56,841 nucleotides of DNA from a virus, in IMG/VR virus record IMGVR_UViG_3300009130_000039, positions 1 to 56,841 of that record; one strand, given 5' to 3'. Positions 1 to 56,841 of this stretch are shown in pieces (the stretch's first letter is position 1; every line of letters starts with the position of its first letter). Both the position numbers and the translations under genes were made by a program. Below the pieces are notes generated by a model. That model was given only the letters and a program-made list of their open reading frames with translations, was not told the DNA's origin and searched no databases.

Positions 1-1
1 G

Positions 2-1834
2 GTAGTTCCGTCCGGTGCTGGCGAGTACGAGCGTGTTTCTGACCTCCCCAAAGATGATCCTCAGTTTGAGAAAGCCGACAAAGGGAAGGGGGCATCGGGA
101 TTGCTGACAGAGGAAAGAAAGCAGAGGCTATTCGGTGCGGTCGAGCATTCATATCGGGAACTGAGGAAGTTCAGGGATCTAAACAGGTCACTGATCGAGG
201 AATACGCTGGTCCCGCATATTCCGAAGATGACACACAGCCAGTGAAGTACATCAACCTGATGGCGCAAGCTGTCGAGGCGTACACAATGCTTCTAGTCGG
301 GAGCAATCCGCAGGTTTGCGCCGAAACCTTTGACCCCAATCTAAGGGGGTTTGCCAATCACTTCGTAATTGCCCTGAACAACCTCCTTGATGAAATTGAG
401 ATACGGGACACATTCAAGGAGTGGGTGCGAAACTCATTCTTCGGAATGGGTGTAATCAAGGTACACATGGCAGATTCAGGGGAGTTGATTGCAGAGGACG
501 ACATTCTCATGGACCCAGGCTCTCCGTTTGCGTCCGTTATTTCCCTAGATGACTGGGTGCATGATGCGAGTGCAAGGAAATGGACGGAGTGCAAGTTTGA
601 GGGGGATATGTACCGCATCCCGTTTGATGAGCTTGATAACGGATTTTTTGACGAGGACGCCGTTAAAGACCTCCAGCCAAGCGGCTCACTGAGCGAAACC
701 GGAGAGCGCGTAGATGAGATCGCAAGAGAAGGAGGGGCGTCGCAGTCAGAGTTTGAGGAAATGATTGACCTGATTGACCTGTTCATTCCTCGCGATGGTC
801 TGATCTACACGTTTGTTGTTGACGACAGAAGGACATGCTCACTCAAAGGCGACCCGATTGCGGTCACTGAATGGACGGGAGATGAAGTAGGTCCGTACAA
901 AAAGCTGTGCCTCACATCTGTACCAGACAACACGATGCCTGTTCCACCAGCCGCGATGTGGAGTCCTCTGGACAAGCTGGCAAACAACTTGATGCGAAAA
1001 GCATCCCGTCAGGCAAAGCGGGCAAAGCAGATATTGACCTACACGCCACAGGGTGCAGAAGGGGCAAACCGAATCAGGCAGGCAAGCGACGGGGCAATGG
1101 TAGAGGTGCAGGATGTCTCTGAGGTTCAGCCAGTTTCGCTTGGTGGTGTCGATCCAGCAGTCAACGCTTTTATGCTGCAATCAATGGAGTTATTTGACCG
1201 AATGAGCGGAAACCTGTCTGCGATCCTTGGTCTTGGAACGTCAGCAGAGAGTGTCGGGCAAGAGAAGCTGATTCATGGAGCCACAAGCCGAATGGAGGAA
1301 TCCATGCAGGCTACGGTCATGTACGCAGCCAATCAGGTACTCAGGGAGATAGCTCAGTTGCTTTGGGATGACAAGTACAAGACGATCCCCGGTCAAATGT
1401 CACTCCAAGGGCACCCCGGCGTCACAGCAGACTCAACGTGGACCCCAGACGACCGGGAGGGAGTCTTTTCGGACTACAAAATCCAGCTTGATGTTTATTC
1501 AATGAGCTACCAAGGCCCAGGCGAGAGAATGATGGTCATAAACCAACTCTTGCAGCAAATGTACGCTCCAATGCTTCCTATCTTGCAACAGCAGGGCGGA
1601 ACGATCGACATGCAGGTATTGACCGAAAAGTACGCACAGATGCTCAATCAGCCATCGCTTCCTGAGATCGTCGTATTCAACGAGCCAGTGCAGGTTCCAG
1701 ACCAAGGGCAGTTGCCCGAGCAAAGGAAGGCTCCTGTCTCAAACCGGACTTACACGCGAAGAAATGTCTCTGCGGGAGACAATTCGGGAGTCCCTGACGT
1801 ACCCATTCCACAACAGCCGGAACCAAAGACATGA
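2..1834 (+). CDS. Phage portal protein, 5' end outside the window
   Basis: Portal proteins form the dodecameric ring at one capsid vertex through which DNA is packaged and ejected, and they anchor the tail. The frame is open from base 2, so the gene probably starts before the window. A TTG at 101 with a purine-rich stretch before it is the alternative start and would give 577 residues. The product is mostly alpha-helical, has the size and layout of podovirus portals, and ends in a Gln/Pro-rich tail. Its position just before a scaffold-like gene and the capsid gene is the classical portal position. It overlaps the next gene by ATGA. The family assignment rests on length, composition and order rather than on a diagnostic motif. 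Confidence 0.75.
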   Translation, partial: VVPSGAGEYERVSDLPKDDPQFEKADKGKGASGLLTEERKQRLFGAVEHSYRELRKFRDLNRSLIEEYAGPAYSEDDTQPVKYINLMAQAVEAYTMLLVGSNPQVCAETFDPNLRGFANHFVIALNNLLDEIEIRDTFKEWVRNSFFGMGVIKVHMADSGELIAEDDILMDPGSPFASVISLDDWVHDASARKWTECKFEGDMYRIPFDELDNGFFDEDAVKDLQPSGSLSETGERVDEIAREGGASQSEFEEMIDLIDLFIPRDGLIYTFVVDDRRTCSLKGDPIAVTEWTGDEVGPYKKLCLTSVPDNTMPVPPAAMWSPLDKLANNLMRKASRQAKRAKQILTYTPQGAEGANRIRQASDGAMVEVQDVSEVQPVSLGGVDPAVNAFMLQSMELFDRMSGNLSAILGLGTSAESVGQEKLIHGATSRMEESMQATVMYAANQVLREIAQLLWDDKYKTIPGQMSLQGHPGVTADSTWTPDDREGVFSDYKIQLDVYSMSYQGPGERMMVINQLLQQMYAPMLPILQQQGGTIDMQVLTEKYAQMLNQPSLPEIVVFNEPVQVPDQGQLPEQRKAPVSNRTYTRRNVSAGDNSGVPDVPIPQQPEPKT

Positions 1835-2259
1835 CGTACCCATTCATTGATGACGATGGAAAAGTACACAACCTGAACTTTGAGCAAATGATAGAGGCAA
1901 GAGATGGGTTCTACGAGCTTGAGGACGGTACGATCCTGCGTCGAGTGCGAGGCGACACAGTTCGCGCCCCGAAGGGGATTCGCCAGCGAACCGAGATTGT
2001 TTCAGATTCAATGGGGTTCATTGAGCAGCAATTGCCAGAGATGAGAAAGCACCTCAAGGAGTCGGGAGTTCGGGGTGTAGAGTTTGTCCGAGACAAACTG
2101 GAACCGAAGTTTTTTCAAGTCAAGTGCGACTCGCCCAACGCACTACAGAAGTACATGAAGTCCCGAAAGATGGCGGATTACAACACAAAGAACGGATCAA
2201 GTGCCATGCTCTCCGAGAGGGACTTTGAACACGCAAAGGAATTGGTCTTGAGAAAATAG
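1831..2259 (+). CDS. Small head-module protein, unknown function
   Basis: A 142-residue soluble, charged protein with no cysteine pair, signal peptide or membrane segment. It starts at the ATG that overlaps the portal stop codon (ATGA), so it is probably translationally coupled to the portal gene. A position between portal and scaffold is often taken by small head-completion or assembly proteins, but I recognise no family. The first third is acidic (near residue 7 FIDDDGKVHNL) and the C-terminal half is basic and helical. Confidence 0.6.
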   Translation: MTYPFIDDDGKVHNLNFEQMIEARDGFYELEDGTILRRVRGDTVRAPKGIRQRTEIVSDSMGFIEQQLPEMRKHLKESGVRGVEFVRDKLEPKFFQVKCDSPNALQKYMKSRKMADYNTKNGSSAMLSERDFEHAKELVLRK

Positions 2260-2322
2260 ATTCAAATTGACCACATTTACGTCAAGTCGTCACTTTTTTG
2301 GACATTCGGGAAAGAAACAAAA

Positions 2323-3255
2323 ATGGCAGAAGAACAGATCGAGCTTACCGACGAAGAAGTTGCAATCGCACAAGAGCCCTTGGGCGGCGACGATGTGACA
2401 GAAGAAATCCAGAGCGAAGCAGTCTCAGCTTCCGAGGAAAATGAGCCTGCCGACGAACCTGCCGACGAACCTGCCGATGAACCTGCCGATGAACCTGCCC
2501 TTAGCGACAGCGACTATGAGCTAGGGCTAAGTTACGGTTTGACCAAGGATGAGGTTGATGACCTCGGGGATCGCGAGACACTGGAAAAATATGGCAAAAT
2601 TGCCTCAAGGCAAATGCTCGACAAAAAACCAGACAGTGACGCCGATGCAAGCCCCGACGAGAAAGAGGAAAAAAAAGAGAAGCCAGGCGAACATGCGTGG
2701 AACATCTCTGAGATTGACTTGGACGAATACGACGATGTCACAAAGAGCGCGTTTACCGCGATAGACAATTTGCAGAAAGAGGTTTTGGCCCTCAAGGACC
2801 AGAACACAAGGTTGCAGGCGACGCAAGAGGATTCCTCGCTTCGGGAATTTGGGTCGCAACTTGATTCTCTCGACCCCGAGTTTTTCGGCGTTCAGTACGG
2901 AAAGGGCGGAAAATCAAAAAAAATCGAGAAGGTTCAGATGGACCGTCGCATGAAAATGGCAGAGGCGATCGACACCATGACGGCTGGCTACCAGTCACAG
3001 GGCAGGCCAATACCTGACATAGCAACCCTCGTCAAAGACGCAAACGCAATCACTTTCCGTGACAGGGATTCCGAGCGACAAAAGGCAGAGTCAGTCTCGC
3101 GGCTAAAAAAGCAAGCAGCAAGACGACAATCGGCAGGGAGCCGCGCAAGAAAGCCCGCAAAGGCGTCACCCCACTACGACGACGACGAGGCTGAAATACA
3201 GCGGATACTCGCAGAAACAGACGAAGCATATCAGCGAATGATTGAAGAAAATTGA
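2323..3255 (+). CDS. Scaffold-like acidic capsid assembly protein
   Basis: A 310-residue, strongly acidic and probably largely helical protein directly before the major capsid gene, which is where phage scaffolding proteins lie. The N-terminal ~60 residues carry a short tandem run of the tetrapeptide PADE. A Glu/Lys-rich linker follows at about residues 105-125, and the C-terminus is basic and helical, as is usual for the capsid-binding end of scaffolds. Scaffolds guide coat polymerisation and leave or are cleaved. The start is the ATG at 2323 after GGAAAG. Assignment is by position and composition only; an internal head protein is the alternative. Confidence 0.6.
   Translation: MAEEQIELTDEEVAIAQEPLGGDDVTEEIQSEAVSASEENEPADEPADEPADEPADEPALSDSDYELGLSYGLTKDEVDDLGDRETLEKYGKIASRQMLDKKPDSDADASPDEKEEKKEKPGEHAWNISEIDLDEYDDVTKSAFTAIDNLQKEVLALKDQNTRLQATQEDSSLREFGSQLDSLDPEFFGVQYGKGGKSKKIEKVQMDRRMKMAEAIDTMTAGYQSQGRPIPDIATLVKDANAITFRDRDSERQKAESVSRLKKQAARRQSAGSRARKPAKASPHYDDDEAEIQRILAETDEAYQRMIEEN
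2446..2499 (+). repeat. 12-bp tandem repeat coding (PADE)n
   Basis: Four consecutive 12-bp units of the form CCTGCCGAYGAA plus a partial fifth, in frame. The two left units use GAC and the two right units GAT, which suggests pairwise duplication. Such in-frame repeats can change length by slippage. Confidence 0.9.
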
Positions 3256-3311
3256 AATTGCGCTCGGGAAATGCGTGTGCTGGCGGCTTGTGTCGCTTGC
3301 AGCATGAACGG

Positions 3312-3329
3312 GGTCGCCCCACGGCGACC
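3312..3329 (+). promoter_or_regulatory. Stable hairpin in the leader of the capsid gene
   Basis: GGTCGCC and GGCGACC form a perfect 7-bp stem with a CCAC loop, 26 bases before the capsid ATG. No T tract follows, so it is not a normal terminator. A 5' mRNA stabiliser or RNase processing site for a highly expressed gene would fit, which is inference. Confidence 0.5.
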
Positions 3330-3355
3330 GTTACATTAGCCAAGAGGCAAGTAAA

Positions 3356-4399
3356 ATGTCTGTGGGATTAACCCCTGACCAACTGGACGATTTCGTTCAG
3401 TTGACGCTCAAGAAGTTCCATCGGAACAAATGGACTGACATCTCACTGCCGTACCAAAAGTACGTCGCAAGTCGATTGATGTCCAAGCAAAAAGTTGAAG
3501 AACGAGGCGGCGAGCAAATTTCGTGGCGCGTTCAGGTCAAAAACTCTGGTCTTGCTCGCAATACCGGAATGTTCGCGACCGACGTTACTGGCGTTGAGGA
3601 TGTGATGATTTCTGCAAACGTCCCGTGGGCGATGCAGACCGTCAACTACTCCTACGACATTGACGAGCCCGAGTTCCAGAGTGATCGCGAGACGATCATC
3701 CGAATCTTGAAGGTTCGCGAGCATGATGCCATGAACAGCATGGCTGAGTTGAACGAAGAAAACCTTTGGTCGGCACCCACAAGCTCTGCCGACAAGCGAC
3801 CAATGGGAATCCCGTTTTGGTTGCAGAAGGATGCTTCTACGACCCCTGACGGTGCCTTCAATGGCGGAAACCCATCAGGCTTCTCTGGTGGCTCAGGTGG
3901 AATCGACAGCACCCAGTATCCGCGATGGCGTAACTGGACCTTCGGTTACTCGGCCTATAATGAGACAGACCTCGTGAAAAAGGTCAAGAAAGCCCTGGTG
4001 TTCACACACTTCATGCCCCCTGTTCCTAATCCGAACTTGGCTCAAGGAAGCAGTGATTACGAAATCTTCACGACCTACATTGTTCAGGATGAACTTGAGC
4101 GATTGGCTGAGGGTCGTAATGACCGGCTCGGAAGTGACGTTGCTCGTTACATGAACCAAGTCACGATTGGCGGTGTTCCGTTGAGTTGGGTGCCGTATCT
4201 GGAAAACAACGACACCTCCAATCCTCTCTACGGAATCAACTGGTCGGTGTTCCGTCCGTTTGCCAAGAAGGGTGCCCAGATGCGACGAAGCAAGCCGAAG
4301 GTAAGTCCTTCGCAGCACAACGTCCGAACGGTCCACATCGACAACTGGTGCAACTATATGTGCGTTGATCGTCGTGCATGTTGGGTTGGATCGCAATAG
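3356..4399 (+). CDS. Major capsid protein
   Basis: A 347-residue protein in the standard position after portal and scaffold, preceded by AAGAGG nine bases before the ATG. It has the look of an HK97-fold coat protein: a helical N-arm, a Glu-rich spine-helix region around residues 110-140, and a C-terminal A-domain-like part with FRPFAKKG near residue 300. A Gly/Ser-rich loop at about residues 160-185 may be a surface insertion. It is followed by a separate LamG-like gene and then by a strong terminator, which suits a high-level transcript. The assignment is by length and order; no search was run. Confidence 0.75.
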   Translation: MSVGLTPDQLDDFVQLTLKKFHRNKWTDISLPYQKYVASRLMSKQKVEERGGEQISWRVQVKNSGLARNTGMFATDVTGVEDVMISANVPWAMQTVNYSYDIDEPEFQSDRETIIRILKVREHDAMNSMAELNEENLWSAPTSSADKRPMGIPFWLQKDASTTPDGAFNGGNPSGFSGGSGGIDSTQYPRWRNWTFGYSAYNETDLVKKVKKALVFTHFMPPVPNPNLAQGSSDYEIFTTYIVQDELERLAEGRNDRLGSDVARYMNQVTIGGVPLSWVPYLENNDTSNPLYGINWSVFRPFAKKGAQMRRSKPKVSPSQHNVRTVHIDNWCNYMCVDRRACWVGSQ

Positions 4400-4462
4400 T
4401 ATCAGTCGCTTTTCTGGTACATCACAATCGCATACTTTCAATTGAATAGGACTTAACAGGTC

Positions 4463-5284
4463 ATGTTAAACTTACTTTCCCCCGCATTGTTCACGAATCA
4501 TCGTGGTCAAAGCAAAGCAGATGCACCTAGCAATCGCATCTGGTCAAAGGTTAAGGGCGAAACCGTTTCCCCCGATGGGACGGCATCTGCCCGTGGAATT
4601 GTCAGTAACTTTCAAGGTGGTGGCTGTAATGTCACAAACTCCACTGGAAATACTGGCGATGGGTACGCCGCATTTGGCGATGCTGGTTGCGGTGCTGTAT
4701 CGCAGGCAGACGGAAGCGGGCTTCGGCTGACATGCACTGGCACGAACCTTGAGGCGAACATCGTCTCTGGTGTTAATGTTGGTGGCATTGGCACCCTGTC
4801 TCTTGATAACACTCTCGCATTTGAGACTGTTGTTAAGCTGACTCCCGCAGCAACGACCAACTTCTGCCTAGCAGCAGGAGTGATTGAGCCTGGGTCTGGT
4901 GGAAACAACGCTATCGTTGACACCACTGGACTGCCGAAGGCATCGACCGACTTTGTTGGCTTTTACGTTGCAAAAGACAACACCATCAAGTTTGGCTATG
5001 TCAGCGGTGCTGGAACCATCAGTGATGTTTCTGGTGTTTCCAAGGCTATCGTCAGCGGAACCAGTTACAAACTGGGCTTCTTGATCGACTCAAACAGCAA
5101 AGACGAGCTTCTCAAGGTGTTCGTTGATGGTGTTCAGGTCGGTCAAAAGACGCGAGCGGAATTGCTTGCTGACGCAGAATGGCCCGATGACACCAATTTT
5201 GCTGCCATTGTCGCAGTGAAGTCGATTTCAGGGTCGGCCTCGACTGCTGATGTGAGCTTTGCTCACTGCGTTCAGGTCAGCTAA
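4463..5284 (+). CDS. LamG/ConA-like capsid decoration-type protein
   Basis: A 273-residue, Gly/Ser/Thr-rich protein with predicted all-beta character. The second half resembles a concanavalin-A/laminin-G jelly roll (alternating strands, then an LKVFVDGVQVG strand-turn near residue 215, as in LamG domains). Placed between the capsid gene and a terminator, it is likely to be made in high amounts, as decoration or head-fibre proteins are. It could instead bind surface sugars. The ATG is six bases after AGG, a modest ribosome binding site. Confidence 0.55.
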   Translation: MLNLLSPALFTNHRGQSKADAPSNRIWSKVKGETVSPDGTASARGIVSNFQGGGCNVTNSTGNTGDGYAAFGDAGCGAVSQADGSGLRLTCTGTNLEANIVSGVNVGGIGTLSLDNTLAFETVVKLTPAATTNFCLAAGVIEPGSGGNNAIVDTTGLPKASTDFVGFYVAKDNTIKFGYVSGAGTISDVSGVSKAIVSGTSYKLGFLIDSNSKDELLKVFVDGVQVGQKTRAELLADAEWPDDTNFAAIVAVKSISGSASTADVSFAHCVQVS

Positions 5285-5289
5285 TTTCC

Positions 5290-5306
5290 GGCGTAGAAAA
5301 TACGCC
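5290..5306 (+). promoter_or_regulatory. Small hairpin before the terminator
   Basis: GGCGTA and TACGCC pair around a GAAAA loop, 19 bases before the terminator stem. It could stabilise the 3' end of the capsid/decoration mRNA; the role is inferred. Confidence 0.4.
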
Positions 5307-5324
5307 TGCTGGATGATTAAAACG

Positions 5325-5361
5325 ATGGCGACATGGCACTTGCTGTGTCGCCATTTTTTTT
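5325..5361 (+). terminator. Rho-independent terminator after the capsid block
   Basis: ATGGCGACA (5325-5333) and TGTCGCCAT (5346-5354) form a perfect 9-bp stem with a 12-base loop, followed by an uninterrupted run of T to 5361. It would end or thin transcription after the capsid and decoration genes, letting them be expressed above the tail genes. An ATG at 5333 lies in the stem-loop and is in frame with the next gene, but it is an unlikely start. Confidence 0.85.
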
Positions 5362-5377
5362 GACTCGGGATATAAAA

Positions 5378-6022
5378 ATGATTCACCCAAGAAACATCGA
5401 CGAAATTGAGCAAATGACAGGTCGCAGGGAGCATCAGCTTCCAGCGGGGTTTGATGCTGAGTACATGGAGCAACTGCGAATGTTCCATCGCGTAAACAGC
5501 AGCGGAGGTCCACTGCCCATTGAGCTAATGATTGCGATTCTTCGCGAGTTTGAGATCGGTGGACCTACCGAGGAAATACGGGAGGCAAATAAGGTCCGCT
5601 GGTCCGAGCAACTCAAAGGCGCGAGGATTTTGCTCAACAAGGGAGGATTTGACAAAAAGGGAACTTTCAAAGGCGTGATCTCTGGTGGGACCATTGGGGT
5701 CCAGCTTGACGGAGAAGATCGGGTCATGGAAGTTCGCCCATCGACAGTGAAGCTGGATCGGTCAATCCCATCAGACATTAACCAAAACTCCCTCATTGAT
5801 GACTACACGGACATGCCGTCAGCAAAAGAGATTGAGGCAGAGGAAGAACTGCCGATCCACTGGCAAGACGTAAAACCAGCACAAGAGGTTCTTGTCGATG
5901 GAGAAAGCGGTGCTTTCGTTGGCGAGACTCCCGACCATCCCGGTGAAGTCACAGTCGAGATTGATGGCAGTTTCAGGAGCCTCAAAAAGTCCGAAGTAAC
6001 CTTACCAGCAATCCCGAGGTAA
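5378..6022 (+). CDS. Head/neck protein of unknown function
   Basis: A 214-residue acidic protein starting at the ATG at 5378. An in-frame ATG 45 bases upstream was rejected because it sits in the terminator loop. The N-terminal half is helical. The C-terminal half has two small beta units ending in similar patterns (GEDRVMEVRPSTVKL near residue 108 and a related unit near 185), like SH3-type or KOW-like mini-barrels. The next gene follows after three bases. I do not recognise the family; the location suggests head completion or neck. Confidence 0.6.
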   Translation: MIHPRNIDEIEQMTGRREHQLPAGFDAEYMEQLRMFHRVNSSGGPLPIELMIAILREFEIGGPTEEIREANKVRWSEQLKGARILLNKGGFDKKGTFKGVISGGTIGVQLDGEDRVMEVRPSTVKLDRSIPSDINQNSLIDDYTDMPSAKEIEAEEELPIHWQDVKPAQEVLVDGESGAFVGETPDHPGEVTVEIDGSFRSLKKSEVTLPAIPR

Positions 6023-6025
6023 ACG

Positions 6026-6370
6026 ATGCAACGCGAAACAGCAATCAACAAAACAGCCTCCATCGTAACCGAGCATGTGAGTAGCGGAAGTGGCGATGCG
6101 GTTTTTACAAAGGCAGCAGACGCGAGCGAATTTTGGTGCGTCGGTCGAGTGGACTGGTCATACAGTGCCGCTCCGACCGGCGGCAAGCTGACTATTGCGT
6201 ATGCGGGTACGACCGCATTGGAAATTGACATTACGTCTGCTGGTCCCGGTTACATTCGCTTCACCTTCCCTGATTATCTGCACAACGGATTTGTGAAAAA
6301 CGAAGCGTTGACAGTGACCCTGGCTGACGGCGGAAGCACGACGCAAAAGCTGACAGTCCGGTACTGCTAA
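6026..6370 (+). CDS. Small beta-rich virion protein
   Basis: A 114-residue protein with alternating hydrophobic strands and few charged residues, as in small jelly-roll decoration or neck proteins. The start has CCGAGG upstream and lies three bases after the previous stop, so it is in the same operon. It ends in a strand followed by YC. No family is recognised. Confidence 0.6.
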   Translation: MQRETAINKTASIVTEHVSSGSGDAVFTKAADASEFWCVGRVDWSYSAAPTGGKLTIAYAGTTALEIDITSAGPGYIRFTFPDYLHNGFVKNEALTVTLADGGSTTQKLTVRYC

Positions 6371-6379
6371 AGGTAAGCC

Positions 6380-7048
6380 ATGTCGCTGACAGCAACGTAC
6401 TCAGAAATTCAGCGATCCGTCGCAAGGCGACTTGGATACCCTCTTTCCTCGGACAATCGCAGCGTCGATGAGCAGCAATCAATCGACGATGCAATCAGGA
6501 CAGCATTGAGGTGGTTCTATTTTCCAACTGGCGAAATGACCCATGAATGGAGTTTCTTGGTGAAGCTCTACCAGACGGAATTGGTCGTTGGTCAGAACTG
6601 GTACTCGCTTCCTGATGATTTTGAGCGAGTCGCCTCTGCGGTCAGTGCGTCGATCAATGACCATCCCTTGACTGGAACTACCGAGGAAAGCATACGGCTT
6701 CGTGTGGCTGGCGAGGGTTTGTCTGGAAAGCCGGAATACTGTGCAGTACGGAATATGCAGATCGACGGAGACACGCGGTACGAGTTTGGCGTGTACCCGA
6801 CACCCGACGCGACCGGAACGCTCTCTTTCTGGTATTTATTCTCGCCTGAAATTATTTCCGCATCCAATCCTGAGCCGCTGGGTGGCTCTGTCCACGCTGA
6901 CACAATCATGCTTGGGTGCCTTGCTGCGGCAGAGGCTCAAATGAATCCAGAACTTTTGGCTGGCGAAGGTGGTGTTCACTATCAACTGTTTAACGAAAAG
7001 CTGGCTGCGGCAGTAATGTCAGATCGCATACAGCGGGGAGTGCAGTAA
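6380..7048 (+). CDS. Adaptor/tail-tube-type protein, one module
   Basis: A 222-residue protein with a helical N-terminus and then a beta module marked by W-S-F-L near residue 55, Y-x-LP-x-DF near 75, a GKPEY turn near 117 and a YPTPD strand near 138. Modules of this kind are common in head-tail adaptor or tail-tube-A-like proteins of podoviruses. The next gene carries two further copies of the same module. AAAGG precedes the ATG. The stop codon overlaps the next ATG (TAATG), so the two are likely coupled and their products may act together. Confidence 0.6.
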   Translation: MSLTATYSEIQRSVARRLGYPLSSDNRSVDEQQSIDDAIRTALRWFYFPTGEMTHEWSFLVKLYQTELVVGQNWYSLPDDFERVASAVSASINDHPLTGTTEESIRLRVAGEGLSGKPEYCAVRNMQIDGDTRYEFGVYPTPDATGTLSFWYLFSPEIISASNPEPLGGSVHADTIMLGCLAAAEAQMNPELLAGEGGVHYQLFNEKLAAAVMSDRIQRGVQ

Positions 7049-8325
7049 TGGTTTGGCCGATAGCCGAAGCGGAATACGGCAACTACCACTGGCTTCGTAA
7101 GGAAGTTGCGGCAGGGATGCCCGACTTTCCCAAGGACGCCGCGCTGCTGGATCACACCCAGCGATCCATCATTGACTCGATCATCGAGGGCGGCGTCTAT
7201 CGGTTTTATTTTCCGCCTCCCGGCGAGTTTACGATACCGGACGCAACGGAGGCCCAGAAAGAGCGTCTGCGTCGTGCGCCTCACAGTTGGTCGTTTCTGC
7301 AACTACTCACAGAAATAACCACCGTTACGGGACAATCAGAGTACGACCTTCCAACCGACTTCGGAAATTTCATCGGTGAGCCAACGACTGCACGAACTGA
7401 CAGCATTCGCCTCGCCATAGCTCAGGAGTCGCACCTTCGGCAGTTAATCAACTCGGAAGGTCGCACTGACAATCCTCAGTACGTTGCAAAAAAGATCATC
7501 AGCGGTGAAGGTGCAGCTAAGAGTCGCAGTTCTCTTTTGGTTTACCCAATACCGACGACAGCGGAGGTTATTACCCTGCAATACTCCGTCGTTCCAGCAA
7601 GGCTCAGTAACGAAAACCCTTGGCCTTTGGGTGGAATTGAACACGCTCAAACGATATTGGCCTGCTGCCTTGCTGTAATGGAAGAACGCAATGGCGGTGA
7701 AGGACAAGTCTACAAAGCGAAGATGATGGAAACCCTGGCATCCTCTGTCATGCTGGATATTGAATCAGCCGCCAGCACAACGGAAGGTATTTGGCCTGAC
7801 GATGATGATCCGTCATTGCTTACCAGTAGAGAGCAACTACTCAAGAGGATTGGCGTTCACATTGGGGCCGGTCCAAACAGCAAGGTTTGGACGGCATCGC
7901 AGGCTGCGAAGATCAAAGAGATTTTTAAGGAGGGGATGCGGCTTGCCTGCAATCCGCCGCCTATTCCCAATATGACGTATCCGCACCAATGGGGCTGGCT
8001 GACTCCGCTTGCCTCGGTAGCAACGGTTGCCAGTACATCCACCTACGATCTGCCAGCAGATTTTGCGTATCTGGATGGTCCGCTTACGCTCCAACCCAGC
8101 GACTACATGCTCTATCCGCCAATCGAGATTAAGGGCGAGTTTCAGGTGCGGAATCTGTTGCAGGAGAGTGAGGCGTCTGGTCGCCCAACGGCTGCTGCGG
8201 TTCGCGTTAAAGCCCCTCTGGACGACAACGACCCAACGCGATACGAGCTTTTGCTTTGGCCCCTTCCTGATGGGGTTTACACCTTGGAATATCGCTACCG
8301 AATCAACCCCGATGTTCTGTCGTAA
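7048..8325 (+). CDS. Adaptor/tail-tube-type protein with two tandem modules
   Basis: A 425-residue protein made of two copies of the module seen in the preceding gene. Copy 1 has WSFLQLL near residue 80, YDLPTDF near 102, NPQYVA near 146 and VYPIP near 169. Copy 2 has WGWLTPL near 314, YDLPADF near 333, GRPTAA near 379 and LWPLPDG near 408. Each copy has a helical lead-in. The simplest reading is gene duplication followed by fusion, giving three modules over two coupled genes. The likely site is the neck or short tail; the exact role is unknown. Confidence 0.6.
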   Translation: MVWPIAEAEYGNYHWLRKEVAAGMPDFPKDAALLDHTQRSIIDSIIEGGVYRFYFPPPGEFTIPDATEAQKERLRRAPHSWSFLQLLTEITTVTGQSEYDLPTDFGNFIGEPTTARTDSIRLAIAQESHLRQLINSEGRTDNPQYVAKKIISGEGAAKSRSSLLVYPIPTTAEVITLQYSVVPARLSNENPWPLGGIEHAQTILACCLAVMEERNGGEGQVYKAKMMETLASSVMLDIESAASTTEGIWPDDDDPSLLTSREQLLKRIGVHIGAGPNSKVWTASQAAKIKEIFKEGMRLACNPPPIPNMTYPHQWGWLTPLASVATVASTSTYDLPADFAYLDGPLTLQPSDYMLYPPIEIKGEFQVRNLLQESEASGRPTAAAVRVKAPLDDNDPTRYELLLWPLPDGVYTLEYRYRINPDVLS

Positions 8326-8344
8326 AATCACTTGAGGTACAGGA

Positions 8345-8956
8345 ATGACAATCACATACACCACGCATGTCAAGGAATTGACTGACGATGGATTGACTGA
8401 CGAGCAAATTGCCCAGCATTTGTCGGCAAGAACATCGCGGGCGATTCAGTGCAGCGATGCAAGGATGCTTCTTTTGGAAACCCAGGCGATTGTCATTGAT
8501 CCAGTGACCGGAGGCAGGAGCGGTCCCTTGATCGACTACTACTCGACGACGGACGGTGACACGAAACACCTACTGGGTTGGTTTGTCTCGCATGTCCTCG
8601 ATGGTGGACAATACGTCAGCACAGACGAATATCCGCGATCCGTCCAGTTTGAGTCTGTTGTTGCGGCTTTGCCTGTTGAATTGCAGGCGATTGGCGATGC
8701 CGTCGTCCAGCTTGGAGGCGGCAGACCGCACCCAGGGACATCGGTTGATGACGTTGTGCAGGCCCGCGATCAGCATGACGCCGAGATTACCCAGCAGCAG
8801 CAGCTAGAAGAAGCGAGGCTTGCGGTTGACGAAAAGATGAGCAAGCTGAACCAGAAGATTTCCGAGTACATCAATCCTCTGCGAACCTCTCACGATAGCG
8901 ACGACAACAACTGGATAACCGCAATTCAAAACATTGCTGCCACCTGGAGTGACTGA
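8345..8956 (+). CDS. Virion-region protein with C-terminal coiled coil
   Basis: A 203-residue protein. The first ~120 residues look globular (helix, then mixed alpha/beta), and residues ~130-175 form a Gln/Glu/Lys-rich coiled coil that could trimerise or pack on neighbouring tail parts. The ATG has AGG five bases upstream. The stop overlaps the start of the large LamG gene (TGATG), which suggests that it assembles with that protein. No family is recognised. Confidence 0.55.
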   Translation: MTITYTTHVKELTDDGLTDEQIAQHLSARTSRAIQCSDARMLLLETQAIVIDPVTGGRSGPLIDYYSTTDGDTKHLLGWFVSHVLDGGQYVSTDEYPRSVQFESVVAALPVELQAIGDAVVQLGGGRPHPGTSVDDVVQARDQHDAEITQQQQLEEARLAVDEKMSKLNQKISEYINPLRTSHDSDDNNWITAIQNIAATWSD

Positions 8957-11900
8957 TGCCGCTCGGTGTAAACTTTCGCAGCACTTCTGGGTACGTCACA
9001 GACCCGGCTGGTTTTGTCGCGCAGACGGACTCGGCAGTGTACTCTCCGTCTCGCGGATACGGGTATATCGCTACAGGTGCGACAGCACAAAACCGATCAA
9101 CATCCGTTGGATCGCAGTTGGCAGGGTGCCATCAATCCTCGTCCGCAACTTCGTTTCGCATCGACCTTCCAAGCGGTGCAGGTCGCTATAAAGTCCACGC
9201 TGCGTTTTGCGATGCCAGTTCGTCGTCAACTACTGGATTTCGCTTTTATGACGGACGGTATGGAGCGGAGATTGCGCAGGTAAAATACGGCCCGTCAAGT
9301 TCTTATTACGGAACAATCAGCGGAAATTCGCCAGCAAACAGCGACTTCTCGCGGTATTCAGAGGACTATGTTGAACATGAGTTTGAAGCTGACCATGTTT
9401 ACATCGAGAGAGATACTACCCTCGTAAGCGGAACAGGGTCTATTTCATCGGTATGGTTCTCTCCCGTTGGACTTGGTGGCGAAAAGATGTGGTGGTGTCC
9501 TTCGGTTGCCGACACTCCCGCAGACTTGACCGGTTCTGGTTACGACGGAACCTACGTCGGCGGAATGGGAACTGTTAGAGACACGATAAGAGGCGGAAGC
9601 AGGGCATTTGCTTTTGACGGGTCAAACGACTACATCACTACCTCGCTGCAATCTGATTTGAATTTTGTGAACCAAACAAGAGTGTTCACTATCTCAGCAT
9701 GGTTCCAGACTGACCACTCTGGATCGTCGTCGTCCAAGGGCATGCTCGGAAACGAGGTAAATACCTACTTAACCGGATTCGGGTTGATTGACGGAAGAAT
9801 ATCTGGATCTGTTGGCTTGAAGGTTGACATGGTGAAGTCGTCAGGAGGTGTTTACCAGGCGGCTGTGAATGATGGTGTGACGCTCGACAGCAGTTGGCAC
9901 CATGTGACGGCGACAGGAGATGGATCGACGCTTCGCATCTACAAGGATGGTGTTCTTGCTGCGTCCACATCAATGTCATCGACCAGCAATGCACAGTCGA
10001 GCAGCTTCGTCATTGGTGCAGTCAAGAGCAGCGGGTCTGTGATTTTGCCGTGGAACGGAAGGCTTGATGATATTCGCATTTTTGAGCGAACTATCACAGA
10101 CGATGAAATATCGCACCTGTCGTCAGCTAGGGGCAAACTGGGCACCCCGGCGGTCGGCCTTGGTGGTGAGAGGCTGTGGATATGTCCGTCAATTAGTGAC
10201 AGTCCAGACGACATTTCTGGACATGGATTCACTGGAACTTATGTCGGAGGGATGGGAACTGTAGCAGACACCGACAGCGGAGGGACTCGCGCATTCGCTT
10301 TTGACGGTGTTGATGATTACGTTTCAACCGACGCAAAGGGAAGTCTGGACTTCATGCACAACACTGGCATCTTCACTGCCTGTGCATGGGTAAAACTGTC
10401 CGATGGGTCAAGTTCTGCGTCGGAGGGAATTATAGGGAGCGATCTGAATAGCACGCGATCTGGCTTTTGTGTTCGCATGTCGAGTGTATCAGAGGGGTTG
10501 AGGGGCGACCTTACGAAAGGTGGTGGAGGATACGCCGCGTACCCCTCCGAAGGTTCCGCTTGGCCGGATTATGGCTGGCATCACGTCGCGTTTGTATGCG
10601 ACCGAAAGACAGCTACTCTGTATCGCGACGGATCGAGCGTTGCGTCGATGTCTATATCAGCCGTCGCAAACACAAGGACGTTCAAAGAGCTACTGCTGGG
10701 TGCGTACTACAACAGCGGAAGTCTCGCAGGATTGATGACGGGGCGACTGGATGACGTTCGTATTTTTGATCGACCGTTGAGCAGCGATGAGTTGTCGCGA
10801 CTTTCATCGTCGAGAGGGGTGCAGGGTCCGGTTCCGTCTCATAAAGGACTGGGTGACGAGAGAATCTGGATATGCCCAACTCTCACGCAGAACGCATCAG
10901 ACATATCTCTCAATGGCGAGACTGCGACCATCACAGGGACGGTGCCAGTGGTGGCAAGCACAGGAAACGGAGGCACCCATGCTTTTGATTTTCCCAATTC
11001 TGGAAGCAGCAGGCTGACCATTGACAGCGGTGCGCTCGCGTTGACGCAGAATCGCCCCTATGCGTTATCCATGTGGGTTAAACGCGCGAACACAACCTCC
11101 ACCGGATATGCGACCGCGAAGAAGGAAAGCTCTGGAACATACACGGGCTGGGCACTGCTCGGGATAAGTCAGAAGTGGCAGTGGATCATGCGCCATTCCC
11201 ACCCCAGCTACTCGGACAAAATTGACACTCCATCCGTCATCAGCACCGACTGGCAGCACGTTGTGGTTGTTTACGACGGCGAAAACGGCGGATTAAGTTC
11301 GTACAAAATCTTCGTCGATGGTGAAAGTCAAACTCTTACGGCATCGCAGGCGACACTAGGCAATAATAGCACGCTCAACTCTCAGAACGCGAGGATTGGT
11401 GGAATATCAACATCCACTGCTTACTACACCTACGGACAGATTGATGATTATAGGATATTTGATCGAGCGATAACTGACGCGGAGGTGGCTCATCTCTACA
11501 CGGCGAGGGGTGTGACTGGTACTCCCAAAACGCACGATCAGATCGTCAGTGAGTCCGTGACGTACTACCCCCTGCAAGAAGAAGGAACAACATTCTATTG
11601 CAGTAAAACCAATATCGCTGGAACGCTGTCGGACATCGGGGTGACGGGTAGGAATGTCGCGGGACCAACAGAGCATTTGTACAAGGCGGTCCAGTTCAGT
11701 TCAACGTATCAGCGGAGAATTACCCTTGCGAGCGTCCCTAGTGGGATTGCCGGTGCAACAAAGTACACCATCGCTGCATGGGTCAAATCGCAGATTTCTG
11801 GTACTGCGCAGCGAACGGTGGTGGGGTGGGACAACGGGACCACCGCTACGTCGTACAGCTTACGAACGCACAACGGAACGTCAGCAAAGGGGCCAGATTT

Positions 11901-13464
11901 GCACCACGCTGGCAGCGCGATCATCCAGCGAAACACGCAAAACAACACTGGGGTTTGGCAGCACGTTGTGGTTCAGGTTGACACATCGACAGGCACGACA
12001 AGAACCTACCTAGACGGGCAGCTTGATGCCGAGGCAACGGGAGGGTCTTATTCCGCAGTCAACGGAACGCTGGCGAACTTTGCAATCGGTGCAACTCTTA
12101 ATGGTGGTGCTGCAAACTGGCACGATGCTGCGATTTGCGGCGTTGGTGTTTGGGACAAAATTCTCACAGCATCCGAAATAAACGCTCTGTACTCTGGGTA
12201 TGGAAAAAAGCTCACAGGACTCGGGGATGAGTTGCTCTGGATTTCACCCAGTCGCACCAGCGACCGATCCAACATCATGTACCCCGCACATGCGGATACA
12301 GAGCTAAACGGATCGCTGACTGTCAGTAGCGAAATCAGCGAAGGCGGAACGCAGGCAATCGTGTTTAGCGACCAGTACAGCACAAGCAATTACCTGGGCT
12401 GGGACAACAACAACTCAGCAGACCCAGTTACCGTCAGCTTTTGGCTTGAAGGCTCGGCACTGCATAACGCATACGATCAGCCAACGCTGATTGGCAAGTC
12501 GGGGAGCGGCAGTTTGCGGCTTCATACCGATCCGCAAGACATGAATGGAAACGGCACTCTTGGTTTTTCGCAGGACAGCAATTGGCATTCTGGAACTAGC
12601 TGGGCACCGTATTCAGCAGCGTGGCATCATGTCGCGGTAGTAAGGGATTACGGAACCAGCACAAAGTTTTATGTTGACGGTTCGCTCGTTCACACAGGAA
12701 GCGCAGACGACACAACAGCAGGTGACTGGGATGCTGCCGAGTATTTCATTGGGATTGATAAGGCAACCAACTATGCGGACAACAACTTCCTCGGAAAAAT
12801 CGACGACTTGAGGGTAATCCCAAGAGCGGCAACTGCCAGCGAGGTTTGGTGGCTTTCAAGATACCGTGGTGTGCTTGGCGGTCCTTCTATTGAATGCGAA
12901 TCGGCCTCGTTTGCTCTGGCCGGAAATGCCGCTGCCTTAACCACCGGAACTTCCGCAGCAACGATGAGTGCTGCGACTGGCAGCTTTGTAGTCACAGGAC
13001 AAGCCGCCCAGCTAAAGCAGGAGATTTCTCTCGCAGCAGGAGTGGGTGCGTTTGCTGTCTCGGGAGTCGTAGCTGACGATCTTGGCGTCGAGCTAAACGC
13101 CTCCGTCCAGACCTATGTGGTGACTGGAAGTGCGGCGGGTCTGGAGACTGGAACCGCAATGTCCGCCGCAACCGGATCGTTTGCCGTTTCGGGAGTCGTC
13201 GCTGACGATCTTGGCATCGAGCTAAACTGTGGCGTTGCGGCATTCTCGCTTTCTGGTAGCTCTGCGGGCTTGATAGGCGGATCATCGCATCAATTATCTG
13301 CGGGCACAGCGTCGTTCTCTGTGCAAGGGCAGTCGGCATTTCTTGGGCTGACTTTTCGCACCTCGGTTGCTACTTTTCAGGTTACAGGAACCTCGCTGCC
13401 GCCCCTCCCTGGCTCGCAGCGACCAACACCATACTACTACCGTTTTTTAATGCAGGACGAGTAA
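8956..13464 (+). CDS. Giant tail fibre/appendage with about five LamG domains
   Basis: A 1502-residue all-beta protein, probably the main host-binding appendage. Residues ~1-170 look like a malectin/carbohydrate-binding sandwich. Five LamG-like units follow; most open with a variant of GLGGERLWICPS (near residues 173, 395, 630 and 1090) and contain the WHHV or WQHV strand typical of LamG. The fourth, near 860-1085, is more divergent. From about residue 1310 there are some seven copies of a ~20-residue repeat with the pattern GxFxVSGxxA. LamG domains bind glycans or proteins. The mosaic suggests domain duplication under receptor-switching selection. It starts by TGATG overlap and ends directly before the next ATG. 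Confidence 0.75.
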   Translation: MPLGVNFRSTSGYVTDPAGFVAQTDSAVYSPSRGYGYIATGATAQNRSTSVGSQLAGCHQSSSATSFRIDLPSGAGRYKVHAAFCDASSSSTTGFRFYDGRYGAEIAQVKYGPSSSYYGTISGNSPANSDFSRYSEDYVEHEFEADHVYIERDTTLVSGTGSISSVWFSPVGLGGEKMWWCPSVADTPADLTGSGYDGTYVGGMGTVRDTIRGGSRAFAFDGSNDYITTSLQSDLNFVNQTRVFTISAWFQTDHSGSSSSKGMLGNEVNTYLTGFGLIDGRISGSVGLKVDMVKSSGGVYQAAVNDGVTLDSSWHHVTATGDGSTLRIYKDGVLAASTSMSSTSNAQSSSFVIGAVKSSGSVILPWNGRLDDIRIFERTITDDEISHLSSARGKLGTPAVGLGGERLWICPSISDSPDDISGHGFTGTYVGGMGTVADTDSGGTRAFAFDGVDDYVSTDAKGSLDFMHNTGIFTACAWVKLSDGSSSASEGIIGSDLNSTRSGFCVRMSSVSEGLRGDLTKGGGGYAAYPSEGSAWPDYGWHHVAFVCDRKTATLYRDGSSVASMSISAVANTRTFKELLLGAYYNSGSLAGLMTGRLDDVRIFDRPLSSDELSRLSSSRGVQGPVPSHKGLGDERIWICPTLTQNASDISLNGETATITGTVPVVASTGNGGTHAFDFPNSGSSRLTIDSGALALTQNRPYALSMWVKRANTTSTGYATAKKESSGTYTGWALLGISQKWQWIMRHSHPSYSDKIDTPSVISTDWQHVVVVYDGENGGLSSYKIFVDGESQTLTASQATLGNNSTLNSQNARIGGISTSTAYYTYGQIDDYRIFDRAITDAEVAHLYTARGVTGTPKTHDQIVSESVTYYPLQEEGTTFYCSKTNIAGTLSDIGVTGRNVAGPTEHLYKAVQFSSTYQRRITLASVPSGIAGATKYTIAAWVKSQISGTAQRTVVGWDNGTTATSYSLRTHNGTSAKGPDLHHAGSAIIQRNTQNNTGVWQHVVVQVDTSTGTTRTYLDGQLDAEATGGSYSAVNGTLANFAIGATLNGGAANWHDAAICGVGVWDKILTASEINALYSGYGKKLTGLGDELLWISPSRTSDRSNIMYPAHADTELNGSLTVSSEISEGGTQAIVFSDQYSTSNYLGWDNNNSADPVTVSFWLEGSALHNAYDQPTLIGKSGSGSLRLHTDPQDMNGNGTLGFSQDSNWHSGTSWAPYSAAWHHVAVVRDYGTSTKFYVDGSLVHTGSADDTTAGDWDAAEYFIGIDKATNYADNNFLGKIDDLRVIPRAATASEVWWLSRYRGVLGGPSIECESASFALAGNAAALTTGTSAATMSAATGSFVVTGQAAQLKQEISLAAGVGAFAVSGVVADDLGVELNASVQTYVVTGSAAGLETGTAMSAATGSFAVSGVVADDLGIELNCGVAAFSLSGSSAGLIGGSSHQLSAGTASFSVQGQSAFLGLTFRTSVATFQVTGTSLPPLPGSQRPTPYYYRFLMQDE
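13051..13227 (+). repeat. Near-identical 48-bp direct repeats in the LamG gene
   Basis: Two copies of a 48-bp segment (13051-13098 and 13180-13227) differ at only a handful of mostly synonymous positions and encode the F-A-V-S-G-V-V-A-D-D-L-G unit. They mark a recent internal duplication in the C-terminal repeat array, in a protein that otherwise shows older, diverged repeats. Confidence 0.75.
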
Positions 13465-13929
13465 ATGGCTGCTTTCACAAAAGTTAATGCGTTCGTTGAG
13501 GACTTGGCGAAGGGCAAGCATACGCTTGATACTAGCGGGAACAGTGGCGACCAACTGAAAGTTGCCTTGTTTGCAAGTGATCCAACTGCCAGTGCGACCA
13601 CATACACGACATTGGCTGCTATCTCAGGAAACGAGCTTGGCACAGCGAACGGCTATACAGCAACGGGGGCGAACTGCACTGTAAGTGCTTCGGCACAGAC
13701 AGGCGGGACGTACAAACTGACCATTGACCCTGACCCTGTATTCACGGCAAGTGGCGGCGATCTTGGCGGCAGCGGCGATGCGTTCCGCTATGTCGTTCTT
13801 TACAACTCCACCGATTCAACCAAGCCGATAATTGGGTACTACGACTACGGCAGCAATTTAACCATTTCTGACGGCAACACGTTTACGGTGGACTTTGATG
13901 CGTCCGCTGGTGTTTTGACAATCGCCTGA
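13465..13929 (+). CDS. Small tail/virion structural protein
   Basis: A 154-residue protein with a short N-terminal helix (FTKVNAFVEDLAKGKH) and then a beta-rich body of Thr/Gly/Ser-rich strands. Proteins with this start pattern recur near tail-fibre genes in tailed phages. It begins at the base after the preceding stop codon, with GCAGGACGAG supplying the ribosome binding site, and so is coupled to the LamG protein. It may be an attachment or chaperone partner of that fibre, which is inference. Confidence 0.6.
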   Translation: MAAFTKVNAFVEDLAKGKHTLDTSGNSGDQLKVALFASDPTASATTYTTLAAISGNELGTANGYTATGANCTVSASAQTGGTYKLTIDPDPVFTASGGDLGGSGDAFRYVVLYNSTDSTKPIIGYYDYGSNLTISDGNTFTVDFDASAGVLTIA

Positions 13930-13946
13930 CACGGACACTTTACTCA

Positions 13947-14495
13947 ATGTTCAAGAACACGGCAGGCCAGTCTTACCGAGTATTTGCCTTCAATCGGACC
14001 ACAAGCGATCCGGTTACTGGTATCGCGTCTACGATTACAGCGAAACTGTCCAAAGACTTTGGCGCATTGACCGCGACGGGAACCGCAAACCCCACGGAGG
14101 TTGAGGACGGATACTATCTGTTCCCGTTGACCCAGGCTGAGACAAACTGTGACGATCTTGCCATTTACCCCGAAAGCTCAACATCAAGTATTTCTGTCAT
14201 TGGTTGTCCAGCGAATCTTCACCCAAAAGTGGATGATGACCGGGGATTCTTGGTCAACCTGACGATCAAGCTGGCAAACAATGCAATCGTCCCGTACTGC
14301 GAGGCGATAGTAACGACAAGCAACACGAACGACACAACCGACGTTTTCAGGAAAGCGAACTGCGACGAGCTTGGGAAAGTTGACTTGCACCTTCCGGCTG
14401 GCACGTTTTACTTGTGGCGTCGGAAAGCGAACGTGACCTTCACTGACCCAAAAACGCTTACCGTCTCATCGACGGGCGTAACAACCATTTCATAG
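13947..14495 (+). CDS. Beta-rich virion-region protein
   Basis: A 182-residue protein with an N-terminal beta domain (DGYYLFPLTQAET near residue 52) and a second small domain (VDLHLPAGTFYLWRRK near residue 148) that looks like a carboxypeptidase-regulatory or Ig-like strand pattern. Four cysteines are spread along it. The ATG has no clear Shine-Dalgarno sequence, but the 17-base gap from the previous gene suggests coupling. It is probably part of the tail or fibre base. Confidence 0.55.
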   Translation: MFKNTAGQSYRVFAFNRTTSDPVTGIASTITAKLSKDFGALTATGTANPTEVEDGYYLFPLTQAETNCDDLAIYPESSTSSISVIGCPANLHPKVDDDRGFLVNLTIKLANNAIVPYCEAIVTTSNTNDTTDVFRKANCDELGKVDLHLPAGTFYLWRRKANVTFTDPKTLTVSSTGVTTIS

Positions 14496-14504
14496 GAGAC
14501 TGCC

Positions 14505-14801
14505 GTGACAGACGTAATCGGTGGAGTCAAGGAAGTTGTTACGCTGGACAAGGTGATGCGAGGGACCGCAGTTCACGCGAGAATGATCTTGGAGTCGTGT
14601 CTTGTTACGGCTGATCGCATGGCAGGGGTTGAGGGGATACATGAAAGGCTGTTCATGGAGTCATTGATTGCTTCGGTTCGCCACGACCAGATGCAGGAGT
14701 CTCCCAGCACACTCGGATACAACTACGACAAGTCAGACGGAATGGGCCGAGGATACGACCATCACGACTGGCAGAACACAGGCGTCACCTACAACGGATA
14801 A
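14505..14801 (+). CDS. Small helical protein in the tail cluster
   Basis: A 98-residue protein starting at GTG, with GGAG six bases before it. The first ~65 residues are helical, and the C-terminus is rich in Asp, Gly, Tyr and His. No family is recognised. It sits between two beta-rich virion genes and is in their operon. Confidence 0.5.
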   Translation: MTDVIGGVKEVVTLDKVMRGTAVHARMILESCLVTADRMAGVEGIHERLFMESLIASVRHDQMQESPSTLGYNYDKSDGMGRGYDHHDWQNTGVTYNG

Positions 14802-14806
14802 TAGCA

Positions 14807-15169
14807 ATGGCAAATGAAGCAACCGCAACCGTATCGCTGGCTTATAAGAAGGGTGGACGCGAGGAAGAAATGCACAGTATTTCCATTCCGTCAGACGTTG
14901 CAGGCGAGCAATACGCCAAGACGACCATGTTGGTCGGGACTGCCGGGGCAGCATTGAAGCTGGGCGGCGTTGCTGCTCTTGGTGGACTGATCGCAGGTCG
15001 CGTCCTTAGCACCACCGGAACGGTTACGTTTTACATCAATACTGAGACGGACTTTCTTACCTTGAAGGCTGGCGATCCGTTCTTGTTTCGCTTGGTCGCA
15101 GGGGCTTCGGTGCTGGTCAAAGGAAGCGTGGCTGACAGGGAAATTGAATATCTGCTACTGGAGGCGTGA
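14807..15169 (+). CDS. Small virion beta protein
   Basis: A 120-residue protein with strands at both ends and a Gly/Ala-rich, mildly hydrophobic middle (GTAGAALKLGGVAALGG near residue 43), which looks more like a buried core than a membrane span. It resembles small decoration-type proteins found near podovirus tail genes. Its stop overlaps the next start (TGATG). Confidence 0.55.
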   Translation: MANEATATVSLAYKKGGREEEMHSISIPSDVAGEQYAKTTMLVGTAGAALKLGGVAALGGLIAGRVLSTTGTVTFYINTETDFLTLKAGDPFLFRLVAGASVLVKGSVADREIEYLLLEA

Positions 15170-17022
15170 TGCCACAGCAAGACGTTCCCCTTCCGTTCCC
15201 GCTGCGAGGCGTCGATAAATCGCTTTCTAATCTAGCTGGCGACCCAGAGACGACTGCGTATGCTCGTAACGTGTTTCCGAAGGATGTGTCAGAGTCTCGC
15301 ATTCGCGGAGGCTCGCGAAAGGGTCTAGTCAAGCGATTTCCTGATCTACTTCGCGGGACACCTCAATTTCTTCTGGAAGTTTCAAAGATCACCTCGGATT
15401 TTGACGAGCCGTACCAGTTCCTCTTGGTGGGAACATCAGCATCCATCTATGTATCCAGTGCAACGAGAACAACGGTCAATAGCGTCATTGGATACAGCGA
15501 AGCTCTTAACGAAATCAATGGTGCAATTACTGACCAGTCAGGCGCAACAATAACGGACCACAACAATGAACTGATCGAGACTATCTCTTTTGTCTTGACT
15601 GGTGAAGGGAACGCATACGCAGGCAATGTTGCGGTGCATCAGGGTGCGGTCATCTTCTCGCAGCCAGCGGAAACGGTTTTCAGTGGAAGCGGGACACTAA
15701 CGAATGGAACACTGACCAGCAGTGGAGTTGCGGATTTTACGCTGATCGGTGCGGACAAGTCCCAGCACGTTGTGAACATCACGTCCGGTCCAGCGGGTGT
15801 GTTGATCGGCAGTTATAAAATCTCGTCGATTTCTTCTGGTGCTATTGTATTCAGCACTAGCTCGACAGGGACGAACGGAAGTGTTGGGTTTTCTGTGGTC
15901 AATGCCCCGAAAACGCTGGACGTAGAAAACAGGACAGTGGACGTAATCACGCCAACAGCGGGCACGTTCCCCAGCGGAGACGCTGCGATCATCACGACTT
16001 ACCGTGATCGGCTGGTGTGGGGAATTGATCGAGTCTGGTACATGAGCCGCGTTGGTGATGCTGGCGATTACAACTATTCCGCTGATGTCGCAGACAACGG
16101 CAGGCCGGTTGCTGGAACCAATAGCGATGCTGGGCTTCCCGGCGACCCAATCACCGCAATGGCAGCGGTTGGATATGACTTTCTGTTGATGTTCTCGGAG
16201 CAGTCAACGTGGGTGCTTCGTGGCGATCCTGCATTTGGCGGTCAGCTTTTCAATTTGTCCCGCAAGGTTGGTTGTGTTTCACCGGAAGCGTGGTGTTACG
16301 GACCTGATGGAGAAATATACTTCCTTTCCAAAGATGGAATTTATGTTGTGTCGCCGGATATGTCGTCGCCTCCGGTTTCACTCAGCGACGGAAGGATGCC
16401 CACTGAATTAAAGCAGCGAGACTCGGAAAACTACGACACCGCATTGGCCTATGACATGACCGAGAATGCGGTGGTCATCTTCGTCACGCCACGGGACGGG
16501 GTGACTGCTGGTTCTCACTGGTGGTTTGACACCACAACTGCATCATTCTGGGAGTTTCAGTTTGCCGACGCTCAGAAGCAGCCTGTAGCTGCACTTTCTT
16601 ATGCAGGCGCACCAACTCGCCAACGTGGTACGACGGTCTTGTGCCCAGATGGTTATGTAAGAGAACTGTCAGGGACAACCGACGACGGGGATGCGATTGC
16701 GTCAAGAATACTGATCGGACCTTTGCTCATGTCTCAGGCGATGTCGAGCGAGGGGTTGATGACCCAGTTGCACACAGAGCTAGGAAAAGAGAGCGGGGCG
16801 GTTACAGTTGAAGTCTATGCTGGCGATAACGCAGAATCCCTGATTGATGAAGCTGTATCTGGAAACTCCCCGCACTTTTCCCGCAGTATTGCGTCAGGAA
16901 GGAGCGGTACGATTCGCCCCAGGCTTCGCGGTGCGTATGCCGTATTTGTGCTGACAAGCACCGAGTCATGGTCATCTGAGTCCTTGCTTGCAACCGTCGC
17001 ACAAGTTGGGAGGACTCGCTGA
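15169..17022 (+). CDS. Tail nozzle/stabilisation-like beta-propeller protein
   Basis: A 617-residue beta-rich protein. The central part has the sequence style of podovirus nozzle or stabilisation proteins (T7 gp12-like, P22 gp10-like): DRLVWGIDRVWYMS near residue 280, then GDPITAMAAVG and a STWVLRGDP strand near 345, then blades rich in Y, W and D. A Gly/Ser/Thr-rich insertion lies at about residues 125-250. The ATG at 15169 has GGAG five bases upstream and overlaps the previous stop; a GTG three bases earlier is less likely. It probably closes the DNA channel at the tail tip. Confidence 0.65.
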   Translation: MPQQDVPLPFPLRGVDKSLSNLAGDPETTAYARNVFPKDVSESRIRGGSRKGLVKRFPDLLRGTPQFLLEVSKITSDFDEPYQFLLVGTSASIYVSSATRTTVNSVIGYSEALNEINGAITDQSGATITDHNNELIETISFVLTGEGNAYAGNVAVHQGAVIFSQPAETVFSGSGTLTNGTLTSSGVADFTLIGADKSQHVVNITSGPAGVLIGSYKISSISSGAIVFSTSSTGTNGSVGFSVVNAPKTLDVENRTVDVITPTAGTFPSGDAAIITTYRDRLVWGIDRVWYMSRVGDAGDYNYSADVADNGRPVAGTNSDAGLPGDPITAMAAVGYDFLLMFSEQSTWVLRGDPAFGGQLFNLSRKVGCVSPEAWCYGPDGEIYFLSKDGIYVVSPDMSSPPVSLSDGRMPTELKQRDSENYDTALAYDMTENAVVIFVTPRDGVTAGSHWWFDTTTASFWEFQFADAQKQPVAALSYAGAPTRQRGTTVLCPDGYVRELSGTTDDGDAIASRILIGPLLMSQAMSSEGLMTQLHTELGKESGAVTVEVYAGDNAESLIDEAVSGNSPHFSRSIASGRSGTIRPRLRGAYAVFVLTSTESWSSESLLATVAQVGRTR

Positions 17023-17591
17023 TGCCAGCCGATCCAAGCATCATCGTGACCGGCAGCGTTTCCGATCTGCCGTTTCATCCCCCAGCAACCGAGGACAAGC
17101 GAGACACTGAACTTGCGTTTGAGCGTCTCGACCAAAAAATCGTGGGAAGCGTGACTCGCGTTACTACCTTGGAGACAGGATTGACTGCGGCGAACGCAAG
17201 CATCGCAACGAACACGGCAAGCATCGCAACAAACGCAACAGGCATTGCGACCAACGCAACGGACATTGCGACTAACGCAACGGACATTGCGACGAACACA
17301 ACAAACATCACGACGAACGCGACCAACCTGACGAGTGCAGTTTCCACGATCAATACTGCTCTTGCTGCAAAAGTAGACGAGGACGGCACGATTTCAAACG
17401 TGACCCTGCCGTACCCGAACTACCAAAGCGGCGATTTTTCTGGAACTGACAACTACAATCAAATGTCAATAGCAAACTGGAATAACGGCAGTTTCTCGCA
17501 GCAGCTTTATTACAAACTGGAGGCGTTGCAGGACAACATTCTGGAGTTGCAGACAAAAATTAACCAAATCGCTACCGCGATGAGAGGATAG
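17022..17591 (+). CDS. Coiled-coil fibre/connector protein with NAT heptads
   Basis: A 189-residue protein. Residues ~25-110 form a long coiled coil that includes a run of heptads of the form IATNATx (about residues 58-105), like the trimeric stalks of phage fibres and autotransporter adhesins. A small Tyr/Asn-rich globular head (residues ~125-165) and a short C-terminal helix follow. Probably a trimeric tail connector or fibre stalk. It starts by TGATG overlap with the nozzle-like gene. Confidence 0.65.
   Translation: MPADPSIIVTGSVSDLPFHPPATEDKRDTELAFERLDQKIVGSVTRVTTLETGLTAANASIATNTASIATNATGIATNATDIATNATDIATNTTNITTNATNLTSAVSTINTALAAKVDEDGTISNVTLPYPNYQSGDFSGTDNYNQMSIANWNNGSFSQQLYYKLEALQDNILELQTKINQIATAMRG
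17190..17331 (+). repeat. 21-bp coding repeats (IATNATx heptads)
   Basis: About six imperfect 21-bp units encode IATNATx heptads. The two central units (NATDIAT) are nearly identical at the DNA level, while the flanking ones have drifted. This indicates growth by unit duplication in a coiled-coil stalk. Confidence 0.8.
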
Positions 17592-17595
17592 CAAG

Positions 17596-18351
17596 ATGCC
17601 ACAGTTCAATTCATACGCCTCTGCTTCTGCCTTGAGCAATGCTGACACGCTCCTTGTCTACCAAGGAGGGGCGGTCAAGCAGGCGACAGTCGCCCAAGTG
17701 GAAACGTCAGTCAGTGATGCTTCGCGGTGGGTCACTGTTCCGACCAGTAGCTACACCGCAACCCCTGCAAGTGCCACGACGATCACCATGAGCAGCACAA
17801 CGGGGCTTGCTCCCGGCTTGCCGCTGCGAGTGACCAACAGTTCGGGGAATCTCTACACCATCATTGACTCGATTGCCGGTGGTGTCGTCACAGTTCGCGG
17901 GCCTGCGATCAACGGAGCGGGGATTACCGCACTTGCATACGGAAAACCGGAACAAATCAGCGAAATGTCGCTGTTCGTTGCGTCGTATTTCTCGCTGACT
18001 ACCACGACTACACTCATGGCTTCCGTCATGGAGGCTTATTTCCGCTGGAGAGGTCCAGCCGCATATATCGTCCAAGCTGGCTTCGTGAACGATCAGGCCG
18101 ATGGAACGAGTGCCCCCCGCATGAATGTCCTGCGGACTCCATCGGGAGGAAGTGCGGTCAGAGTGATCGCAGACAACACGAACGCGGGTGTTGATCTGGG
18201 TAACGCAGGGGTGTGGGCAGATTCGGTTAATGTGCAATCCGCAAATTACCAAATATCGCGTGGAGATTCACTGGAATTGGAAGTCGTCACCGCTGGGGGC
18301 GATGGCGGTGCAAGCAACCTGACTGTTTCTCTTACGTTTGTGCTGGAATAA
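17596..18351 (+). CDS. Tail-fibre-type protein with a virion-binding N-terminus
   Basis: A 251-residue protein. The N-terminus (LSNADTLLVYQGG near residue 14) follows a motif common at the start of phage tail-fibre and capsid-fibre proteins that dock on the virion. The rest is beta-rich, ending in a sandwich with SRGDSLELEVV near residue 222, like TNF/C1q-type trimer heads. AGAGGA precedes the ATG. The stop overlaps the next start. Confidence 0.55.
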   Translation: MPQFNSYASASALSNADTLLVYQGGAVKQATVAQVETSVSDASRWVTVPTSSYTATPASATTITMSSTTGLAPGLPLRVTNSSGNLYTIIDSIAGGVVTVRGPAINGAGITALAYGKPEQISEMSLFVASYFSLTTTTTLMASVMEAYFRWRGPAAYIVQAGFVNDQADGTSAPRMNVLRTPSGGSAVRVIADNTNAGVDLGNAGVWADSVNVQSANYQISRGDSLELEVVTAGGDGGASNLTVSLTFVLE

Positions 18352-19505
18352 TGTTCAATATCAGCTTTCCTGCAAAACACTCATGGAGTCCGCTTTCCAA
18401 GACCCTGCCGGATGCGGTTGGGTATGTCTCAGGGAGGACATTCAGTCCCTATGTGAAGGCACATATCTACACTCCTGCGACAAATGAGACAGCAGCGTAC
18501 ACTCCTGCAACTCTCCCGCCTGGGGCTGTGACGGGGGTATCCGCAAGGAAGCAGGGGAGATGGATCGCTACCTGTGGAACCGGATACTTGAGTGTGTACG
18601 AGTTTTCCCCTTCCACTGGATTCGGAAGCCGCACCTCGCATGTCGCGATTACTGGAATCAAGAAGGCGAGGTTTTCTCAGGATGGGTCCATGCTCATCGT
18701 GCTGACGAGTACGGGATACCAGATTTATGATTTCAATCATGGAAGCGGGTTGGGTGCCTTGTTGTCCACGTCTGCAACGTCGGTCAGCGGGACAATCAAA
18801 AGCCTTGGGGTGTCGCCAGATCAGACGCACTTCCTCATCTCTGGCACAGCCGGGACCGTCGTTGAGAGACGGTCTTTTGATGACCTGAACGGGGCAGGTT
18901 TGACATGCAGCACTGCTCCACCAGCAGCCGGATCAACCTACAGCAGCGGGGGCTGGACGATTCCTGGTGAGGGGCTTTGCCGACTGAGCGGAGTTTGTGC
19001 AAACGGCGTGTCGTATTATGCGTACACATCGAGTCGGTATGTGTACTACGGAACTGTCAACTCCCTGGGACTGTCTGATCCAAGCGTGATCGACATGGTA
19101 TATGTCACGCGAGGGATTGAGTTTGTTCCTGAGTACAATCTTCTCGTCGTCGGTGCTGCAACAGACGAAGAAGGAAGGAGCTACGGAACCGATGTTCGCG
19201 TCTTTGCCTTGTCTGACGCACCGACAGGACTCGGCAGGGGGGATAACGTAGGTAACTTCGCGTGTGAGGGAGATACTTCGGATTTCTATGGCTCGCCCTC
19301 GCCGCCGGGAGGCGCACCCTGGTCTATCTGCTGGATTCCGAGCCAAGAAACTATCATTGTCGGTCTTGGGTACGGATGGAACAACGAGCGACCCTATTAT
19401 TCGCTCGCTGTTGCGAGCAATGGGACACTGACCGCACAGGTCTATCCAAGCTACCCCACGGCAGGAACCAACAGCAAAGGCGTGAACGCAATCGACTGGT
19501 TCTAG
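18351..19505 (+). CDS. Beta-propeller (WD40/YVTN-like) virion protein
   Basis: A 384-residue protein made of repeated four-strand blades, for example ARFSQDGSMLIVLTSTGYQIYDF near residue 104 and SLGVSPDQTHFLISG near 147, as in WD40/YVTN propellers. It lies last in the tail block after fibre-type genes and could be a receptor-binding head or a baseplate hub. No signal peptide. Thirteen or so Cys/Trp-rich positions in the last third may stabilise it. Confidence 0.55.
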   Translation: MFNISFPAKHSWSPLSKTLPDAVGYVSGRTFSPYVKAHIYTPATNETAAYTPATLPPGAVTGVSARKQGRWIATCGTGYLSVYEFSPSTGFGSRTSHVAITGIKKARFSQDGSMLIVLTSTGYQIYDFNHGSGLGALLSTSATSVSGTIKSLGVSPDQTHFLISGTAGTVVERRSFDDLNGAGLTCSTAPPAAGSTYSSGGWTIPGEGLCRLSGVCANGVSYYAYTSSRYVYYGTVNSLGLSDPSVIDMVYVTRGIEFVPEYNLLVVGAATDEEGRSYGTDVRVFALSDAPTGLGRGDNVGNFACEGDTSDFYGSPSPPGGAPWSICWIPSQETIIVGLGYGWNNERPYYSLAVASNGTLTAQVYPSYPTAGTNSKGVNAIDWF

Positions 19506-19595
19506 TGATTTTTGGAGTAGGTTTTACGGTCGAGACTTGATTAAATCATGCTTTGGTGACGTTTTATCCCAAAACCTGACAAAGCGAGGCTTGCC
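19506..19595 (+). promoter_or_regulatory. Gap before the ejection-protein genes, possible control
   Basis: This 90-base gap holds an 11-base palindrome, TGATTAAATCA (near 19538-19548), and the distant pair AGGTTTT/AAAACCT. No convincing promoter was found. It is one of the few gaps in the virion operon, so a weak promoter or regulator site is possible. Confidence 0.25.
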
Positions 19596-20222
19596 GTGGC
19601 TATCTCTATCCCCCTGACCACTTATGCGGGAAACACCAGAGGCAGCAGTTCGGGTAACGCATCTAAGTCCACCAGCACCAGTGGAACCTTCTTTTCTCCT
19701 GAAATGAAGGCACTGTCTGACAAGTATTTTGGGGCTGCATCTGACTCAGTCACGGGTTTTCAGGGGAAGCTAGGGGAACTGGCCGATAACCGAACGTCTG
19801 GTCTTACCGACAACTACGCTGGGCAGCTTGCCTTATTGCAGGGGATCGGCAACGCACAGCGAGACAGGATCAATCGAGATTTCGCTGCGCAAGCGGGTGG
19901 GGTTGGAGCGGCACTGGCTGGGACAGGGCTATACAACACCACGGTCCAAGGGAACATGGCCCAAGGCGTCGAGAGGAATCGACAAGAGGCACTAGGTCAG
20001 TTGTCAGAGTCTCTGGCACAGCAGCAACTCGGGGCATTGCAAGGATCTGGTCAACAAATCTCAGCCGCACATGGAGATGAAATGTCGGCACAGTTGGCAC
20101 TTGCGCAGCTTTTGTCTGGTCTTTATGAGTCACAGGCATCTTACCTGCCGACTCTTTCTCAGTCCAAGTCGCAGTCAGAAAGCGGGTCAACGTCCTACTC
20201 GCACTCAGGCAATGCTAGATAG
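19596..20222 (+). CDS. Candidate internal virion (ejection) protein
   Basis: A 208-residue protein starting at GTG with GAGG upstream. The N-terminus is Ser/Thr/Gly-rich and flexible. Residues ~35-185 are Ala/Gln/Gly-rich helices (AAQAGGVGAALAGTG near residue 93), and a Ser-rich tail follows. This composition is typical of podovirus ejection proteins, which leave the capsid with the DNA and help form a channel across the envelope. Position after the tail genes and before a larger coiled-coil protein supports this. Confidence 0.55.
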   Translation: MAISIPLTTYAGNTRGSSSGNASKSTSTSGTFFSPEMKALSDKYFGAASDSVTGFQGKLGELADNRTSGLTDNYAGQLALLQGIGNAQRDRINRDFAAQAGGVGAALAGTGLYNTTVQGNMAQGVERNRQEALGQLSESLAQQQLGALQGSGQQISAAHGDEMSAQLALAQLLSGLYESQASYLPTLSQSKSQSESGSTSYSHSGNAR

Positions 20223-20252
20223 TCCAGAAACCGCTTTACACGGGCAATACAG

Positions 20253-22184
20253 ATGACACGTTTCAGTAGTGGTCTAAGTTCAGCGTTCAAACGCAGGATG
20301 AGGGCAGCAGATGGGTCTACTCAGCTTGTTGGGGGGGGTCCAGAGGCAGAAAGGGCATTCGCAGAAACTCAGTTATTGCAGCAGCAGCTACAGACCGGCA
20401 ACGCCCAAGACAAACTTGGCTCTGCTTGGGAAAGGGCTTCACAAATAGCCTCCGAAAACATTGCAAGGCAGCAGGCCGAGCGAGAGGCATTGCGTGTCGA
20501 TTCTGAGCGACAGGCTCGACTGGCACTTGATCGGGACGCTCAAGCGGAACAGGCGACCCAAAACAGAGCCAGAATCGAGATAGACGCTGCGGATCGCGAG
20601 CAGCAAAACCAACTGCGACTGAACGACCAGAAAACGCAGCGGGCAAGATACCAGGCTGCCGCACAGCTTGACTCCGACAAACTCAAGCAATCTGCAACTC
20701 AGTTTGCAAAGAACCTTGCGTTGCAAGAAGGGCAACTTGAGGACAGGAGGCAGAAAGCGGACTTTGACCAGAAGAAGGAAACCGATCGCATTGCTGAAGG
20801 CTTGCTGAAGCAGATGCGAGGCAAAAGGCTTACTGACGAGGGCCAGAAGGCTGTAGCGGAGCTATCGTCGATCTATCGCGGAATCGCGAAGAACAAAGGA
20901 GGGATGCGAGGTCATCAATATGACTCAATGATGCAAGACTGGCTCGATCTGGCTGAGTCAGCAAACATCGACCAATACGCACTGGAGCAGCAGACGGTTG
21001 GTGACCAGTTCGCAGGAGAGTTTGAGATTGTCCCCATTCAAGGTCGTGACGGGGTTACTCGGCAATATGAAGTCCAGAGAGATGCTGACGGGAGGCTGTC
21101 TTACGAGAGACTTGAGCAAGAAGCTGGTCCCCAAGTTTACCGATCTGTTCAAGAAAGGGCGCGGGCTGTAGCTGAGAGCAAGGAGCTACAGAATCTATAC
21201 ATGGAGCGCGCTGGCGAAGCATTGGCTCAACAATACGGAGCAAACGAACCTAACTGGCGTCCTACTCACGAACAGTTGTTTAATAAAGTCGAGGATCTGA
21301 TACGGAAAGATCAGGAATTGCAAAACAGATTATCTGGCATGGGCCAGATCGCACCCCAAGCAACCCTTGGTGGCTCAAATCTCAGCATGGGGAGAAGCGA
21401 AAGTGTTGGCGATATGTCTGCACTCATCAATGGCATTGGTAGCAGTGCGGAGCGGAAGTTCAACGCGGAGCGGAAGTTCAGCCCGCTTCCAACGTCTCCC
21501 GGCGACACGCAGGCTCCACAGCAATACCCCTCACCGCAAGAAGCAACGAAACTCGACACATGGGGAGGCTCCAAGACCGACTACGGCAGCATGAGAAAAC
21601 AGCTTTTTGAAGATGGCGGCGGATTCTACGGTACTGACCGACCGGGAATGAAGCGGTTGACGGACCCAGCAGAGCGATCTTTCTACAAAGCAATGAAGGC
21701 TCACCGCACTGGACCCACCGAGGAACACAAGAAGGCACTCAATGAAATGATGGTTAATGATGTTGAGGGCTGGTCGCGGGGCAAGCCAATGAAAGATTTA
21801 AGCGAAGCAATACACGCCTCAGACAACCCATTCAAGTTTGATCCTAGCAAGCTACTGAACCAAGACATCCTTCTGAAAATGATACAGGCTGGAGTTAAAG
21901 ACCCTCTCGGAAACGCTGCAAAGGGGATGGCTGAGGCTATCAGGTCAGGAAATGACCACTACGGAACCCACTCAACCCCGTCTTATCACAGAGAGCTTAA
22001 TCCGCCACTCCTGCCCCGCGAGTCGTTTGAGAACCTTACGGGTGATGGAATTGAGAAACTTCCGGTCATCTGGATGGATGAGTTTGGAATGCTGTATCAG
22101 CGAGACGAATCAGCAAGACCAAAGGAAGATCCAAGGGACGCTCACAAGCGTTATCGCAAGAGCGTACAAGGCATTCGCAACTGA
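20253..22184 (+). CDS. Candidate internal virion protein, coiled coil
   Basis: A 643-residue hydrophilic protein. Residues ~30-200 form a long Gln/Ala/Glu/Arg-rich coiled coil. The middle is helical, with a disordered Pro/Ser/Gln-rich stretch at about residues 365-430, and the C-terminus is basic. It is the second member of what looks like an ejection set (208, 643 and 6659 residues, in order), comparable in order to T7 gp14-gp15-gp16. The Shine-Dalgarno sequence before the ATG is weak. The function is inferred from order and composition. Confidence 0.55.
   Translation: MTRFSSGLSSAFKRRMRAADGSTQLVGGGPEAERAFAETQLLQQQLQTGNAQDKLGSAWERASQIASENIARQQAEREALRVDSERQARLALDRDAQAEQATQNRARIEIDAADREQQNQLRLNDQKTQRARYQAAAQLDSDKLKQSATQFAKNLALQEGQLEDRRQKADFDQKKETDRIAEGLLKQMRGKRLTDEGQKAVAELSSIYRGIAKNKGGMRGHQYDSMMQDWLDLAESANIDQYALEQQTVGDQFAGEFEIVPIQGRDGVTRQYEVQRDADGRLSYERLEQEAGPQVYRSVQERARAVAESKELQNLYMERAGEALAQQYGANEPNWRPTHEQLFNKVEDLIRKDQELQNRLSGMGQIAPQATLGGSNLSMGRSESVGDMSALINGIGSSAERKFNAERKFSPLPTSPGDTQAPQQYPSPQEATKLDTWGGSKTDYGSMRKQLFEDGGGFYGTDRPGMKRLTDPAERSFYKAMKAHRTGPTEEHKKALNEMMVNDVEGWSRGKPMKDLSEAIHASDNPFKFDPSKLLNQDILLKMIQAGVKDPLGNAAKGMAEAIRSGNDHYGTHSTPSYHRELNPPLLPRESFENLTGDGIEKLPVIWMDEFGMLYQRDESARPKEDPRDAHKRYRKSVQGIRN
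21447..21480 (+). repeat. 18-bp tandem duplication in the ejection-type gene
   Basis: The unit GCGGAGCGGAAGTTCAAC occurs twice in a row (21447-21464, then 21465-21480 incomplete) and encodes A-E-R-K-F twice. The two copies are identical, so the duplication is recent. Confidence 0.85.
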
Positions 22185-22219
22185 ATTAGCAACAGTTCCC
22201 CAATCATCGTGGTATTGAA

Positions 22220-25200
22220 ATGGCAGAGCCCAAGAAAGCATGGAAGCCCCTGCGCACCCAACATGATCCAGACGACAAGTCGCTCTGGGAAACGCAAGTG
22301 AATGTTGCGGGCACAAGGAGATTATCGCGAGAGGCTGTCGCAAACCGCGAAGGGCAGTTATGGGACACTCTAAAGCAAGCTGGCGTCCCGCAGTCGATTG
22401 GGTATGAGGACGACAGTCCTTCTCCCGATGCCTTGATGTATTTTGAGCAGCTTGGGCGTGGCATGAACGCGCCGTTGCGCGCTGGGGCGGGAAGGCTGAT
22501 GGACGCCACCGGACTAAGCGGCGATCACCCGATGGGAGACACGATCACTCGGCAAGAGCAGGCGTTCCAGTCCGAAATGGCAAGCCAGATGCACCCCAAG
22601 GGGTTTATTGGCAAGGTCAGCGGCGGGGCAATGGGCGCAGCACAGCAGTTGCCAGCGATGATTGGGGTAGGGGCTACTGCGGGCTTGCCTGGGCTTGTGG
22701 GGATGTATTCTGCGCAGTCATTCAACGACGCCTATGTTCAGGCTATTGATGCTGGGTTGACGCACAACGAAGCACTAAAGACAGCGACACACTCAGCCGT
22801 CATTGAAGCTGGTCTGACTCTTGGCTTTTCAGCAGTCGGCATGGGGGGTGTTGAAAAAATGGCAACACAGTCGGCAAAGAAACGCATGTCAGAAAGGATA
22901 TTAAAGCAGTTTGGGCCAAACGTGTCCCATGAGCTAGTGGAGGAAATTTCCATTGAAATGGCAAACGCGCTTCGGGAGGCAACGAGCGGAGTTGACTATC
23001 AAGCAACAGACCCAGACCGTCTTTGGGACAGGGCGGTGGATACTGCAATTCAAACCGTCATTCTGACGGGTGGTCTTGCCGGAATCCAAGGGACAATGGA
23101 GCGAGGCAACAGGAGATACAACCAGAAACTCATGGAAGGCTACTCAGCCATCAACGAGGAAGCTGGAAGGATGCTCAACAATGGCGCAGATGAGGAAACG
23201 GTTGCTGCCTTTATGAAGGAATCCAAGGAAGAACTGCAACAAGTCGTGTCTGGGGAAAAGACACTGGAGGAAGCTGAGTCTGACGATGAGATAGACAGGG
23301 AGCTAAAGAAAGAACTGCGAAAGACCTTTACCGAGAAGGAGCCGCAAGACACCTCCGTAGACGAAGAAAAAGTCGTTAAAGATGATGGCGAGGGAGTTTT
23401 GCCAGTTGAGCAAGAAGATGCAGTCCTAGAGGTGGATGCAGGACCGGATGCTGTAGTGGACGAGGATGCTCCTGGGCTACCCCCCGGGGAAGCACTGCCA
23501 GAAACGGACGATGATATTGAAGCAGAAATGGCCCAAGAGCCCGAGGAAGAAATTAGCGATGCGGTAGCACCGGAAACTCCTGCTGAGGAACAAACGGTCA
23601 AGCCTGTTTACTCAAAAGAATCAAGTCTGCACGCTTCCATGTATCGTGTCGAGAACTTGCAAAATGACGTAGACGCTTCGGGAAAAGTTCTCGATACAAA
23701 AGTTGAATTTAATGATGAACAAAAGCGAGACGCTTACGCCTTCTTCCGCGAGCTTTCAGAAGATGCAAGGGATTTTTTGGAAAGGGACTCAAGCCCAGAA
23801 AGAAAGAAAAAGCTCGATAGTATTGTAAGACAGGAAATACTAGGCAAATATCCTCAAATCGACCAACAAACGCTCGGTGTTCTTGCTGAGGCGTTGATAG
23901 AGGACGGAGCGTTTGATCGCTTTTCAACTGTCTTAGATACCAGAGAGTCAGAGCTTGAGTCCGATCCTCCCGCTGAGGAACAAACGGTTGAGCCAACTGC
24001 TGAGGAACAAGCGGTTGAGCCAACTGATGATGTAGTTGAGCAGGACGAAGTTGAGGCAGGGCTTATTGGCGACAACGACAGGGGGCAGCAGGTTTACGAA
24101 ACACCAAGCGGACTCCGCTACTACATTGACGACAGCAACCCTGACGATCCCTACAGGATTTACGAGCCAAGCGTAGACAATCGGGGGGTCACGCCAGAGG
24201 ACAGAGACAATAGACCGCAATCGTTTATGGTCGTGATAGATGAAGATGAGGAATCTCAAGAGCCCGAAGGTGAGGGAAGCGGTGACATACTGAAAGCCAC
24301 TCAAGACTACGCCCGCGAGTTAGTCGAGCGAATGAAAGCAGAGTCGGCAGAAGGAGACACAAAGCCTGGCAATGAAGGTGCTACCGAGATAAACGACCTT
24401 GAGGAAGATGATGGTGACATAACTGAATCAGAGATATTAAGAGCGGTCGAGAGGGCTAAGAAGTTTATGGAGGCAGACCCAGAAGGGGGCGACAATCCAT
24501 ACGCTCGATATGAGTATAAGGATGGTGTAATTTTCGCTCCTTTAATGGACGCCGATGACGGTCACATGAAAAGGTGGGCAGAAAGGAGGAAACTTGGACC
24601 GCTGCTGTCAATCTCTCCAATGAACGAAGAAGATTTGGGTAAAAAACATCCATTTTTCTTAACAGCCGAACTCAGCGAGGATCATCCAAGAAGGAAGAAG
24701 TACGAGCATCGGATGAAGTTAAAGGGCTTGCTTCCAACCAAGCTCAAGCCAATGGTTACGTTTGCAAAACGACTTGGACAAGGAAAGTTCTTGGAGCAGT
24801 ACGGGGGAAACGCGGAAGCTATTGAGGAAGCCACAGGACTCGACATGAAAGAGTTTTGGCGGCAAGTCAGGCAAGGACCGAGAGAACAGTCTATCGGCAA
24901 AAAGACTCCAGACAAAACAAGGGAATGGCTTGAAGATGCAAAAGAGATTGGCGTCAATGCAGACGGGGAGCGGATTTACGAAAACGAAAACGGCGTTCGG
25001 GCAGTTATGGGCGAAGATGGGATGCTCCGTTCAGAGCGAACCAAAAACTCAAAGAAGGGGTTTGTTCCTCTCAGCAAAAACAAACGAACGCCCGATTTCC
25101 ACCCTGTCAGGACGATTATTCGCAGGGGAGTAGGGCAAGTTGAGGTTAATACGCTTAATGAACAGGAGGCAATGGCTGCTGTTGGCATGTCAAAAAGCGA

Positions 25201-28200
25201 ACTCACAAAAGCCTTTTCCGGCAAAGACGAGATACCCCTGCCCTCAAGCAAGAGTGGCAGGGGGGTTCTAGGGAAAGACGGGGAAGGGTACTACGCTCGG
25301 ACGCGAGGCGAAGATGAACCCTCGATCGCCATAGAGAAGGGAGGCGGGCCAAGGGACAATGGCTGGGTGAACGTCCCGCCAGTGAAGGATGCAATTGAGG
25401 TAATTGAGTCAGGGGGAGCGAGCAGGGAGGCTAACAAGGCTGCGATTGAAGCCGCTGACTTACAGATTGGTCAGCGAGTCATGGTCACAAGCAATGACGG
25501 AACGAAGCAGATCGGCGCAACTGTCCATAGGGTTCCTGAGAAGGGAAGCGATAGCGCATTTGTTGTCCTAGACAACCACGACAACGAAATGAAGCATGTC
25601 AAAGGGCGGTTGATACAACCTGACTTTGACAAGGCTCTTGCAGAACGAAACGAAAGGATTGAGCAAGGGGAGGCAGCAAAAGCAGGCCCGAACTCTGACG
25701 AGCTTGGGCTTGATAAAGGTTTCGCATACCCAGTCGGTCAGTTTCGCAGAGGCGAAAGGCCAAAGACGCTCGCAAGAACATCTGTTTCAAGGTCAGTTCC
25801 AAAAATCAATGGCGACACTAACAGAAAAGCCAAGAGCAGTATTAGCAGGCTGACCCAGTGGCTTAACAACGAAGCGATCGAGGAAGCAAAGGCTAAGAAC
25901 GACGGCGATGCAATCCGTCGCTTTCAGGACATGGACGTTAGCACAGACAAGAAGGCGTGGGAGTTGCCGCCTGCTGACCGCGACGACATGGTGGACTATG
26001 TGTTTGGGGATGGGTCAATGTTTGACGACCCCAAGCCTGCTTCTGCACCAAATGTTGCGGAAGATGCAACAGATGTTGCGGATTCGCAAGAGCAAGAAAA
26101 GCCAGAGTCAGAAGAAACCAAGGAGGCTTCGCCAGTCGAGGTAGACAACCGAAGTCTCGGCGATATTTCTCTGGATGATTTAATTGCAGCATCAAACGAA
26201 ATTGCAGGCGTGCAGTCTGACGATCCTCGTCCCGAGCAGAAAAGTGAGGTGAAGCAAAGCACTGATAATCACACAGACAGCAAGGCAAAGAAAAATCTTA
26301 AAGATAAACGAAAGGCTCTTGCGGAAGAAATTGGGGACGACGTTGCGGCCCTGCATGACAAAATAAAAAGTTTGAAGAAGAAGTTTGACGGCAGGGTGAA
26401 CGCCAACCCAATGTTTGATGCTGACATACTTAAAGAAGCAACTTTAATCTTGGCTCAAGCTGTAAAAATAGGGGTAAAGAAGTTTCGGCACTTCCTTATT
26501 ATTGCAGCAGACGCAACAGACGTTGATTCAACTGTAAGAATGGGTCCACTGTACGAAATAGTATGGAACGGACTGCGAGAAAGGTTCCCTAACATTGACC
26601 TAGAGGAAGCCACTGACACTCAGGAAATTCTTATTGAAGAAGGAATTATTGATGAGCCTGTTGTCGTAGTTGAAGAACTGGTCCAAAAGGAAAAAGACTT
26701 CGTTGGTATGTGGTCGCGAGCAGCAAGGCTCTTTGAAGATCCCGGCAAAGGCGAAAAGGTCATAACAGAGAGGCGAATTGAGTCTGCTGGCGGCTATATG
26801 TCGCAAAGCTCGGCAGATGCGTTGATAGATCAATGGACCCAACACAGCTTAAAGCAAGCTGACTTCAAAGCCCCAATCATCATACATGGCAACAAATTCA
26901 AATCAGTCAACAACAGCAGGTGGGTTATCAGTCTGTTTGACTACTCGGGCGTGTGGCTTCGTCCGTGGTATGAAGCTGGGTACAGCGTCTTGCAAGTAGA
27001 CATCCAGCATGGCATTGATGTTTTGGAAATGGCAACCGATCCGATAACGTGGTTTGACGAAAACATCGGTGAAGTTGACTGGCATGGTATCCACATGGTC
27101 CTCGCCGCCTGTCCTTGCACAGAGTTTGCTTCCAGTGGTGCGAGACACTGGAAAGACAAGCCGCCTGAGCTACTGGAAGATGCACAAGACCTCGCAAACG
27201 CCACGATGGATTTGATCGAGTTCCTTGATCCTCACTACTACGCCATTGAGAACCCAGCAGGCAGCATTAACAAGAACACCACGGTTCCTGACCCAAGAAT
27301 GAGCTTCCATCCAAATCACTTTGGAAACCCATACACGAAGCTCACGCAGTTGTACGGAAACTTCAACCCGAACCTTCCGCTTGCTCCCGTTTACCCTTTG
27401 AAGGGATCGGAGACGCACAGTCAGTATGGTGGGTCGTCGCTGGAAACAAAGAACAAGAGAAGCGAAACACCTGATGGGTTTGCAGCCGCGTTCTTTATGG
27501 CAAACAACTATCTCGACATGAGCGACCGAGAAAGACTGCTTGTTGACTTTGAGCAAGAAGGACTTGTCAGCAAGGCTTTGGACGCGGGCGTGACTCCCGA
27601 GCGAATACGAGAGCTTGCTGGCGTAGGGTCGCATGAGACGGCTATTACTGACGAACTGCTGGGCGACTTTGAGAGCAACTTGCTTGCCGAGGCGAACGAG
27701 TTGCGCAAAGGGGGGGAGGTCTTAAAACTCACAAGCCCTGCTCCGCTGGCAAGGACGATTGAACAAATTGAGGCTTTGCCGAAATACACGGTCTATCGGC
27801 AGAGTGCTGCTAAGTTTTTAGTTCGGGGTGATGGCAAGCGTGGTGGTGGCGACAGTATTCACGACACTTACGCAGAGGCAGAGCAAGCGGCAAAAGACCA
27901 GAAGTCTCGCGACGACGAAAGGTTCCTAGAACAAGGCACAAGCCAAGAACTGAGGGATCGAGCGGAAGAAGAAATAAGAAAAGACTACGGAAATTTCTTG
28001 GAGTTCAACCCAGGGAGGCGACTGAGGGCGATTGCAGAGCTTGAGCGAGTCAAGGTGATAAGCAAGGACTTCACGGGGCGAGTCAAAGACTTTGTGCGAA
28101 CGGTCGTGACAGAGGGTGACGAGGCGGGAATTGCCAGAGCAAGAGAGGTGAGCGAGCTTGTTTCAGACTATGTGGACCACCTTCAGTATGTGGAGGACCA

Positions 28201-31200
28201 CATAGCCTCCGGTGATTTTAGCAAGCCCTCAGACAGAAGGGAGGTGCCCGCTAAATGGATTGGTCAGGCAAGAAAAGCCCTCAAAGGAAAATTCAAAGAA
28301 AGGTACACCAAGACAACTGGCAAGGAAGATACGCGACAGCTAACCGAAGGAGTGCTAGGAAAGAAGGACTACAGTGATCTGAAGGCACTTCTCACTGATC
28401 TTGTCGGCGCAGAATATGTAACAACACACCGAGGCAGTCTGCGGTCCAAAAAAGATGTCATCAAAACGCTGGTAGGCATACAAGACAACTACGATGGCTT
28501 GCTCATGGAGATGTCTGGTGGGAAGGAAGTCAAGCGATTAGATTTTGATTCACTTGAATGGCTTGATCCAAGGTTGCGTCTCCCAGCGAAAACTCAGGTT
28601 CCTGCAGTCCCGGTCCAAGCAAGAGATGCAGCGATGGAGTTTTTGTTGCAGCAGAAACAGGCAATTCGCTGGCCTGATGGGTACGGTGGAGTTTCCTACA
28701 TTTCGCCTTATGGCTATCTGGAAAGAATACTGACACACAAATTCCCAAGCATCTCACGAAACAACCTAGACAACATCACCAAGGAGATTCAAGAAGCAGT
28801 TGACCCTGACGGATCGCTTGCTCCGATTACAGCATTTACCAATGCAGTTATTTACTTAGACCCGCATTACTTCATCAAAGGCGATGGCAAGTCAGTCAAG
28901 CTGCTTGGTCAATATGAAAGAGAGCAGGTTTTCTTGGATCAGTCATTTAAGTCTATCTACGATTCGCTGACTGATGAAGGAGAGGCTCGCATCTCTGGGA
29001 AGGTGTTGGAGGACGCAAAAGACGCACATGCACAACGGTACGCCGAGCGATTGGTTGAAGAAGCAAAGCGAAAGGAAAGCGCAGAGCGAGAAGAAGTCAA
29101 GGACTACTACGGGTTCCTTCCTGATAATCCGATGCAGGCTGGCAGGATCAAAAAATCACTTGAACTGCAAAGGGACTTTGGTGGTGAGCCTTTTAGTTCA
29201 TGGAAGGAGTACGTTGAAGATCGAGTGAAGCAGGGGTGGGTTGTCGGGGAAGATGACAGTCCAGCAAGTACGACTGGCGGAACTATCACAGCAAGCGACC
29301 CAATACTCATGTTTACAAATGAGGACGGGACTGTTGACATGAGCCCGCTTTCAATACCAAAAACAGCGGTCAATTACGCACAGTTTTTGATTGACGAGGG
29401 CTTTGCTTCTAAGACCGGCATTGTGCCGATCAACAACGAAGCAATACAGGCGAGCCGTCAGAAAAAAGGACTGGCAAAAAAGAAGGTCAGGCAAGCACCA
29501 GTAACCCTAGATCCAGAGAAGATTTTTGATGCAGCGTTTGCTGTTTGGGAGCAGCTACACCCCGACGCAACCAGCGAAGAAAAATCAGAAATGCTAGATG
29601 CGTTGGAGTTTTTTGTAGACGAGATATGGTCCGACTACGGCTACTCGCTCACTGGACAGGAGCCATTTGAAGATGGCGTGATAAGTTACCCAGGCTTTTC
29701 AAAAATTGAGTGGGATGAAATCACCGACGAGGTTCTTAACGACACGATCATTTCATTCCTGAACGAATCAAATAGCTCCTTTCGTCAGTCCACGGTGAAT
29801 GATGATTACTCGGGAATTATAAACAGCCTCGATCAAGACGCATTTAATTCACTGTTCGCTGCTATGGCAGATGCTATAGAGCGACAAATGTATAAGGAAG
29901 CCAGCAAGCCAAAGAAGAAGAAAACGCTTAAAGAAAAGGCGGCTGACGCTGCGTCCGTCGCAGAAGAAAAGGCAGAGGAATTGCGTCGTAAGATACGCAA
30001 CCTGCACAGCAAGCCAACAATGGGCGTAGACCTTGATCTCGTTCGCGTGGCTGTTGATGTTGCTGTGGCAAAGATAAAAGCTGGTGTGTTGAGTTATGCC
30101 GCTTTTATTCAAGATTTTGCAGCAAACTCCCATGAGGGAGAGATGGAGATATTTGGTCCTTACTTGGACGCTGCATGGGAAACGCTCGGTGCAATGAGCG
30201 ATGACGACCGTAAGGTTCTCGGCGTTGAGAAGGCTGACACCACCAAGGAAGCAACATGGAGAGAAGCACTCAACTCAACACACGCAGAGCCAGCAAAGGA
30301 AGGCAAGGCTGGCAAGCCTGAGCCCGTTGAAAAGACAGCAGATGAAAATGCTGACGCGATTGAAAATGATCCAAGCGGACGCATCATGCCTGGGTTCCGC
30401 ATGTTCATTAGCGGAATGTCACGCGGACCCGGGGATATAAGGGACAGCCAACCTTCCCGACCGGGGAAAGGTGATGGCAAGGGGCGTCCGGTCGGTGTGG
30501 CTTACGAAAGCTGGCACAAAGATAGCGGCAAGTTTCTCAAGCCAAACGACACGGTCAAGGATCTGCTTGTGGAGCATGTAAACAGGTTCGGCTTGCCGAT
30601 ATTCATTGACTCGGGAATGTTCGGCGTAGTCAGCAGGGGCGAGGTCGGGCAAGAGGCTGATTACGAAGGTGCTTTAGCTTTCTACGATGAAATGATTAGG
30701 CAGATCAATCCTGATCTTCGCAATCTTGTTTATGTCGTCGCTCCTGATTTTTTGTTGCAAACAGGGAAGGGAAAGAAAGGCATTAGAGGCGACCACGACA
30801 AGACGGTTGCTTTGCAATTACAACACAAAGAGAAGATTGAGGATCTGGCTGGCATGGGTGCAAATGTCATCATTCCAGTGCAGAGGTCATACGACCCAGA
30901 TGAAAGCCTTGTCAATAATGCTCTGGAAGCGAAAGAAAATTTCAAAACATGGGGGCCAAACTTGATTTTCGGGATACCATACAACGCTGCAGCTTGGCCC
31001 AAGGAGCAGATTGTAGGGTTCACGGACTTCTACCAGCAGAACTTTGTCGTGGACCAGCAAACTGGTGGACCCTTGCGACTGTGGTTGCTTGGTGGCGGAC
31101 CATCCAAGCTCAAGCCTTTGTACGAAACCCTTAAAGAAATCAGCCCAACCGTTGAGCTATACGGAGATGCCAGTACAGAAGTCGGATTCAACAGGGGGAG

Positions 31201-34200
31201 CCACGACGAGTACGGCGTAAGGAAGCCAAAAAGACAAATCAAACTAGATGATGGCCTGTCGATCCAAGACGCACTTGAGGCTTTTTTGACGGAGGGGCAC
31301 TCCCCGGGTTACGAGCCCCTTTTTGATGCCATTGACGCTCACCATGACACTTGGTCGCGATCCTCCGATGGAGAAGCTGAATTAAAGCGTCTGATAGACG
31401 ATGCTGTAAGGGTCATTGCCAGTAAAATCATGGAGAACTTTAGCCCTGACCTAACAGGCAACTCCAAGATTGATTCGGATGTGTTCTGGAACCGGATCGA
31501 GGACTTGTTTAATCGTCAGCCGAACAAGTCATTTACGGACGGAAAGCCCGACGTATTTACGGGTATGCCGAGATTGAGCCAGCTATTGTTCCACAAATAC
31601 CTACAAACACCACAAGCCCGCGAGGAAAGCCAAGATGAGCAAGCAAGGACTGACGACAGAGGACGTTCAGCAGATCAAGAGGGACGCCGCGAGCCTGACT
31701 CCGAGCAAGACTCCGCTGACGGAACAGATGGTGAGGTACTGGCAGGAGAACAACAGGGAGATGCACAGCGAACTGAGCCAGAAGGGAGTCCTGTGGGAGT
31801 TCGCGAGACGCCTACAGGAACAACACGACAAGGAAGTAGCGAGACTGATGCGGACGGAGAATCTGGGACAGAGCGAGGCGGAACTGATAGCGAAAGACTT
31901 GTTGGCGATGGTTCCAGAACAGCCAGAGGACGAGATGGAGTAGGGGAATCTACGCGACCGAACTATCACCTTATCCGAGACAAGTGGGGAGCCATTACTG
32001 GTGGTGGTCTGAAAGCGAGGTTCGCAAGAAACCAACGAGCCATTGAGCTTGCCATCGAGCTTACCGAAAGCGGAGTTCCGCCAACCACAGAGCAGCAAGA
32101 CGAACTGGCTGCGTACACCGGCTGGGGTGCCTTTGGTCAGGCTTTGTTTGACGGCGAGTGGGGAACGCCCAAGCCGCAGGACGGATGGGAAGAAGAAGAT
32201 GATTGGCTGCGAGAGCATCTTGGGAAAGACGCATGGCTTCAAATGCAGAAATCAATCGTCAATGCGCACTACACCTCCCCTCAGTTAGTGTCTGCAATCT
32301 GGGGTGCTGTGCGCCGCTTGGGATTCAACGGTGGTCGCGTCCTTGAGCCGAGTGTTGGCAGCGGCAACTTTTTTGGGGTGATGCCCCGCGACTTAATGGG
32401 AGCGAGTCACCTTACTGGCGTTGAGCAAGACGAGACAACCGCAAAGATCGCAAGCCTCCTTTACCCACAGGCCAATATCCGCCACAAGGGTTACGAGGAC
32501 GTTGAGACTGCCGATGAGTTTTACGATCTTGTGATAAGTAATGTTCCATTCGGTCAAGAAAAGCCTGCACAGGTGAGGTACAAGCAGGATCACTTGGTAC
32601 ACAACTTCTTCTTCCGCAGAGCCCTTGACCATGTAAAGCCCGGTGGTCTTGTCGTGTTCATCACAGGAAAAGGCACATCGGACGGCAAGACACTTGCAAA
32701 GTACCTGCGACAACAAGTAAGTGAAGAAGCAAGCGTTCTCGGTGCAGTAAGGTTGCCGAGCGGGTTCTTTCAGGAGTACAGCAAGACCAATGTGGTCACT
32801 GACTTGATTGTAATTCGCAAGAATCGCAAGGACGGAAAGAATGCCAATGCAGGAATAACGTGGTGGAGCGAGGAAGGCGAAGGAAATGTCGTCCCATACA
32901 AAACACCAAGCGGAGAAACAGTAACGCTGAACAAACACTTCATTGACAATCCGCAGGATGTGCTAGGGACAATCAATTACGGTAGTGGGACGACATCTAA
33001 ACACCCAGGCTTGATAATTGAGCCATACTCCGAAGAACAGACCGAGTCGCTACTGACCCAGTGGATTCAGCGTCTACCAGAAAACAGCTTTAACACTGAT
33101 CGAGACGACTGGCAGGGAGTTGAGCGACCAGCCGAGGGAGGCAGGCGACAGAGAACTATACTTGCAGACAACAAGTCTACTGGTCAGTGGAGGGTCTATA
33201 AAAAGAAAGGCAAAAAGAGCGTACTCGATGGCGAGGGGCGTCCGGTTTACGAGACGATTGAGTTTGACGGTCCCCAAGTAAGCGTCGTGGATGGTGAAAG
33301 CATCGTCCCGCTACAGGCAAAGATGATAAAGATGGGAGTCACGGGGTGGGCAAAGGCAAACGTAAAAAACCCAAGCACTCTCAAGAAAAAGGCAGACGCA
33401 ATACTTGCGCTGGCTGAGGTTCGCGACGCATACGAAACTCTGCTTTACGTCCAAAGAACATCCAAGTCCAAGAAAGAGATCAAAAAGGCAAGGGCAAAGC
33501 TGAATGAGAAATACGATGATTTCGTGAAGAAGCATGGCGAGATCGCAGAATCAGAGGCGTTGCAAGTGTTCAAAAGAGCGCAAGACCCGATGTATGCCTC
33601 GCTGTCTGTCCTTGCACGAAAGAACCACAAGACCGGAGAGTATGAGAAGGCTACTGTTTTTAGAGAAAACACAGTTGTTGCCGAAATTGCCGAAATTAAA
33701 AACGCGAGTCTTGGCGATGCTTTTGCTGCCGAACGCAACCGGTCCCGCATTATCGACTACAAGCGGATAGCGAAATCAGCCAACCTCAAGACAAAGGAAG
33801 CTATCGACCAGTTAGTTGACGCCGGATATATCTACAAGACGGAAACCGGAACATACGAGCCTGCTGACATTTACTTGTCGGGAAATGTACGAAAAAAACA
33901 ACGAGCGTTAGAGGCTGCAATTGACGAGGGGATGAGCGGTCTTGAAAAGACCCTTGAGGCTATCAAGAAGATTGTTCCCGAGATGATTCCTTACCAGCAC
34001 ATCGAGACGCACATGGGGGCGCGTTTCATCCCAGCCTCGGTTTACGCAGACTTCCTCGCGGAAAAACTGAACATCAGCCCCAGCAGAGTCGGTGTTAGGC
34101 TACACCAAGGGAAATGGGCTGTAAGCCTGACTCCCGAGATCAACAGAAGCGACGAGGCTTTGCAATGGGGATTGTCTGATGCGGTAATCAGAAACGGAGA

Positions 34201-37200
34201 GCGAGTTCCGAAGTATCCATTTAGCTCGCTGGTTCGCCAAGCTCTCAACAACGGGTCCATCAAGATCATGTTCCCACGCGATCCTGAAACTGGGATACAG
34301 GAGGTGGACGAGACTGCGACAAGATCAGCAAACGAAGCCCTAATGATTCTGAAAGATGATTTTGAGAACTGGATTTGGAGCGATCCTGCTCGCGCAGCAG
34401 AGGTACAGTCAATCTACAACGAGGAATACAACTCGTTCGTCACTCCCGATTTCAAGGATGTTCCTCTGAGTTTTGTGGGGATCGTCACGGAGAGGAACGG
34501 TATTCCGTTTTCGCTCCGCAAGCACCAAAGACGCGCTGTGTGGCGAGCAATAATCGGCGGAAAAGGAATCTTCGCCCATGAAGTCGGGACCGGCAAGACA
34601 TTGACGATGGGTGCCTTGGCGATGGAGTCTCGTCGATTTGGCTACGCGAAAAAACCAATGCTGCTTGCCCACAATGCCAACGCCGCTGCAGTAGCAAAAG
34701 AAATCCAAGAGGCTTACCCGTCCGCAAGGATCTTGTTCGTCGATAACGTAAGCGCAGAAGGCAAGGAGCAAGCATTAGCGATGATGGCTGCGGAGGACTG
34801 GGATCTGGTTGTCGTCCCGCACAGCCTGACAAGTAGATTCTTGCTCACAGAGGAAACGATAACGAACCTCATAAGGCACGACCTTGACTCCCTCGCCGCC
34901 GCAGCCCAGGAAGCGTATGACGATGACCAATCAGCCTTCAAGGGCAGCTTCCCTGCCGATCTCGATAACGTAACCGAAGCCCAACTTCAAAGGCTGGGAT
35001 CAAGGACAGCAAAAGAGCTTGTTCTTGAGCGAAATAAGCTGGTCAACGAAATAAAGAAAGCAGCAAAACTATCAAGGGACAATACCCTGTTCTTTGAGGA
35101 CATGGGGGTTGACATGATAATGGTGGACGAGGTCCACGAATACAAAAAAATCCCACTCGCTACATCACAGTCAATAAAAGGACTCAACACCAAGGGGTCA
35201 AAGAGAGGGATCGTCCTCAAATTGCTCACAGACCATGTGAGGAAAACAAACAACGGGCGAGGGATTTACACGTTCAGCGGGACACCCATGACAAACACGC
35301 TAAACGAAATCTACAACCAGATGCGATTTGTCATGGCAGAGGAAATGGAGGCAGCAAAAATCAGGGAATGGGATGCGTGGTTTAATGTCTTTGCGAAATC
35401 GTCGATTGAGCCAGAGTTCACAAGCGGAGGAACGATGGCACCGATGGACAGGTTACGGGAGTTTCAAAATCTGCCTGAGTTGCGACAGATGGTCGGTCAG
35501 TATCTTGACATCGTTTTTGCAAGCGATATGGAAGAATTTGTGCCTCGCAAAGAGAGGGAAGGGAGAGTCCCAGACGGAGAAGAACCAAAAGGTGTTCCCT
35601 TTAATCAAACGATCAACGTCACTTCGTTCCCAAATAAATTTCAGAAGGCATACAGTGAAGCCCTTGTATATCGCTACCTGCATTTCAGCGAGTCAAGTGG
35701 TCGGGAGAAACGGGAACTGGCGAAGATGACGGGAACTCCATACAGCCCGTTAGTCATAGAGACTGAGGGGGTAAAGATGTCGCTTGATCCAAGGCTGACC
35801 GACTTGGCATTTAATCCAGAGTTTACTTTTGACGACATTCCCGACATTGACCCGCTCGATCCAGAACTAAAGGTCAACAAGATGATAGCAGAGGCAATGC
35901 CTCTGTACCGGGAGAACGCGAAGTCAACTCAAATGGTGTTCATGGAGACGGGGCATGGTTCCGAGCCAGAGAGGTCCACGGGCGAGAAGGATAGCAAAGG
36001 CAATGTGATTACGGAGAAAGTCGCTGCGTTTAATCTTGCAGAAGAAATCAAGCGAAGGCTGATGGATGAAGGTGTCCCAGAGAACGAGATAGCATTGTTC
36101 TCGGGCATGTCAGCCGCGAAAAGGACGATTGCTGCAGAGAAGATGCGGAGGGGCGAGATACGGTTTGCGATCGGATCGACGCAGACGATGGGTGTCGGGG
36201 TTAATGCACAGGACGAAATGATAGCCATACATCATCTGGACTGTCCGTGGATGCCTGGGTGGTTAGAGCAGAGGAATGGCAGGGGCAGGCGGCAAGGCAA
36301 TCGCTACAACACGATCAAGCAGTTCAGGTATGTCTGCGAGAACGATCAGGACGCAAGGCGTTGGCAAATTGCGCTCACGAAGGACACATTTATACGGCGG
36401 TTTATGAAGGGTGAGTTTGTCGGTCGCTCGATGGATATGTCTGACGTTGAAGTGGGTGATGCGAGTGATTTTCAAAAAACGCTATCGGTCGCCGCAGGCG
36501 ACCCGAGAATCCTGCTCAGGTCCAAGCTGGAAGGCGAGGTGGCCCGACTGACGAGTAACGCTGCGTCTTTTGCTGCCAACGTACAAGCACAGGTAAACAA
36601 CGCAGAGCGAAAGACACGGTCCATTGCTTTCAAGGAGCAGCAAAACGGCGCGTTTTCTGCAATGCACCGAACGGCATCCGAGGCAAAGCCTGAGAGCCGG
36701 GAGGATGATGTTGCCACGCTCGTATTTCCTGACGGTACAGAAAAGGAGAGCAAAGGATACGGGAGTGGGATGGACGCGAACGTTCTCGCAATCACCCGAG
36801 ACTTGACAGACCTATCCAGAGAGTACAGGAGGACTGCATTTCGCTCATCCGAAGCTGGGTTGAAGGCTGTTGGAAAGTGGCGAGGACTGACGATCTTTTA
36901 CAAGGTTCCGCTTGGGGGAATCATGCCAGATTCAGCAGAACTATTTATCGGGATGGATTCAGCAGAGCCGAACGAAATGCTGTGCAGGCCAATCAGACCC
37001 TCGCTGCCGTCAATGGAATCGCAAGTCAGACAGATTCCTTCTGTGATACAGAAAAACAAAGCCAGCATCGGACTAGACAGAGCAGCCATTGATCGCAGCA
37101 AAGATGCAATGAAGGTGGCGTACCCAAAGCAAGACAAGCTCGACGCGGCAATGCGATCACTGGATGAAGTCAGAAAGGAAATACGAGACAATCCCGACAT

Positions 37201-40200
37201 CAGCCCTCCTTGGTTCCGCATGGGCGCGCCGGTTGGGACCGAAGTTTTCTACGAAGGAAAAGAGTACACGGTACAAAACCATCGCATGATCGACACAGTG
37301 ATAGCAGTAGACGAACACGAAAAAACAGTGACGCTTCCTGCGAAAGACCTTCTCGACGCCGCTGACGGATACGTTTATCCAGAATTGCAGCCAGGGTACG
37401 ACGGTCCCATTGATGTCGAGGTTAAGGTGCTGAAACAGTTGACTCGCAAATCGTACAGAAGCGGAGAAGCGATCACTGTCGATCTTGGCGCGTACTCTGA
37501 CAGCTATTCCGAGGCAGACTTAGCGGCAATCGGAGTCAACCCTTCTTCAATAATGACACACAAGGTAGAGGGGATAGTGGCAAGAGTCGTCCATGAAGGC
37601 GAGGAAGGGTTTGAAGTAAAGTTCAACGACCGAACAAGCAAAACACTGACACCCGATGGGGTTGCGGTGTATGGAAACACGATCACACTAAGCATCCGAC
37701 CACAGCAAGACAATAGCTACGGAGCCCAGTCTATCAATCCGACTGAAAACCCAGTCCTACGGACAATGCTCGACCTCTATGACACTGGAACGTCGGCAGC
37801 GGTGCCGCTTGCGGCGAGTCCTAGAAGGAGCAGCCCACAGAAACCACCAACGCAGGTCACAAGAGCGAGAGATTTGCCCGCCAGTACGCCATTTGATGAG
37901 CGGCTTGAGCATTTGATTGCAACCGCAACCGAAGCTACTGCGCAAGAATGGGATTCCGTCAATCCAATAGATCAGCACAATTGGATCGACGATCAGCTAG
38001 GAGGTCAGTTGTATGAGTACATTAAGCCAGCAGCACCGGGAGAGCCTGCGAGCGCGGAACCAATTAGCAGACCTCAAGATGAAGTAAGTGACGTAATTGA
38101 GCGAGTAGAGGACAGGATGGGGTCTTTGCTTGGTCGGGGGCGATCCAGAGATTCAGAGTCATCAAGGATGGGATTCGTCAAGCGTCCAGTCAAAAGCAGA
38201 GGCAGGGGCGGAAGCAAGCGTCGAGAAGTTGATGTGCGGAGGAATAAGACGATCGGACTGGAAGCTGGTGCTAAAAATCCGTTGTCTGCTCACGAAATCA
38301 TTAAACGTGTGGCCTTAATCTTTGACCTTCCGATTAGGCGCGGGCAGATCAGGACAGGCGTAATGGGGCTTTATCGCTTCCTGAGCCACCTGAACGCTGG
38401 TGCGTATGCCCCGCAAGTTGCTCGACTTGCCAGGGCTGATGGAAACAACCTCGCAGTCCTCATCCATGAAGTTGCTCATCACGTTGACGAAATCACAAAA
38501 ACCAGTGCGAGCGGGTTTCCAAAGAGCATAGAGAGCAGGTTGCTCGATTTTGACTACGACCAATCCCGAACCGATGGGCCAAGAGTCGAGGAAGGCTGGG
38601 CAGAGTTCATTCGTGGCTGGGGGACGCTGAGTAGAAAGCAGAGGAAGAAGATAAGCGGCTTCAATGAGGTCCAGCAATGGTTTGAGACAACGTGGGCAAA
38701 CGCACACCCCAGCGAGTACGCAAAACTCAAAGAAGTGCGAGCAATGATAAAGCGATACAGCGACCAATCTGTGTTTAAGCGGTTGCAGTCGTCGATACGC
38801 AGAGCGTCCGACGATACTCTGATGGCGAGAACTGCGAGAGTCGCAAGGGACTTGGCAAGCAAGACAGGCAGAGAGTATCAGTACGATCGCCTACTCAGAA
38901 ACAAGGGGCTACGCGCGTACATGGCTGCAAAGGATCGCTACTATGCGCTGAAAGAAATGGAAAAGTATGTCAAGAGATTCAGGCACGAAGAAAATCGTCG
39001 CCTCAGAAGGGAAGGGAAACCCGAGCTGCCAAACTACTACTCTCATGCGGAGAGTGCGTATGAATATGCAACTGCAACTCACAACACAGCAGTCACAAAT
39101 GCCGAACACGCTATGACGCATGGGGTGTTTCTGGTTTCTCCCCAACCAGGCGCGGCTCGGCCCGTCATCAAGGACACCTCAATAGACGAGGCGATGTCTG
39201 AAATCAGGAATGAGGCTGATCTGGAAGCAGCGGAAGTGTATATGGTGGCTCATCATATCGTGAATATGGACCAGAAGAAGCAGGACGAGGGAGTGCATGA
39301 TTACGTTTGGCCTATCGAGGTCAGCGAGGCAAAGAGGCTCGTTCGCGAGGTGGAAGCTGACAGCGACAAGTTCCAGAGGTACGAGAAATTAAGACAGGCT
39401 GCAAACCGGTTCAATAACGGATTGCTCGCAATGCTGCACGACGCTGGTGCAATCAGTCAATTGGATTATGAGAGGATGCTGAAAGCCTACAGCGTTGACG
39501 AAAAATCTCTCGATGGATCTCTTTACGTTCCGATGATGCGCGTGACCGAAAAGGTGAAAACTAGACTGGGTGGCTCGGGGCACCTTGATCTAGGCAAGGC
39601 AGTGAAGCGTCGAGGGCGAAAAGGCAGCGATCTACAGGTCATTTCACCAATGCAGTCGTTGCAGGACCGCGCTATTACTTTTTATCGCGTTGCACAGAGC
39701 GTCCAACTGCAGAAGCTCTTGTACGCGGAGTCGCAGCAAGCACCGGGGATGGCTAAGTTTGTCGAGAGGATTGATCCATCTCTTGCTGCGAGAAATATCC
39801 CCATTAGGGACATTTTGAAAAGTTTAGTTGAGGAAGGGATCGTTGACGAAGATTTTGCGACTCAGATCGAGATTGCAGATGTGCTGCGATCGGAGATGAA
39901 GATACATGGCTTGAAGAAATACAAGGGTGCTATCGGGCAGGACGCTGAAGAAGAACTCATGGACTTGGCTGGATACAAGCCGGGGACGTACAAAAACAAG
40001 CACGTCAAGAAGGTTGTCGAGGGGTTACCGTCTGCGATGAGCGTCATCACCCTGTGGAGAGCAGACTACGACACTCCAACTCGTTTCAATAAGAACATCA
40101 AACACTTTGTTCACGACGGCGAGGACATCCTTGTTGAAATATCAGATGAACTGGTGGAGGCGTTGAGCGGCAATCTCGACCTGATGAGCAACCCTGTGGT

Positions 40201-42199
40201 AAGAGCGTCGGGGTCTGCTTCGCGTCTTTTCAAGTACGGTGCAGTCGGCGCAAACACGAAGTTTGGGATGCGGCAGATTTCAATGGACTACATGACAAAC
40301 CTGTTTCAAGCCAGGGAGCAGGGGGTCGAGCGATACTGGATGCCTCTGGTGTACGCTGCTCAATTCGCGTTGTCCAACATACGGAACGCTGGCGCACACG
40401 ATACCAATCAAGTACGCCAACTATTCCGTTCATACGCTGGACAAAAAATGAACGTACTAACGCCCGATGTGCAGGGAAAATCTCGGATGCTAAAGGGGAT
40501 GACGAAGCGAGGTAGGACGATGGGATTGCAGTCTGTCGGGCGAACCCCCGGAAAAATTAAGAAGTTCTTTGAACAGTTGATAGCCGTGTCAGACATTGGT
40601 CCTCGCTACGCGGAATTTGTCGCCAGCTTGCGAAACGATGGATACACCATTAACGGAACGACGGGTCGTATTGAGAAAAACGGAAAGCCAACTCATCCTT
40701 CTAGGCATCACATAATGCGAGCGATCAATGCTGCGAGCGATGTGACGTACAACTATCGGCGAACGGGAAGATGGGGTCAGGTCGTCGAGCAATTCGTGCC
40801 ATTTACGAATGCAAAACTAGAAGGACAGGATAAGCGACTGCGGACACTAAAGAACGTGGCTGATGTTGGCTCATCAATCCTCAGAGGACGCTGGATAGAG
40901 TTGGAGGATGCTGATATTCGCGGAGCAGTCTACACCACAGGGAACAGCTTGCTTGCGCTCGGTGTTGGCGCGCTCTACTACATGCTCAAAAGCGACGACG
41001 AGGAATATGAAGAAGAAGAATTTTGGCAGCGGGGGCGAGGGTTCAGCCTTGGCGCAGACGGCGGGGTGCAGAAGGTCTTTATCCCAAACTCCAGAGAGTT
41101 CAGCATTCTTTTCGGGCTCGGTGAAGTTTCCGCCATGCTATACGACCAAACAACGACCGGCGAGAACAAGGACATAATTAGCGGGCAAGAAAAAAGGCTA
41201 AACCCAGACGCAAAGGGGTCAATCGCCAGAATTGCCGAAACAGAGCTAAGGCAGAGCCTCGGGAACTACGAGACAGCTTTTCTGTTGGACTCTGGGTACT
41301 TGTCTACCACGTTAGGCGCGTGGGCAAATTGGAAGATGTTTCAAGGAAGGAGTATCGAGCCAAGCTGGATGGACGAGCAAGCGATACCAGACGAGAAACG
41401 CTACACTCCATACACCTCGTCTGTGGGGAAGTGGACCGGAAAGTACACCGGAAGGTATCTCGGCAAAGGACCGATGTATGTTGATTATGTACTAGGCGAC
41501 CTTGGTGGTGGTGGATATACGCGGGCAACACGCGCGATCGACGAATACATAGAGGGTGATGTCACTGCATCGAGCGTACCGTTTGCCGGTGGTATCTACA
41601 CCAACCGGCACCAAAAGCGATCGGTAAACGACCTATATGCAACGTCTCGCAGTCTCTTGGACGCAAAACAAAACCATGAATATGGAATCCCAGGATCAGA
41701 GTGGACTGTTGAGCATGAGCGTTTTTTCAGGGATGTAAACAACGCAAAAGCATTGGCAAGCGTGATTACTCGCCTTGCGAAAGACTCAAAAAGTGATGTT
41801 CGCACAGAGGTATCGCAACTGACCACGGGACTTGCAAGGGAGGCACTCGGGAGAGATCCACACAAAAGCAACCCGTCGCCTTGGGCTCTGAGAAAGTCCG
41901 AGTTCCCGAAAATCCTAGTTCAGTCCTCGCTGGGTCGTAAGTCGTTTTATCAAGAACTCAAAGACGAAGTTAAGGGGATGATCGAGGACACGACACCCTC
42001 AAAAACCACGAAAGATATGTACGCATCGGGAAGGACTCGCGAGGATGAGGAAGCTGCGAGAAAGGAGAAGGCAGAGTACGCAAAGCAGTGGTTAAAGGAC
42101 CACGCAGATAGCCCGATCGTGAAGGAGGTGCGAGCAGAATTGCGAGCAAAACCGACGCCTAAAAAGAAAAGGAAGAAATCTGGATTTGCAATTCCATAG
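22220..42199 (+). CDS. 6659-residue polyvalent protein: methylases, TGT-like, helicase, protease
   Basis: One uninterrupted frame of 19,980 bp. Approximate residues: 120-300 Ala/Gly-rich hydrophobic helices as in ejection proteins; 360-620 acidic linkers with repeats of AEEQTVEP; 1355-1460 and 2565-2670 two copies of a helical domain; 1490-1765 cytosine-C5-methyltransferase-like (SLFDYSG near 1571, PC at 1632-1633, ENP at 1677-1679); 2725-3040 TGT/DpdA-like (IDSGMFG with D2797, D2843, LLGGG near 2956); 3120-3245 low-complexity linker; 3250-3560 adenine-methyltransferase-like (EPSVGSGNFFG near 3376, NVPF 3441-3444); 4100-4760 SF2 helicase (VGTGKT 4122-4127, DEVH 4303-4306, SGTP near 4353); HEVAH 5416-5420; then a long C-terminus resembling the LPD38 polyvalent-associated region, ending Lys-rich. 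The methylase-helicase pair resembles P1 DarB. It probably travels in the virion and protects or processes entering DNA. Only the first two statements about frame and motifs are seen directly; roles are inferred. Confidence 0.8.
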   Translation: MAEPKKAWKPLRTQHDPDDKSLWETQVNVAGTRRLSREAVANREGQLWDTLKQAGVPQSIGYEDDSPSPDALMYFEQLGRGMNAPLRAGAGRLMDATGLSGDHPMGDTITRQEQAFQSEMASQMHPKGFIGKVSGGAMGAAQQLPAMIGVGATAGLPGLVGMYSAQSFNDAYVQAIDAGLTHNEALKTATHSAVIEAGLTLGFSAVGMGGVEKMATQSAKKRMSERILKQFGPNVSHELVEEISIEMANALREATSGVDYQATDPDRLWDRAVDTAIQTVILTGGLAGIQGTMERGNRRYNQKLMEGYSAINEEAGRMLNNGADEETVAAFMKESKEELQQVVSGEKTLEEAESDDEIDRELKKELRKTFTEKEPQDTSVDEEKVVKDDGEGVLPVEQEDAVLEVDAGPDAVVDEDAPGLPPGEALPETDDDIEAEMAQEPEEEISDAVAPETPAEEQTVKPVYSKESSLHASMYRVENLQNDVDASGKVLDTKVEFNDEQKRDAYAFFRELSEDARDFLERDSSPERKKKLDSIVRQEILGKYPQIDQQTLGVLAEALIEDGAFDRFSTVLDTRESELESDPPAEEQTVEPTAEEQAVEPTDDVVEQDEVEAGLIGDNDRGQQVYETPSGLRYYIDDSNPDDPYRIYEPSVDNRGVTPEDRDNRPQSFMVVIDEDEESQEPEGEGSGDILKATQDYARELVERMKAESAEGDTKPGNEGATEINDLEEDDGDITESEILRAVERAKKFMEADPEGGDNPYARYEYKDGVIFAPLMDADDGHMKRWAERRKLGPLLSISPMNEEDLGKKHPFFLTAELSEDHPRRKKYEHRMKLKGLLPTKLKPMVTFAKRLGQGKFLEQYGGNAEAIEEATGLDMKEFWRQVRQGPREQSIGKKTPDKTREWLEDAKEIGVNADGERIYENENGVRAVMGEDGMLRSERTKNSKKGFVPLSKNKRTPDFHPVRTIIRRGVGQVEVNTLNEQEAMAAVGMSKSELTKAFSGKDEIPLPSSKSGRGVLGKDGEGYYARTRGEDEPSIAIEKGGGPRDNGWVNVPPVKDAIEVIESGGASREANKAAIEAADLQIGQRVMVTSNDGTKQIGATVHRVPEKGSDSAFVVLDNHDNEMKHVKGRLIQPDFDKALAERNERIEQGEAAKAGPNSDELGLDKGFAYPVGQFRRGERPKTLARTSVSRSVPKINGDTNRKAKSSISRLTQWLNNEAIEEAKAKNDGDAIRRFQDMDVSTDKKAWELPPADRDDMVDYVFGDGSMFDDPKPASAPNVAEDATDVADSQEQEKPESEETKEASPVEVDNRSLGDISLDDLIAASNEIAGVQSDDPRPEQKSEVKQSTDNHTDSKAKKNLKDKRKALAEEIGDDVAALHDKIKSLKKKFDGRVNANPMFDADILKEATLILAQAVKIGVKKFRHFLIIAADATDVDSTVRMGPLYEIVWNGLRERFPNIDLEEATDTQEILIEEGIIDEPVVVVEELVQKEKDFVGMWSRAARLFEDPGKGEKVITERRIESAGGYMSQSSADALIDQWTQHSLKQADFKAPIIIHGNKFKSVNNSRWVISLFDYSGVWLRPWYEAGYSVLQVDIQHGIDVLEMATDPITWFDENIGEVDWHGIHMVLAACPCTEFASSGARHWKDKPPELLEDAQDLANATMDLIEFLDPHYYAIENPAGSINKNTTVPDPRMSFHPNHFGNPYTKLTQLYGNFNPNLPLAPVYPLKGSETHSQYGGSSLETKNKRSETPDGFAAAFFMANNYLDMSDRERLLVDFEQEGLVSKALDAGVTPERIRELAGVGSHETAITDELLGDFESNLLAEANELRKGGEVLKLTSPAPLARTIEQIEALPKYTVYRQSAAKFLVRGDGKRGGGDSIHDTYAEAEQAAKDQKSRDDERFLEQGTSQELRDRAEEEIRKDYGNFLEFNPGRRLRAIAELERVKVISKDFTGRVKDFVRTVVTEGDEAGIARAREVSELVSDYVDHLQYVEDHIASGDFSKPSDRREVPAKWIGQARKALKGKFKERYTKTTGKEDTRQLTEGVLGKKDYSDLKALLTDLVGAEYVTTHRGSLRSKKDVIKTLVGIQDNYDGLLMEMSGGKEVKRLDFDSLEWLDPRLRLPAKTQVPAVPVQARDAAMEFLLQQKQAIRWPDGYGGVSYISPYGYLERILTHKFPSISRNNLDNITKEIQEAVDPDGSLAPITAFTNAVIYLDPHYFIKGDGKSVKLLGQYEREQVFLDQSFKSIYDSLTDEGEARISGKVLEDAKDAHAQRYAERLVEEAKRKESAEREEVKDYYGFLPDNPMQAGRIKKSLELQRDFGGEPFSSWKEYVEDRVKQGWVVGEDDSPASTTGGTITASDPILMFTNEDGTVDMSPLSIPKTAVNYAQFLIDEGFASKTGIVPINNEAIQASRQKKGLAKKKVRQAPVTLDPEKIFDAAFAVWEQLHPDATSEEKSEMLDALEFFVDEIWSDYGYSLTGQEPFEDGVISYPGFSKIEWDEITDEVLNDTIISFLNESNSSFRQSTVNDDYSGIINSLDQDAFNSLFAAMADAIERQMYKEASKPKKKKTLKEKAADAASVAEEKAEELRRKIRNLHSKPTMGVDLDLVRVAVDVAVAKIKAGVLSYAAFIQDFAANSHEGEMEIFGPYLDAAWETLGAMSDDDRKVLGVEKADTTKEATWREALNSTHAEPAKEGKAGKPEPVEKTADENADAIENDPSGRIMPGFRMFISGMSRGPGDIRDSQPSRPGKGDGKGRPVGVAYESWHKDSGKFLKPNDTVKDLLVEHVNRFGLPIFIDSGMFGVVSRGEVGQEADYEGALAFYDEMIRQINPDLRNLVYVVAPDFLLQTGKGKKGIRGDHDKTVALQLQHKEKIEDLAGMGANVIIPVQRSYDPDESLVNNALEAKENFKTWGPNLIFGIPYNAAAWPKEQIVGFTDFYQQNFVVDQQTGGPLRLWLLGGGPSKLKPLYETLKEISPTVELYGDASTEVGFNRGSHDEYGVRKPKRQIKLDDGLSIQDALEAFLTEGHSPGYEPLFDAIDAHHDTWSRSSDGEAELKRLIDDAVRVIASKIMENFSPDLTGNSKIDSDVFWNRIEDLFNRQPNKSFTDGKPDVFTGMPRLSQLLFHKYLQTPQAREESQDEQARTDDRGRSADQEGRREPDSEQDSADGTDGEVLAGEQQGDAQRTEPEGSPVGVRETPTGTTRQGSSETDADGESGTERGGTDSERLVGDGSRTARGRDGVGESTRPNYHLIRDKWGAITGGGLKARFARNQRAIELAIELTESGVPPTTEQQDELAAYTGWGAFGQALFDGEWGTPKPQDGWEEEDDWLREHLGKDAWLQMQKSIVNAHYTSPQLVSAIWGAVRRLGFNGGRVLEPSVGSGNFFGVMPRDLMGASHLTGVEQDETTAKIASLLYPQANIRHKGYEDVETADEFYDLVISNVPFGQEKPAQVRYKQDHLVHNFFFRRALDHVKPGGLVVFITGKGTSDGKTLAKYLRQQVSEEASVLGAVRLPSGFFQEYSKTNVVTDLIVIRKNRKDGKNANAGITWWSEEGEGNVVPYKTPSGETVTLNKHFIDNPQDVLGTINYGSGTTSKHPGLIIEPYSEEQTESLLTQWIQRLPENSFNTDRDDWQGVERPAEGGRRQRTILADNKSTGQWRVYKKKGKKSVLDGEGRPVYETIEFDGPQVSVVDGESIVPLQAKMIKMGVTGWAKANVKNPSTLKKKADAILALAEVRDAYETLLYVQRTSKSKKEIKKARAKLNEKYDDFVKKHGEIAESEALQVFKRAQDPMYASLSVLARKNHKTGEYEKATVFRENTVVAEIAEIKNASLGDAFAAERNRSRIIDYKRIAKSANLKTKEAIDQLVDAGYIYKTETGTYEPADIYLSGNVRKKQRALEAAIDEGMSGLEKTLEAIKKIVPEMIPYQHIETHMGARFIPASVYADFLAEKLNISPSRVGVRLHQGKWAVSLTPEINRSDEALQWGLSDAVIRNGERVPKYPFSSLVRQALNNGSIKIMFPRDPETGIQEVDETATRSANEALMILKDDFENWIWSDPARAAEVQSIYNEEYNSFVTPDFKDVPLSFVGIVTERNGIPFSLRKHQRRAVWRAIIGGKGIFAHEVGTGKTLTMGALAMESRRFGYAKKPMLLAHNANAAAVAKEIQEAYPSARILFVDNVSAEGKEQALAMMAAEDWDLVVVPHSLTSRFLLTEETITNLIRHDLDSLAAAAQEAYDDDQSAFKGSFPADLDNVTEAQLQRLGSRTAKELVLERNKLVNEIKKAAKLSRDNTLFFEDMGVDMIMVDEVHEYKKIPLATSQSIKGLNTKGSKRGIVLKLLTDHVRKTNNGRGIYTFSGTPMTNTLNEIYNQMRFVMAEEMEAAKIREWDAWFNVFAKSSIEPEFTSGGTMAPMDRLREFQNLPELRQMVGQYLDIVFASDMEEFVPRKEREGRVPDGEEPKGVPFNQTINVTSFPNKFQKAYSEALVYRYLHFSESSGREKRELAKMTGTPYSPLVIETEGVKMSLDPRLTDLAFNPEFTFDDIPDIDPLDPELKVNKMIAEAMPLYRENAKSTQMVFMETGHGSEPERSTGEKDSKGNVITEKVAAFNLAEEIKRRLMDEGVPENEIALFSGMSAAKRTIAAEKMRRGEIRFAIGSTQTMGVGVNAQDEMIAIHHLDCPWMPGWLEQRNGRGRRQGNRYNTIKQFRYVCENDQDARRWQIALTKDTFIRRFMKGEFVGRSMDMSDVEVGDASDFQKTLSVAAGDPRILLRSKLEGEVARLTSNAASFAANVQAQVNNAERKTRSIAFKEQQNGAFSAMHRTASEAKPESREDDVATLVFPDGTEKESKGYGSGMDANVLAITRDLTDLSREYRRTAFRSSEAGLKAVGKWRGLTIFYKVPLGGIMPDSAELFIGMDSAEPNEMLCRPIRPSLPSMESQVRQIPSVIQKNKASIGLDRAAIDRSKDAMKVAYPKQDKLDAAMRSLDEVRKEIRDNPDISPPWFRMGAPVGTEVFYEGKEYTVQNHRMIDTVIAVDEHEKTVTLPAKDLLDAADGYVYPELQPGYDGPIDVEVKVLKQLTRKSYRSGEAITVDLGAYSDSYSEADLAAIGVNPSSIMTHKVEGIVARVVHEGEEGFEVKFNDRTSKTLTPDGVAVYGNTITLSIRPQQDNSYGAQSINPTENPVLRTMLDLYDTGTSAAVPLAASPRRSSPQKPPTQVTRARDLPASTPFDERLEHLIATATEATAQEWDSVNPIDQHNWIDDQLGGQLYEYIKPAAPGEPASAEPISRPQDEVSDVIERVEDRMGSLLGRGRSRDSESSRMGFVKRPVKSRGRGGSKRREVDVRRNKTIGLEAGAKNPLSAHEIIKRVALIFDLPIRRGQIRTGVMGLYRFLSHLNAGAYAPQVARLARADGNNLAVLIHEVAHHVDEITKTSASGFPKSIESRLLDFDYDQSRTDGPRVEEGWAEFIRGWGTLSRKQRKKISGFNEVQQWFETTWANAHPSEYAKLKEVRAMIKRYSDQSVFKRLQSSIRRASDDTLMARTARVARDLASKTGREYQYDRLLRNKGLRAYMAAKDRYYALKEMEKYVKRFRHEENRRLRREGKPELPNYYSHAESAYEYATATHNTAVTNAEHAMTHGVFLVSPQPGAARPVIKDTSIDEAMSEIRNEADLEAAEVYMVAHHIVNMDQKKQDEGVHDYVWPIEVSEAKRLVREVEADSDKFQRYEKLRQAANRFNNGLLAMLHDAGAISQLDYERMLKAYSVDEKSLDGSLYVPMMRVTEKVKTRLGGSGHLDLGKAVKRRGRKGSDLQVISPMQSLQDRAITFYRVAQSVQLQKLLYAESQQAPGMAKFVERIDPSLAARNIPIRDILKSLVEEGIVDEDFATQIEIADVLRSEMKIHGLKKYKGAIGQDAEEELMDLAGYKPGTYKNKHVKKVVEGLPSAMSVITLWRADYDTPTRFNKNIKHFVHDGEDILVEISDELVEALSGNLDLMSNPVVRASGSASRLFKYGAVGANTKFGMRQISMDYMTNLFQAREQGVERYWMPLVYAAQFALSNIRNAGAHDTNQVRQLFRSYAGQKMNVLTPDVQGKSRMLKGMTKRGRTMGLQSVGRTPGKIKKFFEQLIAVSDIGPRYAEFVASLRNDGYTINGTTGRIEKNGKPTHPSRHHIMRAINAASDVTYNYRRTGRWGQVVEQFVPFTNAKLEGQDKRLRTLKNVADVGSSILRGRWIELEDADIRGAVYTTGNSLLALGVGALYYMLKSDDEEYEEEEFWQRGRGFSLGADGGVQKVFIPNSREFSILFGLGEVSAMLYDQTTTGENKDIISGQEKRLNPDAKGSIARIAETELRQSLGNYETAFLLDSGYLSTTLGAWANWKMFQGRSIEPSWMDEQAIPDEKRYTPYTSSVGKWTGKYTGRYLGKGPMYVDYVLGDLGGGGYTRATRAIDEYIEGDVTASSVPFAGGIYTNRHQKRSVNDLYATSRSLLDAKQNHEYGIPGSEWTVEHERFFRDVNNAKALASVITRLAKDSKSDVRTEVSQLTTGLAREALGRDPHKSNPSPWALRKSEFPKILVQSSLGRKSFYQELKDEVKGMIEDTTPSKTTKDMYASGRTREDEEAARKEKAEYAKQWLKDHADSPIVKEVRAELRAKPTPKKKRKKSGFAIP
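31635..31943 (+). CDS. Overprinted TnpV-like small protein inside the giant gene
   Basis: A 102-codon frame, shifted relative to the giant gene. It has its own GAGGAAAG eight to nine bases before an ATG and an ordinary codon choice. The product is a compact, charged helical protein (LTEQMVRYWQENN near residue 27, then SELSQKGVL, a long helix, and an acidic C-terminus). It resembles the TnpV-like helical family seen in transposons and phages. In the giant frame the same DNA encodes only Asp/Glu/Arg/Gly/Ser-rich low-complexity sequence, as expected if the small gene is the constrained one. Another reading is a chance open frame, but the amino-acid pattern argues against this. Confidence 0.6.
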   Translation: MSKQGLTTEDVQQIKRDAASLTPSKTPLTEQMVRYWQENNREMHSELSQKGVLWEFARRLQEQHDKEVARLMRTENLGQSEAELIAKDLLAMVPEQPEDEME

Positions 42200-42203
42200 G
42201 CTA

Positions 42204-42231
42204 TTGACGCGACGCACTGAGGCTCTAAATT
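42204..42231 (+). promoter_or_regulatory. Sigma70-type promoter for the recombination genes
   Basis: TTGACG (42204-42209) and TAAATT (42226-42231) are spaced by 16 bases, directly after the giant gene's stop and 58 bases before the exonuclease ATG. Transcription would start near 42238. It is well placed to express the early recombination/replication block independently of the late virion genes. Confidence 0.5.
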
Positions 42232-42243
42232 GGACATACATCG

Positions 42244-42258
42244 GTGACAATTGGTCAC
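42244..42258 (+). promoter_or_regulatory. Inverted repeat, candidate operator
   Basis: GTGAC and GTCAC flank a 5-base centre (AATTG) just downstream of the predicted start of transcription, a normal place for a phage repressor site. One of the HTH proteins in the window could bind here; this is inference. Confidence 0.35.
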
Positions 42259-42288
42259 TTAATAAAGAGAACCAATAAGGAGATAGTG

Positions 42289-42948
42289 ATGGAACAGGGT
42301 TCAGAAGAATGGCATCTTGCGCGGTTGGGAAAGCCCACCGGAAGCAATTTTGCAAAAGTAATGGGAAGCAAGACTGTGCGAGAAGGTTACCTTGAGGATT
42401 TGATTTGTCAGCAGTTGACCGGCAAACCACCAGAGGAAATTCGTTCTTACGCAATCACATGGGGAAAGGAGAACGAGTCGCTGGCTCGCAACCTGTACTC
42501 GGCAACGCAACTCTGCGAGGTACGAGAGGAAGGGTTCATTCTGCACCCTCACCTCAACGCAGGGTGTAGTGTTGATGGAATTGTTGATCCCAATGGAATC
42601 ATTGAGATCAAATGTCCCTACAACAGCCGAAACCACCTCAAGACGATTGAATCGCGACAGGTGCCTCCCCAATACGTCGCACAAGTTCAGGGAAACATGC
42701 TGATTACTGGCTGCGATTGGTGTGACTTTGTGTCGTTTGATCCCCGCTTCCCCGATGAATTTCAGCTTTGCATCGTTCGCGTCGAGGCTGACGATCGTTT
42801 CCAGAAGAACCTCTACGATGCCCTGGCAGAGTTTTGCGGCGATTTGTCGGCTCGCGTCGAGTCGGTCAAACACCACCAACTGCTCCTGTCAGTCAACAAT
42901 GCCTTCTCAAACACACCCTCGCTTGAAAAGCCTGAGGTGACTGAATGA
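42289..42948 (+). CDS. YqaJ/lambda-exonuclease-type viral recombinase
   Basis: A 219-residue 5'-3' double-strand DNA exonuclease of the YqaJ family, which makes 3' single-strand tails for annealing. Visible motifs: EEWHLARLGKPTGSN near residue 6, the nuclease core with an SVDG near residue 84 and EIKCPY near residue 102 (the E-x-K catalytic pair), and the YVAQVQG helix near 121. The ATG at 42289 follows AAGGAG by six bases; an upstream in-frame GTG at 42244 falls in the operator-like repeat and was rejected. The stop overlaps the annealing-protein gene, its functional partner (two-component SynExo system). Confidence 0.9.
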   Translation: MEQGSEEWHLARLGKPTGSNFAKVMGSKTVREGYLEDLICQQLTGKPPEEIRSYAITWGKENESLARNLYSATQLCEVREEGFILHPHLNAGCSVDGIVDPNGIIEIKCPYNSRNHLKTIESRQVPPQYVAQVQGNMLITGCDWCDFVSFDPRFPDEFQLCIVRVEADDRFQKNLYDALAEFCGDLSARVESVKHHQLLLSVNNAFSNTPSLEKPEVTE

Positions 42949-43550
42949 GTAACGCTAACACAAAAATCTGGGATTCAGAAAAGCACACTCCAAAGGACCA
43001 GACAAGCAAGGTTAATCGTCGCGGTGGGTTCACCGCAGTCAACCACCAGTATCAGCTATTGCGAGGAACGACCCTGTGGGGGCCATACGGCGAGGCATGG
43101 GGCTTGGACATCATATCCATGCAAATCGTCGGTGAACCCCCTCAAACAAGCCTCCTGCTGCATTGTCGCTTCTATTATCCGTCTCCGACTGACGGTGAGC
43201 GGTGCGAGTTTGAGGTGCTGAACGACTGGCCCTTTAAGATGGGAGACGATAGTGCAAAGAAGGCACTGACGAACACTCGCTCTAAGGCTCTGTCGATGCT
43301 CGGGTTTTCAGCGGATGTGTACCACGGTCATCACGATAATTCTGAATATCTGAGGGACGAACCGCTGAGGGACGATCCTTCGCTGGTGCTAAGACGAGCC
43401 GACCAGATCGCAGCAAGTGGGTCGCGAGACGACATCAAGCGGGCTCGCGACTGGGCAAGGAAGGCACTCGGCAGCGGGACGATTGACGATTCCGTGGCAG
43501 CGGCTCTTGAGGCGGCTTGTGCTGCAAGGCAATCCGCACTCTCAAGCTAG
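42945..43550 (+). CDS. Rad52/ERF-type single-strand annealing protein
   Basis: A 201-residue recombination protein that would anneal the 3' tails made by the adjacent exonuclease. The family pattern is visible: an N-terminal WDSEKHTP segment, GGFTAVNHQYQL near residue 27, a WGPYGEAWG turn near 45, and the hallmark helix with ALSMLGFSADVYHG near residue 115, followed by the D-N-S-E-Y segment. The C-terminal third is a helical Ala/Arg-rich tail that may bind SSB or DNA. It is coupled to the exonuclease by ATGA overlap with GAGGTGA as ribosome binding site. Confidence 0.8.
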   Translation: MSNANTKIWDSEKHTPKDQTSKVNRRGGFTAVNHQYQLLRGTTLWGPYGEAWGLDIISMQIVGEPPQTSLLLHCRFYYPSPTDGERCEFEVLNDWPFKMGDDSAKKALTNTRSKALSMLGFSADVYHGHHDNSEYLRDEPLRDDPSLVLRRADQIAASGSRDDIKRARDWARKALGSGTIDDSVAAALEAACAARQSALSS

Positions 43551-43568
43551 GGTGCGTCTCTTTTTTCG

Positions 43569-43593
43569 GAAACCGGCATCAACGCCTGGTTTC
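43569..43593 (+). terminator. Hairpin after the annealing-protein gene, possible weak terminator
   Basis: GAAACCGGC pairs with GCCTGGTTTC with one bulged T, around an ATCAAC loop. The bases that follow are T-rich (TCTATTTTA) but not a pure T tract, so it may be an attenuator or processing site between the annealing and Rad50-like genes. Confidence 0.4.
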
Positions 43594-43624
43594 TCTATTT
43601 TAACCCTGGTTTTCCTATTTCAAC
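43585..43624 (+). repeat. Tandem 20-bp repeat before the Rad50-like gene
   Basis: Two directly adjacent 20-bp units (43585-43604 and 43605-43624), both of the form CCTGGTTTyyCTATTTyAAC, match at 17 of 20 positions. The second ends at the AGGAG ribosome binding site. Differences are all C/T changes. It may be a repeated protein-binding site or a leader duplication. Confidence 0.7.
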
Positions 43625-43635
43625 AGGAGCGGACG

Positions 43636-44952
43636 ATGAAGGTATTGAATATCAAGGTAAAGCATGTCATGGGGCTGCGAGACGCGGTTGAGATGGATGT
43701 TCGGGATGACAACCTGATCTTTGTCGGCGGCAAAAACGGAGAAGGAAAAACCTCGACCCTCAACGCAGTAAAGATGGCTTTATGCGGTCGCCGGGGTGCA
43801 GATTTCCCAGAAAAGATCATCCATGAAGGCGAGGATCACGCTGAGGTGGAAATACAACTCAGCGGTGACCCGACGCTTGGCGAGGACTCGTGCTTGACAG
43901 TCCGGTGGACAGTTGACAAAAAACGCGCAGGCGAGGTTGAGGACATTCAGATTCTCGATTCTGCCGGATACAAAAGCCCAAATCCCCGAACGCTGCTGCG
44001 TGACCTGTATCACGCGAGGGCTTTTGACCCTCTCGCTTTTGAGCGACTCTCTGCAAAAGAGCAAAGAGAGGCACTGGCTCGACTGGTTGGTGTCGATCTG
44101 GACGCATCAAGGCGCGAGTATAAGGCGGTATACGACGACCGTACTGAGCTAAATCGCGAAGTCAAGAAGCTGGATATTCGCATCTCTAACGCTGCCTTTC
44201 ACGCAGATGCACCCAGTGATCCTGTTGATACCGCTGAACTTGTCGCGAAGTTGGATTTCATTCGCAAGCAAAACAGCGAGCTGGAAAACTACACCGCCGT
44301 TGTTGAGGGCTATGCAAAAGAGCAGCAGGCAGCGATGGATCGCGTTGCAAAAGTTGAGGAAAAAATCAGATTACTCAAAGAGGATCTGGAGCGGCATCAG
44401 GCCAGTTTCGCGGAGTCGTGCAAACATCACGACGAAGCCAAAAGCAGCCTGCTAAAGATGCCTGACATGCAGTGCGACAAGAAAATCCTGAGCGAAATAT
44501 GTCTCGCAGGGGAAATAAATCAGAAGGTAGCGGAAAACCGCGCGAGACACGACCTAGAAATAGAATTGAAAGACCTGCAAGCAGCTAGCGACGGATTGAC
44601 CGCCGATCTTAAGGCGATCAACGAAGGGGTCGATGCAAAGTTGCGAGAGGCATCGTTCCCGGTCGAGGCTATGTCTCTCGACAAGGAAGGTGTATTGCTC
44701 AACGGCAGGGCATTTGCTGACAACAGTCGTTCCGAACGCATCGCGGCTTCTGCGAAGATTGGGATGGCAATGAACCCCACGCTGCGACTGTTGATATGCG
44801 AAGATGGAAGCGACCTGGATTCCGACTGCATGGACGAACTCGACAAATTCATGCGGTTGCACGACTTTCAGTGCATAGTGGAACTGGTCACTCGCTCATC
44901 CGAAGATGAGGATCGCTGCAAAGTCGTCTTAAAAGACGGAGCAGTAAAGTGA
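43636..44952 (+). CDS. Rad50/SMC-like ATPase
   Basis: A 438-residue SMC-type ATPase. The N-terminus has a typical Rad50 start and a Walker A, GGKNGEGKTS (residues 31-40). A helical region at about residues 170-380 is a short coiled coil, and the C-terminal lobe has LRLLICEDGS near residue 394 at the Walker B position. It is much shorter than cellular Rad50 (over 1000 residues) and has no CxxC zinc hook. Phages often encode such a protein with the exonuclease and annealing protein. AGGAG lies six bases before the ATG. The stop overlaps the helicase start (GTGA). Confidence 0.75.
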   Translation: MKVLNIKVKHVMGLRDAVEMDVRDDNLIFVGGKNGEGKTSTLNAVKMALCGRRGADFPEKIIHEGEDHAEVEIQLSGDPTLGEDSCLTVRWTVDKKRAGEVEDIQILDSAGYKSPNPRTLLRDLYHARAFDPLAFERLSAKEQREALARLVGVDLDASRREYKAVYDDRTELNREVKKLDIRISNAAFHADAPSDPVDTAELVAKLDFIRKQNSELENYTAVVEGYAKEQQAAMDRVAKVEEKIRLLKEDLERHQASFAESCKHHDEAKSSLLKMPDMQCDKKILSEICLAGEINQKVAENRARHDLEIELKDLQAASDGLTADLKAINEGVDAKLREASFPVEAMSLDKEGVLLNGRAFADNSRSERIAASAKIGMAMNPTLRLLICEDGSDLDSDCMDELDKFMRLHDFQCIVELVTRSSEDEDRCKVVLKDGAVK

Positions 44953-46448
44953 GAAGGGGGTATCAGGAGCGAACGCGAGAGAGACTCCGCGACGCGATCA
45001 ATCGCGGGTTCAGGAGGATATTGCTCGTCGGTCCAACTGGCTGCGGAAAAGGGTACATGGCTGGCGACCTCATAGAAGGATGCGTGTCCAAAGGCAACGA
45101 GAGCATCTTCTTTGCAGACCAGCGTGAGTTGATCCTGCAAATCAAGGAGCATCTAAGCCGTTTGAGGATTCCCAGTAACGTAATCATGCGAGGGATCGAG
45201 AACGAGTACGACAGCTATGAGGCTGATGTAAGCAGCAGGATGGTAAACATCGTTGCGAAAGACACTATCTGGGCAAGGGCTTACCGAAAGACACGAATGA
45301 GCCTGCCTTCGGGCGGGTTCATTCAGGTCGATGAGGCGCACAAATCGCTGTCACGCACATGGCGAACGATCTTGCAGGATTACTTTTCTGCTGGATCGAC
45401 GATCGTGGGTTGGACGGCGACTCCTTGCAGGTCAGATGGCAGAAATCTCGGCGAGTTCTGGGAACACATGATACAGGTCGCGACATACAAGGAGTTGCAG
45501 GATGCGGGGCATCTTGTTCCCTGTGAGGTCTTTGCACCGTCCTCTCCTGACCTGAAAGGGCTGCGTCGCTCTGGTGGAGACTACTCCATGAAAGACTGTG
45601 ACGAGCGACTTGGAAAAGATGGAATGATCGGAGATATGATTTCTGAATGGCGAGCAAGAAGCGAGGGAAGGCAGACTGTGGTTTTCGCGACAACAGTGCG
45701 ACACTCTCTCGCGTGTGCCGAGCAATTTCGCAGAGCAGGAGTCAGCGTCGAGCATGTCGACGGAAAGATGCAGCAAGCTGAGAGGGATGAGATCATGTGC
45801 AGAGCCAGGGAGGGCTCTGTGCAGGTTCTCTGTTCTGTCGGGTGCCTGACGACCGGAGTTGATATTCCGTCACTGAAATACGCAATTTGCGCACGACCGA
45901 CAAAGAGTTTCTCTTTGTGGAGGCAGATGTGCGGTCGCATTCAAAGACCGCATGAAGGACACAAAGTCTGCACGATTCAAGACCACTCGGACAACAGTTT
46001 GGTGTTCGGCTATCCCGATGAGGATGTCGAGTGGAGCCTGATAGACTGCGAGCCAGTGCATCTACGACATGCAACCAAGAAGGCTGCGGAAAAAAAAGAG
46101 CCAAGAAAGTGCCCCGAGTGCAAGTTGGTATTGACTGCTCCGCTGTGTAGGTGTGGCTACAGAATCCCCTCGCGTCGCGGAAAGAAAGTGAAGATGAGCA
46201 AGGGGAAGCTAGGTCGGATCGCTCGCAAGGGAGTGAAGCCGACAGAGCAGCAAGCCAAACAAGACTACTGGAACAAGTGTTTGGGCTGGGCAATTGGAAC
46301 AGACGCGAAGGTAGGTGCGGCAGCGCATCGGTATCGCCAACGGTTTGGCGCGTTCCCGAACAGCAAGATCGAGAATGTCCCGAGAGGGAAAGAGCAGTGG
46401 AATATGACAGGCAAGCAGTTTTACCGGAGGCTAGGCGATGGACACTAG
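44949..46448 (+). CDS. SF2 DEAH helicase with C-terminal zinc ribbon
   Basis: A 499-residue superfamily 2 helicase of the UvrB/RAD3/type III restriction type. Motif I is GPTGCGKG (28-35), motif II DEAH (128-131), motif III a GWTATP near residue 155, motif V a CLTTGVDIP near residue 300, and motif VI QMCGRIQRP near residue 323. A CPECKLV...CRCG zinc-ribbon-like unit lies at about 388-400, followed by a Lys-rich tail. It probably opens or remodels branched DNA in replication or recombination. The GTG start overlaps the previous stop, so translation is coupled. It ends 11 bases inside the next gene. Confidence 0.85.
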   Translation: MRRGYQERTRERLRDAINRGFRRILLVGPTGCGKGYMAGDLIEGCVSKGNESIFFADQRELILQIKEHLSRLRIPSNVIMRGIENEYDSYEADVSSRMVNIVAKDTIWARAYRKTRMSLPSGGFIQVDEAHKSLSRTWRTILQDYFSAGSTIVGWTATPCRSDGRNLGEFWEHMIQVATYKELQDAGHLVPCEVFAPSSPDLKGLRRSGGDYSMKDCDERLGKDGMIGDMISEWRARSEGRQTVVFATTVRHSLACAEQFRRAGVSVEHVDGKMQQAERDEIMCRAREGSVQVLCSVGCLTTGVDIPSLKYAICARPTKSFSLWRQMCGRIQRPHEGHKVCTIQDHSDNSLVFGYPDEDVEWSLIDCEPVHLRHATKKAAEKKEPRKCPECKLVLTAPLCRCGYRIPSRRGKKVKMSKGKLGRIARKGVKPTEQQAKQDYWNKCLGWAIGTDAKVGAAAHRYRQRFGAFPNSKIENVPRGKEQWNMTGKQFYRRLGDGH

Positions 46449-46818
46449 GAGGGAGCTTGAGTTGCTGCTGCTCGGGATGGCGTTGCATAAGGATACTCGC
46501 GAGGGCATTCTCAAAGAGGTCAGTCCAGTAGTGCTGTCTCCTGAGATCGGAGTGCTGTTTGAGGCGTTGCAGCACCCGAAAAAAGGACAACCGCTATTGG
46601 AATGGCTGGATAGCAGAGGTGCCAAGCCGAGCAAAGGAATGACTGCTCGCCAAGCTATCCTTGGTGCAATCCACCTTCTGAACGCAAGGATTAGGCTCAA
46701 AAACGCGGCTCGCACGCTGGAAAAGACTTTGAAGATCGGGACAAACGACCAAGTGGTGCGTGTTCTTGAATCCGCATTGGAAGCAGCAAAGGAATTGCAG
46801 GAGGTGGAGGGTGCTTAG
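46438..46818 (+). CDS. Helical protein resembling the DnaB N-terminal domain
   Basis: A 126-residue, all-helical protein. The first ~95 residues (LELLLLGMALHKD near residue 6, then LSPEIGVLFEALQ near 33) have the pattern of the helical N-terminal domain of DnaB-type helicases or the primase C-terminal domain, but there is no ATPase domain. It could modulate a helicase loader, or be a stand-alone helicase-primase interaction domain. GGAGG lies eight bases before the ATG. The assignment is tentative. Confidence 0.5.
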   Translation: MDTRRELELLLLGMALHKDTREGILKEVSPVVLSPEIGVLFEALQHPKKGQPLLEWLDSRGAKPSKGMTARQAILGAIHLLNARIRLKNAARTLEKTLKIGTNDQVVRVLESALEAAKELQEVEGA

Positions 46819-47221
46819 AATCGTATTAGACCTCCCGCCAACGGACCTTTCGCCAAACAAGCGAGTCCACTGGGCAAGGAAAGCCAAGGTCGTGAGACAA
46901 TACAGGCGACACGCGAAGGATGCTGCTATGTCTGCGGCCTTTGAGCAAGACTTGCGGTGTCCGTTTGAGACACCAGTCGTCCAGATAGCGTACTTCAACC
47001 GACGCAAAATAAAGCCCGATGCTGACAATATATTAGCAACACTCAAGTCGGCATGGGACGGCTTGACCGATTCTGGCGTGTGGGCTGACGACAGGTTTTG
47101 TTTCTTTTTCCCTGTGCGGAGATGCTGCGACAAGGCGAATCCCCGCGTCGAGATCACGATTACAGAGCGTTTGCCAGATAACTGCAACGAAATCCTCGAC
47201 CAAATCATGCGGGAAAAGTGA
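46811..47221 (+). CDS. RusA-type Holliday junction resolvase
   Basis: A 136-residue RusA-family nuclease, which cuts four-way DNA junctions as a dimer. Visible motifs: PPTDLSPNKRVHWA near residue 8 and the signature KPDADN (near residue 71) with K...WDGL and GVWADD after it, which hold the catalytic aspartates. The GTG at 46811 was chosen because GGAGGTGGAGG precedes it directly; the frame runs further back without a better start. It overlaps the previous gene by 8 bases. With exonuclease, annealing protein and helicase it completes a recombination set. Confidence 0.85.
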   Translation: MLRIVLDLPPTDLSPNKRVHWARKAKVVRQYRRHAKDAAMSAAFEQDLRCPFETPVVQIAYFNRRKIKPDADNILATLKSAWDGLTDSGVWADDRFCFFFPVRRCCDKANPRVEITITERLPDNCNEILDQIMREK

Positions 47222-47283
47222 CCCGCTTACTTGCGATTTGAGGCGATCGCGAGTAACCACTAAGCCTCTGAAAAGGATTTATT

Positions 47284-47685
47284 ATGGCAAGTTTCAACAG
47301 GGTGATCGTGATGGGTAATTTGACTCGCGATGTCGAGTTGCGACACATCCCCAGCGGGACAGCGGTCGCAGATATTGGACTCGCGATCAATGATCGCAAA
47401 AAGGTGAATGACGAATGGGTTGACGAGACAACATTCGCAGATGTGACGCTTTGGGGTCGCACCGCAGAAGTTGCTGCTGAGTATCTCAGTAAGGGTTCTC
47501 CTGTTTTTCTGGAAGGGAAACTCAAACTGGATACATGGGAGGACAAGGAGTCTGGGGCGAAAAGGTCAAAACTGAAGATCGTGGCAGATCGGTTGCAGTT
47601 AATTGGTGGTTCAAAATCAGATGCGCCCTCACCAAACCAATCGCAGCCCCGGCAGTCGCAGTCCGAGGATATGGCACCGTTTTGA
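47284..47685 (+). CDS. ssb: Single-stranded DNA-binding protein
   Basis: A 133-residue SSB. The OB-fold starts with [15 protein letters not shown] and has a WGRTAEVA strand-helix near residue 57 and a [14 protein letters not shown] strand near residue 75. A Ser/Gln/Pro-rich linker follows, with the acidic tip SEDMAPF that bacterial SSBs use to recruit partners (usually DDDIPF). The ATG is preceded by AAAAGG. It sits with the other DNA-metabolism genes and would coat single strands for annealing and replication. Confidence 0.9.
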
Positions 47686-47690
47686 GAAAG

Positions 47691-48083
47691 ATGTCAACAA
47701 AAACCCGAGCGAGAGCAAAAGAAGCAAAGCCAGTAAGGGATGCTCTCATTGCTCGGGCTGGGGCTTGCATGATTTGCGGTGCGAGCCCCGCGCGACCAAA
47801 ACACCACCTCGCCGAACTAAATCAGTTGTGCTGCCATGAGATAGCTGGCGGTTCGCTTCGCCAGAAGATGCTAGACAAGCCAGAAGGGATTTTGGTTTTG
47901 TGCTGGTTTTGCAACCAATACGAGGTCGAGTCAAAGAAAAAATGGCCGCAGGCTCGGCAGTTGGCTGTTTTGCAAAAAAAAGATCCCGAAAGTTACGATC
48001 TTGCATCGTTCAATTATTTAGTCAATCCCCAGGCACCTCGCCGGATTGAGCAGGCAGAAGTTGACACATGGCTGGATAAATGA
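47691..48083 (+). CDS. Treble-clef/HNH-like Cys-His protein
   Basis: A 130-residue basic protein. CMIC near residue 28, PKHHLAEL near 42 and CWFC near 75 form two CxxC knuckles with an intervening HH, as in treble-clef or HNH-type proteins. The HH could serve a metal-dependent nuclease, but the full HNH motif is not clear, so a nucleic-acid-binding adapter is equally possible. The ATG at 47691 was chosen over an upstream in-frame ATG at 47535, which would overlap SSB by 150 bases. GAGAAAG precedes it. Confidence 0.6.
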   Translation: MSTKTRARAKEAKPVRDALIARAGACMICGASPARPKHHLAELNQLCCHEIAGGSLRQKMLDKPEGILVLCWFCNQYEVESKKKWPQARQLAVLQKKDPESYDLASFNYLVNPQAPRRIEQAEVDTWLDK

Positions 48084-48118
48084 CAATTCGTCGTTTTTCG
48101 GTGTTGGCTTTTTCGGGC

Positions 48119-48145
48119 AACTCCCCTGACAATGACAGGGGAGTT
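48119..48145 (+). promoter_or_regulatory. Hairpin hiding the ribosome binding site
   Basis: AACTCCCCTG (48119-48128) and CAGGGGAGTT (48136-48145) form a perfect 10-bp stem with a 7-base loop. The right arm contains AGGGGAG, the ribosome binding site for the ATG at 48150. In RNA the site would be masked unless the stem opens, a classic way to delay or regulate translation. No T tract follows, so it is not a terminator. Confidence 0.7.
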
Positions 48146-48149
48146 TGAG

Positions 48150-48464
48150 ATGAAATACTTAATCAAAGCGAACCGCAGGCGAGCAGTCAGGAAAGTCGCC
48201 CGAGAAGCCTACCTGACCGCCAGTCGCAGATTCACCTCTCCCCCTGAGAACAAGCCAGAGATTCTGGGCATGACGGTCGCGGAGTCGCGGGCAGCTCTCG
48301 TTAGGAGCGGAGAATTTGACGGCATCTTGGGGAGCATTATGCTCACAATTGCAATGCACTTGGTTGTCGCGTTAGTTGAAAAGTGGCTGAAAGATAATCT
48401 GTTTAGCTCTGAGTCACTCTCGCCGTTATTCAAAGAGGGAGAACCTGGGTATGTCGCTGCGTGA
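48150..48464 (+). CDS. Small membrane-associated protein, lysis-like cluster
   Basis: A 104-residue protein with a basic N-terminus (RRRAVRKVAREAYL near residue 9) and one amphipathic or membrane helix (SIMLTIAMHLVVALVEKWL near residue 65), then a Ser/Glu-rich tail. The start at 48150 is next to the AGGGGAG in the hairpin; an ATG 18 bases upstream lies in its loop. First gene of a run of small membrane proteins around a cysteine protease. It might be a holin-type or antiholin-type protein, but nothing is diagnostic. Confidence 0.5.
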   Translation: MKYLIKANRRRAVRKVAREAYLTASRRFTSPPENKPEILGMTVAESRAALVRSGEFDGILGSIMLTIAMHLVVALVEKWLKDNLFSSESLSPLFKEGEPGYVAA

Positions 48465-48837
48465 AAATAGAAGCTGGCAATTCTTGGTGGGGTGCTTTTG
48501 CCTGTTTGTTGCCTATAAAATTTGGTCTATGGACATCCTGCAAGCATATCTTTCGCAAGACGAGGAAGGGTTTGAGAGCGTGTCGCTAATCCCACTTCTC
48601 CTGACAGCCTGTGTCAGCGCGATACAGATGGTGGGATTGGTCGCAATCTGCGTCGTGGGTTTTGCCAAGCCCTTTGCCGAAAAAGTCGTCGATTACCTTC
48701 GTGCAAAGATGCCAAGAGTGGACTCTGCGGCAAAGACAATCGAGGAGAAGGTTGATGCAGAAAAGCTGGTTGAAACGCTCAATAACTTGGATGAGAGGAT
48801 TCGCTCCATTGAAATCAAAGTCAGGAGCGAAAAGTGA
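48451..48837 (+). CDS. Two-helix membrane protein with C-terminal coiled coil
   Basis: A 128-residue protein with two membrane segments (WQFLVGCFCLFVAYKIW near residue 9 and a LLLTACVSAIQMVGLVAICVV stretch near 50), and then a coiled coil (about residues 85-125). Two spans plus a charged cytoplasmic coil is a common holin/antiholin design. The start overlaps the end of the previous gene; the stop overlaps the next start (GTGA). Confidence 0.55.
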   Translation: MSLRENRSWQFLVGCFCLFVAYKIWSMDILQAYLSQDEEGFESVSLIPLLLTACVSAIQMVGLVAICVVGFAKPFAEKVVDYLRAKMPRVDSAAKTIEEKVDAEKLVETLNNLDERIRSIEIKVRSEK

Positions 48838-49286
48838 TCGACATACTCAAAGACACCCCTGCGCCTGCCCAAGGAAAGCAGAAGCCAACCAAGAAAGCAA
48901 GTGTGAATTTGCTGCTTGCTCTTGCGCTTGCGTGGGTTGTTTACGACACCAGCTATTGGAAAAAGTTTGTTCCATCGGTTGTTGTCCCTTCCGAGAAGTC
49001 TGCACAGGTGTTGTTTGTGACGGACGAGAACATGACGCCGGGTCAGGGTCAGGCGAGCATCAGCATGAAGGTGGATGACTTCTGTGACGAGAATGGAATC
49101 GAGAAGCGGCGGCTTGAGGTCGGGCAGGACACATCCGGTGCAGAGAAGTGGCTTCAGGAAATGGCCGAAATCGGCTACGGGCAGGCACCTTCCGTTGTCT
49201 TTCGCTCTGCGTCTGGGAGGATCGACTGCATCCCAATGCCCAGCAGCATCGACGCTGCCGTCGCGGAGATAAGGAGCAGAACATGA
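48834..49286 (+). CDS. Membrane-anchored thioredoxin-fold-like protein
   Basis: A 150-residue protein with a basic N-terminus, a single membrane helix (SVNLLLALALAWVVY near residue 24) and an outside domain (about residues 55-148) with the strand-helix-strand pattern of thioredoxins: VLFVTDEN, an FCDENG helix, RRLEVGQDT, a helix and QAPSVVF with the cis-proline position. No CxxC motif is present, so redox activity is doubtful. GTG start with AGGAG seven bases upstream. It overlaps the following protease gene by 4 bases. Confidence 0.55.
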   Translation: MIDILKDTPAPAQGKQKPTKKASVNLLLALALAWVVYDTSYWKKFVPSVVVPSEKSAQVLFVTDENMTPGQGQASISMKVDDFCDENGIEKRRLEVGQDTSGAEKWLQEMAEIGYGQAPSVVFRSASGRIDCIPMPSSIDAAVAEIRSRT

Positions 49287-50056
49287 GCGATATAAGCTGG
49301 GATGCGAATACAGATGGAGTGTGTGGGTACGAGTCGAGAGATTGGGACTTACACCCAGAGTTCTCGGCTGAACCAGAGTTCAGTGGACCGATCTATCCGA
49401 GGAAGGATTGGGTTGAGCTAATTGAATTGCAACGACGGAACAAAACCAGTCCGATGCACATTCACAAAGGAAATGACATCCCAGTGCGGAGCCAGGGAAG
49501 GTACGGGTACTGCTGGTGTTGGGGTCTGGTCAACGCGATTCGCAATCGGTATGCGGCGCAAGGTATCGACCCGAATCCCGACTTAAACGCTCACGGAACT
49601 GCCGCGATGTGGAAGCGATACGCAAACAGGGGTGGCTACGGCTCGGAAGCCTGTCTCGCGGTAGAAAAGTACGGCATTCCTACTTATGAGTTCTGGCCTG
49701 CTTACAGCAATGATCGGTCGCTTGAGAAAGATCCAAGAGTGGCTGAAAACAGAAAAAAACACAAGCTCGTCAAGTTTGAGGAAATGCCCAAGGATAGTTT
49801 TGATGCTGTCATGTCGTGCTTGATTGGGATTGATCCCTCCCCCGTCACCTTGGCGTATAGCTGGTGGCGTCACTTAGTTTGCGGACTACAAGGACTCTAC
49901 CGAGGAACCGGAAGGGGCGTTGAATTTGGATTTGGTTTCGTTAATAGCTGGGGAAAGCAGTGGGGCAGTCAAGGATACGGTGAAGTTTGGAATGCAAAAG
50001 CAAAACCATTTGAGGCTATAGCAGTTCGTTCAGTTTCAGCGATCAGCGAGGCATGA
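49283..50056 (+). CDS. Papain-like (C1A-type) cysteine protease
   Basis: A 257-residue protein with the catalytic layout of papain: oxyanion Q71 in QGRYGYCWCW with C77 as the nucleophile, H197 in YSWWRHLVCG, and N221 in NSWGKQWGSQGYGEV, the strongly conserved Asn-Ser-Trp-Gly strand. There is a ~60-residue N-terminal extension but no signal peptide or clear prodomain. The ATG at 49283 has AAGGAG close by; the frame is open further upstream without a better site. It sits among five membrane or secreted small proteins, so it could open the host envelope, or mature virion proteins. The protease family call is firm; the substrate is unknown. Confidence 0.8.
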   Translation: MSDISWDANTDGVCGYESRDWDLHPEFSAEPEFSGPIYPRKDWVELIELQRRNKTSPMHIHKGNDIPVRSQGRYGYCWCWGLVNAIRNRYAAQGIDPNPDLNAHGTAAMWKRYANRGGYGSEACLAVEKYGIPTYEFWPAYSNDRSLEKDPRVAENRKKHKLVKFEEMPKDSFDAVMSCLIGIDPSPVTLAYSWWRHLVCGLQGLYRGTGRGVEFGFGFVNSWGKQWGSQGYGEVWNAKAKPFEAIAVRSVSAISEA

Positions 50057-50057
50057 T

Positions 50058-50300
50058 ATGCGAAAAAAAATCATAGATGCAGGAATGTACTTTGCTGCTG
50101 TCGTGGCTGTCCTCTTTGTTGCGCTTGCGCTTGTCAGTCAACTCAGGGATGGTGCGACTCCCAGCGAAGAAGCGGCGCACTACAGAAAAGTGAATGAGCC
50201 CATCGAGACATGCGATGATGGGTCATGCGAAATCGAGCCAGCGCAAAAGCCAAGAAACAGAACCTTTCGTCGTCGTGGTCTATTTCGTTGGAGACGATGA
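50058..50300 (+). CDS. Small membrane protein with a CDDGSC motif
   Basis: An 80-residue protein with one N-terminal membrane helix (YFAAVVAVLFVALALVSQL near residue 11), then a soluble outside part with the pair C-D-D-G-S-C near residue 51 and a very basic C-terminal tail rich in Arg. GAGG precedes the ATG, one base after the previous stop. Part of the protease cluster; a spanin-like or partner role is possible. Confidence 0.5.
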   Translation: MRKKIIDAGMYFAAVVAVLFVALALVSQLRDGATPSEEAAHYRKVNEPIETCDDGSCEIEPAQKPRNRTFRRRGLFRWRR

Positions 50301-50324
50301 TTTTTACTACTTGAAGGCTTCAAA

Positions 50325-50561
50325 ATGAGCGCACCAGATCCCACCACTCTCACTATTTTATTGTCGGGCCTTGCGGCGACCGGATCAGCAATTGGAATCT
50401 TGTTCAAGACTTTGCTGGGTCACGTTTCGCGCATCGAGGAAAAGTTGAGCGAATGCGAGGCTGATCGAGAGCAACTGCACCTCGACCAGACCTTGCTCTG
50501 GAAAGCTGTCGCAAAGCAGGCAGGCGTCGATGTTAATGACATCAAGAAACACACACGCTGA
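50325..50561 (+). CDS. Holin-like small membrane protein
   Basis: A 78-residue protein with an N-terminal membrane helix (TILLSGLAATGSAIGILFKTLL near residue 9), followed by a Glu/Gln/Leu coiled coil. One-span proteins of this size and coil are frequent next to lysis genes. GAAGG precedes the ATG. A weak terminator overlaps its stop. Confidence 0.5.
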   Translation: MSAPDPTTLTILLSGLAATGSAIGILFKTLLGHVSRIEEKLSECEADREQLHLDQTLLWKAVAKQAGVDVNDIKKHTR

Positions 50562-50579
50562 GTGGTTCAGTTTTTTTTT
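50558..50579 (+). terminator. Weak terminator, short stem with nine T
   Basis: CTGA and TCAG form a 4-bp stem around GTGGT, followed by nine T (50571-50579). The stem is short, so stop efficiency may be low. It overlaps the stop of the upstream gene. Confidence 0.4.
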
Positions 50580-50597
50580 CGTGAAAAGGATGGTGAT

Positions 50598-50786
50598 ATG
50601 AAGTTTTTGATCGCTGGAGTTCTGGCCTTTGCACTGGTCGGTGGTTCCCAGGCTGGTGAGTGCGGCAGGATACGCTGCGCTGTGGTGCGGGTAATCGCTC
50701 CAGTAAAGCCAGAAAAGTCGATATGCAGGGCAGATCGCGTTCCGTTTCGCGTCCGTCTGCGGGCTCGTCTGCGGGCTCGTCCGTAG
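50598..50786 (+). CDS. Arg-rich secreted miniprotein
   Basis: A 62-residue protein with a signal peptide (MKFLIAGVLAFALVGGSQA, cleavage likely after residue 19), then ECGRIRC and a tail rich in Arg and Val. Tiny secreted peptides with Cys and repeated Arg are frequent in planctomycete genomes, as I recall, which supports such a host. AAGGA lies nine bases before the ATG. The function is unknown. Confidence 0.5.
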   Translation: MKFLIAGVLAFALVGGSQAGECGRIRCAVVRVIAPVKPEKSICRADRVPFRVRLRARLRARP

Positions 50787-50826
50787 CCAGATGGATGATT
50801 TGCATCAAAAGTCTGTATCAATTGCA

Positions 50827-50853
50827 TTGACATCTCTGGTGTTATGCTAACAT
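50827..50853 (+). promoter_or_regulatory. Strong sigma70-type promoter with extended -10
   Basis: A perfect TTGACA (50827-50832) and TAACAT (50848-50853) with a TG one base before the -10 (extended -10). The spacer is 15 bases, shorter than the ideal 17, which the extended -10 may offset. It drives the HTH gene. Confidence 0.6.
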
Positions 50854-50860
50854 GCTAGAT

Positions 50861-50881
50861 GAGATAATTGCTTGCTATCTC
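50861..50881 (+). promoter_or_regulatory. Inverted repeat at the transcription start, candidate operator
   Basis: GAGATA and TATCTC flank a 9-base centre, immediately after the -10 box. An HTH regulator bound here would block the promoter, so autoregulation by the downstream gene is likely. This is inferred from position. Confidence 0.45.
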
Positions 50882-50911
50882 TTGTGACCAGACTCTTGAC
50901 CGACAAGCCAA

Positions 50912-50949
50912 AGGTGAGCCGGGGCGCAGTCCACCGCCCTGTCTTACCT
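50912..50949 (+). promoter_or_regulatory. Nested hairpin in the leader of the HTH gene
   Basis: AGGTGAG (50912-50918) pairs with CTTACCT (50943-50949) with one G-T pair, enclosing GGGCG/CGCCC (50922-50926 and 50935-50939). The structure lies before the AAAGGAG ribosome binding site. A translation-control or protein-binding leader is plausible. Confidence 0.4.
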
Positions 50950-50975
50950 CATCCGAAAGGAGCAAAGGAGAAAAA

Positions 50976-51251
50976 GTGTCCAAATCCAGCAAGGTGATGG
51001 GGCGACCAAGGCGTGAGTTCGTCTTTGGTTACGAAGAAATCGCCCAAATGTGTGGAATTACCAGAAACGCTGTCAGTAAAGCTGTTGCTAGGGGCGTAGT
51101 ACAGCCGGATGACATGCTTTCGCTATGTTGCTATATATCCGCCCACGGAAACGAAGAATCGCGACAAGAGATCATGCTTGCGCTGATACGAGCTGGAGAC
51201 TACGTCTACAGAGGTCGACCCAAGTCGCATCTGACGAAGCGAAGGAAATGA
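50976..51251 (+). CDS. HTH transcription regulator
   Basis: A 91-residue basic protein with a helix-turn-helix (YEEIAQMCGITRNAVSKAVA near residue 19) and a helical C-terminus ending in basic residues. It starts at GTG 50976, five bases after AAAGGAG; earlier in-frame codons lie in the structured leader. Its own strong promoter and operator-like repeat point to a phage control protein (repressor or activator), convergent with the gene on the other strand. Confidence 0.6.
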   Translation: MSKSSKVMGRPRREFVFGYEEIAQMCGITRNAVSKAVARGVVQPDDMLSLCCYISAHGNEESRQEIMLALIRAGDYVYRGRPKSHLTKRRK

Positions 51252-51254
51252 TGA

Positions 51255-51542
51255 CTATCGGATATACCACTCTGTGTGGTACGGCTTGTCCGTGGAAACT
51301 TCCTCAACGGACGCTTGGTCAATGTCAACTCCGCACTCTGCAACCACCCTGCGCAGGTCTGCTCTGACCTTTTGCGGAAGCAGGGCATCGTTAATTATCT
51401 CTCGCATGATCGAGTTTTTCATAACACACTCTGCATGGATTCTCGTGTAGTCGTCGTGATCGACGCTTGCGCGTATCTCGTAATGCTCTCGCGTCACTAC
51501 AGCTATCTCGGTCCCTACTATCTTTCTAAACAATCCGTACAC
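51255..51542 (-). CDS. Small protein, unknown function, convergent to the HTH gene
   Basis: A 95-residue protein. The GTG at 51542 has AAGGAG seven bases upstream. The N-terminal half is beta-rich, and the C-terminal half has a helix-rich acidic region (INDALLPQKVRADLRRVV near residue 50). No family recognised. It is convergent with the HTH gene (3-base gap) and has a candidate promoter just upstream. It may belong to the lysogeny region. Confidence 0.5.
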   Translation of the reverse strand: MYGLFRKIVGTEIAVVTREHYEIRASVDHDDYTRIHAECVMKNSIMREIINDALLPQKVRADLRRVVAECGVDIDQASVEEVSTDKPYHTEWYIR

Positions 51543-51571
51543 AAACAGTCTCCTTGTCCGTCTTTCGCAAC

Positions 51572-51580
51572 ATAATAGCA
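51572..51580 (-). promoter_or_regulatory. Extended -10 promoter for the small - strand gene
   Basis: On the - strand TGCTATTAT is a good extended -10 box, 30 bases upstream of the GTG start. No clear -35 was found. An RNA starting here would have a ~20-base leader with the AAGGAG site. Confidence 0.35.
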
Positions 51581-51689
51581 ATATCTAATGACACGTCTGG
51601 TCATAGATGGCTTTCTTCGGAGCTTTGTATGAAGAAAGTCTTAAGAAAGGTTGCTTTTGCCATGAAGCGAGTTTTGTGAAGCAGCAAAT

Positions 51690-51707
51690 AAGCATCGCCT
51701 GATGCTT
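51690..51707 (+). terminator. Short hairpin, weak terminator candidate
   Basis: AAGCATC and GATGCTT form a 7-bp stem with a GCCT loop, followed by only two more T and then CCTTCT. It lies in a gap and could act on either strand; confidence is low. Confidence 0.25.
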
Positions 51708-51924
51708 TTCCTTCTGGTTTGCGGGGCTTATGCCGTTCCTCGGTGTATCAAATGAACACCGGCAGGCTCCACAACCAGCTTGCTGCACGACAGCATCTTA
51801 CCGCATTTGCGTCGAGAAAACGCAAAAAAAAACAGGTAAAACCCGAAAAAACGAAACAAGAAAGCGACTGGCCTGGGGTGACCTATACTGACCCGACCTG
51901 CCACATAATGACTGGGGAGTAGCA

Positions 51925-53037
51925 TCAAATAGGCAGCAAGTGTTCCGTGTTGTCAATTGCTGCACCTTCTGCACCTTCCAGCAAGTGTCCGTATGTGTCA
52001 AGCGTCATGGTGATGCTTGAGTGTCGCATAATGGATTGGACTGTCTTGATGTTCACCCCTTCGCTGACAAGCCAAAATCCGCAAGTATGCCTCAACGCAT
52101 GAAAGTCAATTCGCTCGCCTGACTGTCGGGTGGCAGGGATTCCAGATGCTCTCAAGTCATGCCTGAGCATCTTCTGTAGATTGTGCTTGTGTGGCAGGGA
52201 ACTCAGGGTATTACCGTCTGCGAAATACCCTCGCACTTGATTCGCGAGTTTGTCTCCCAGAAACAGTTTCGCTGCTTTCCTGTTTTTAGTCTGATCTTCG
52301 CGTAAGAACAGAAACGGACTTTTTACGTCGAGACTGAAACTTGACTCGCTGAGTTGGGTCACCTCTCCCGCGCGGAGGCCGCACCGTGTCGCCAGGCAGT
52401 ATGCGATCTTCCGATCCGCCGGTGTGGTTCTTCTCCACGATCCGCTTAGATTTTTAATCAAAACGCAAAACTCGTCGCGACTCAACACCGATCGACGGAT
52501 GACTCGCTGCCTGCTTCTCGATTTCTTTAAGGCGACCAGGATGTCGGTCGGCGACTTTCTCGTCTCATACATCCTTCGCGAGAGTGCCTTTAGCATCCTG
52601 CGATAATTGTTACAGGTGCCAGAACTCAGCCCTGATTCCCGAAGGTGCGACACGAACCTCACCGCATCCTCGTCATCGACCTCGCTCCACGACTTCCTTC
52701 CGCTGAATTTTGCGAACCTGCACAATCCGCTGCGAGTGACTGCGATGTGGTGAGCCGTCGCACCGTTCGCTGCGATTTCCTCAATGTATTCCTCAATGTG
52801 GTCCCAGATCGGACGAGTTGACTCCGCCTTGAATTTCTCGGTGAGCGGATCGACGAGCGAGAACTTTGCTTTAGCGGCGTCTGACTGCTTGCATTTAAGA
52901 ATGTTGCAAGCAATCTGGTAGTCCTGAGTCCCGGTGCTTCTGCTAACACGCTTCGCTTGACCGTTGGAATAGGTATAGAAGTCTATGTAATACTTTGCAT
53001 TTGGCTTTCCCGATCGCTTGTATGGCTTACTTCGCAT
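51925..53037 (-). CDS. int: Tyrosine-family integrase
   Basis: A 370-residue tyrosine recombinase. An N-terminal arm-binding region (residues ~1-60), a SAM-like core-binding domain (~75-165) and the catalytic domain follow in order. The catalytic residues are visible: R222 in TRCGLRAGEV, K251, H313 and R316 in FHALRHTCG, H339 in IMRHSS and Y349 in TLDTYGH. It inserts and, with an excisionase, removes the phage genome at an att site. It is alone on the - strand with a long noncoding region upstream. No Shine-Dalgarno sequence is evident before its ATG. An Xis-like gene lies divergently beyond that region. Confidence 0.9.
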   Translation of the reverse strand: MRSKPYKRSGKPNAKYYIDFYTYSNGQAKRVSRSTGTQDYQIACNILKCKQSDAAKAKFSLVDPLTEKFKAESTRPIWDHIEEYIEEIAANGATAHHIAVTRSGLCRFAKFSGRKSWSEVDDEDAVRFVSHLRESGLSSGTCNNYRRMLKALSRRMYETRKSPTDILVALKKSRSRQRVIRRSVLSRDEFCVLIKNLSGSWRRTTPADRKIAYCLATRCGLRAGEVTQLSESSFSLDVKSPFLFLREDQTKNRKAAKLFLGDKLANQVRGYFADGNTLSSLPHKHNLQKMLRHDLRASGIPATRQSGERIDFHALRHTCGFWLVSEGVNIKTVQSIMRHSSITMTLDTYGHLLEGAEGAAIDNTEHLLPI

Positions 53038-53066
53038 TGTTTCGCTGATGAGTTAGATGGTTATGT

Positions 53067-53099
53067 GCGGGCGTAATGATCCCGTTGTGGATCGCCCGC
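53067..53099. repeat. Nested inverted repeat
   Basis: GCGGGC/GCCCGC (53067-53072 and 53094-53099) enclose GATCC/GGATC (53078-53082 and 53089-53093), with a 5-base bulge on the left arm. It lies between the two direct repeats, in front of the integrase gene. Confidence 0.7.
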
Positions 53100-53129
53100 G
53101 TATTTCGCTGATTGAGAATCAGGCTACGC
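53098..53129. repeat. Nested inverted repeat with a GAG loop
   Basis: CTGATT/AATCAG (53108-53122, GAG loop) is enclosed by GCGTA/TACGC (53098-53102 and 53125-53129). It overlaps the right member of the direct repeat and so may be a bound protein site. Confidence 0.65.
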
Positions 53130-53192
53130 TATGGGTCCGTCCATTTTCGGCAAACGCCGCACTCACCCTGGACTGATTTAACGCACAGGTGA

Positions 53193-53283
53193 AACCGCTG
53201 TGATCCCTTGGTAGCGGTTAAAAAACGGGCTGCGGTCTGCTCGGCGTACTGCCTGACCCGGGTCAGACTACCTCAACCGCTAC
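53193..53283. repeat. Three arms AACCGCT/AGCGGTT/AACCGCT around a perfect palindrome
   Basis: AACCGCT (53193-53199), AGCGGTT (53213-53219) and AACCGCTAC (53275-53283) can pair in two exclusive ways, because the middle arm matches either neighbour. Inside lies the 14-bp palindrome CTGACCCGGGTCAG (53253-53266). The design fits either a switchable RNA or a recombination site with inverted arms. Confidence 0.65.
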
Positions 53284-53467
53284 TCCCAACAGTTCGCTGC
53301 GCCAACGTCTTGGTTATCCCGCCCACAGCTTACTCTTGATGTCTCCTGTGCTGCTCTGCGTCTCGCAGTAAATGCCTCAAAAGCGAAAGCAGCATTCTTT
53401 TAGTTTATCGACAATTATTCCCGAAACAAGGGGTTGCAAGAAAAGCCGTTCAATATACTTTATGGAC

Positions 53468-53495
53468 TTGTCGTCACTTTAGTTTCAGTTAGAAT
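53468..53495 (+). promoter_or_regulatory. Promoter for a short structured RNA
   Basis: TTGTCG (53468-53473), a 16-base spacer, and TAGAAT (53490-53495). Transcription would start near 53502, directly before two adjacent hairpins. Confidence 0.45.
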
Positions 53496-53501
53496 CACAA
53501 A

Positions 53502-53577
53502 GACGTTTGCGGGCCCGCCCCATCACCCCGCAAACGTGCCCAGTGATTCATGTCTCCAGAATCGCTGGGCTTTTTTT
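53502..53577 (+). ncRNA. Candidate ~75-nt RNA or attenuator leader
   Basis: Predicted from sequence only. Hairpin 1 pairs ACGTTTGCGGG (53503-53513) with CCCGCAAACGT (53527-53537), an 11-bp perfect stem that also contains the palindrome GCGGGCCCGC as an alternative. Hairpin 2 and seven T follow directly and form a terminator. A dedicated promoter precedes it. It could act as a free small RNA or as an attenuator for the HTH gene whose ATG follows at once. Confidence 0.45.
53538..53577 (+). terminator. Rho-independent terminator abutting the Xis-like ATG
   Basis: GCCCAGTGATTC (53538-53549) and GAATCGCTGGGC (53559-53570) form a 12-bp stem with one G-T pair and a 9-base loop, then seven T (53571-53577). 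The next base begins an ATG, so any transcript of the downstream gene from the left must read through. Confidence 0.85.
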
Positions 53578-53787
53578 ATGCCGCACTCACAACTACTTAC
53601 AGTCAACCAAGCAGCAGACTTCCTGGGTCTGTCAGAGCGGGCAGTTTTTCGTCTAAAGTCGGCAGGGGATTTGCCTTACGTCAAACTTGGTCGCTCTCTG
53701 AGATTCAATGTGAATGAGCTAGAGCGACTCATTGACGCAAACACAAAAAAAACCTCCCCGCGCCACGCGCAGCAACGGGAAGGCTGA
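53578..53787 (+). CDS. Excisionase/MerR-type HTH protein
   Basis: A 69-residue winged-HTH protein of the HTH_17 type: LLTVNQAADFLGLS near residue 6, a recognition helix near RAVFRLK, and the wing VKLGRSLRFNVNELERLI near residue 36. Such proteins act as Xis or direct integration. The ATG at 53578 is the natural start by homology, but it directly follows the terminator's T run and has no Shine-Dalgarno sequence, so translation may be leaderless or from a read-through RNA. A TTG 144 bases upstream is possible but would translate through the hairpins. Confidence 0.65.
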   Translation: MPHSQLLTVNQAADFLGLSERAVFRLKSAGDLPYVKLGRSLRFNVNELERLIDANTKKTSPRHAQQREG

Positions 53788-53798
53788 AATACGCGCTC

Positions 53799-53834
53799 GG
53801 GAAAACACGCTTCCCTCGCAGTTTTAGTTTTTTT
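53799..53834 (+). terminator. Probable terminator after the Xis-like gene
   Basis: GGGAA (53799-53803) and TTCCC (53811-53815) form a short stem with outer CGC/GCG support, followed by AGTTTTAGTTTTTTT. The stem is weak but the T-rich tail is long. Confidence 0.45.
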
Positions 53835-53858
53835 CCGCCAGTATCTCAAGGTAAAGAA

Positions 53859-54089
53859 ATGAAAGCGACATGCTGCAACTGCAACACAGACCTCAGTGAT
53901 GACTCAATTGACATCCTTGGCTCCTGCCCCGGGTCTGGATTCTGTGGAGGCTGCGGGCTGGAAGTGAATCTTGAGACAGGTAAAAAATCACCTCCTTGCA
54001 ATAAATGTATGGGATGCGGTGAACTTGCATCGCAAGGGAAAGAGCAGGTCATGTTCGCGTTCTCCACACAAAAGGAAAACAGCCAATGA
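53859..54089 (+). CDS. Cys-rich zinc-ribbon-like small protein
   Basis: A 76-residue protein with ten or more cysteines in C-x-x-C pairs (CCNC, CGGCG, CNKCMGCG), typical of zinc-ribbon or rubredoxin-like folds. AAGG precedes the ATG. It overlaps the next gene by 4 bases. The function is unknown; DNA or RNA binding is possible. Confidence 0.55.
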   Translation: MKATCCNCNTDLSDDSIDILGSCPGSGFCGGCGLEVNLETGKKSPPCNKCMGCGELASQGKEQVMFAFSTQKENSQ

Positions 54090-54409
54090 TTGAAGAAACC
54101 TATAGCGGTCAAGACGATATGCTCTACATTTCACTTGAGTCAAAAGGCATCCACTTCAACGAGTTCAACGAGTCCGTGGACTTTGACCTCATCCATGCCA
54201 TCCTTCTGGAGGAAGGTCTGGAGTTGAAGAAGTCGGCCACCATAAACCGTCTGTGTGGCGTGTTCAGGCATTGCCGAGCCATCTACAAGTTGGACGTAGA
54301 AGCAGCACTGTGCGTCTGCTACAACGCACTGTCGGAGTGCTTGAAGGATGGACGATGCCCAACTACGGCCTGCATCGAGGACTACCGCAAAGTCAATGGG
54401 CCGCTTTAG
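54086..54409 (+). CDS. Small soluble protein of unknown function
   Basis: A 107-residue acidic, helical protein with several Cys in the C-terminal half. It overlaps the zinc-ribbon gene by 4 bases (ATGA), so they are coupled. No family recognised. It runs towards the ViaA-like gene on the other strand. Confidence 0.55.
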   Translation: MIEETYSGQDDMLYISLESKGIHFNEFNESVDFDLIHAILLEEGLELKKSATINRLCGVFRHCRAIYKLDVEAALCVCYNALSECLKDGRCPTTACIEDYRKVNGPL

Positions 54410-54421
54410 TAGGGAAAATAT

Positions 54422-54449
54422 CGCGAGCTAGGCGCAACACTGGCTCGCG
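54422..54449. terminator. Bidirectional hairpin between convergent genes
   Basis: CGCGAGC and GCTCGCG form a perfect 7-bp stem with a 14-base loop in the 111-base gap between convergent genes. No T tract follows on the + strand, so it could end transcription only with help; low confidence as a terminator. Confidence 0.35.
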
Positions 54450-54520
54450 GATCTCTACTCTATCAATGCAGAACAGCATGCAATGGCTTGCGCTAATGTT
54501 TCGTCAAGAGACAGAGGAAG

Positions 54521-55900
54521 CTAGATCGACTCAAACAATCCCTCAATAGGCTTTCCAGCTTGCCCGAGTCCAAAATCTTTCGCTGCGATAATTGAATCGC
54601 TAACCTGGTCGAGGTCGCCACCAACGCCATCTGCGCCTCCGATAATGACGGTCTGGACTTTCGCCTTGACCGATGCTCTCCACTCATTCCACCGCTGCTT
54701 GATTTCCTTGCTGGTATTGACGAGAGCATCGGTCAAAAAGATGACATCGGTCTTTCCCTGCGGGCATTCCATGTCTCCCCATTGCCACGGTAGAACGTCG
54801 ATCGGGACATCACAGAACGTCCCAGCACCGAAAAAATGTTCCAGCCAGTCCATTACGTCTCTGTATCTCTCTGCTCCCGGTGGGAGGACCACATAGTTCC
54901 CTCGCGTTCCACCGCTGAAACCATACAGACAGCACCAGCGGCGTTGTTGCTTGGCAATCCAGTACATTGCCAAAGCGATCGACTTTGCCTCTTGCACGTT
55001 GTCGCCCGCCATTGAACCCGACTCATCGACGCAAATGACGACTGGACCTTTCGCTTCGGGCTCAGTCGCTTTATTCTCACGAATGATGCAGCGTCGCTGG
55101 GAAAGCCTCAGCATCGTTGCGTCCTCGATCTCGGGGATTCCGCAACCAAGTTTCATTCTCTCCGATCCGATGAGCTTGCTCAGGTCGTCACCCAGCTTGA
55201 TGCCAGTCACATCATCGTTTCCTATGATGACTTTTCGCGACTGCGCAGACATTGCGAAACGTCGGTATCTTCCAGCCTTATTGATGATTGCTCGGATATT
55301 TCGGCTGTGTTTTGCCTGCGTCAGCATGTCCAACGCTTTCTGAGTCCCTATCCTCCTACTTTCGCTGCAGGGGTCGCCACCTACGCCCCCTGGTCCCATC
55401 GCTTCGGTCATTGCTGTAATGTCGTCGCTCGCCTCTTTAGCATCATCGAGTGCTTTCTTTGCGACTTTCTTAACCTCGCTTGGCGTTGCTTTTTTGCTGA
55501 GATCAGCATACTGACGAGAAAACGCAACTGCCGCGAGTTCACTTTGCAATTCGTTTAAGCAGGTGTTCGCGTGTAGCTCGCGAAACTCAGTTGTTTGCAT
55601 CAGCGTATCAATGTATTCTTTACGCTTTGCGTCCTCGACTTTTTGGTGAAAATCCACCTCGGGCTCAAAAGCAAGCGAAAGAAAGTCACTGGCTGCAAAC
55701 TTTCCACCAAGATCCCCGTCAACCTCCGTGACGCGATCGTGCAGTTCCTCACCGCGACGCAGCGACCAGTAATCCATCTTTAATACTGTTTTGCTGGGTC
55801 GCTCATCATCATCCATGATCGACTCGCCGTCGTCATTGAATCCCAGGTCTTGCTCACTTAACTCTCGCTTGAGTTGCTCAAAATCGTCGTTCTCGCTCAT
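54521..55900 (-). CDS. ViaA-like von Willebrand factor A domain protein
   Basis: A 459-residue protein with a helical, Glu/Lys-rich N-terminal half and a C-terminal VWA domain. The MIDAS metal site is visible as DESGSM (D292, S294, S296), a Thr in GAGTF and a later Asp in FLTDA. It resembles ViaA, the partner of the MoxR-type ATPase RavA, which lies directly upstream on the same strand. The pair usually remodels or loads membrane or metal-dependent protein complexes. A hairpin lies in the 74-base gap between them. Confidence 0.75.
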   Translation of the reverse strand: MSENDDFEQLKRELSEQDLGFNDDGESIMDDDERPSKTVLKMDYWSLRRGEELHDRVTEVDGDLGGKFAASDFLSLAFEPEVDFHQKVEDAKRKEYIDTLMQTTEFRELHANTCLNELQSELAAVAFSRQYADLSKKATPSEVKKVAKKALDDAKEASDDITAMTEAMGPGGVGGDPCSESRRIGTQKALDMLTQAKHSRNIRAIINKAGRYRRFAMSAQSRKVIIGNDDVTGIKLGDDLSKLIGSERMKLGCGIPEIEDATMLRLSQRRCIIRENKATEPEAKGPVVICVDESGSMAGDNVQEAKSIALAMYWIAKQQRRWCCLYGFSGGTRGNYVVLPPGAERYRDVMDWLEHFFGAGTFCDVPIDVLPWQWGDMECPQGKTDVIFLTDALVNTSKEIKQRWNEWRASVKAKVQTVIIGGADGVGGDLDQVSDSIIAAKDFGLGQAGKPIEGLFESI

Positions 55901-55934
55901 TGCAGTCTCCTAAGAAAAAAGTAAATGGGGCAGA

Positions 55935-55956
55935 CCGCTGAGACTGATCCCAGCGG
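55935..55956 (-). promoter_or_regulatory. Hairpin between the ATPase and VWA genes
   Basis: CCGCTG and CAGCGG pair around a 10-base loop, and on the - strand a T run appears about 14 bases further on. It may lower expression of the VWA gene relative to the ATPase gene. Confidence 0.35.
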
Positions 55957-55974
55957 CTTAGCCTCATCTACTCT

Positions 55975-56841
55975 TTAGAATGACGCACTGCTAAACGCTC
56001 GACGCTTGATCTCTTTAATTGCTGCTTCAATCTCATTACAGCATCGCTCAGAACGTGCCGATCCCAGCTTGCGGAGCTTCTTGCCGGTGTTCTGCAACTT
56101 GGAGCAAGCTGTAGACGTTGCTGCAACATCGGTTGCGTCCAGGCTCTCGATGATCTCATCGACTTCCATCATCAGCGAGTTGCAGATTAGATCGCTCGGG
56201 CTCGCGATCTTAGTTACGATGCTGACGACCTCGCGCCGTTGTTCTGGGTCTGGATCGACCCACAAGCAGTCGGCAAGTATTCCCAAATGATCTTGGCTCA
56301 CTTCCTCTGCTTCATTGAGATATGCGAACGCTTGCACTGCCATTACGCACTGACGCAAACGACGACCAGATGAATCAATCCCTGCTCGACGGCATTGAAA
56401 GATGATTTCCTCGTAAGCTGCCTTTGCACTTGCATCCCACTCCATACTGCCAACCTCTGCCTGTGCTTCACAGAGTTCAGCAATACTGAGCGTTTCGCTC
56501 TTTTCAATGCTGAGGGTATCCCACAGCAATCGCGAAACATTTGCCCTACGCTGGATCGGGCTCACAGTCCGGCGAAGCAGGAAGCGGTCAAACATCGCTT
56601 TCAGTTCTTTGTTGCCTTCGCCATTGGGATACTTGTTACTGGTTCCAATCAGAAGTTGCAGCGGGCAATCCACAAACCGCGTTCCGTTCTTGAATCGTCG
56701 CTCATTCATAATTGAGAGCAGCGTATTCAAAATTGCTGACGATCCGTTAAAGACCTCATCCACATATCCCACAACAGCCCGTGGTAACATGCCTTCGGTG
56801 AGTCGTTCGTACCTGTCCTCTTTCATTCCAGCGATCGAGAA
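55975..56841 (-). CDS. RavA-like MoxR AAA+ ATPase, N-terminus outside the window
   Basis: A partial gene: the frame is open to the right edge, and the visible part starts in the region of the lid before Walker B (RYERLTEGMLPRA near the edge), then Walker B YVDEVF, sensor 1 in LLIGTSN, and an arginine-finger region at FDRFLLRR. The rest is helical. This order and wording match RavA of the MoxR family. Walker A must lie outside the window. Together with the ViaA-like gene it forms a MoxR-VWA pair, known in bacteria from stress and respiration functions. In a phage its role is unknown. Confidence 0.75.
   Translation of the reverse strand, partial: FSIAGMKEDRYERLTEGMLPRAVVGYVDEVFNGSSAILNTLLSIMNERRFKNGTRFVDCPLQLLIGTSNKYPNGEGNKELKAMFDRFLLRRTVSPIQRRANVSRLLWDTLSIEKSETLSIAELCEAQAEVGSMEWDASAKAAYEEIIFQCRRAGIDSSGRRLRQCVMAVQAFAYLNEAEEVSQDHLGILADCLWVDPDPEQRREVVSIVTKIASPSDLICNSLMMEVDEIIESLDATDVAATSTACSKLQNTGKKLRKLGSARSERCCNEIEAAIKEIKRRAFSSASF

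Follow-up and report, generated by a model that had tools for sequence, protein, structure and literature searches.

The 6,659-residue protein encoded by the viral DNA analysed here (56,841 bases of an IMG/VR record, hereafter the window) is, judged by its sequence, a giant DarB-like polyvalent protein that also carries a TGT/DpdA-like domain. DarB-like giants are an already known, poorly understood class. The new element, as far as the literature was searched, is the recurrence of a DpdA/TGT-like domain within giant polyvalent proteins. No such entry turned up in the domain catalogue published for polyvalent proteins (PMC5512222), and no link between DpdA and polyvalent proteins had been drawn in the literature covered by our search, which was not exhaustive. 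If the domain is active, marking of DNA with 7-deazaguanine would begin at entry, from the virion, and the ATPase of the same chain could stand in for DpdB of bacterial Dpd systems, in which DpdA is partnered with DpdB, itself an ATPase (PMC12839542). The relatives defined here are furthermore available for studying how injected proteins beat restriction.

The giant frame and its domains

The giant gene (22220..42199, plus strand) starts with ATG and contains no internal stop, whereas the random odds of an open frame of 6,659 codons are about 10^-149 at 5.0% stops per random codon. Purines account for 0.64-0.72 of the bases at codon position 1 in each 2-kb block, and this block-by-block uniformity indicates that the frame is coding along its full length. 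The single 19,980 bp frame in a late operon, as described in a sequence-only reading of this DNA, is thus confirmed. The gene occupies 35% of the record, a linear virus contig that may be incomplete. On its 5' side lie the gene for the major head protein and further virion genes, on its 3' side genes for a RecE-like exonuclease, an SbcC-like protein and helicases, and an integrase is encoded on the opposite strand. The source phage is tailed and, by this gene content, probably temperate, and the giant gene is the last gene of the structural module, as in phages JC1, USP_18 and 8P. A DNA-level search of phages with the window returned zero matches. Elsewhere in the window, a 1,502-aa protein (8956-13464) matches several virion structural families (phrog_8510, 3545, 6011). 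At the contig end, near the integrase, the minus strand (54521-56826) encodes a protein of phrog_24053, a family of unknown function, and a phrog_19600 ATPase, which are possibly accessory or defence genes.

The length of the protein had been considered unusual, which is only partly right: relatives with a TGT-like domain reach 7,825 aa (L053, G016), 7,415 aa (L049, G015) and 6,825 aa (L071, G018). The idea of a record length was dropped in view of these open frames. A published plasmid polyvalent protein even comprises 12,242 aa (PMC5512222).

The features of the giant gene and its neighbours are listed below (aa, residues of the giant protein).

19596..20222 (+): 208-aa Gly/Ser-rich protein, in the position of the gene for virion protein JC1 gp67
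20253..22184 (+): 643-aa Gln-rich, coiled-coil-like protein, adjoining the giant gene 5', in the position of JC1 gp68
22220..23209 (+): N-terminal domain, Gly/Ala-rich and helical-looking, aa 1-330; profile matches in 9 relatives
23210..24619 (+): acidic low-complexity linker, aa ~331-800; 25-31 D/E per 100 residues (aa 301-800)
26294..26629 (+): helical domain M3, copy 1, aa 1359-1470; E = 5e-4 (profile built on 45 giants)
26690..27610 (+): C5-cytosine-methyltransferase-like domain, aa 1491-1797; phrog_757, E 5e-43
29912..30310 (+): helical domain M3, copy 2, aa 2565-2697; E = 2e-25
30362..31252 (+): TGT/DpdA-like domain, aa 2715-3011; family profile, relatives and predicted fold
31994..32257 (+): LPD36-like region, aa 3259-3346; GxGA motif YTGWGA at aa 3299-3304
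32258..32839 (+): N6-adenine DNA methyltransferase, aa 3347-3540; NVPF at aa 3441; PF02384, E 7e-6
34307..36550 (+): SF2/SNF2-type ATPase, aa 4030-4777; GTGKT 4123, DEVH 4303, SGTP 4353
36527..37549 (+): conserved post-helicase domain, aa 4770-5110; profile matches in 81 relatives
38240..38914 (+): aa 5341-5565, a putative zincin-type metallopeptidase; motifs HEVAHHVD (aa 5416) and EEGWAEF
39767..40999 (+): C-terminal domain, aa 5850-6260; common to 20 giants and JC1 gp69
40997..41548 (+): LPD38 (large polyvalent protein-associated domain 38), aa 6260-6443; PF18857, E 1e-11
51925-53037 (opposite strand): integrase

The designation as a polyvalent protein, proposed earlier from the letters alone, is borne out by the combination of several unrelated enzyme domains with LPD domains (LPD38 at 45.6 bits, cut-off 27) in one long chain encoded in the late region. 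For residues 3134-4792, phrog_10089 (DarB-like antirestriction) is hit at E = 0. The core (aa 3259-4777) consists of LPD36, defined in PMC5512222, and a gamma-class N6-adenine methyltransferase, fused to an SNF2-type ATPase in the same chain, the arrangement expected of a DarB-like protein. In the PDB, the core is matched at the profile level by SNF2 ATPases, by TaqI and by a type I restriction methyltransferase. By tblastn, 112 phage records were matched, with Pseudomonas phages USP_18/USP_25 on top (36% identity) and Burkholderia phages DC1, CSP3, JC1 and BcepIL02 also among the top matches. The suggested SF2 helicase was corroborated by the SNF2 ATPase motifs, phrog_10089, the PDB profiles and collinearity with P1 DarB; its helicase C part lies at aa 4624-4692.

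Two methyltransferase-like domains had been proposed, and their assignment as C5 and N6 enzymes holds against families and relatives. The C5 domain contains both the catalytic PC dipeptide (PCxxF, aa 1630) and the EN(V/P) motif (ENP, aa 1677) of C5-cytosine DNA methyltransferases. PCT and ENP are invariant across 10 C5-domain sequences, and the domain is common to phage 8P and eight IMG/VR giants; its matches to cytosine-5 methyltransferases in the PDB are weak only. M3, a helical domain for which no Pfam name was found, immediately precedes the C5 domain with its first copy and the TGT-like domain with its second. Given that M3 occurs twice in the window and once each in 46 other giants, mostly preceding the DarB core, we suggest that the extra length arose via insertion of M3-bounded blocks. 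Matches to the profile of the N-terminal domain are located mostly within the first ~400 residues of the relatives. A single-sequence scan of viral contigs with the C-terminal region gave zero matches. No domain was assigned to aa 331-1358, 1800-2560, 5111-5340, 5566-5850 and 6444-6659.

The proposed HEXXH domain fared less clearly. The motif context is that of a zincin-like metallopeptidase (HEXXH, an Asp three positions further along, and a Glu ligand later in the chain), and H, E, H, Y and EG.AE are invariant among seven giants. Only 0.16 chance occurrences of HExxH are expected in the window protein, and the giant ORFs contain 85 such sites versus 13 predicted from composition, an approximately six-fold excess. 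The AlphaFold model of the region is, however, poor (pLDDT 61), and Foldseek yielded no structural match for it, so that the region is a putative zincin by its motifs.

The TGT/DpdA-like domain

Taken alone, the TGT-like region of the window had no significant sequence match in Pfam, PHROG or the PDB, and a single-sequence scan of viral contigs with it returned zero matches. Searching plasmids by tblastn matched proteins of ~270 aa from Pseudomonas and an LPD1 polyvalent protein, and only once these plasmid relatives supplied an alignment was the viral scan productive, giving 37 viral and 8 genomic loci. The stand-alone Pseudomonas plasmid proteins match phrog_887 (queuine tRNA-ribosyltransferase), as do 16 of the 34 family members (best E 4e-8). 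Throughout the 34-row family alignment, SG, FxDSGxF and VxPD, along with a G following the LL motif, show no variation. The family profile aligns with DpdA of phage 9g at E 2e-6 (hhalign), and its sole match within the entire genome of nt-1, a phage with dPreQ0 in its DNA (PMC6884629), is DpdA2 (YP_008125322, E 0.012). E. coli TGT is matched weakly (E 0.005, probability 8%). The domain was modelled by AlphaFold with a pLDDT of 80 and a pTM of 0.78. In a Foldseek search of BFVD, this model retrieved another polyvalent protein first, nt-1 R9TGF0 second (464 aa, equal in length to DpdA2) and a mycobacteriophage queuine tRNA-ribosyltransferase third; in the PDB it found generic TIM barrels alone (TM about 0.3). 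The earlier naming of a TGT-like domain was therefore upheld through its plasmid and viral relatives, phrog_887, 9g DpdA and nt-1 DpdA2, with a weak match to cellular TGT. By these comparisons, the family is DpdA-related, and it goes unrecognised by Pfam.

The motif DSGxF...PD...LLG...D spans aa 2797-2983 of the window protein. Its candidate catalytic aspartates, D2797 (DSGMF), D2843 (VAPD) and D2983 (GDAS), align opposite D72, D114 and D215 of 9g DpdA, positions that we take to be those of catalysis in TGT. At position 2955, however, the window has Trp in place of the His that 9g DpdA (His196) and all but one of the 38 aligned sequences possess, and a near-invariant Ala of the family is Met2800. 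As the conserved histidine 196 defines 9g-type DpdA (PMC6884629), the window domain falls outside this subfamily. We therefore file aa 2715-3011 as DpdA/TGT-like and not as DpdA, since the Asp motifs are kept but the His is replaced. Because of the two substitutions, the window copy may be altered or inactive. None of QueC, QueD and FolE was detected in the window record, which is possibly incomplete, and QueC was absent from all 20 records checked, which may be incomplete as well. With no preQ0 genes in the record, any 7-deazaguanine would be supplied by the host.

The domain was detected in 26 of 129 long ORFs from the loci retrieved, which include named relatives and one plasmid. It is joined to the DarB core within a single chain in the window as well as in L031/L032, L033, L041, L049/L050, L066, L071, L072 and L131, preceding the core in some giants and following it in others. 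No DarB core was detected in four giants carrying the TGT-like domain (L017, L025, L043 and L047). The domain set of the window, earlier regarded as unusual, is not unique: L071 and L072 also combine TGT-like, C5 and DarB, in this order, whereas the window order is C5, TGT-like, DarB. The idea of a unique set was accordingly dropped; other relatives carry pairs of these domains. In a phylogenetic tree, no one clade unites the giants' TGT-like domains, which may still share a single origin; the window domain sits on a long branch. In close pairs of other giants that permit an estimate, the pairwise dN/dS of the domain is 0.09-0.23. Its presence in 26 ORFs, the varied domain orders and these dN/dS values lead us to conclude that it is a reused module under selection and not the accident of one phage.

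Members of the family also occur outside the giants. Pseudomonas plasmids or contigs (L006, L007, L008, L010-L013) encode unannotated stand-alone TGT/DpdA-like proteins of ~265-285 aa, in L007 adjoined by a phosphoribosyltransferase gene. In environmental viral contigs (L022, L024, L036, L045, L048, L051, L052), the family is found in ORFs of about 330-960 aa; the stand-alone member of L052 had zero tblastn matches in catalogued phages.

Probable virion packaging and possible modes of action

That the giant protein would be packed in the virion, as the sequence-only reading proposed, is well supported by analogy with its homologues. In purified JC1 virions, gp69 was identified by mass spectrometry with 51 unique peptides, and gp67 and gp68, encoded just 5' of gp69, are also virion proteins (PMC9144972). 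P1 DarB is packaged into the capsid in about 40 copies per virion, with its first 30 residues directing entry (PMC9024508). Packaging and protection of DNA in cis against type I restriction have been shown for homologues (PMC9144972, PMC9024508, PMC5512222); P1 DarB protects in cis, presumably by ATPase-driven methylation (PMC5512222). The two genes preceding the giant gene of the window correspond to JC1 gp67 and gp68 in position and similar size only. A homology of this pair to virion proteins of JC1, USP_18 or 8P was considered and dropped for want of sequence similarity. The 208-aa protein resembles only a 204-aa protein of L117, which likewise precedes a giant gene (E 3e-5), and no family match was obtained for the 643-aa protein.

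We hypothesize here that the protein is a virion-packed, injected DarB-like giant that shields entering DNA by methylation of A and C and by exchange of G. Such shielding seems the best explanation for the giant, and we regard this reading as about evenly poised between right and wrong. Packed in the capsid, the protein would enter the cell alongside the DNA; its SNF2 ATPase would then travel on the incoming double helix, while the base-modifying domains mark this DNA in cis ahead of restriction cutting. Homology to JC1 gp69 and P1 DarB points to both injection and modification of the entering DNA. The marks would comprise N6-adenine methylation, cytosine methylation of the C5 type and guanine exchange by the DpdA/TGT-like domain, which by its sequence relationships may replace guanine by a 7-deazaguanine of host origin, for example preQ0. 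The HEXXH domain would probably cleave the chain into working pieces. A more far-reaching version appears rather doubtful to us, namely that tailed phages carry in the capsid one translocating protein which alters three of the four bases in the entering genome before phage gene expression, with DpdA activity being delivered by the virion and not by a replication-time gene product.

At two near-invariant positions (37/38), the window domain has Trp2955 and Met2800. Together with the long tree branch and the precursor genes missing from the record, these substitutions could point to a degenerate passenger, once active as a DpdA-like enzyme and now idle or binding DNA or a base. The three conserved aspartates and the remaining invariant positions are nevertheless intact, the domain is under strong purifying selection in other giants, and an aromatic residue may be tolerated at the position of His196; cellular TGTs have a Tyr within a similar motif. 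We consider such a loss of function improbable, and judge similarly the possibility that the injected domain is directed at RNA, altering host tRNA (guanine/queuine) or draining 7-deazaguanine pools as a takeover effector independent of DarB. TGT enzymes are tRNA enzymes, RNA-directed effectors are numerous among polyvalent proteins (PMC5512222), and the domain also occurs in the giants lacking a detectable DarB core and in stand-alone proteins. Profile and fold searches, however, reach the DNA-acting phage enzymes DpdA and DpdA2 more clearly than cellular TGT, and the domain often shares its chain with DNA methyltransferases.

It is very unlikely, in our view, that the giant is made late and is not injected, acting in the infected cell or in assembly as a methyltransferase/helicase with a structural or replication-associated role. 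Some DarB-like relatives are indeed annotated merely as structural (8P), and recombination and helicase genes lie 3' of the giant gene. Yet the homologues JC1 gp69 and P1 DarB are found inside virions, P1 DarB protects in cis, and both LPD38 and a HEXXH peptidase are characteristic of polyvalent proteins that are injected (PMC5512222).

Comparison with known systems

The nearest counterparts of the TGT-like domain on plasmids are the LPD1 polyvalent protein of a Cupriavidus plasmid (2,206 aa) and the Pseudomonas proteins of ~270 aa, which belong to the same family. Unlike in the window protein, the methyltransferase-helicase dyad was not detected in the Cupriavidus protein, and the Pseudomonas proteins, which lack annotation, stand alone where the window domain is fused. 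Compared with 9g gp03 DpdA and nt-1 DpdA2, the DSG, D/E, HxLG and terminal Asp motifs align, and likeness extends to profile and fold. These phage enzymes are, however, stand-alone and encoded beside preQ0 genes, whereas the window domain is fused, has Trp in place of the His and has no preQ0 genes in its record.

For the DarB core, the closest named relatives are those of the Pseudomonas phages USP_18 (4,947 aa, 36% identity) and 8P (5,145 aa). In 8P, as in the window, a C5 methyltransferase is fused N-terminally (39% identity), but in both phages the TGT-like domain was not found and the proteins are 1,500-1,700 residues shorter. The Bcep22-like JC1 gp69 (phrog_10089; Lessievirus) agrees with the window protein in closing the structural module and in the DarB core (28-29% identity), M3 and the C-terminal domain (E 1e-86), but has 4,515 aa and is described without a TGT-like domain. 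P1 DarB (2,255 aa) is a third as long, with C5, TGT-like and M3 domains not detected, but displays the same succession of an N6 methyltransferase with the NVPFG motif (E 9e-23) and an SNF2-type ATPase (E 1e-14), and matches the window protein by profile at 5e-88.
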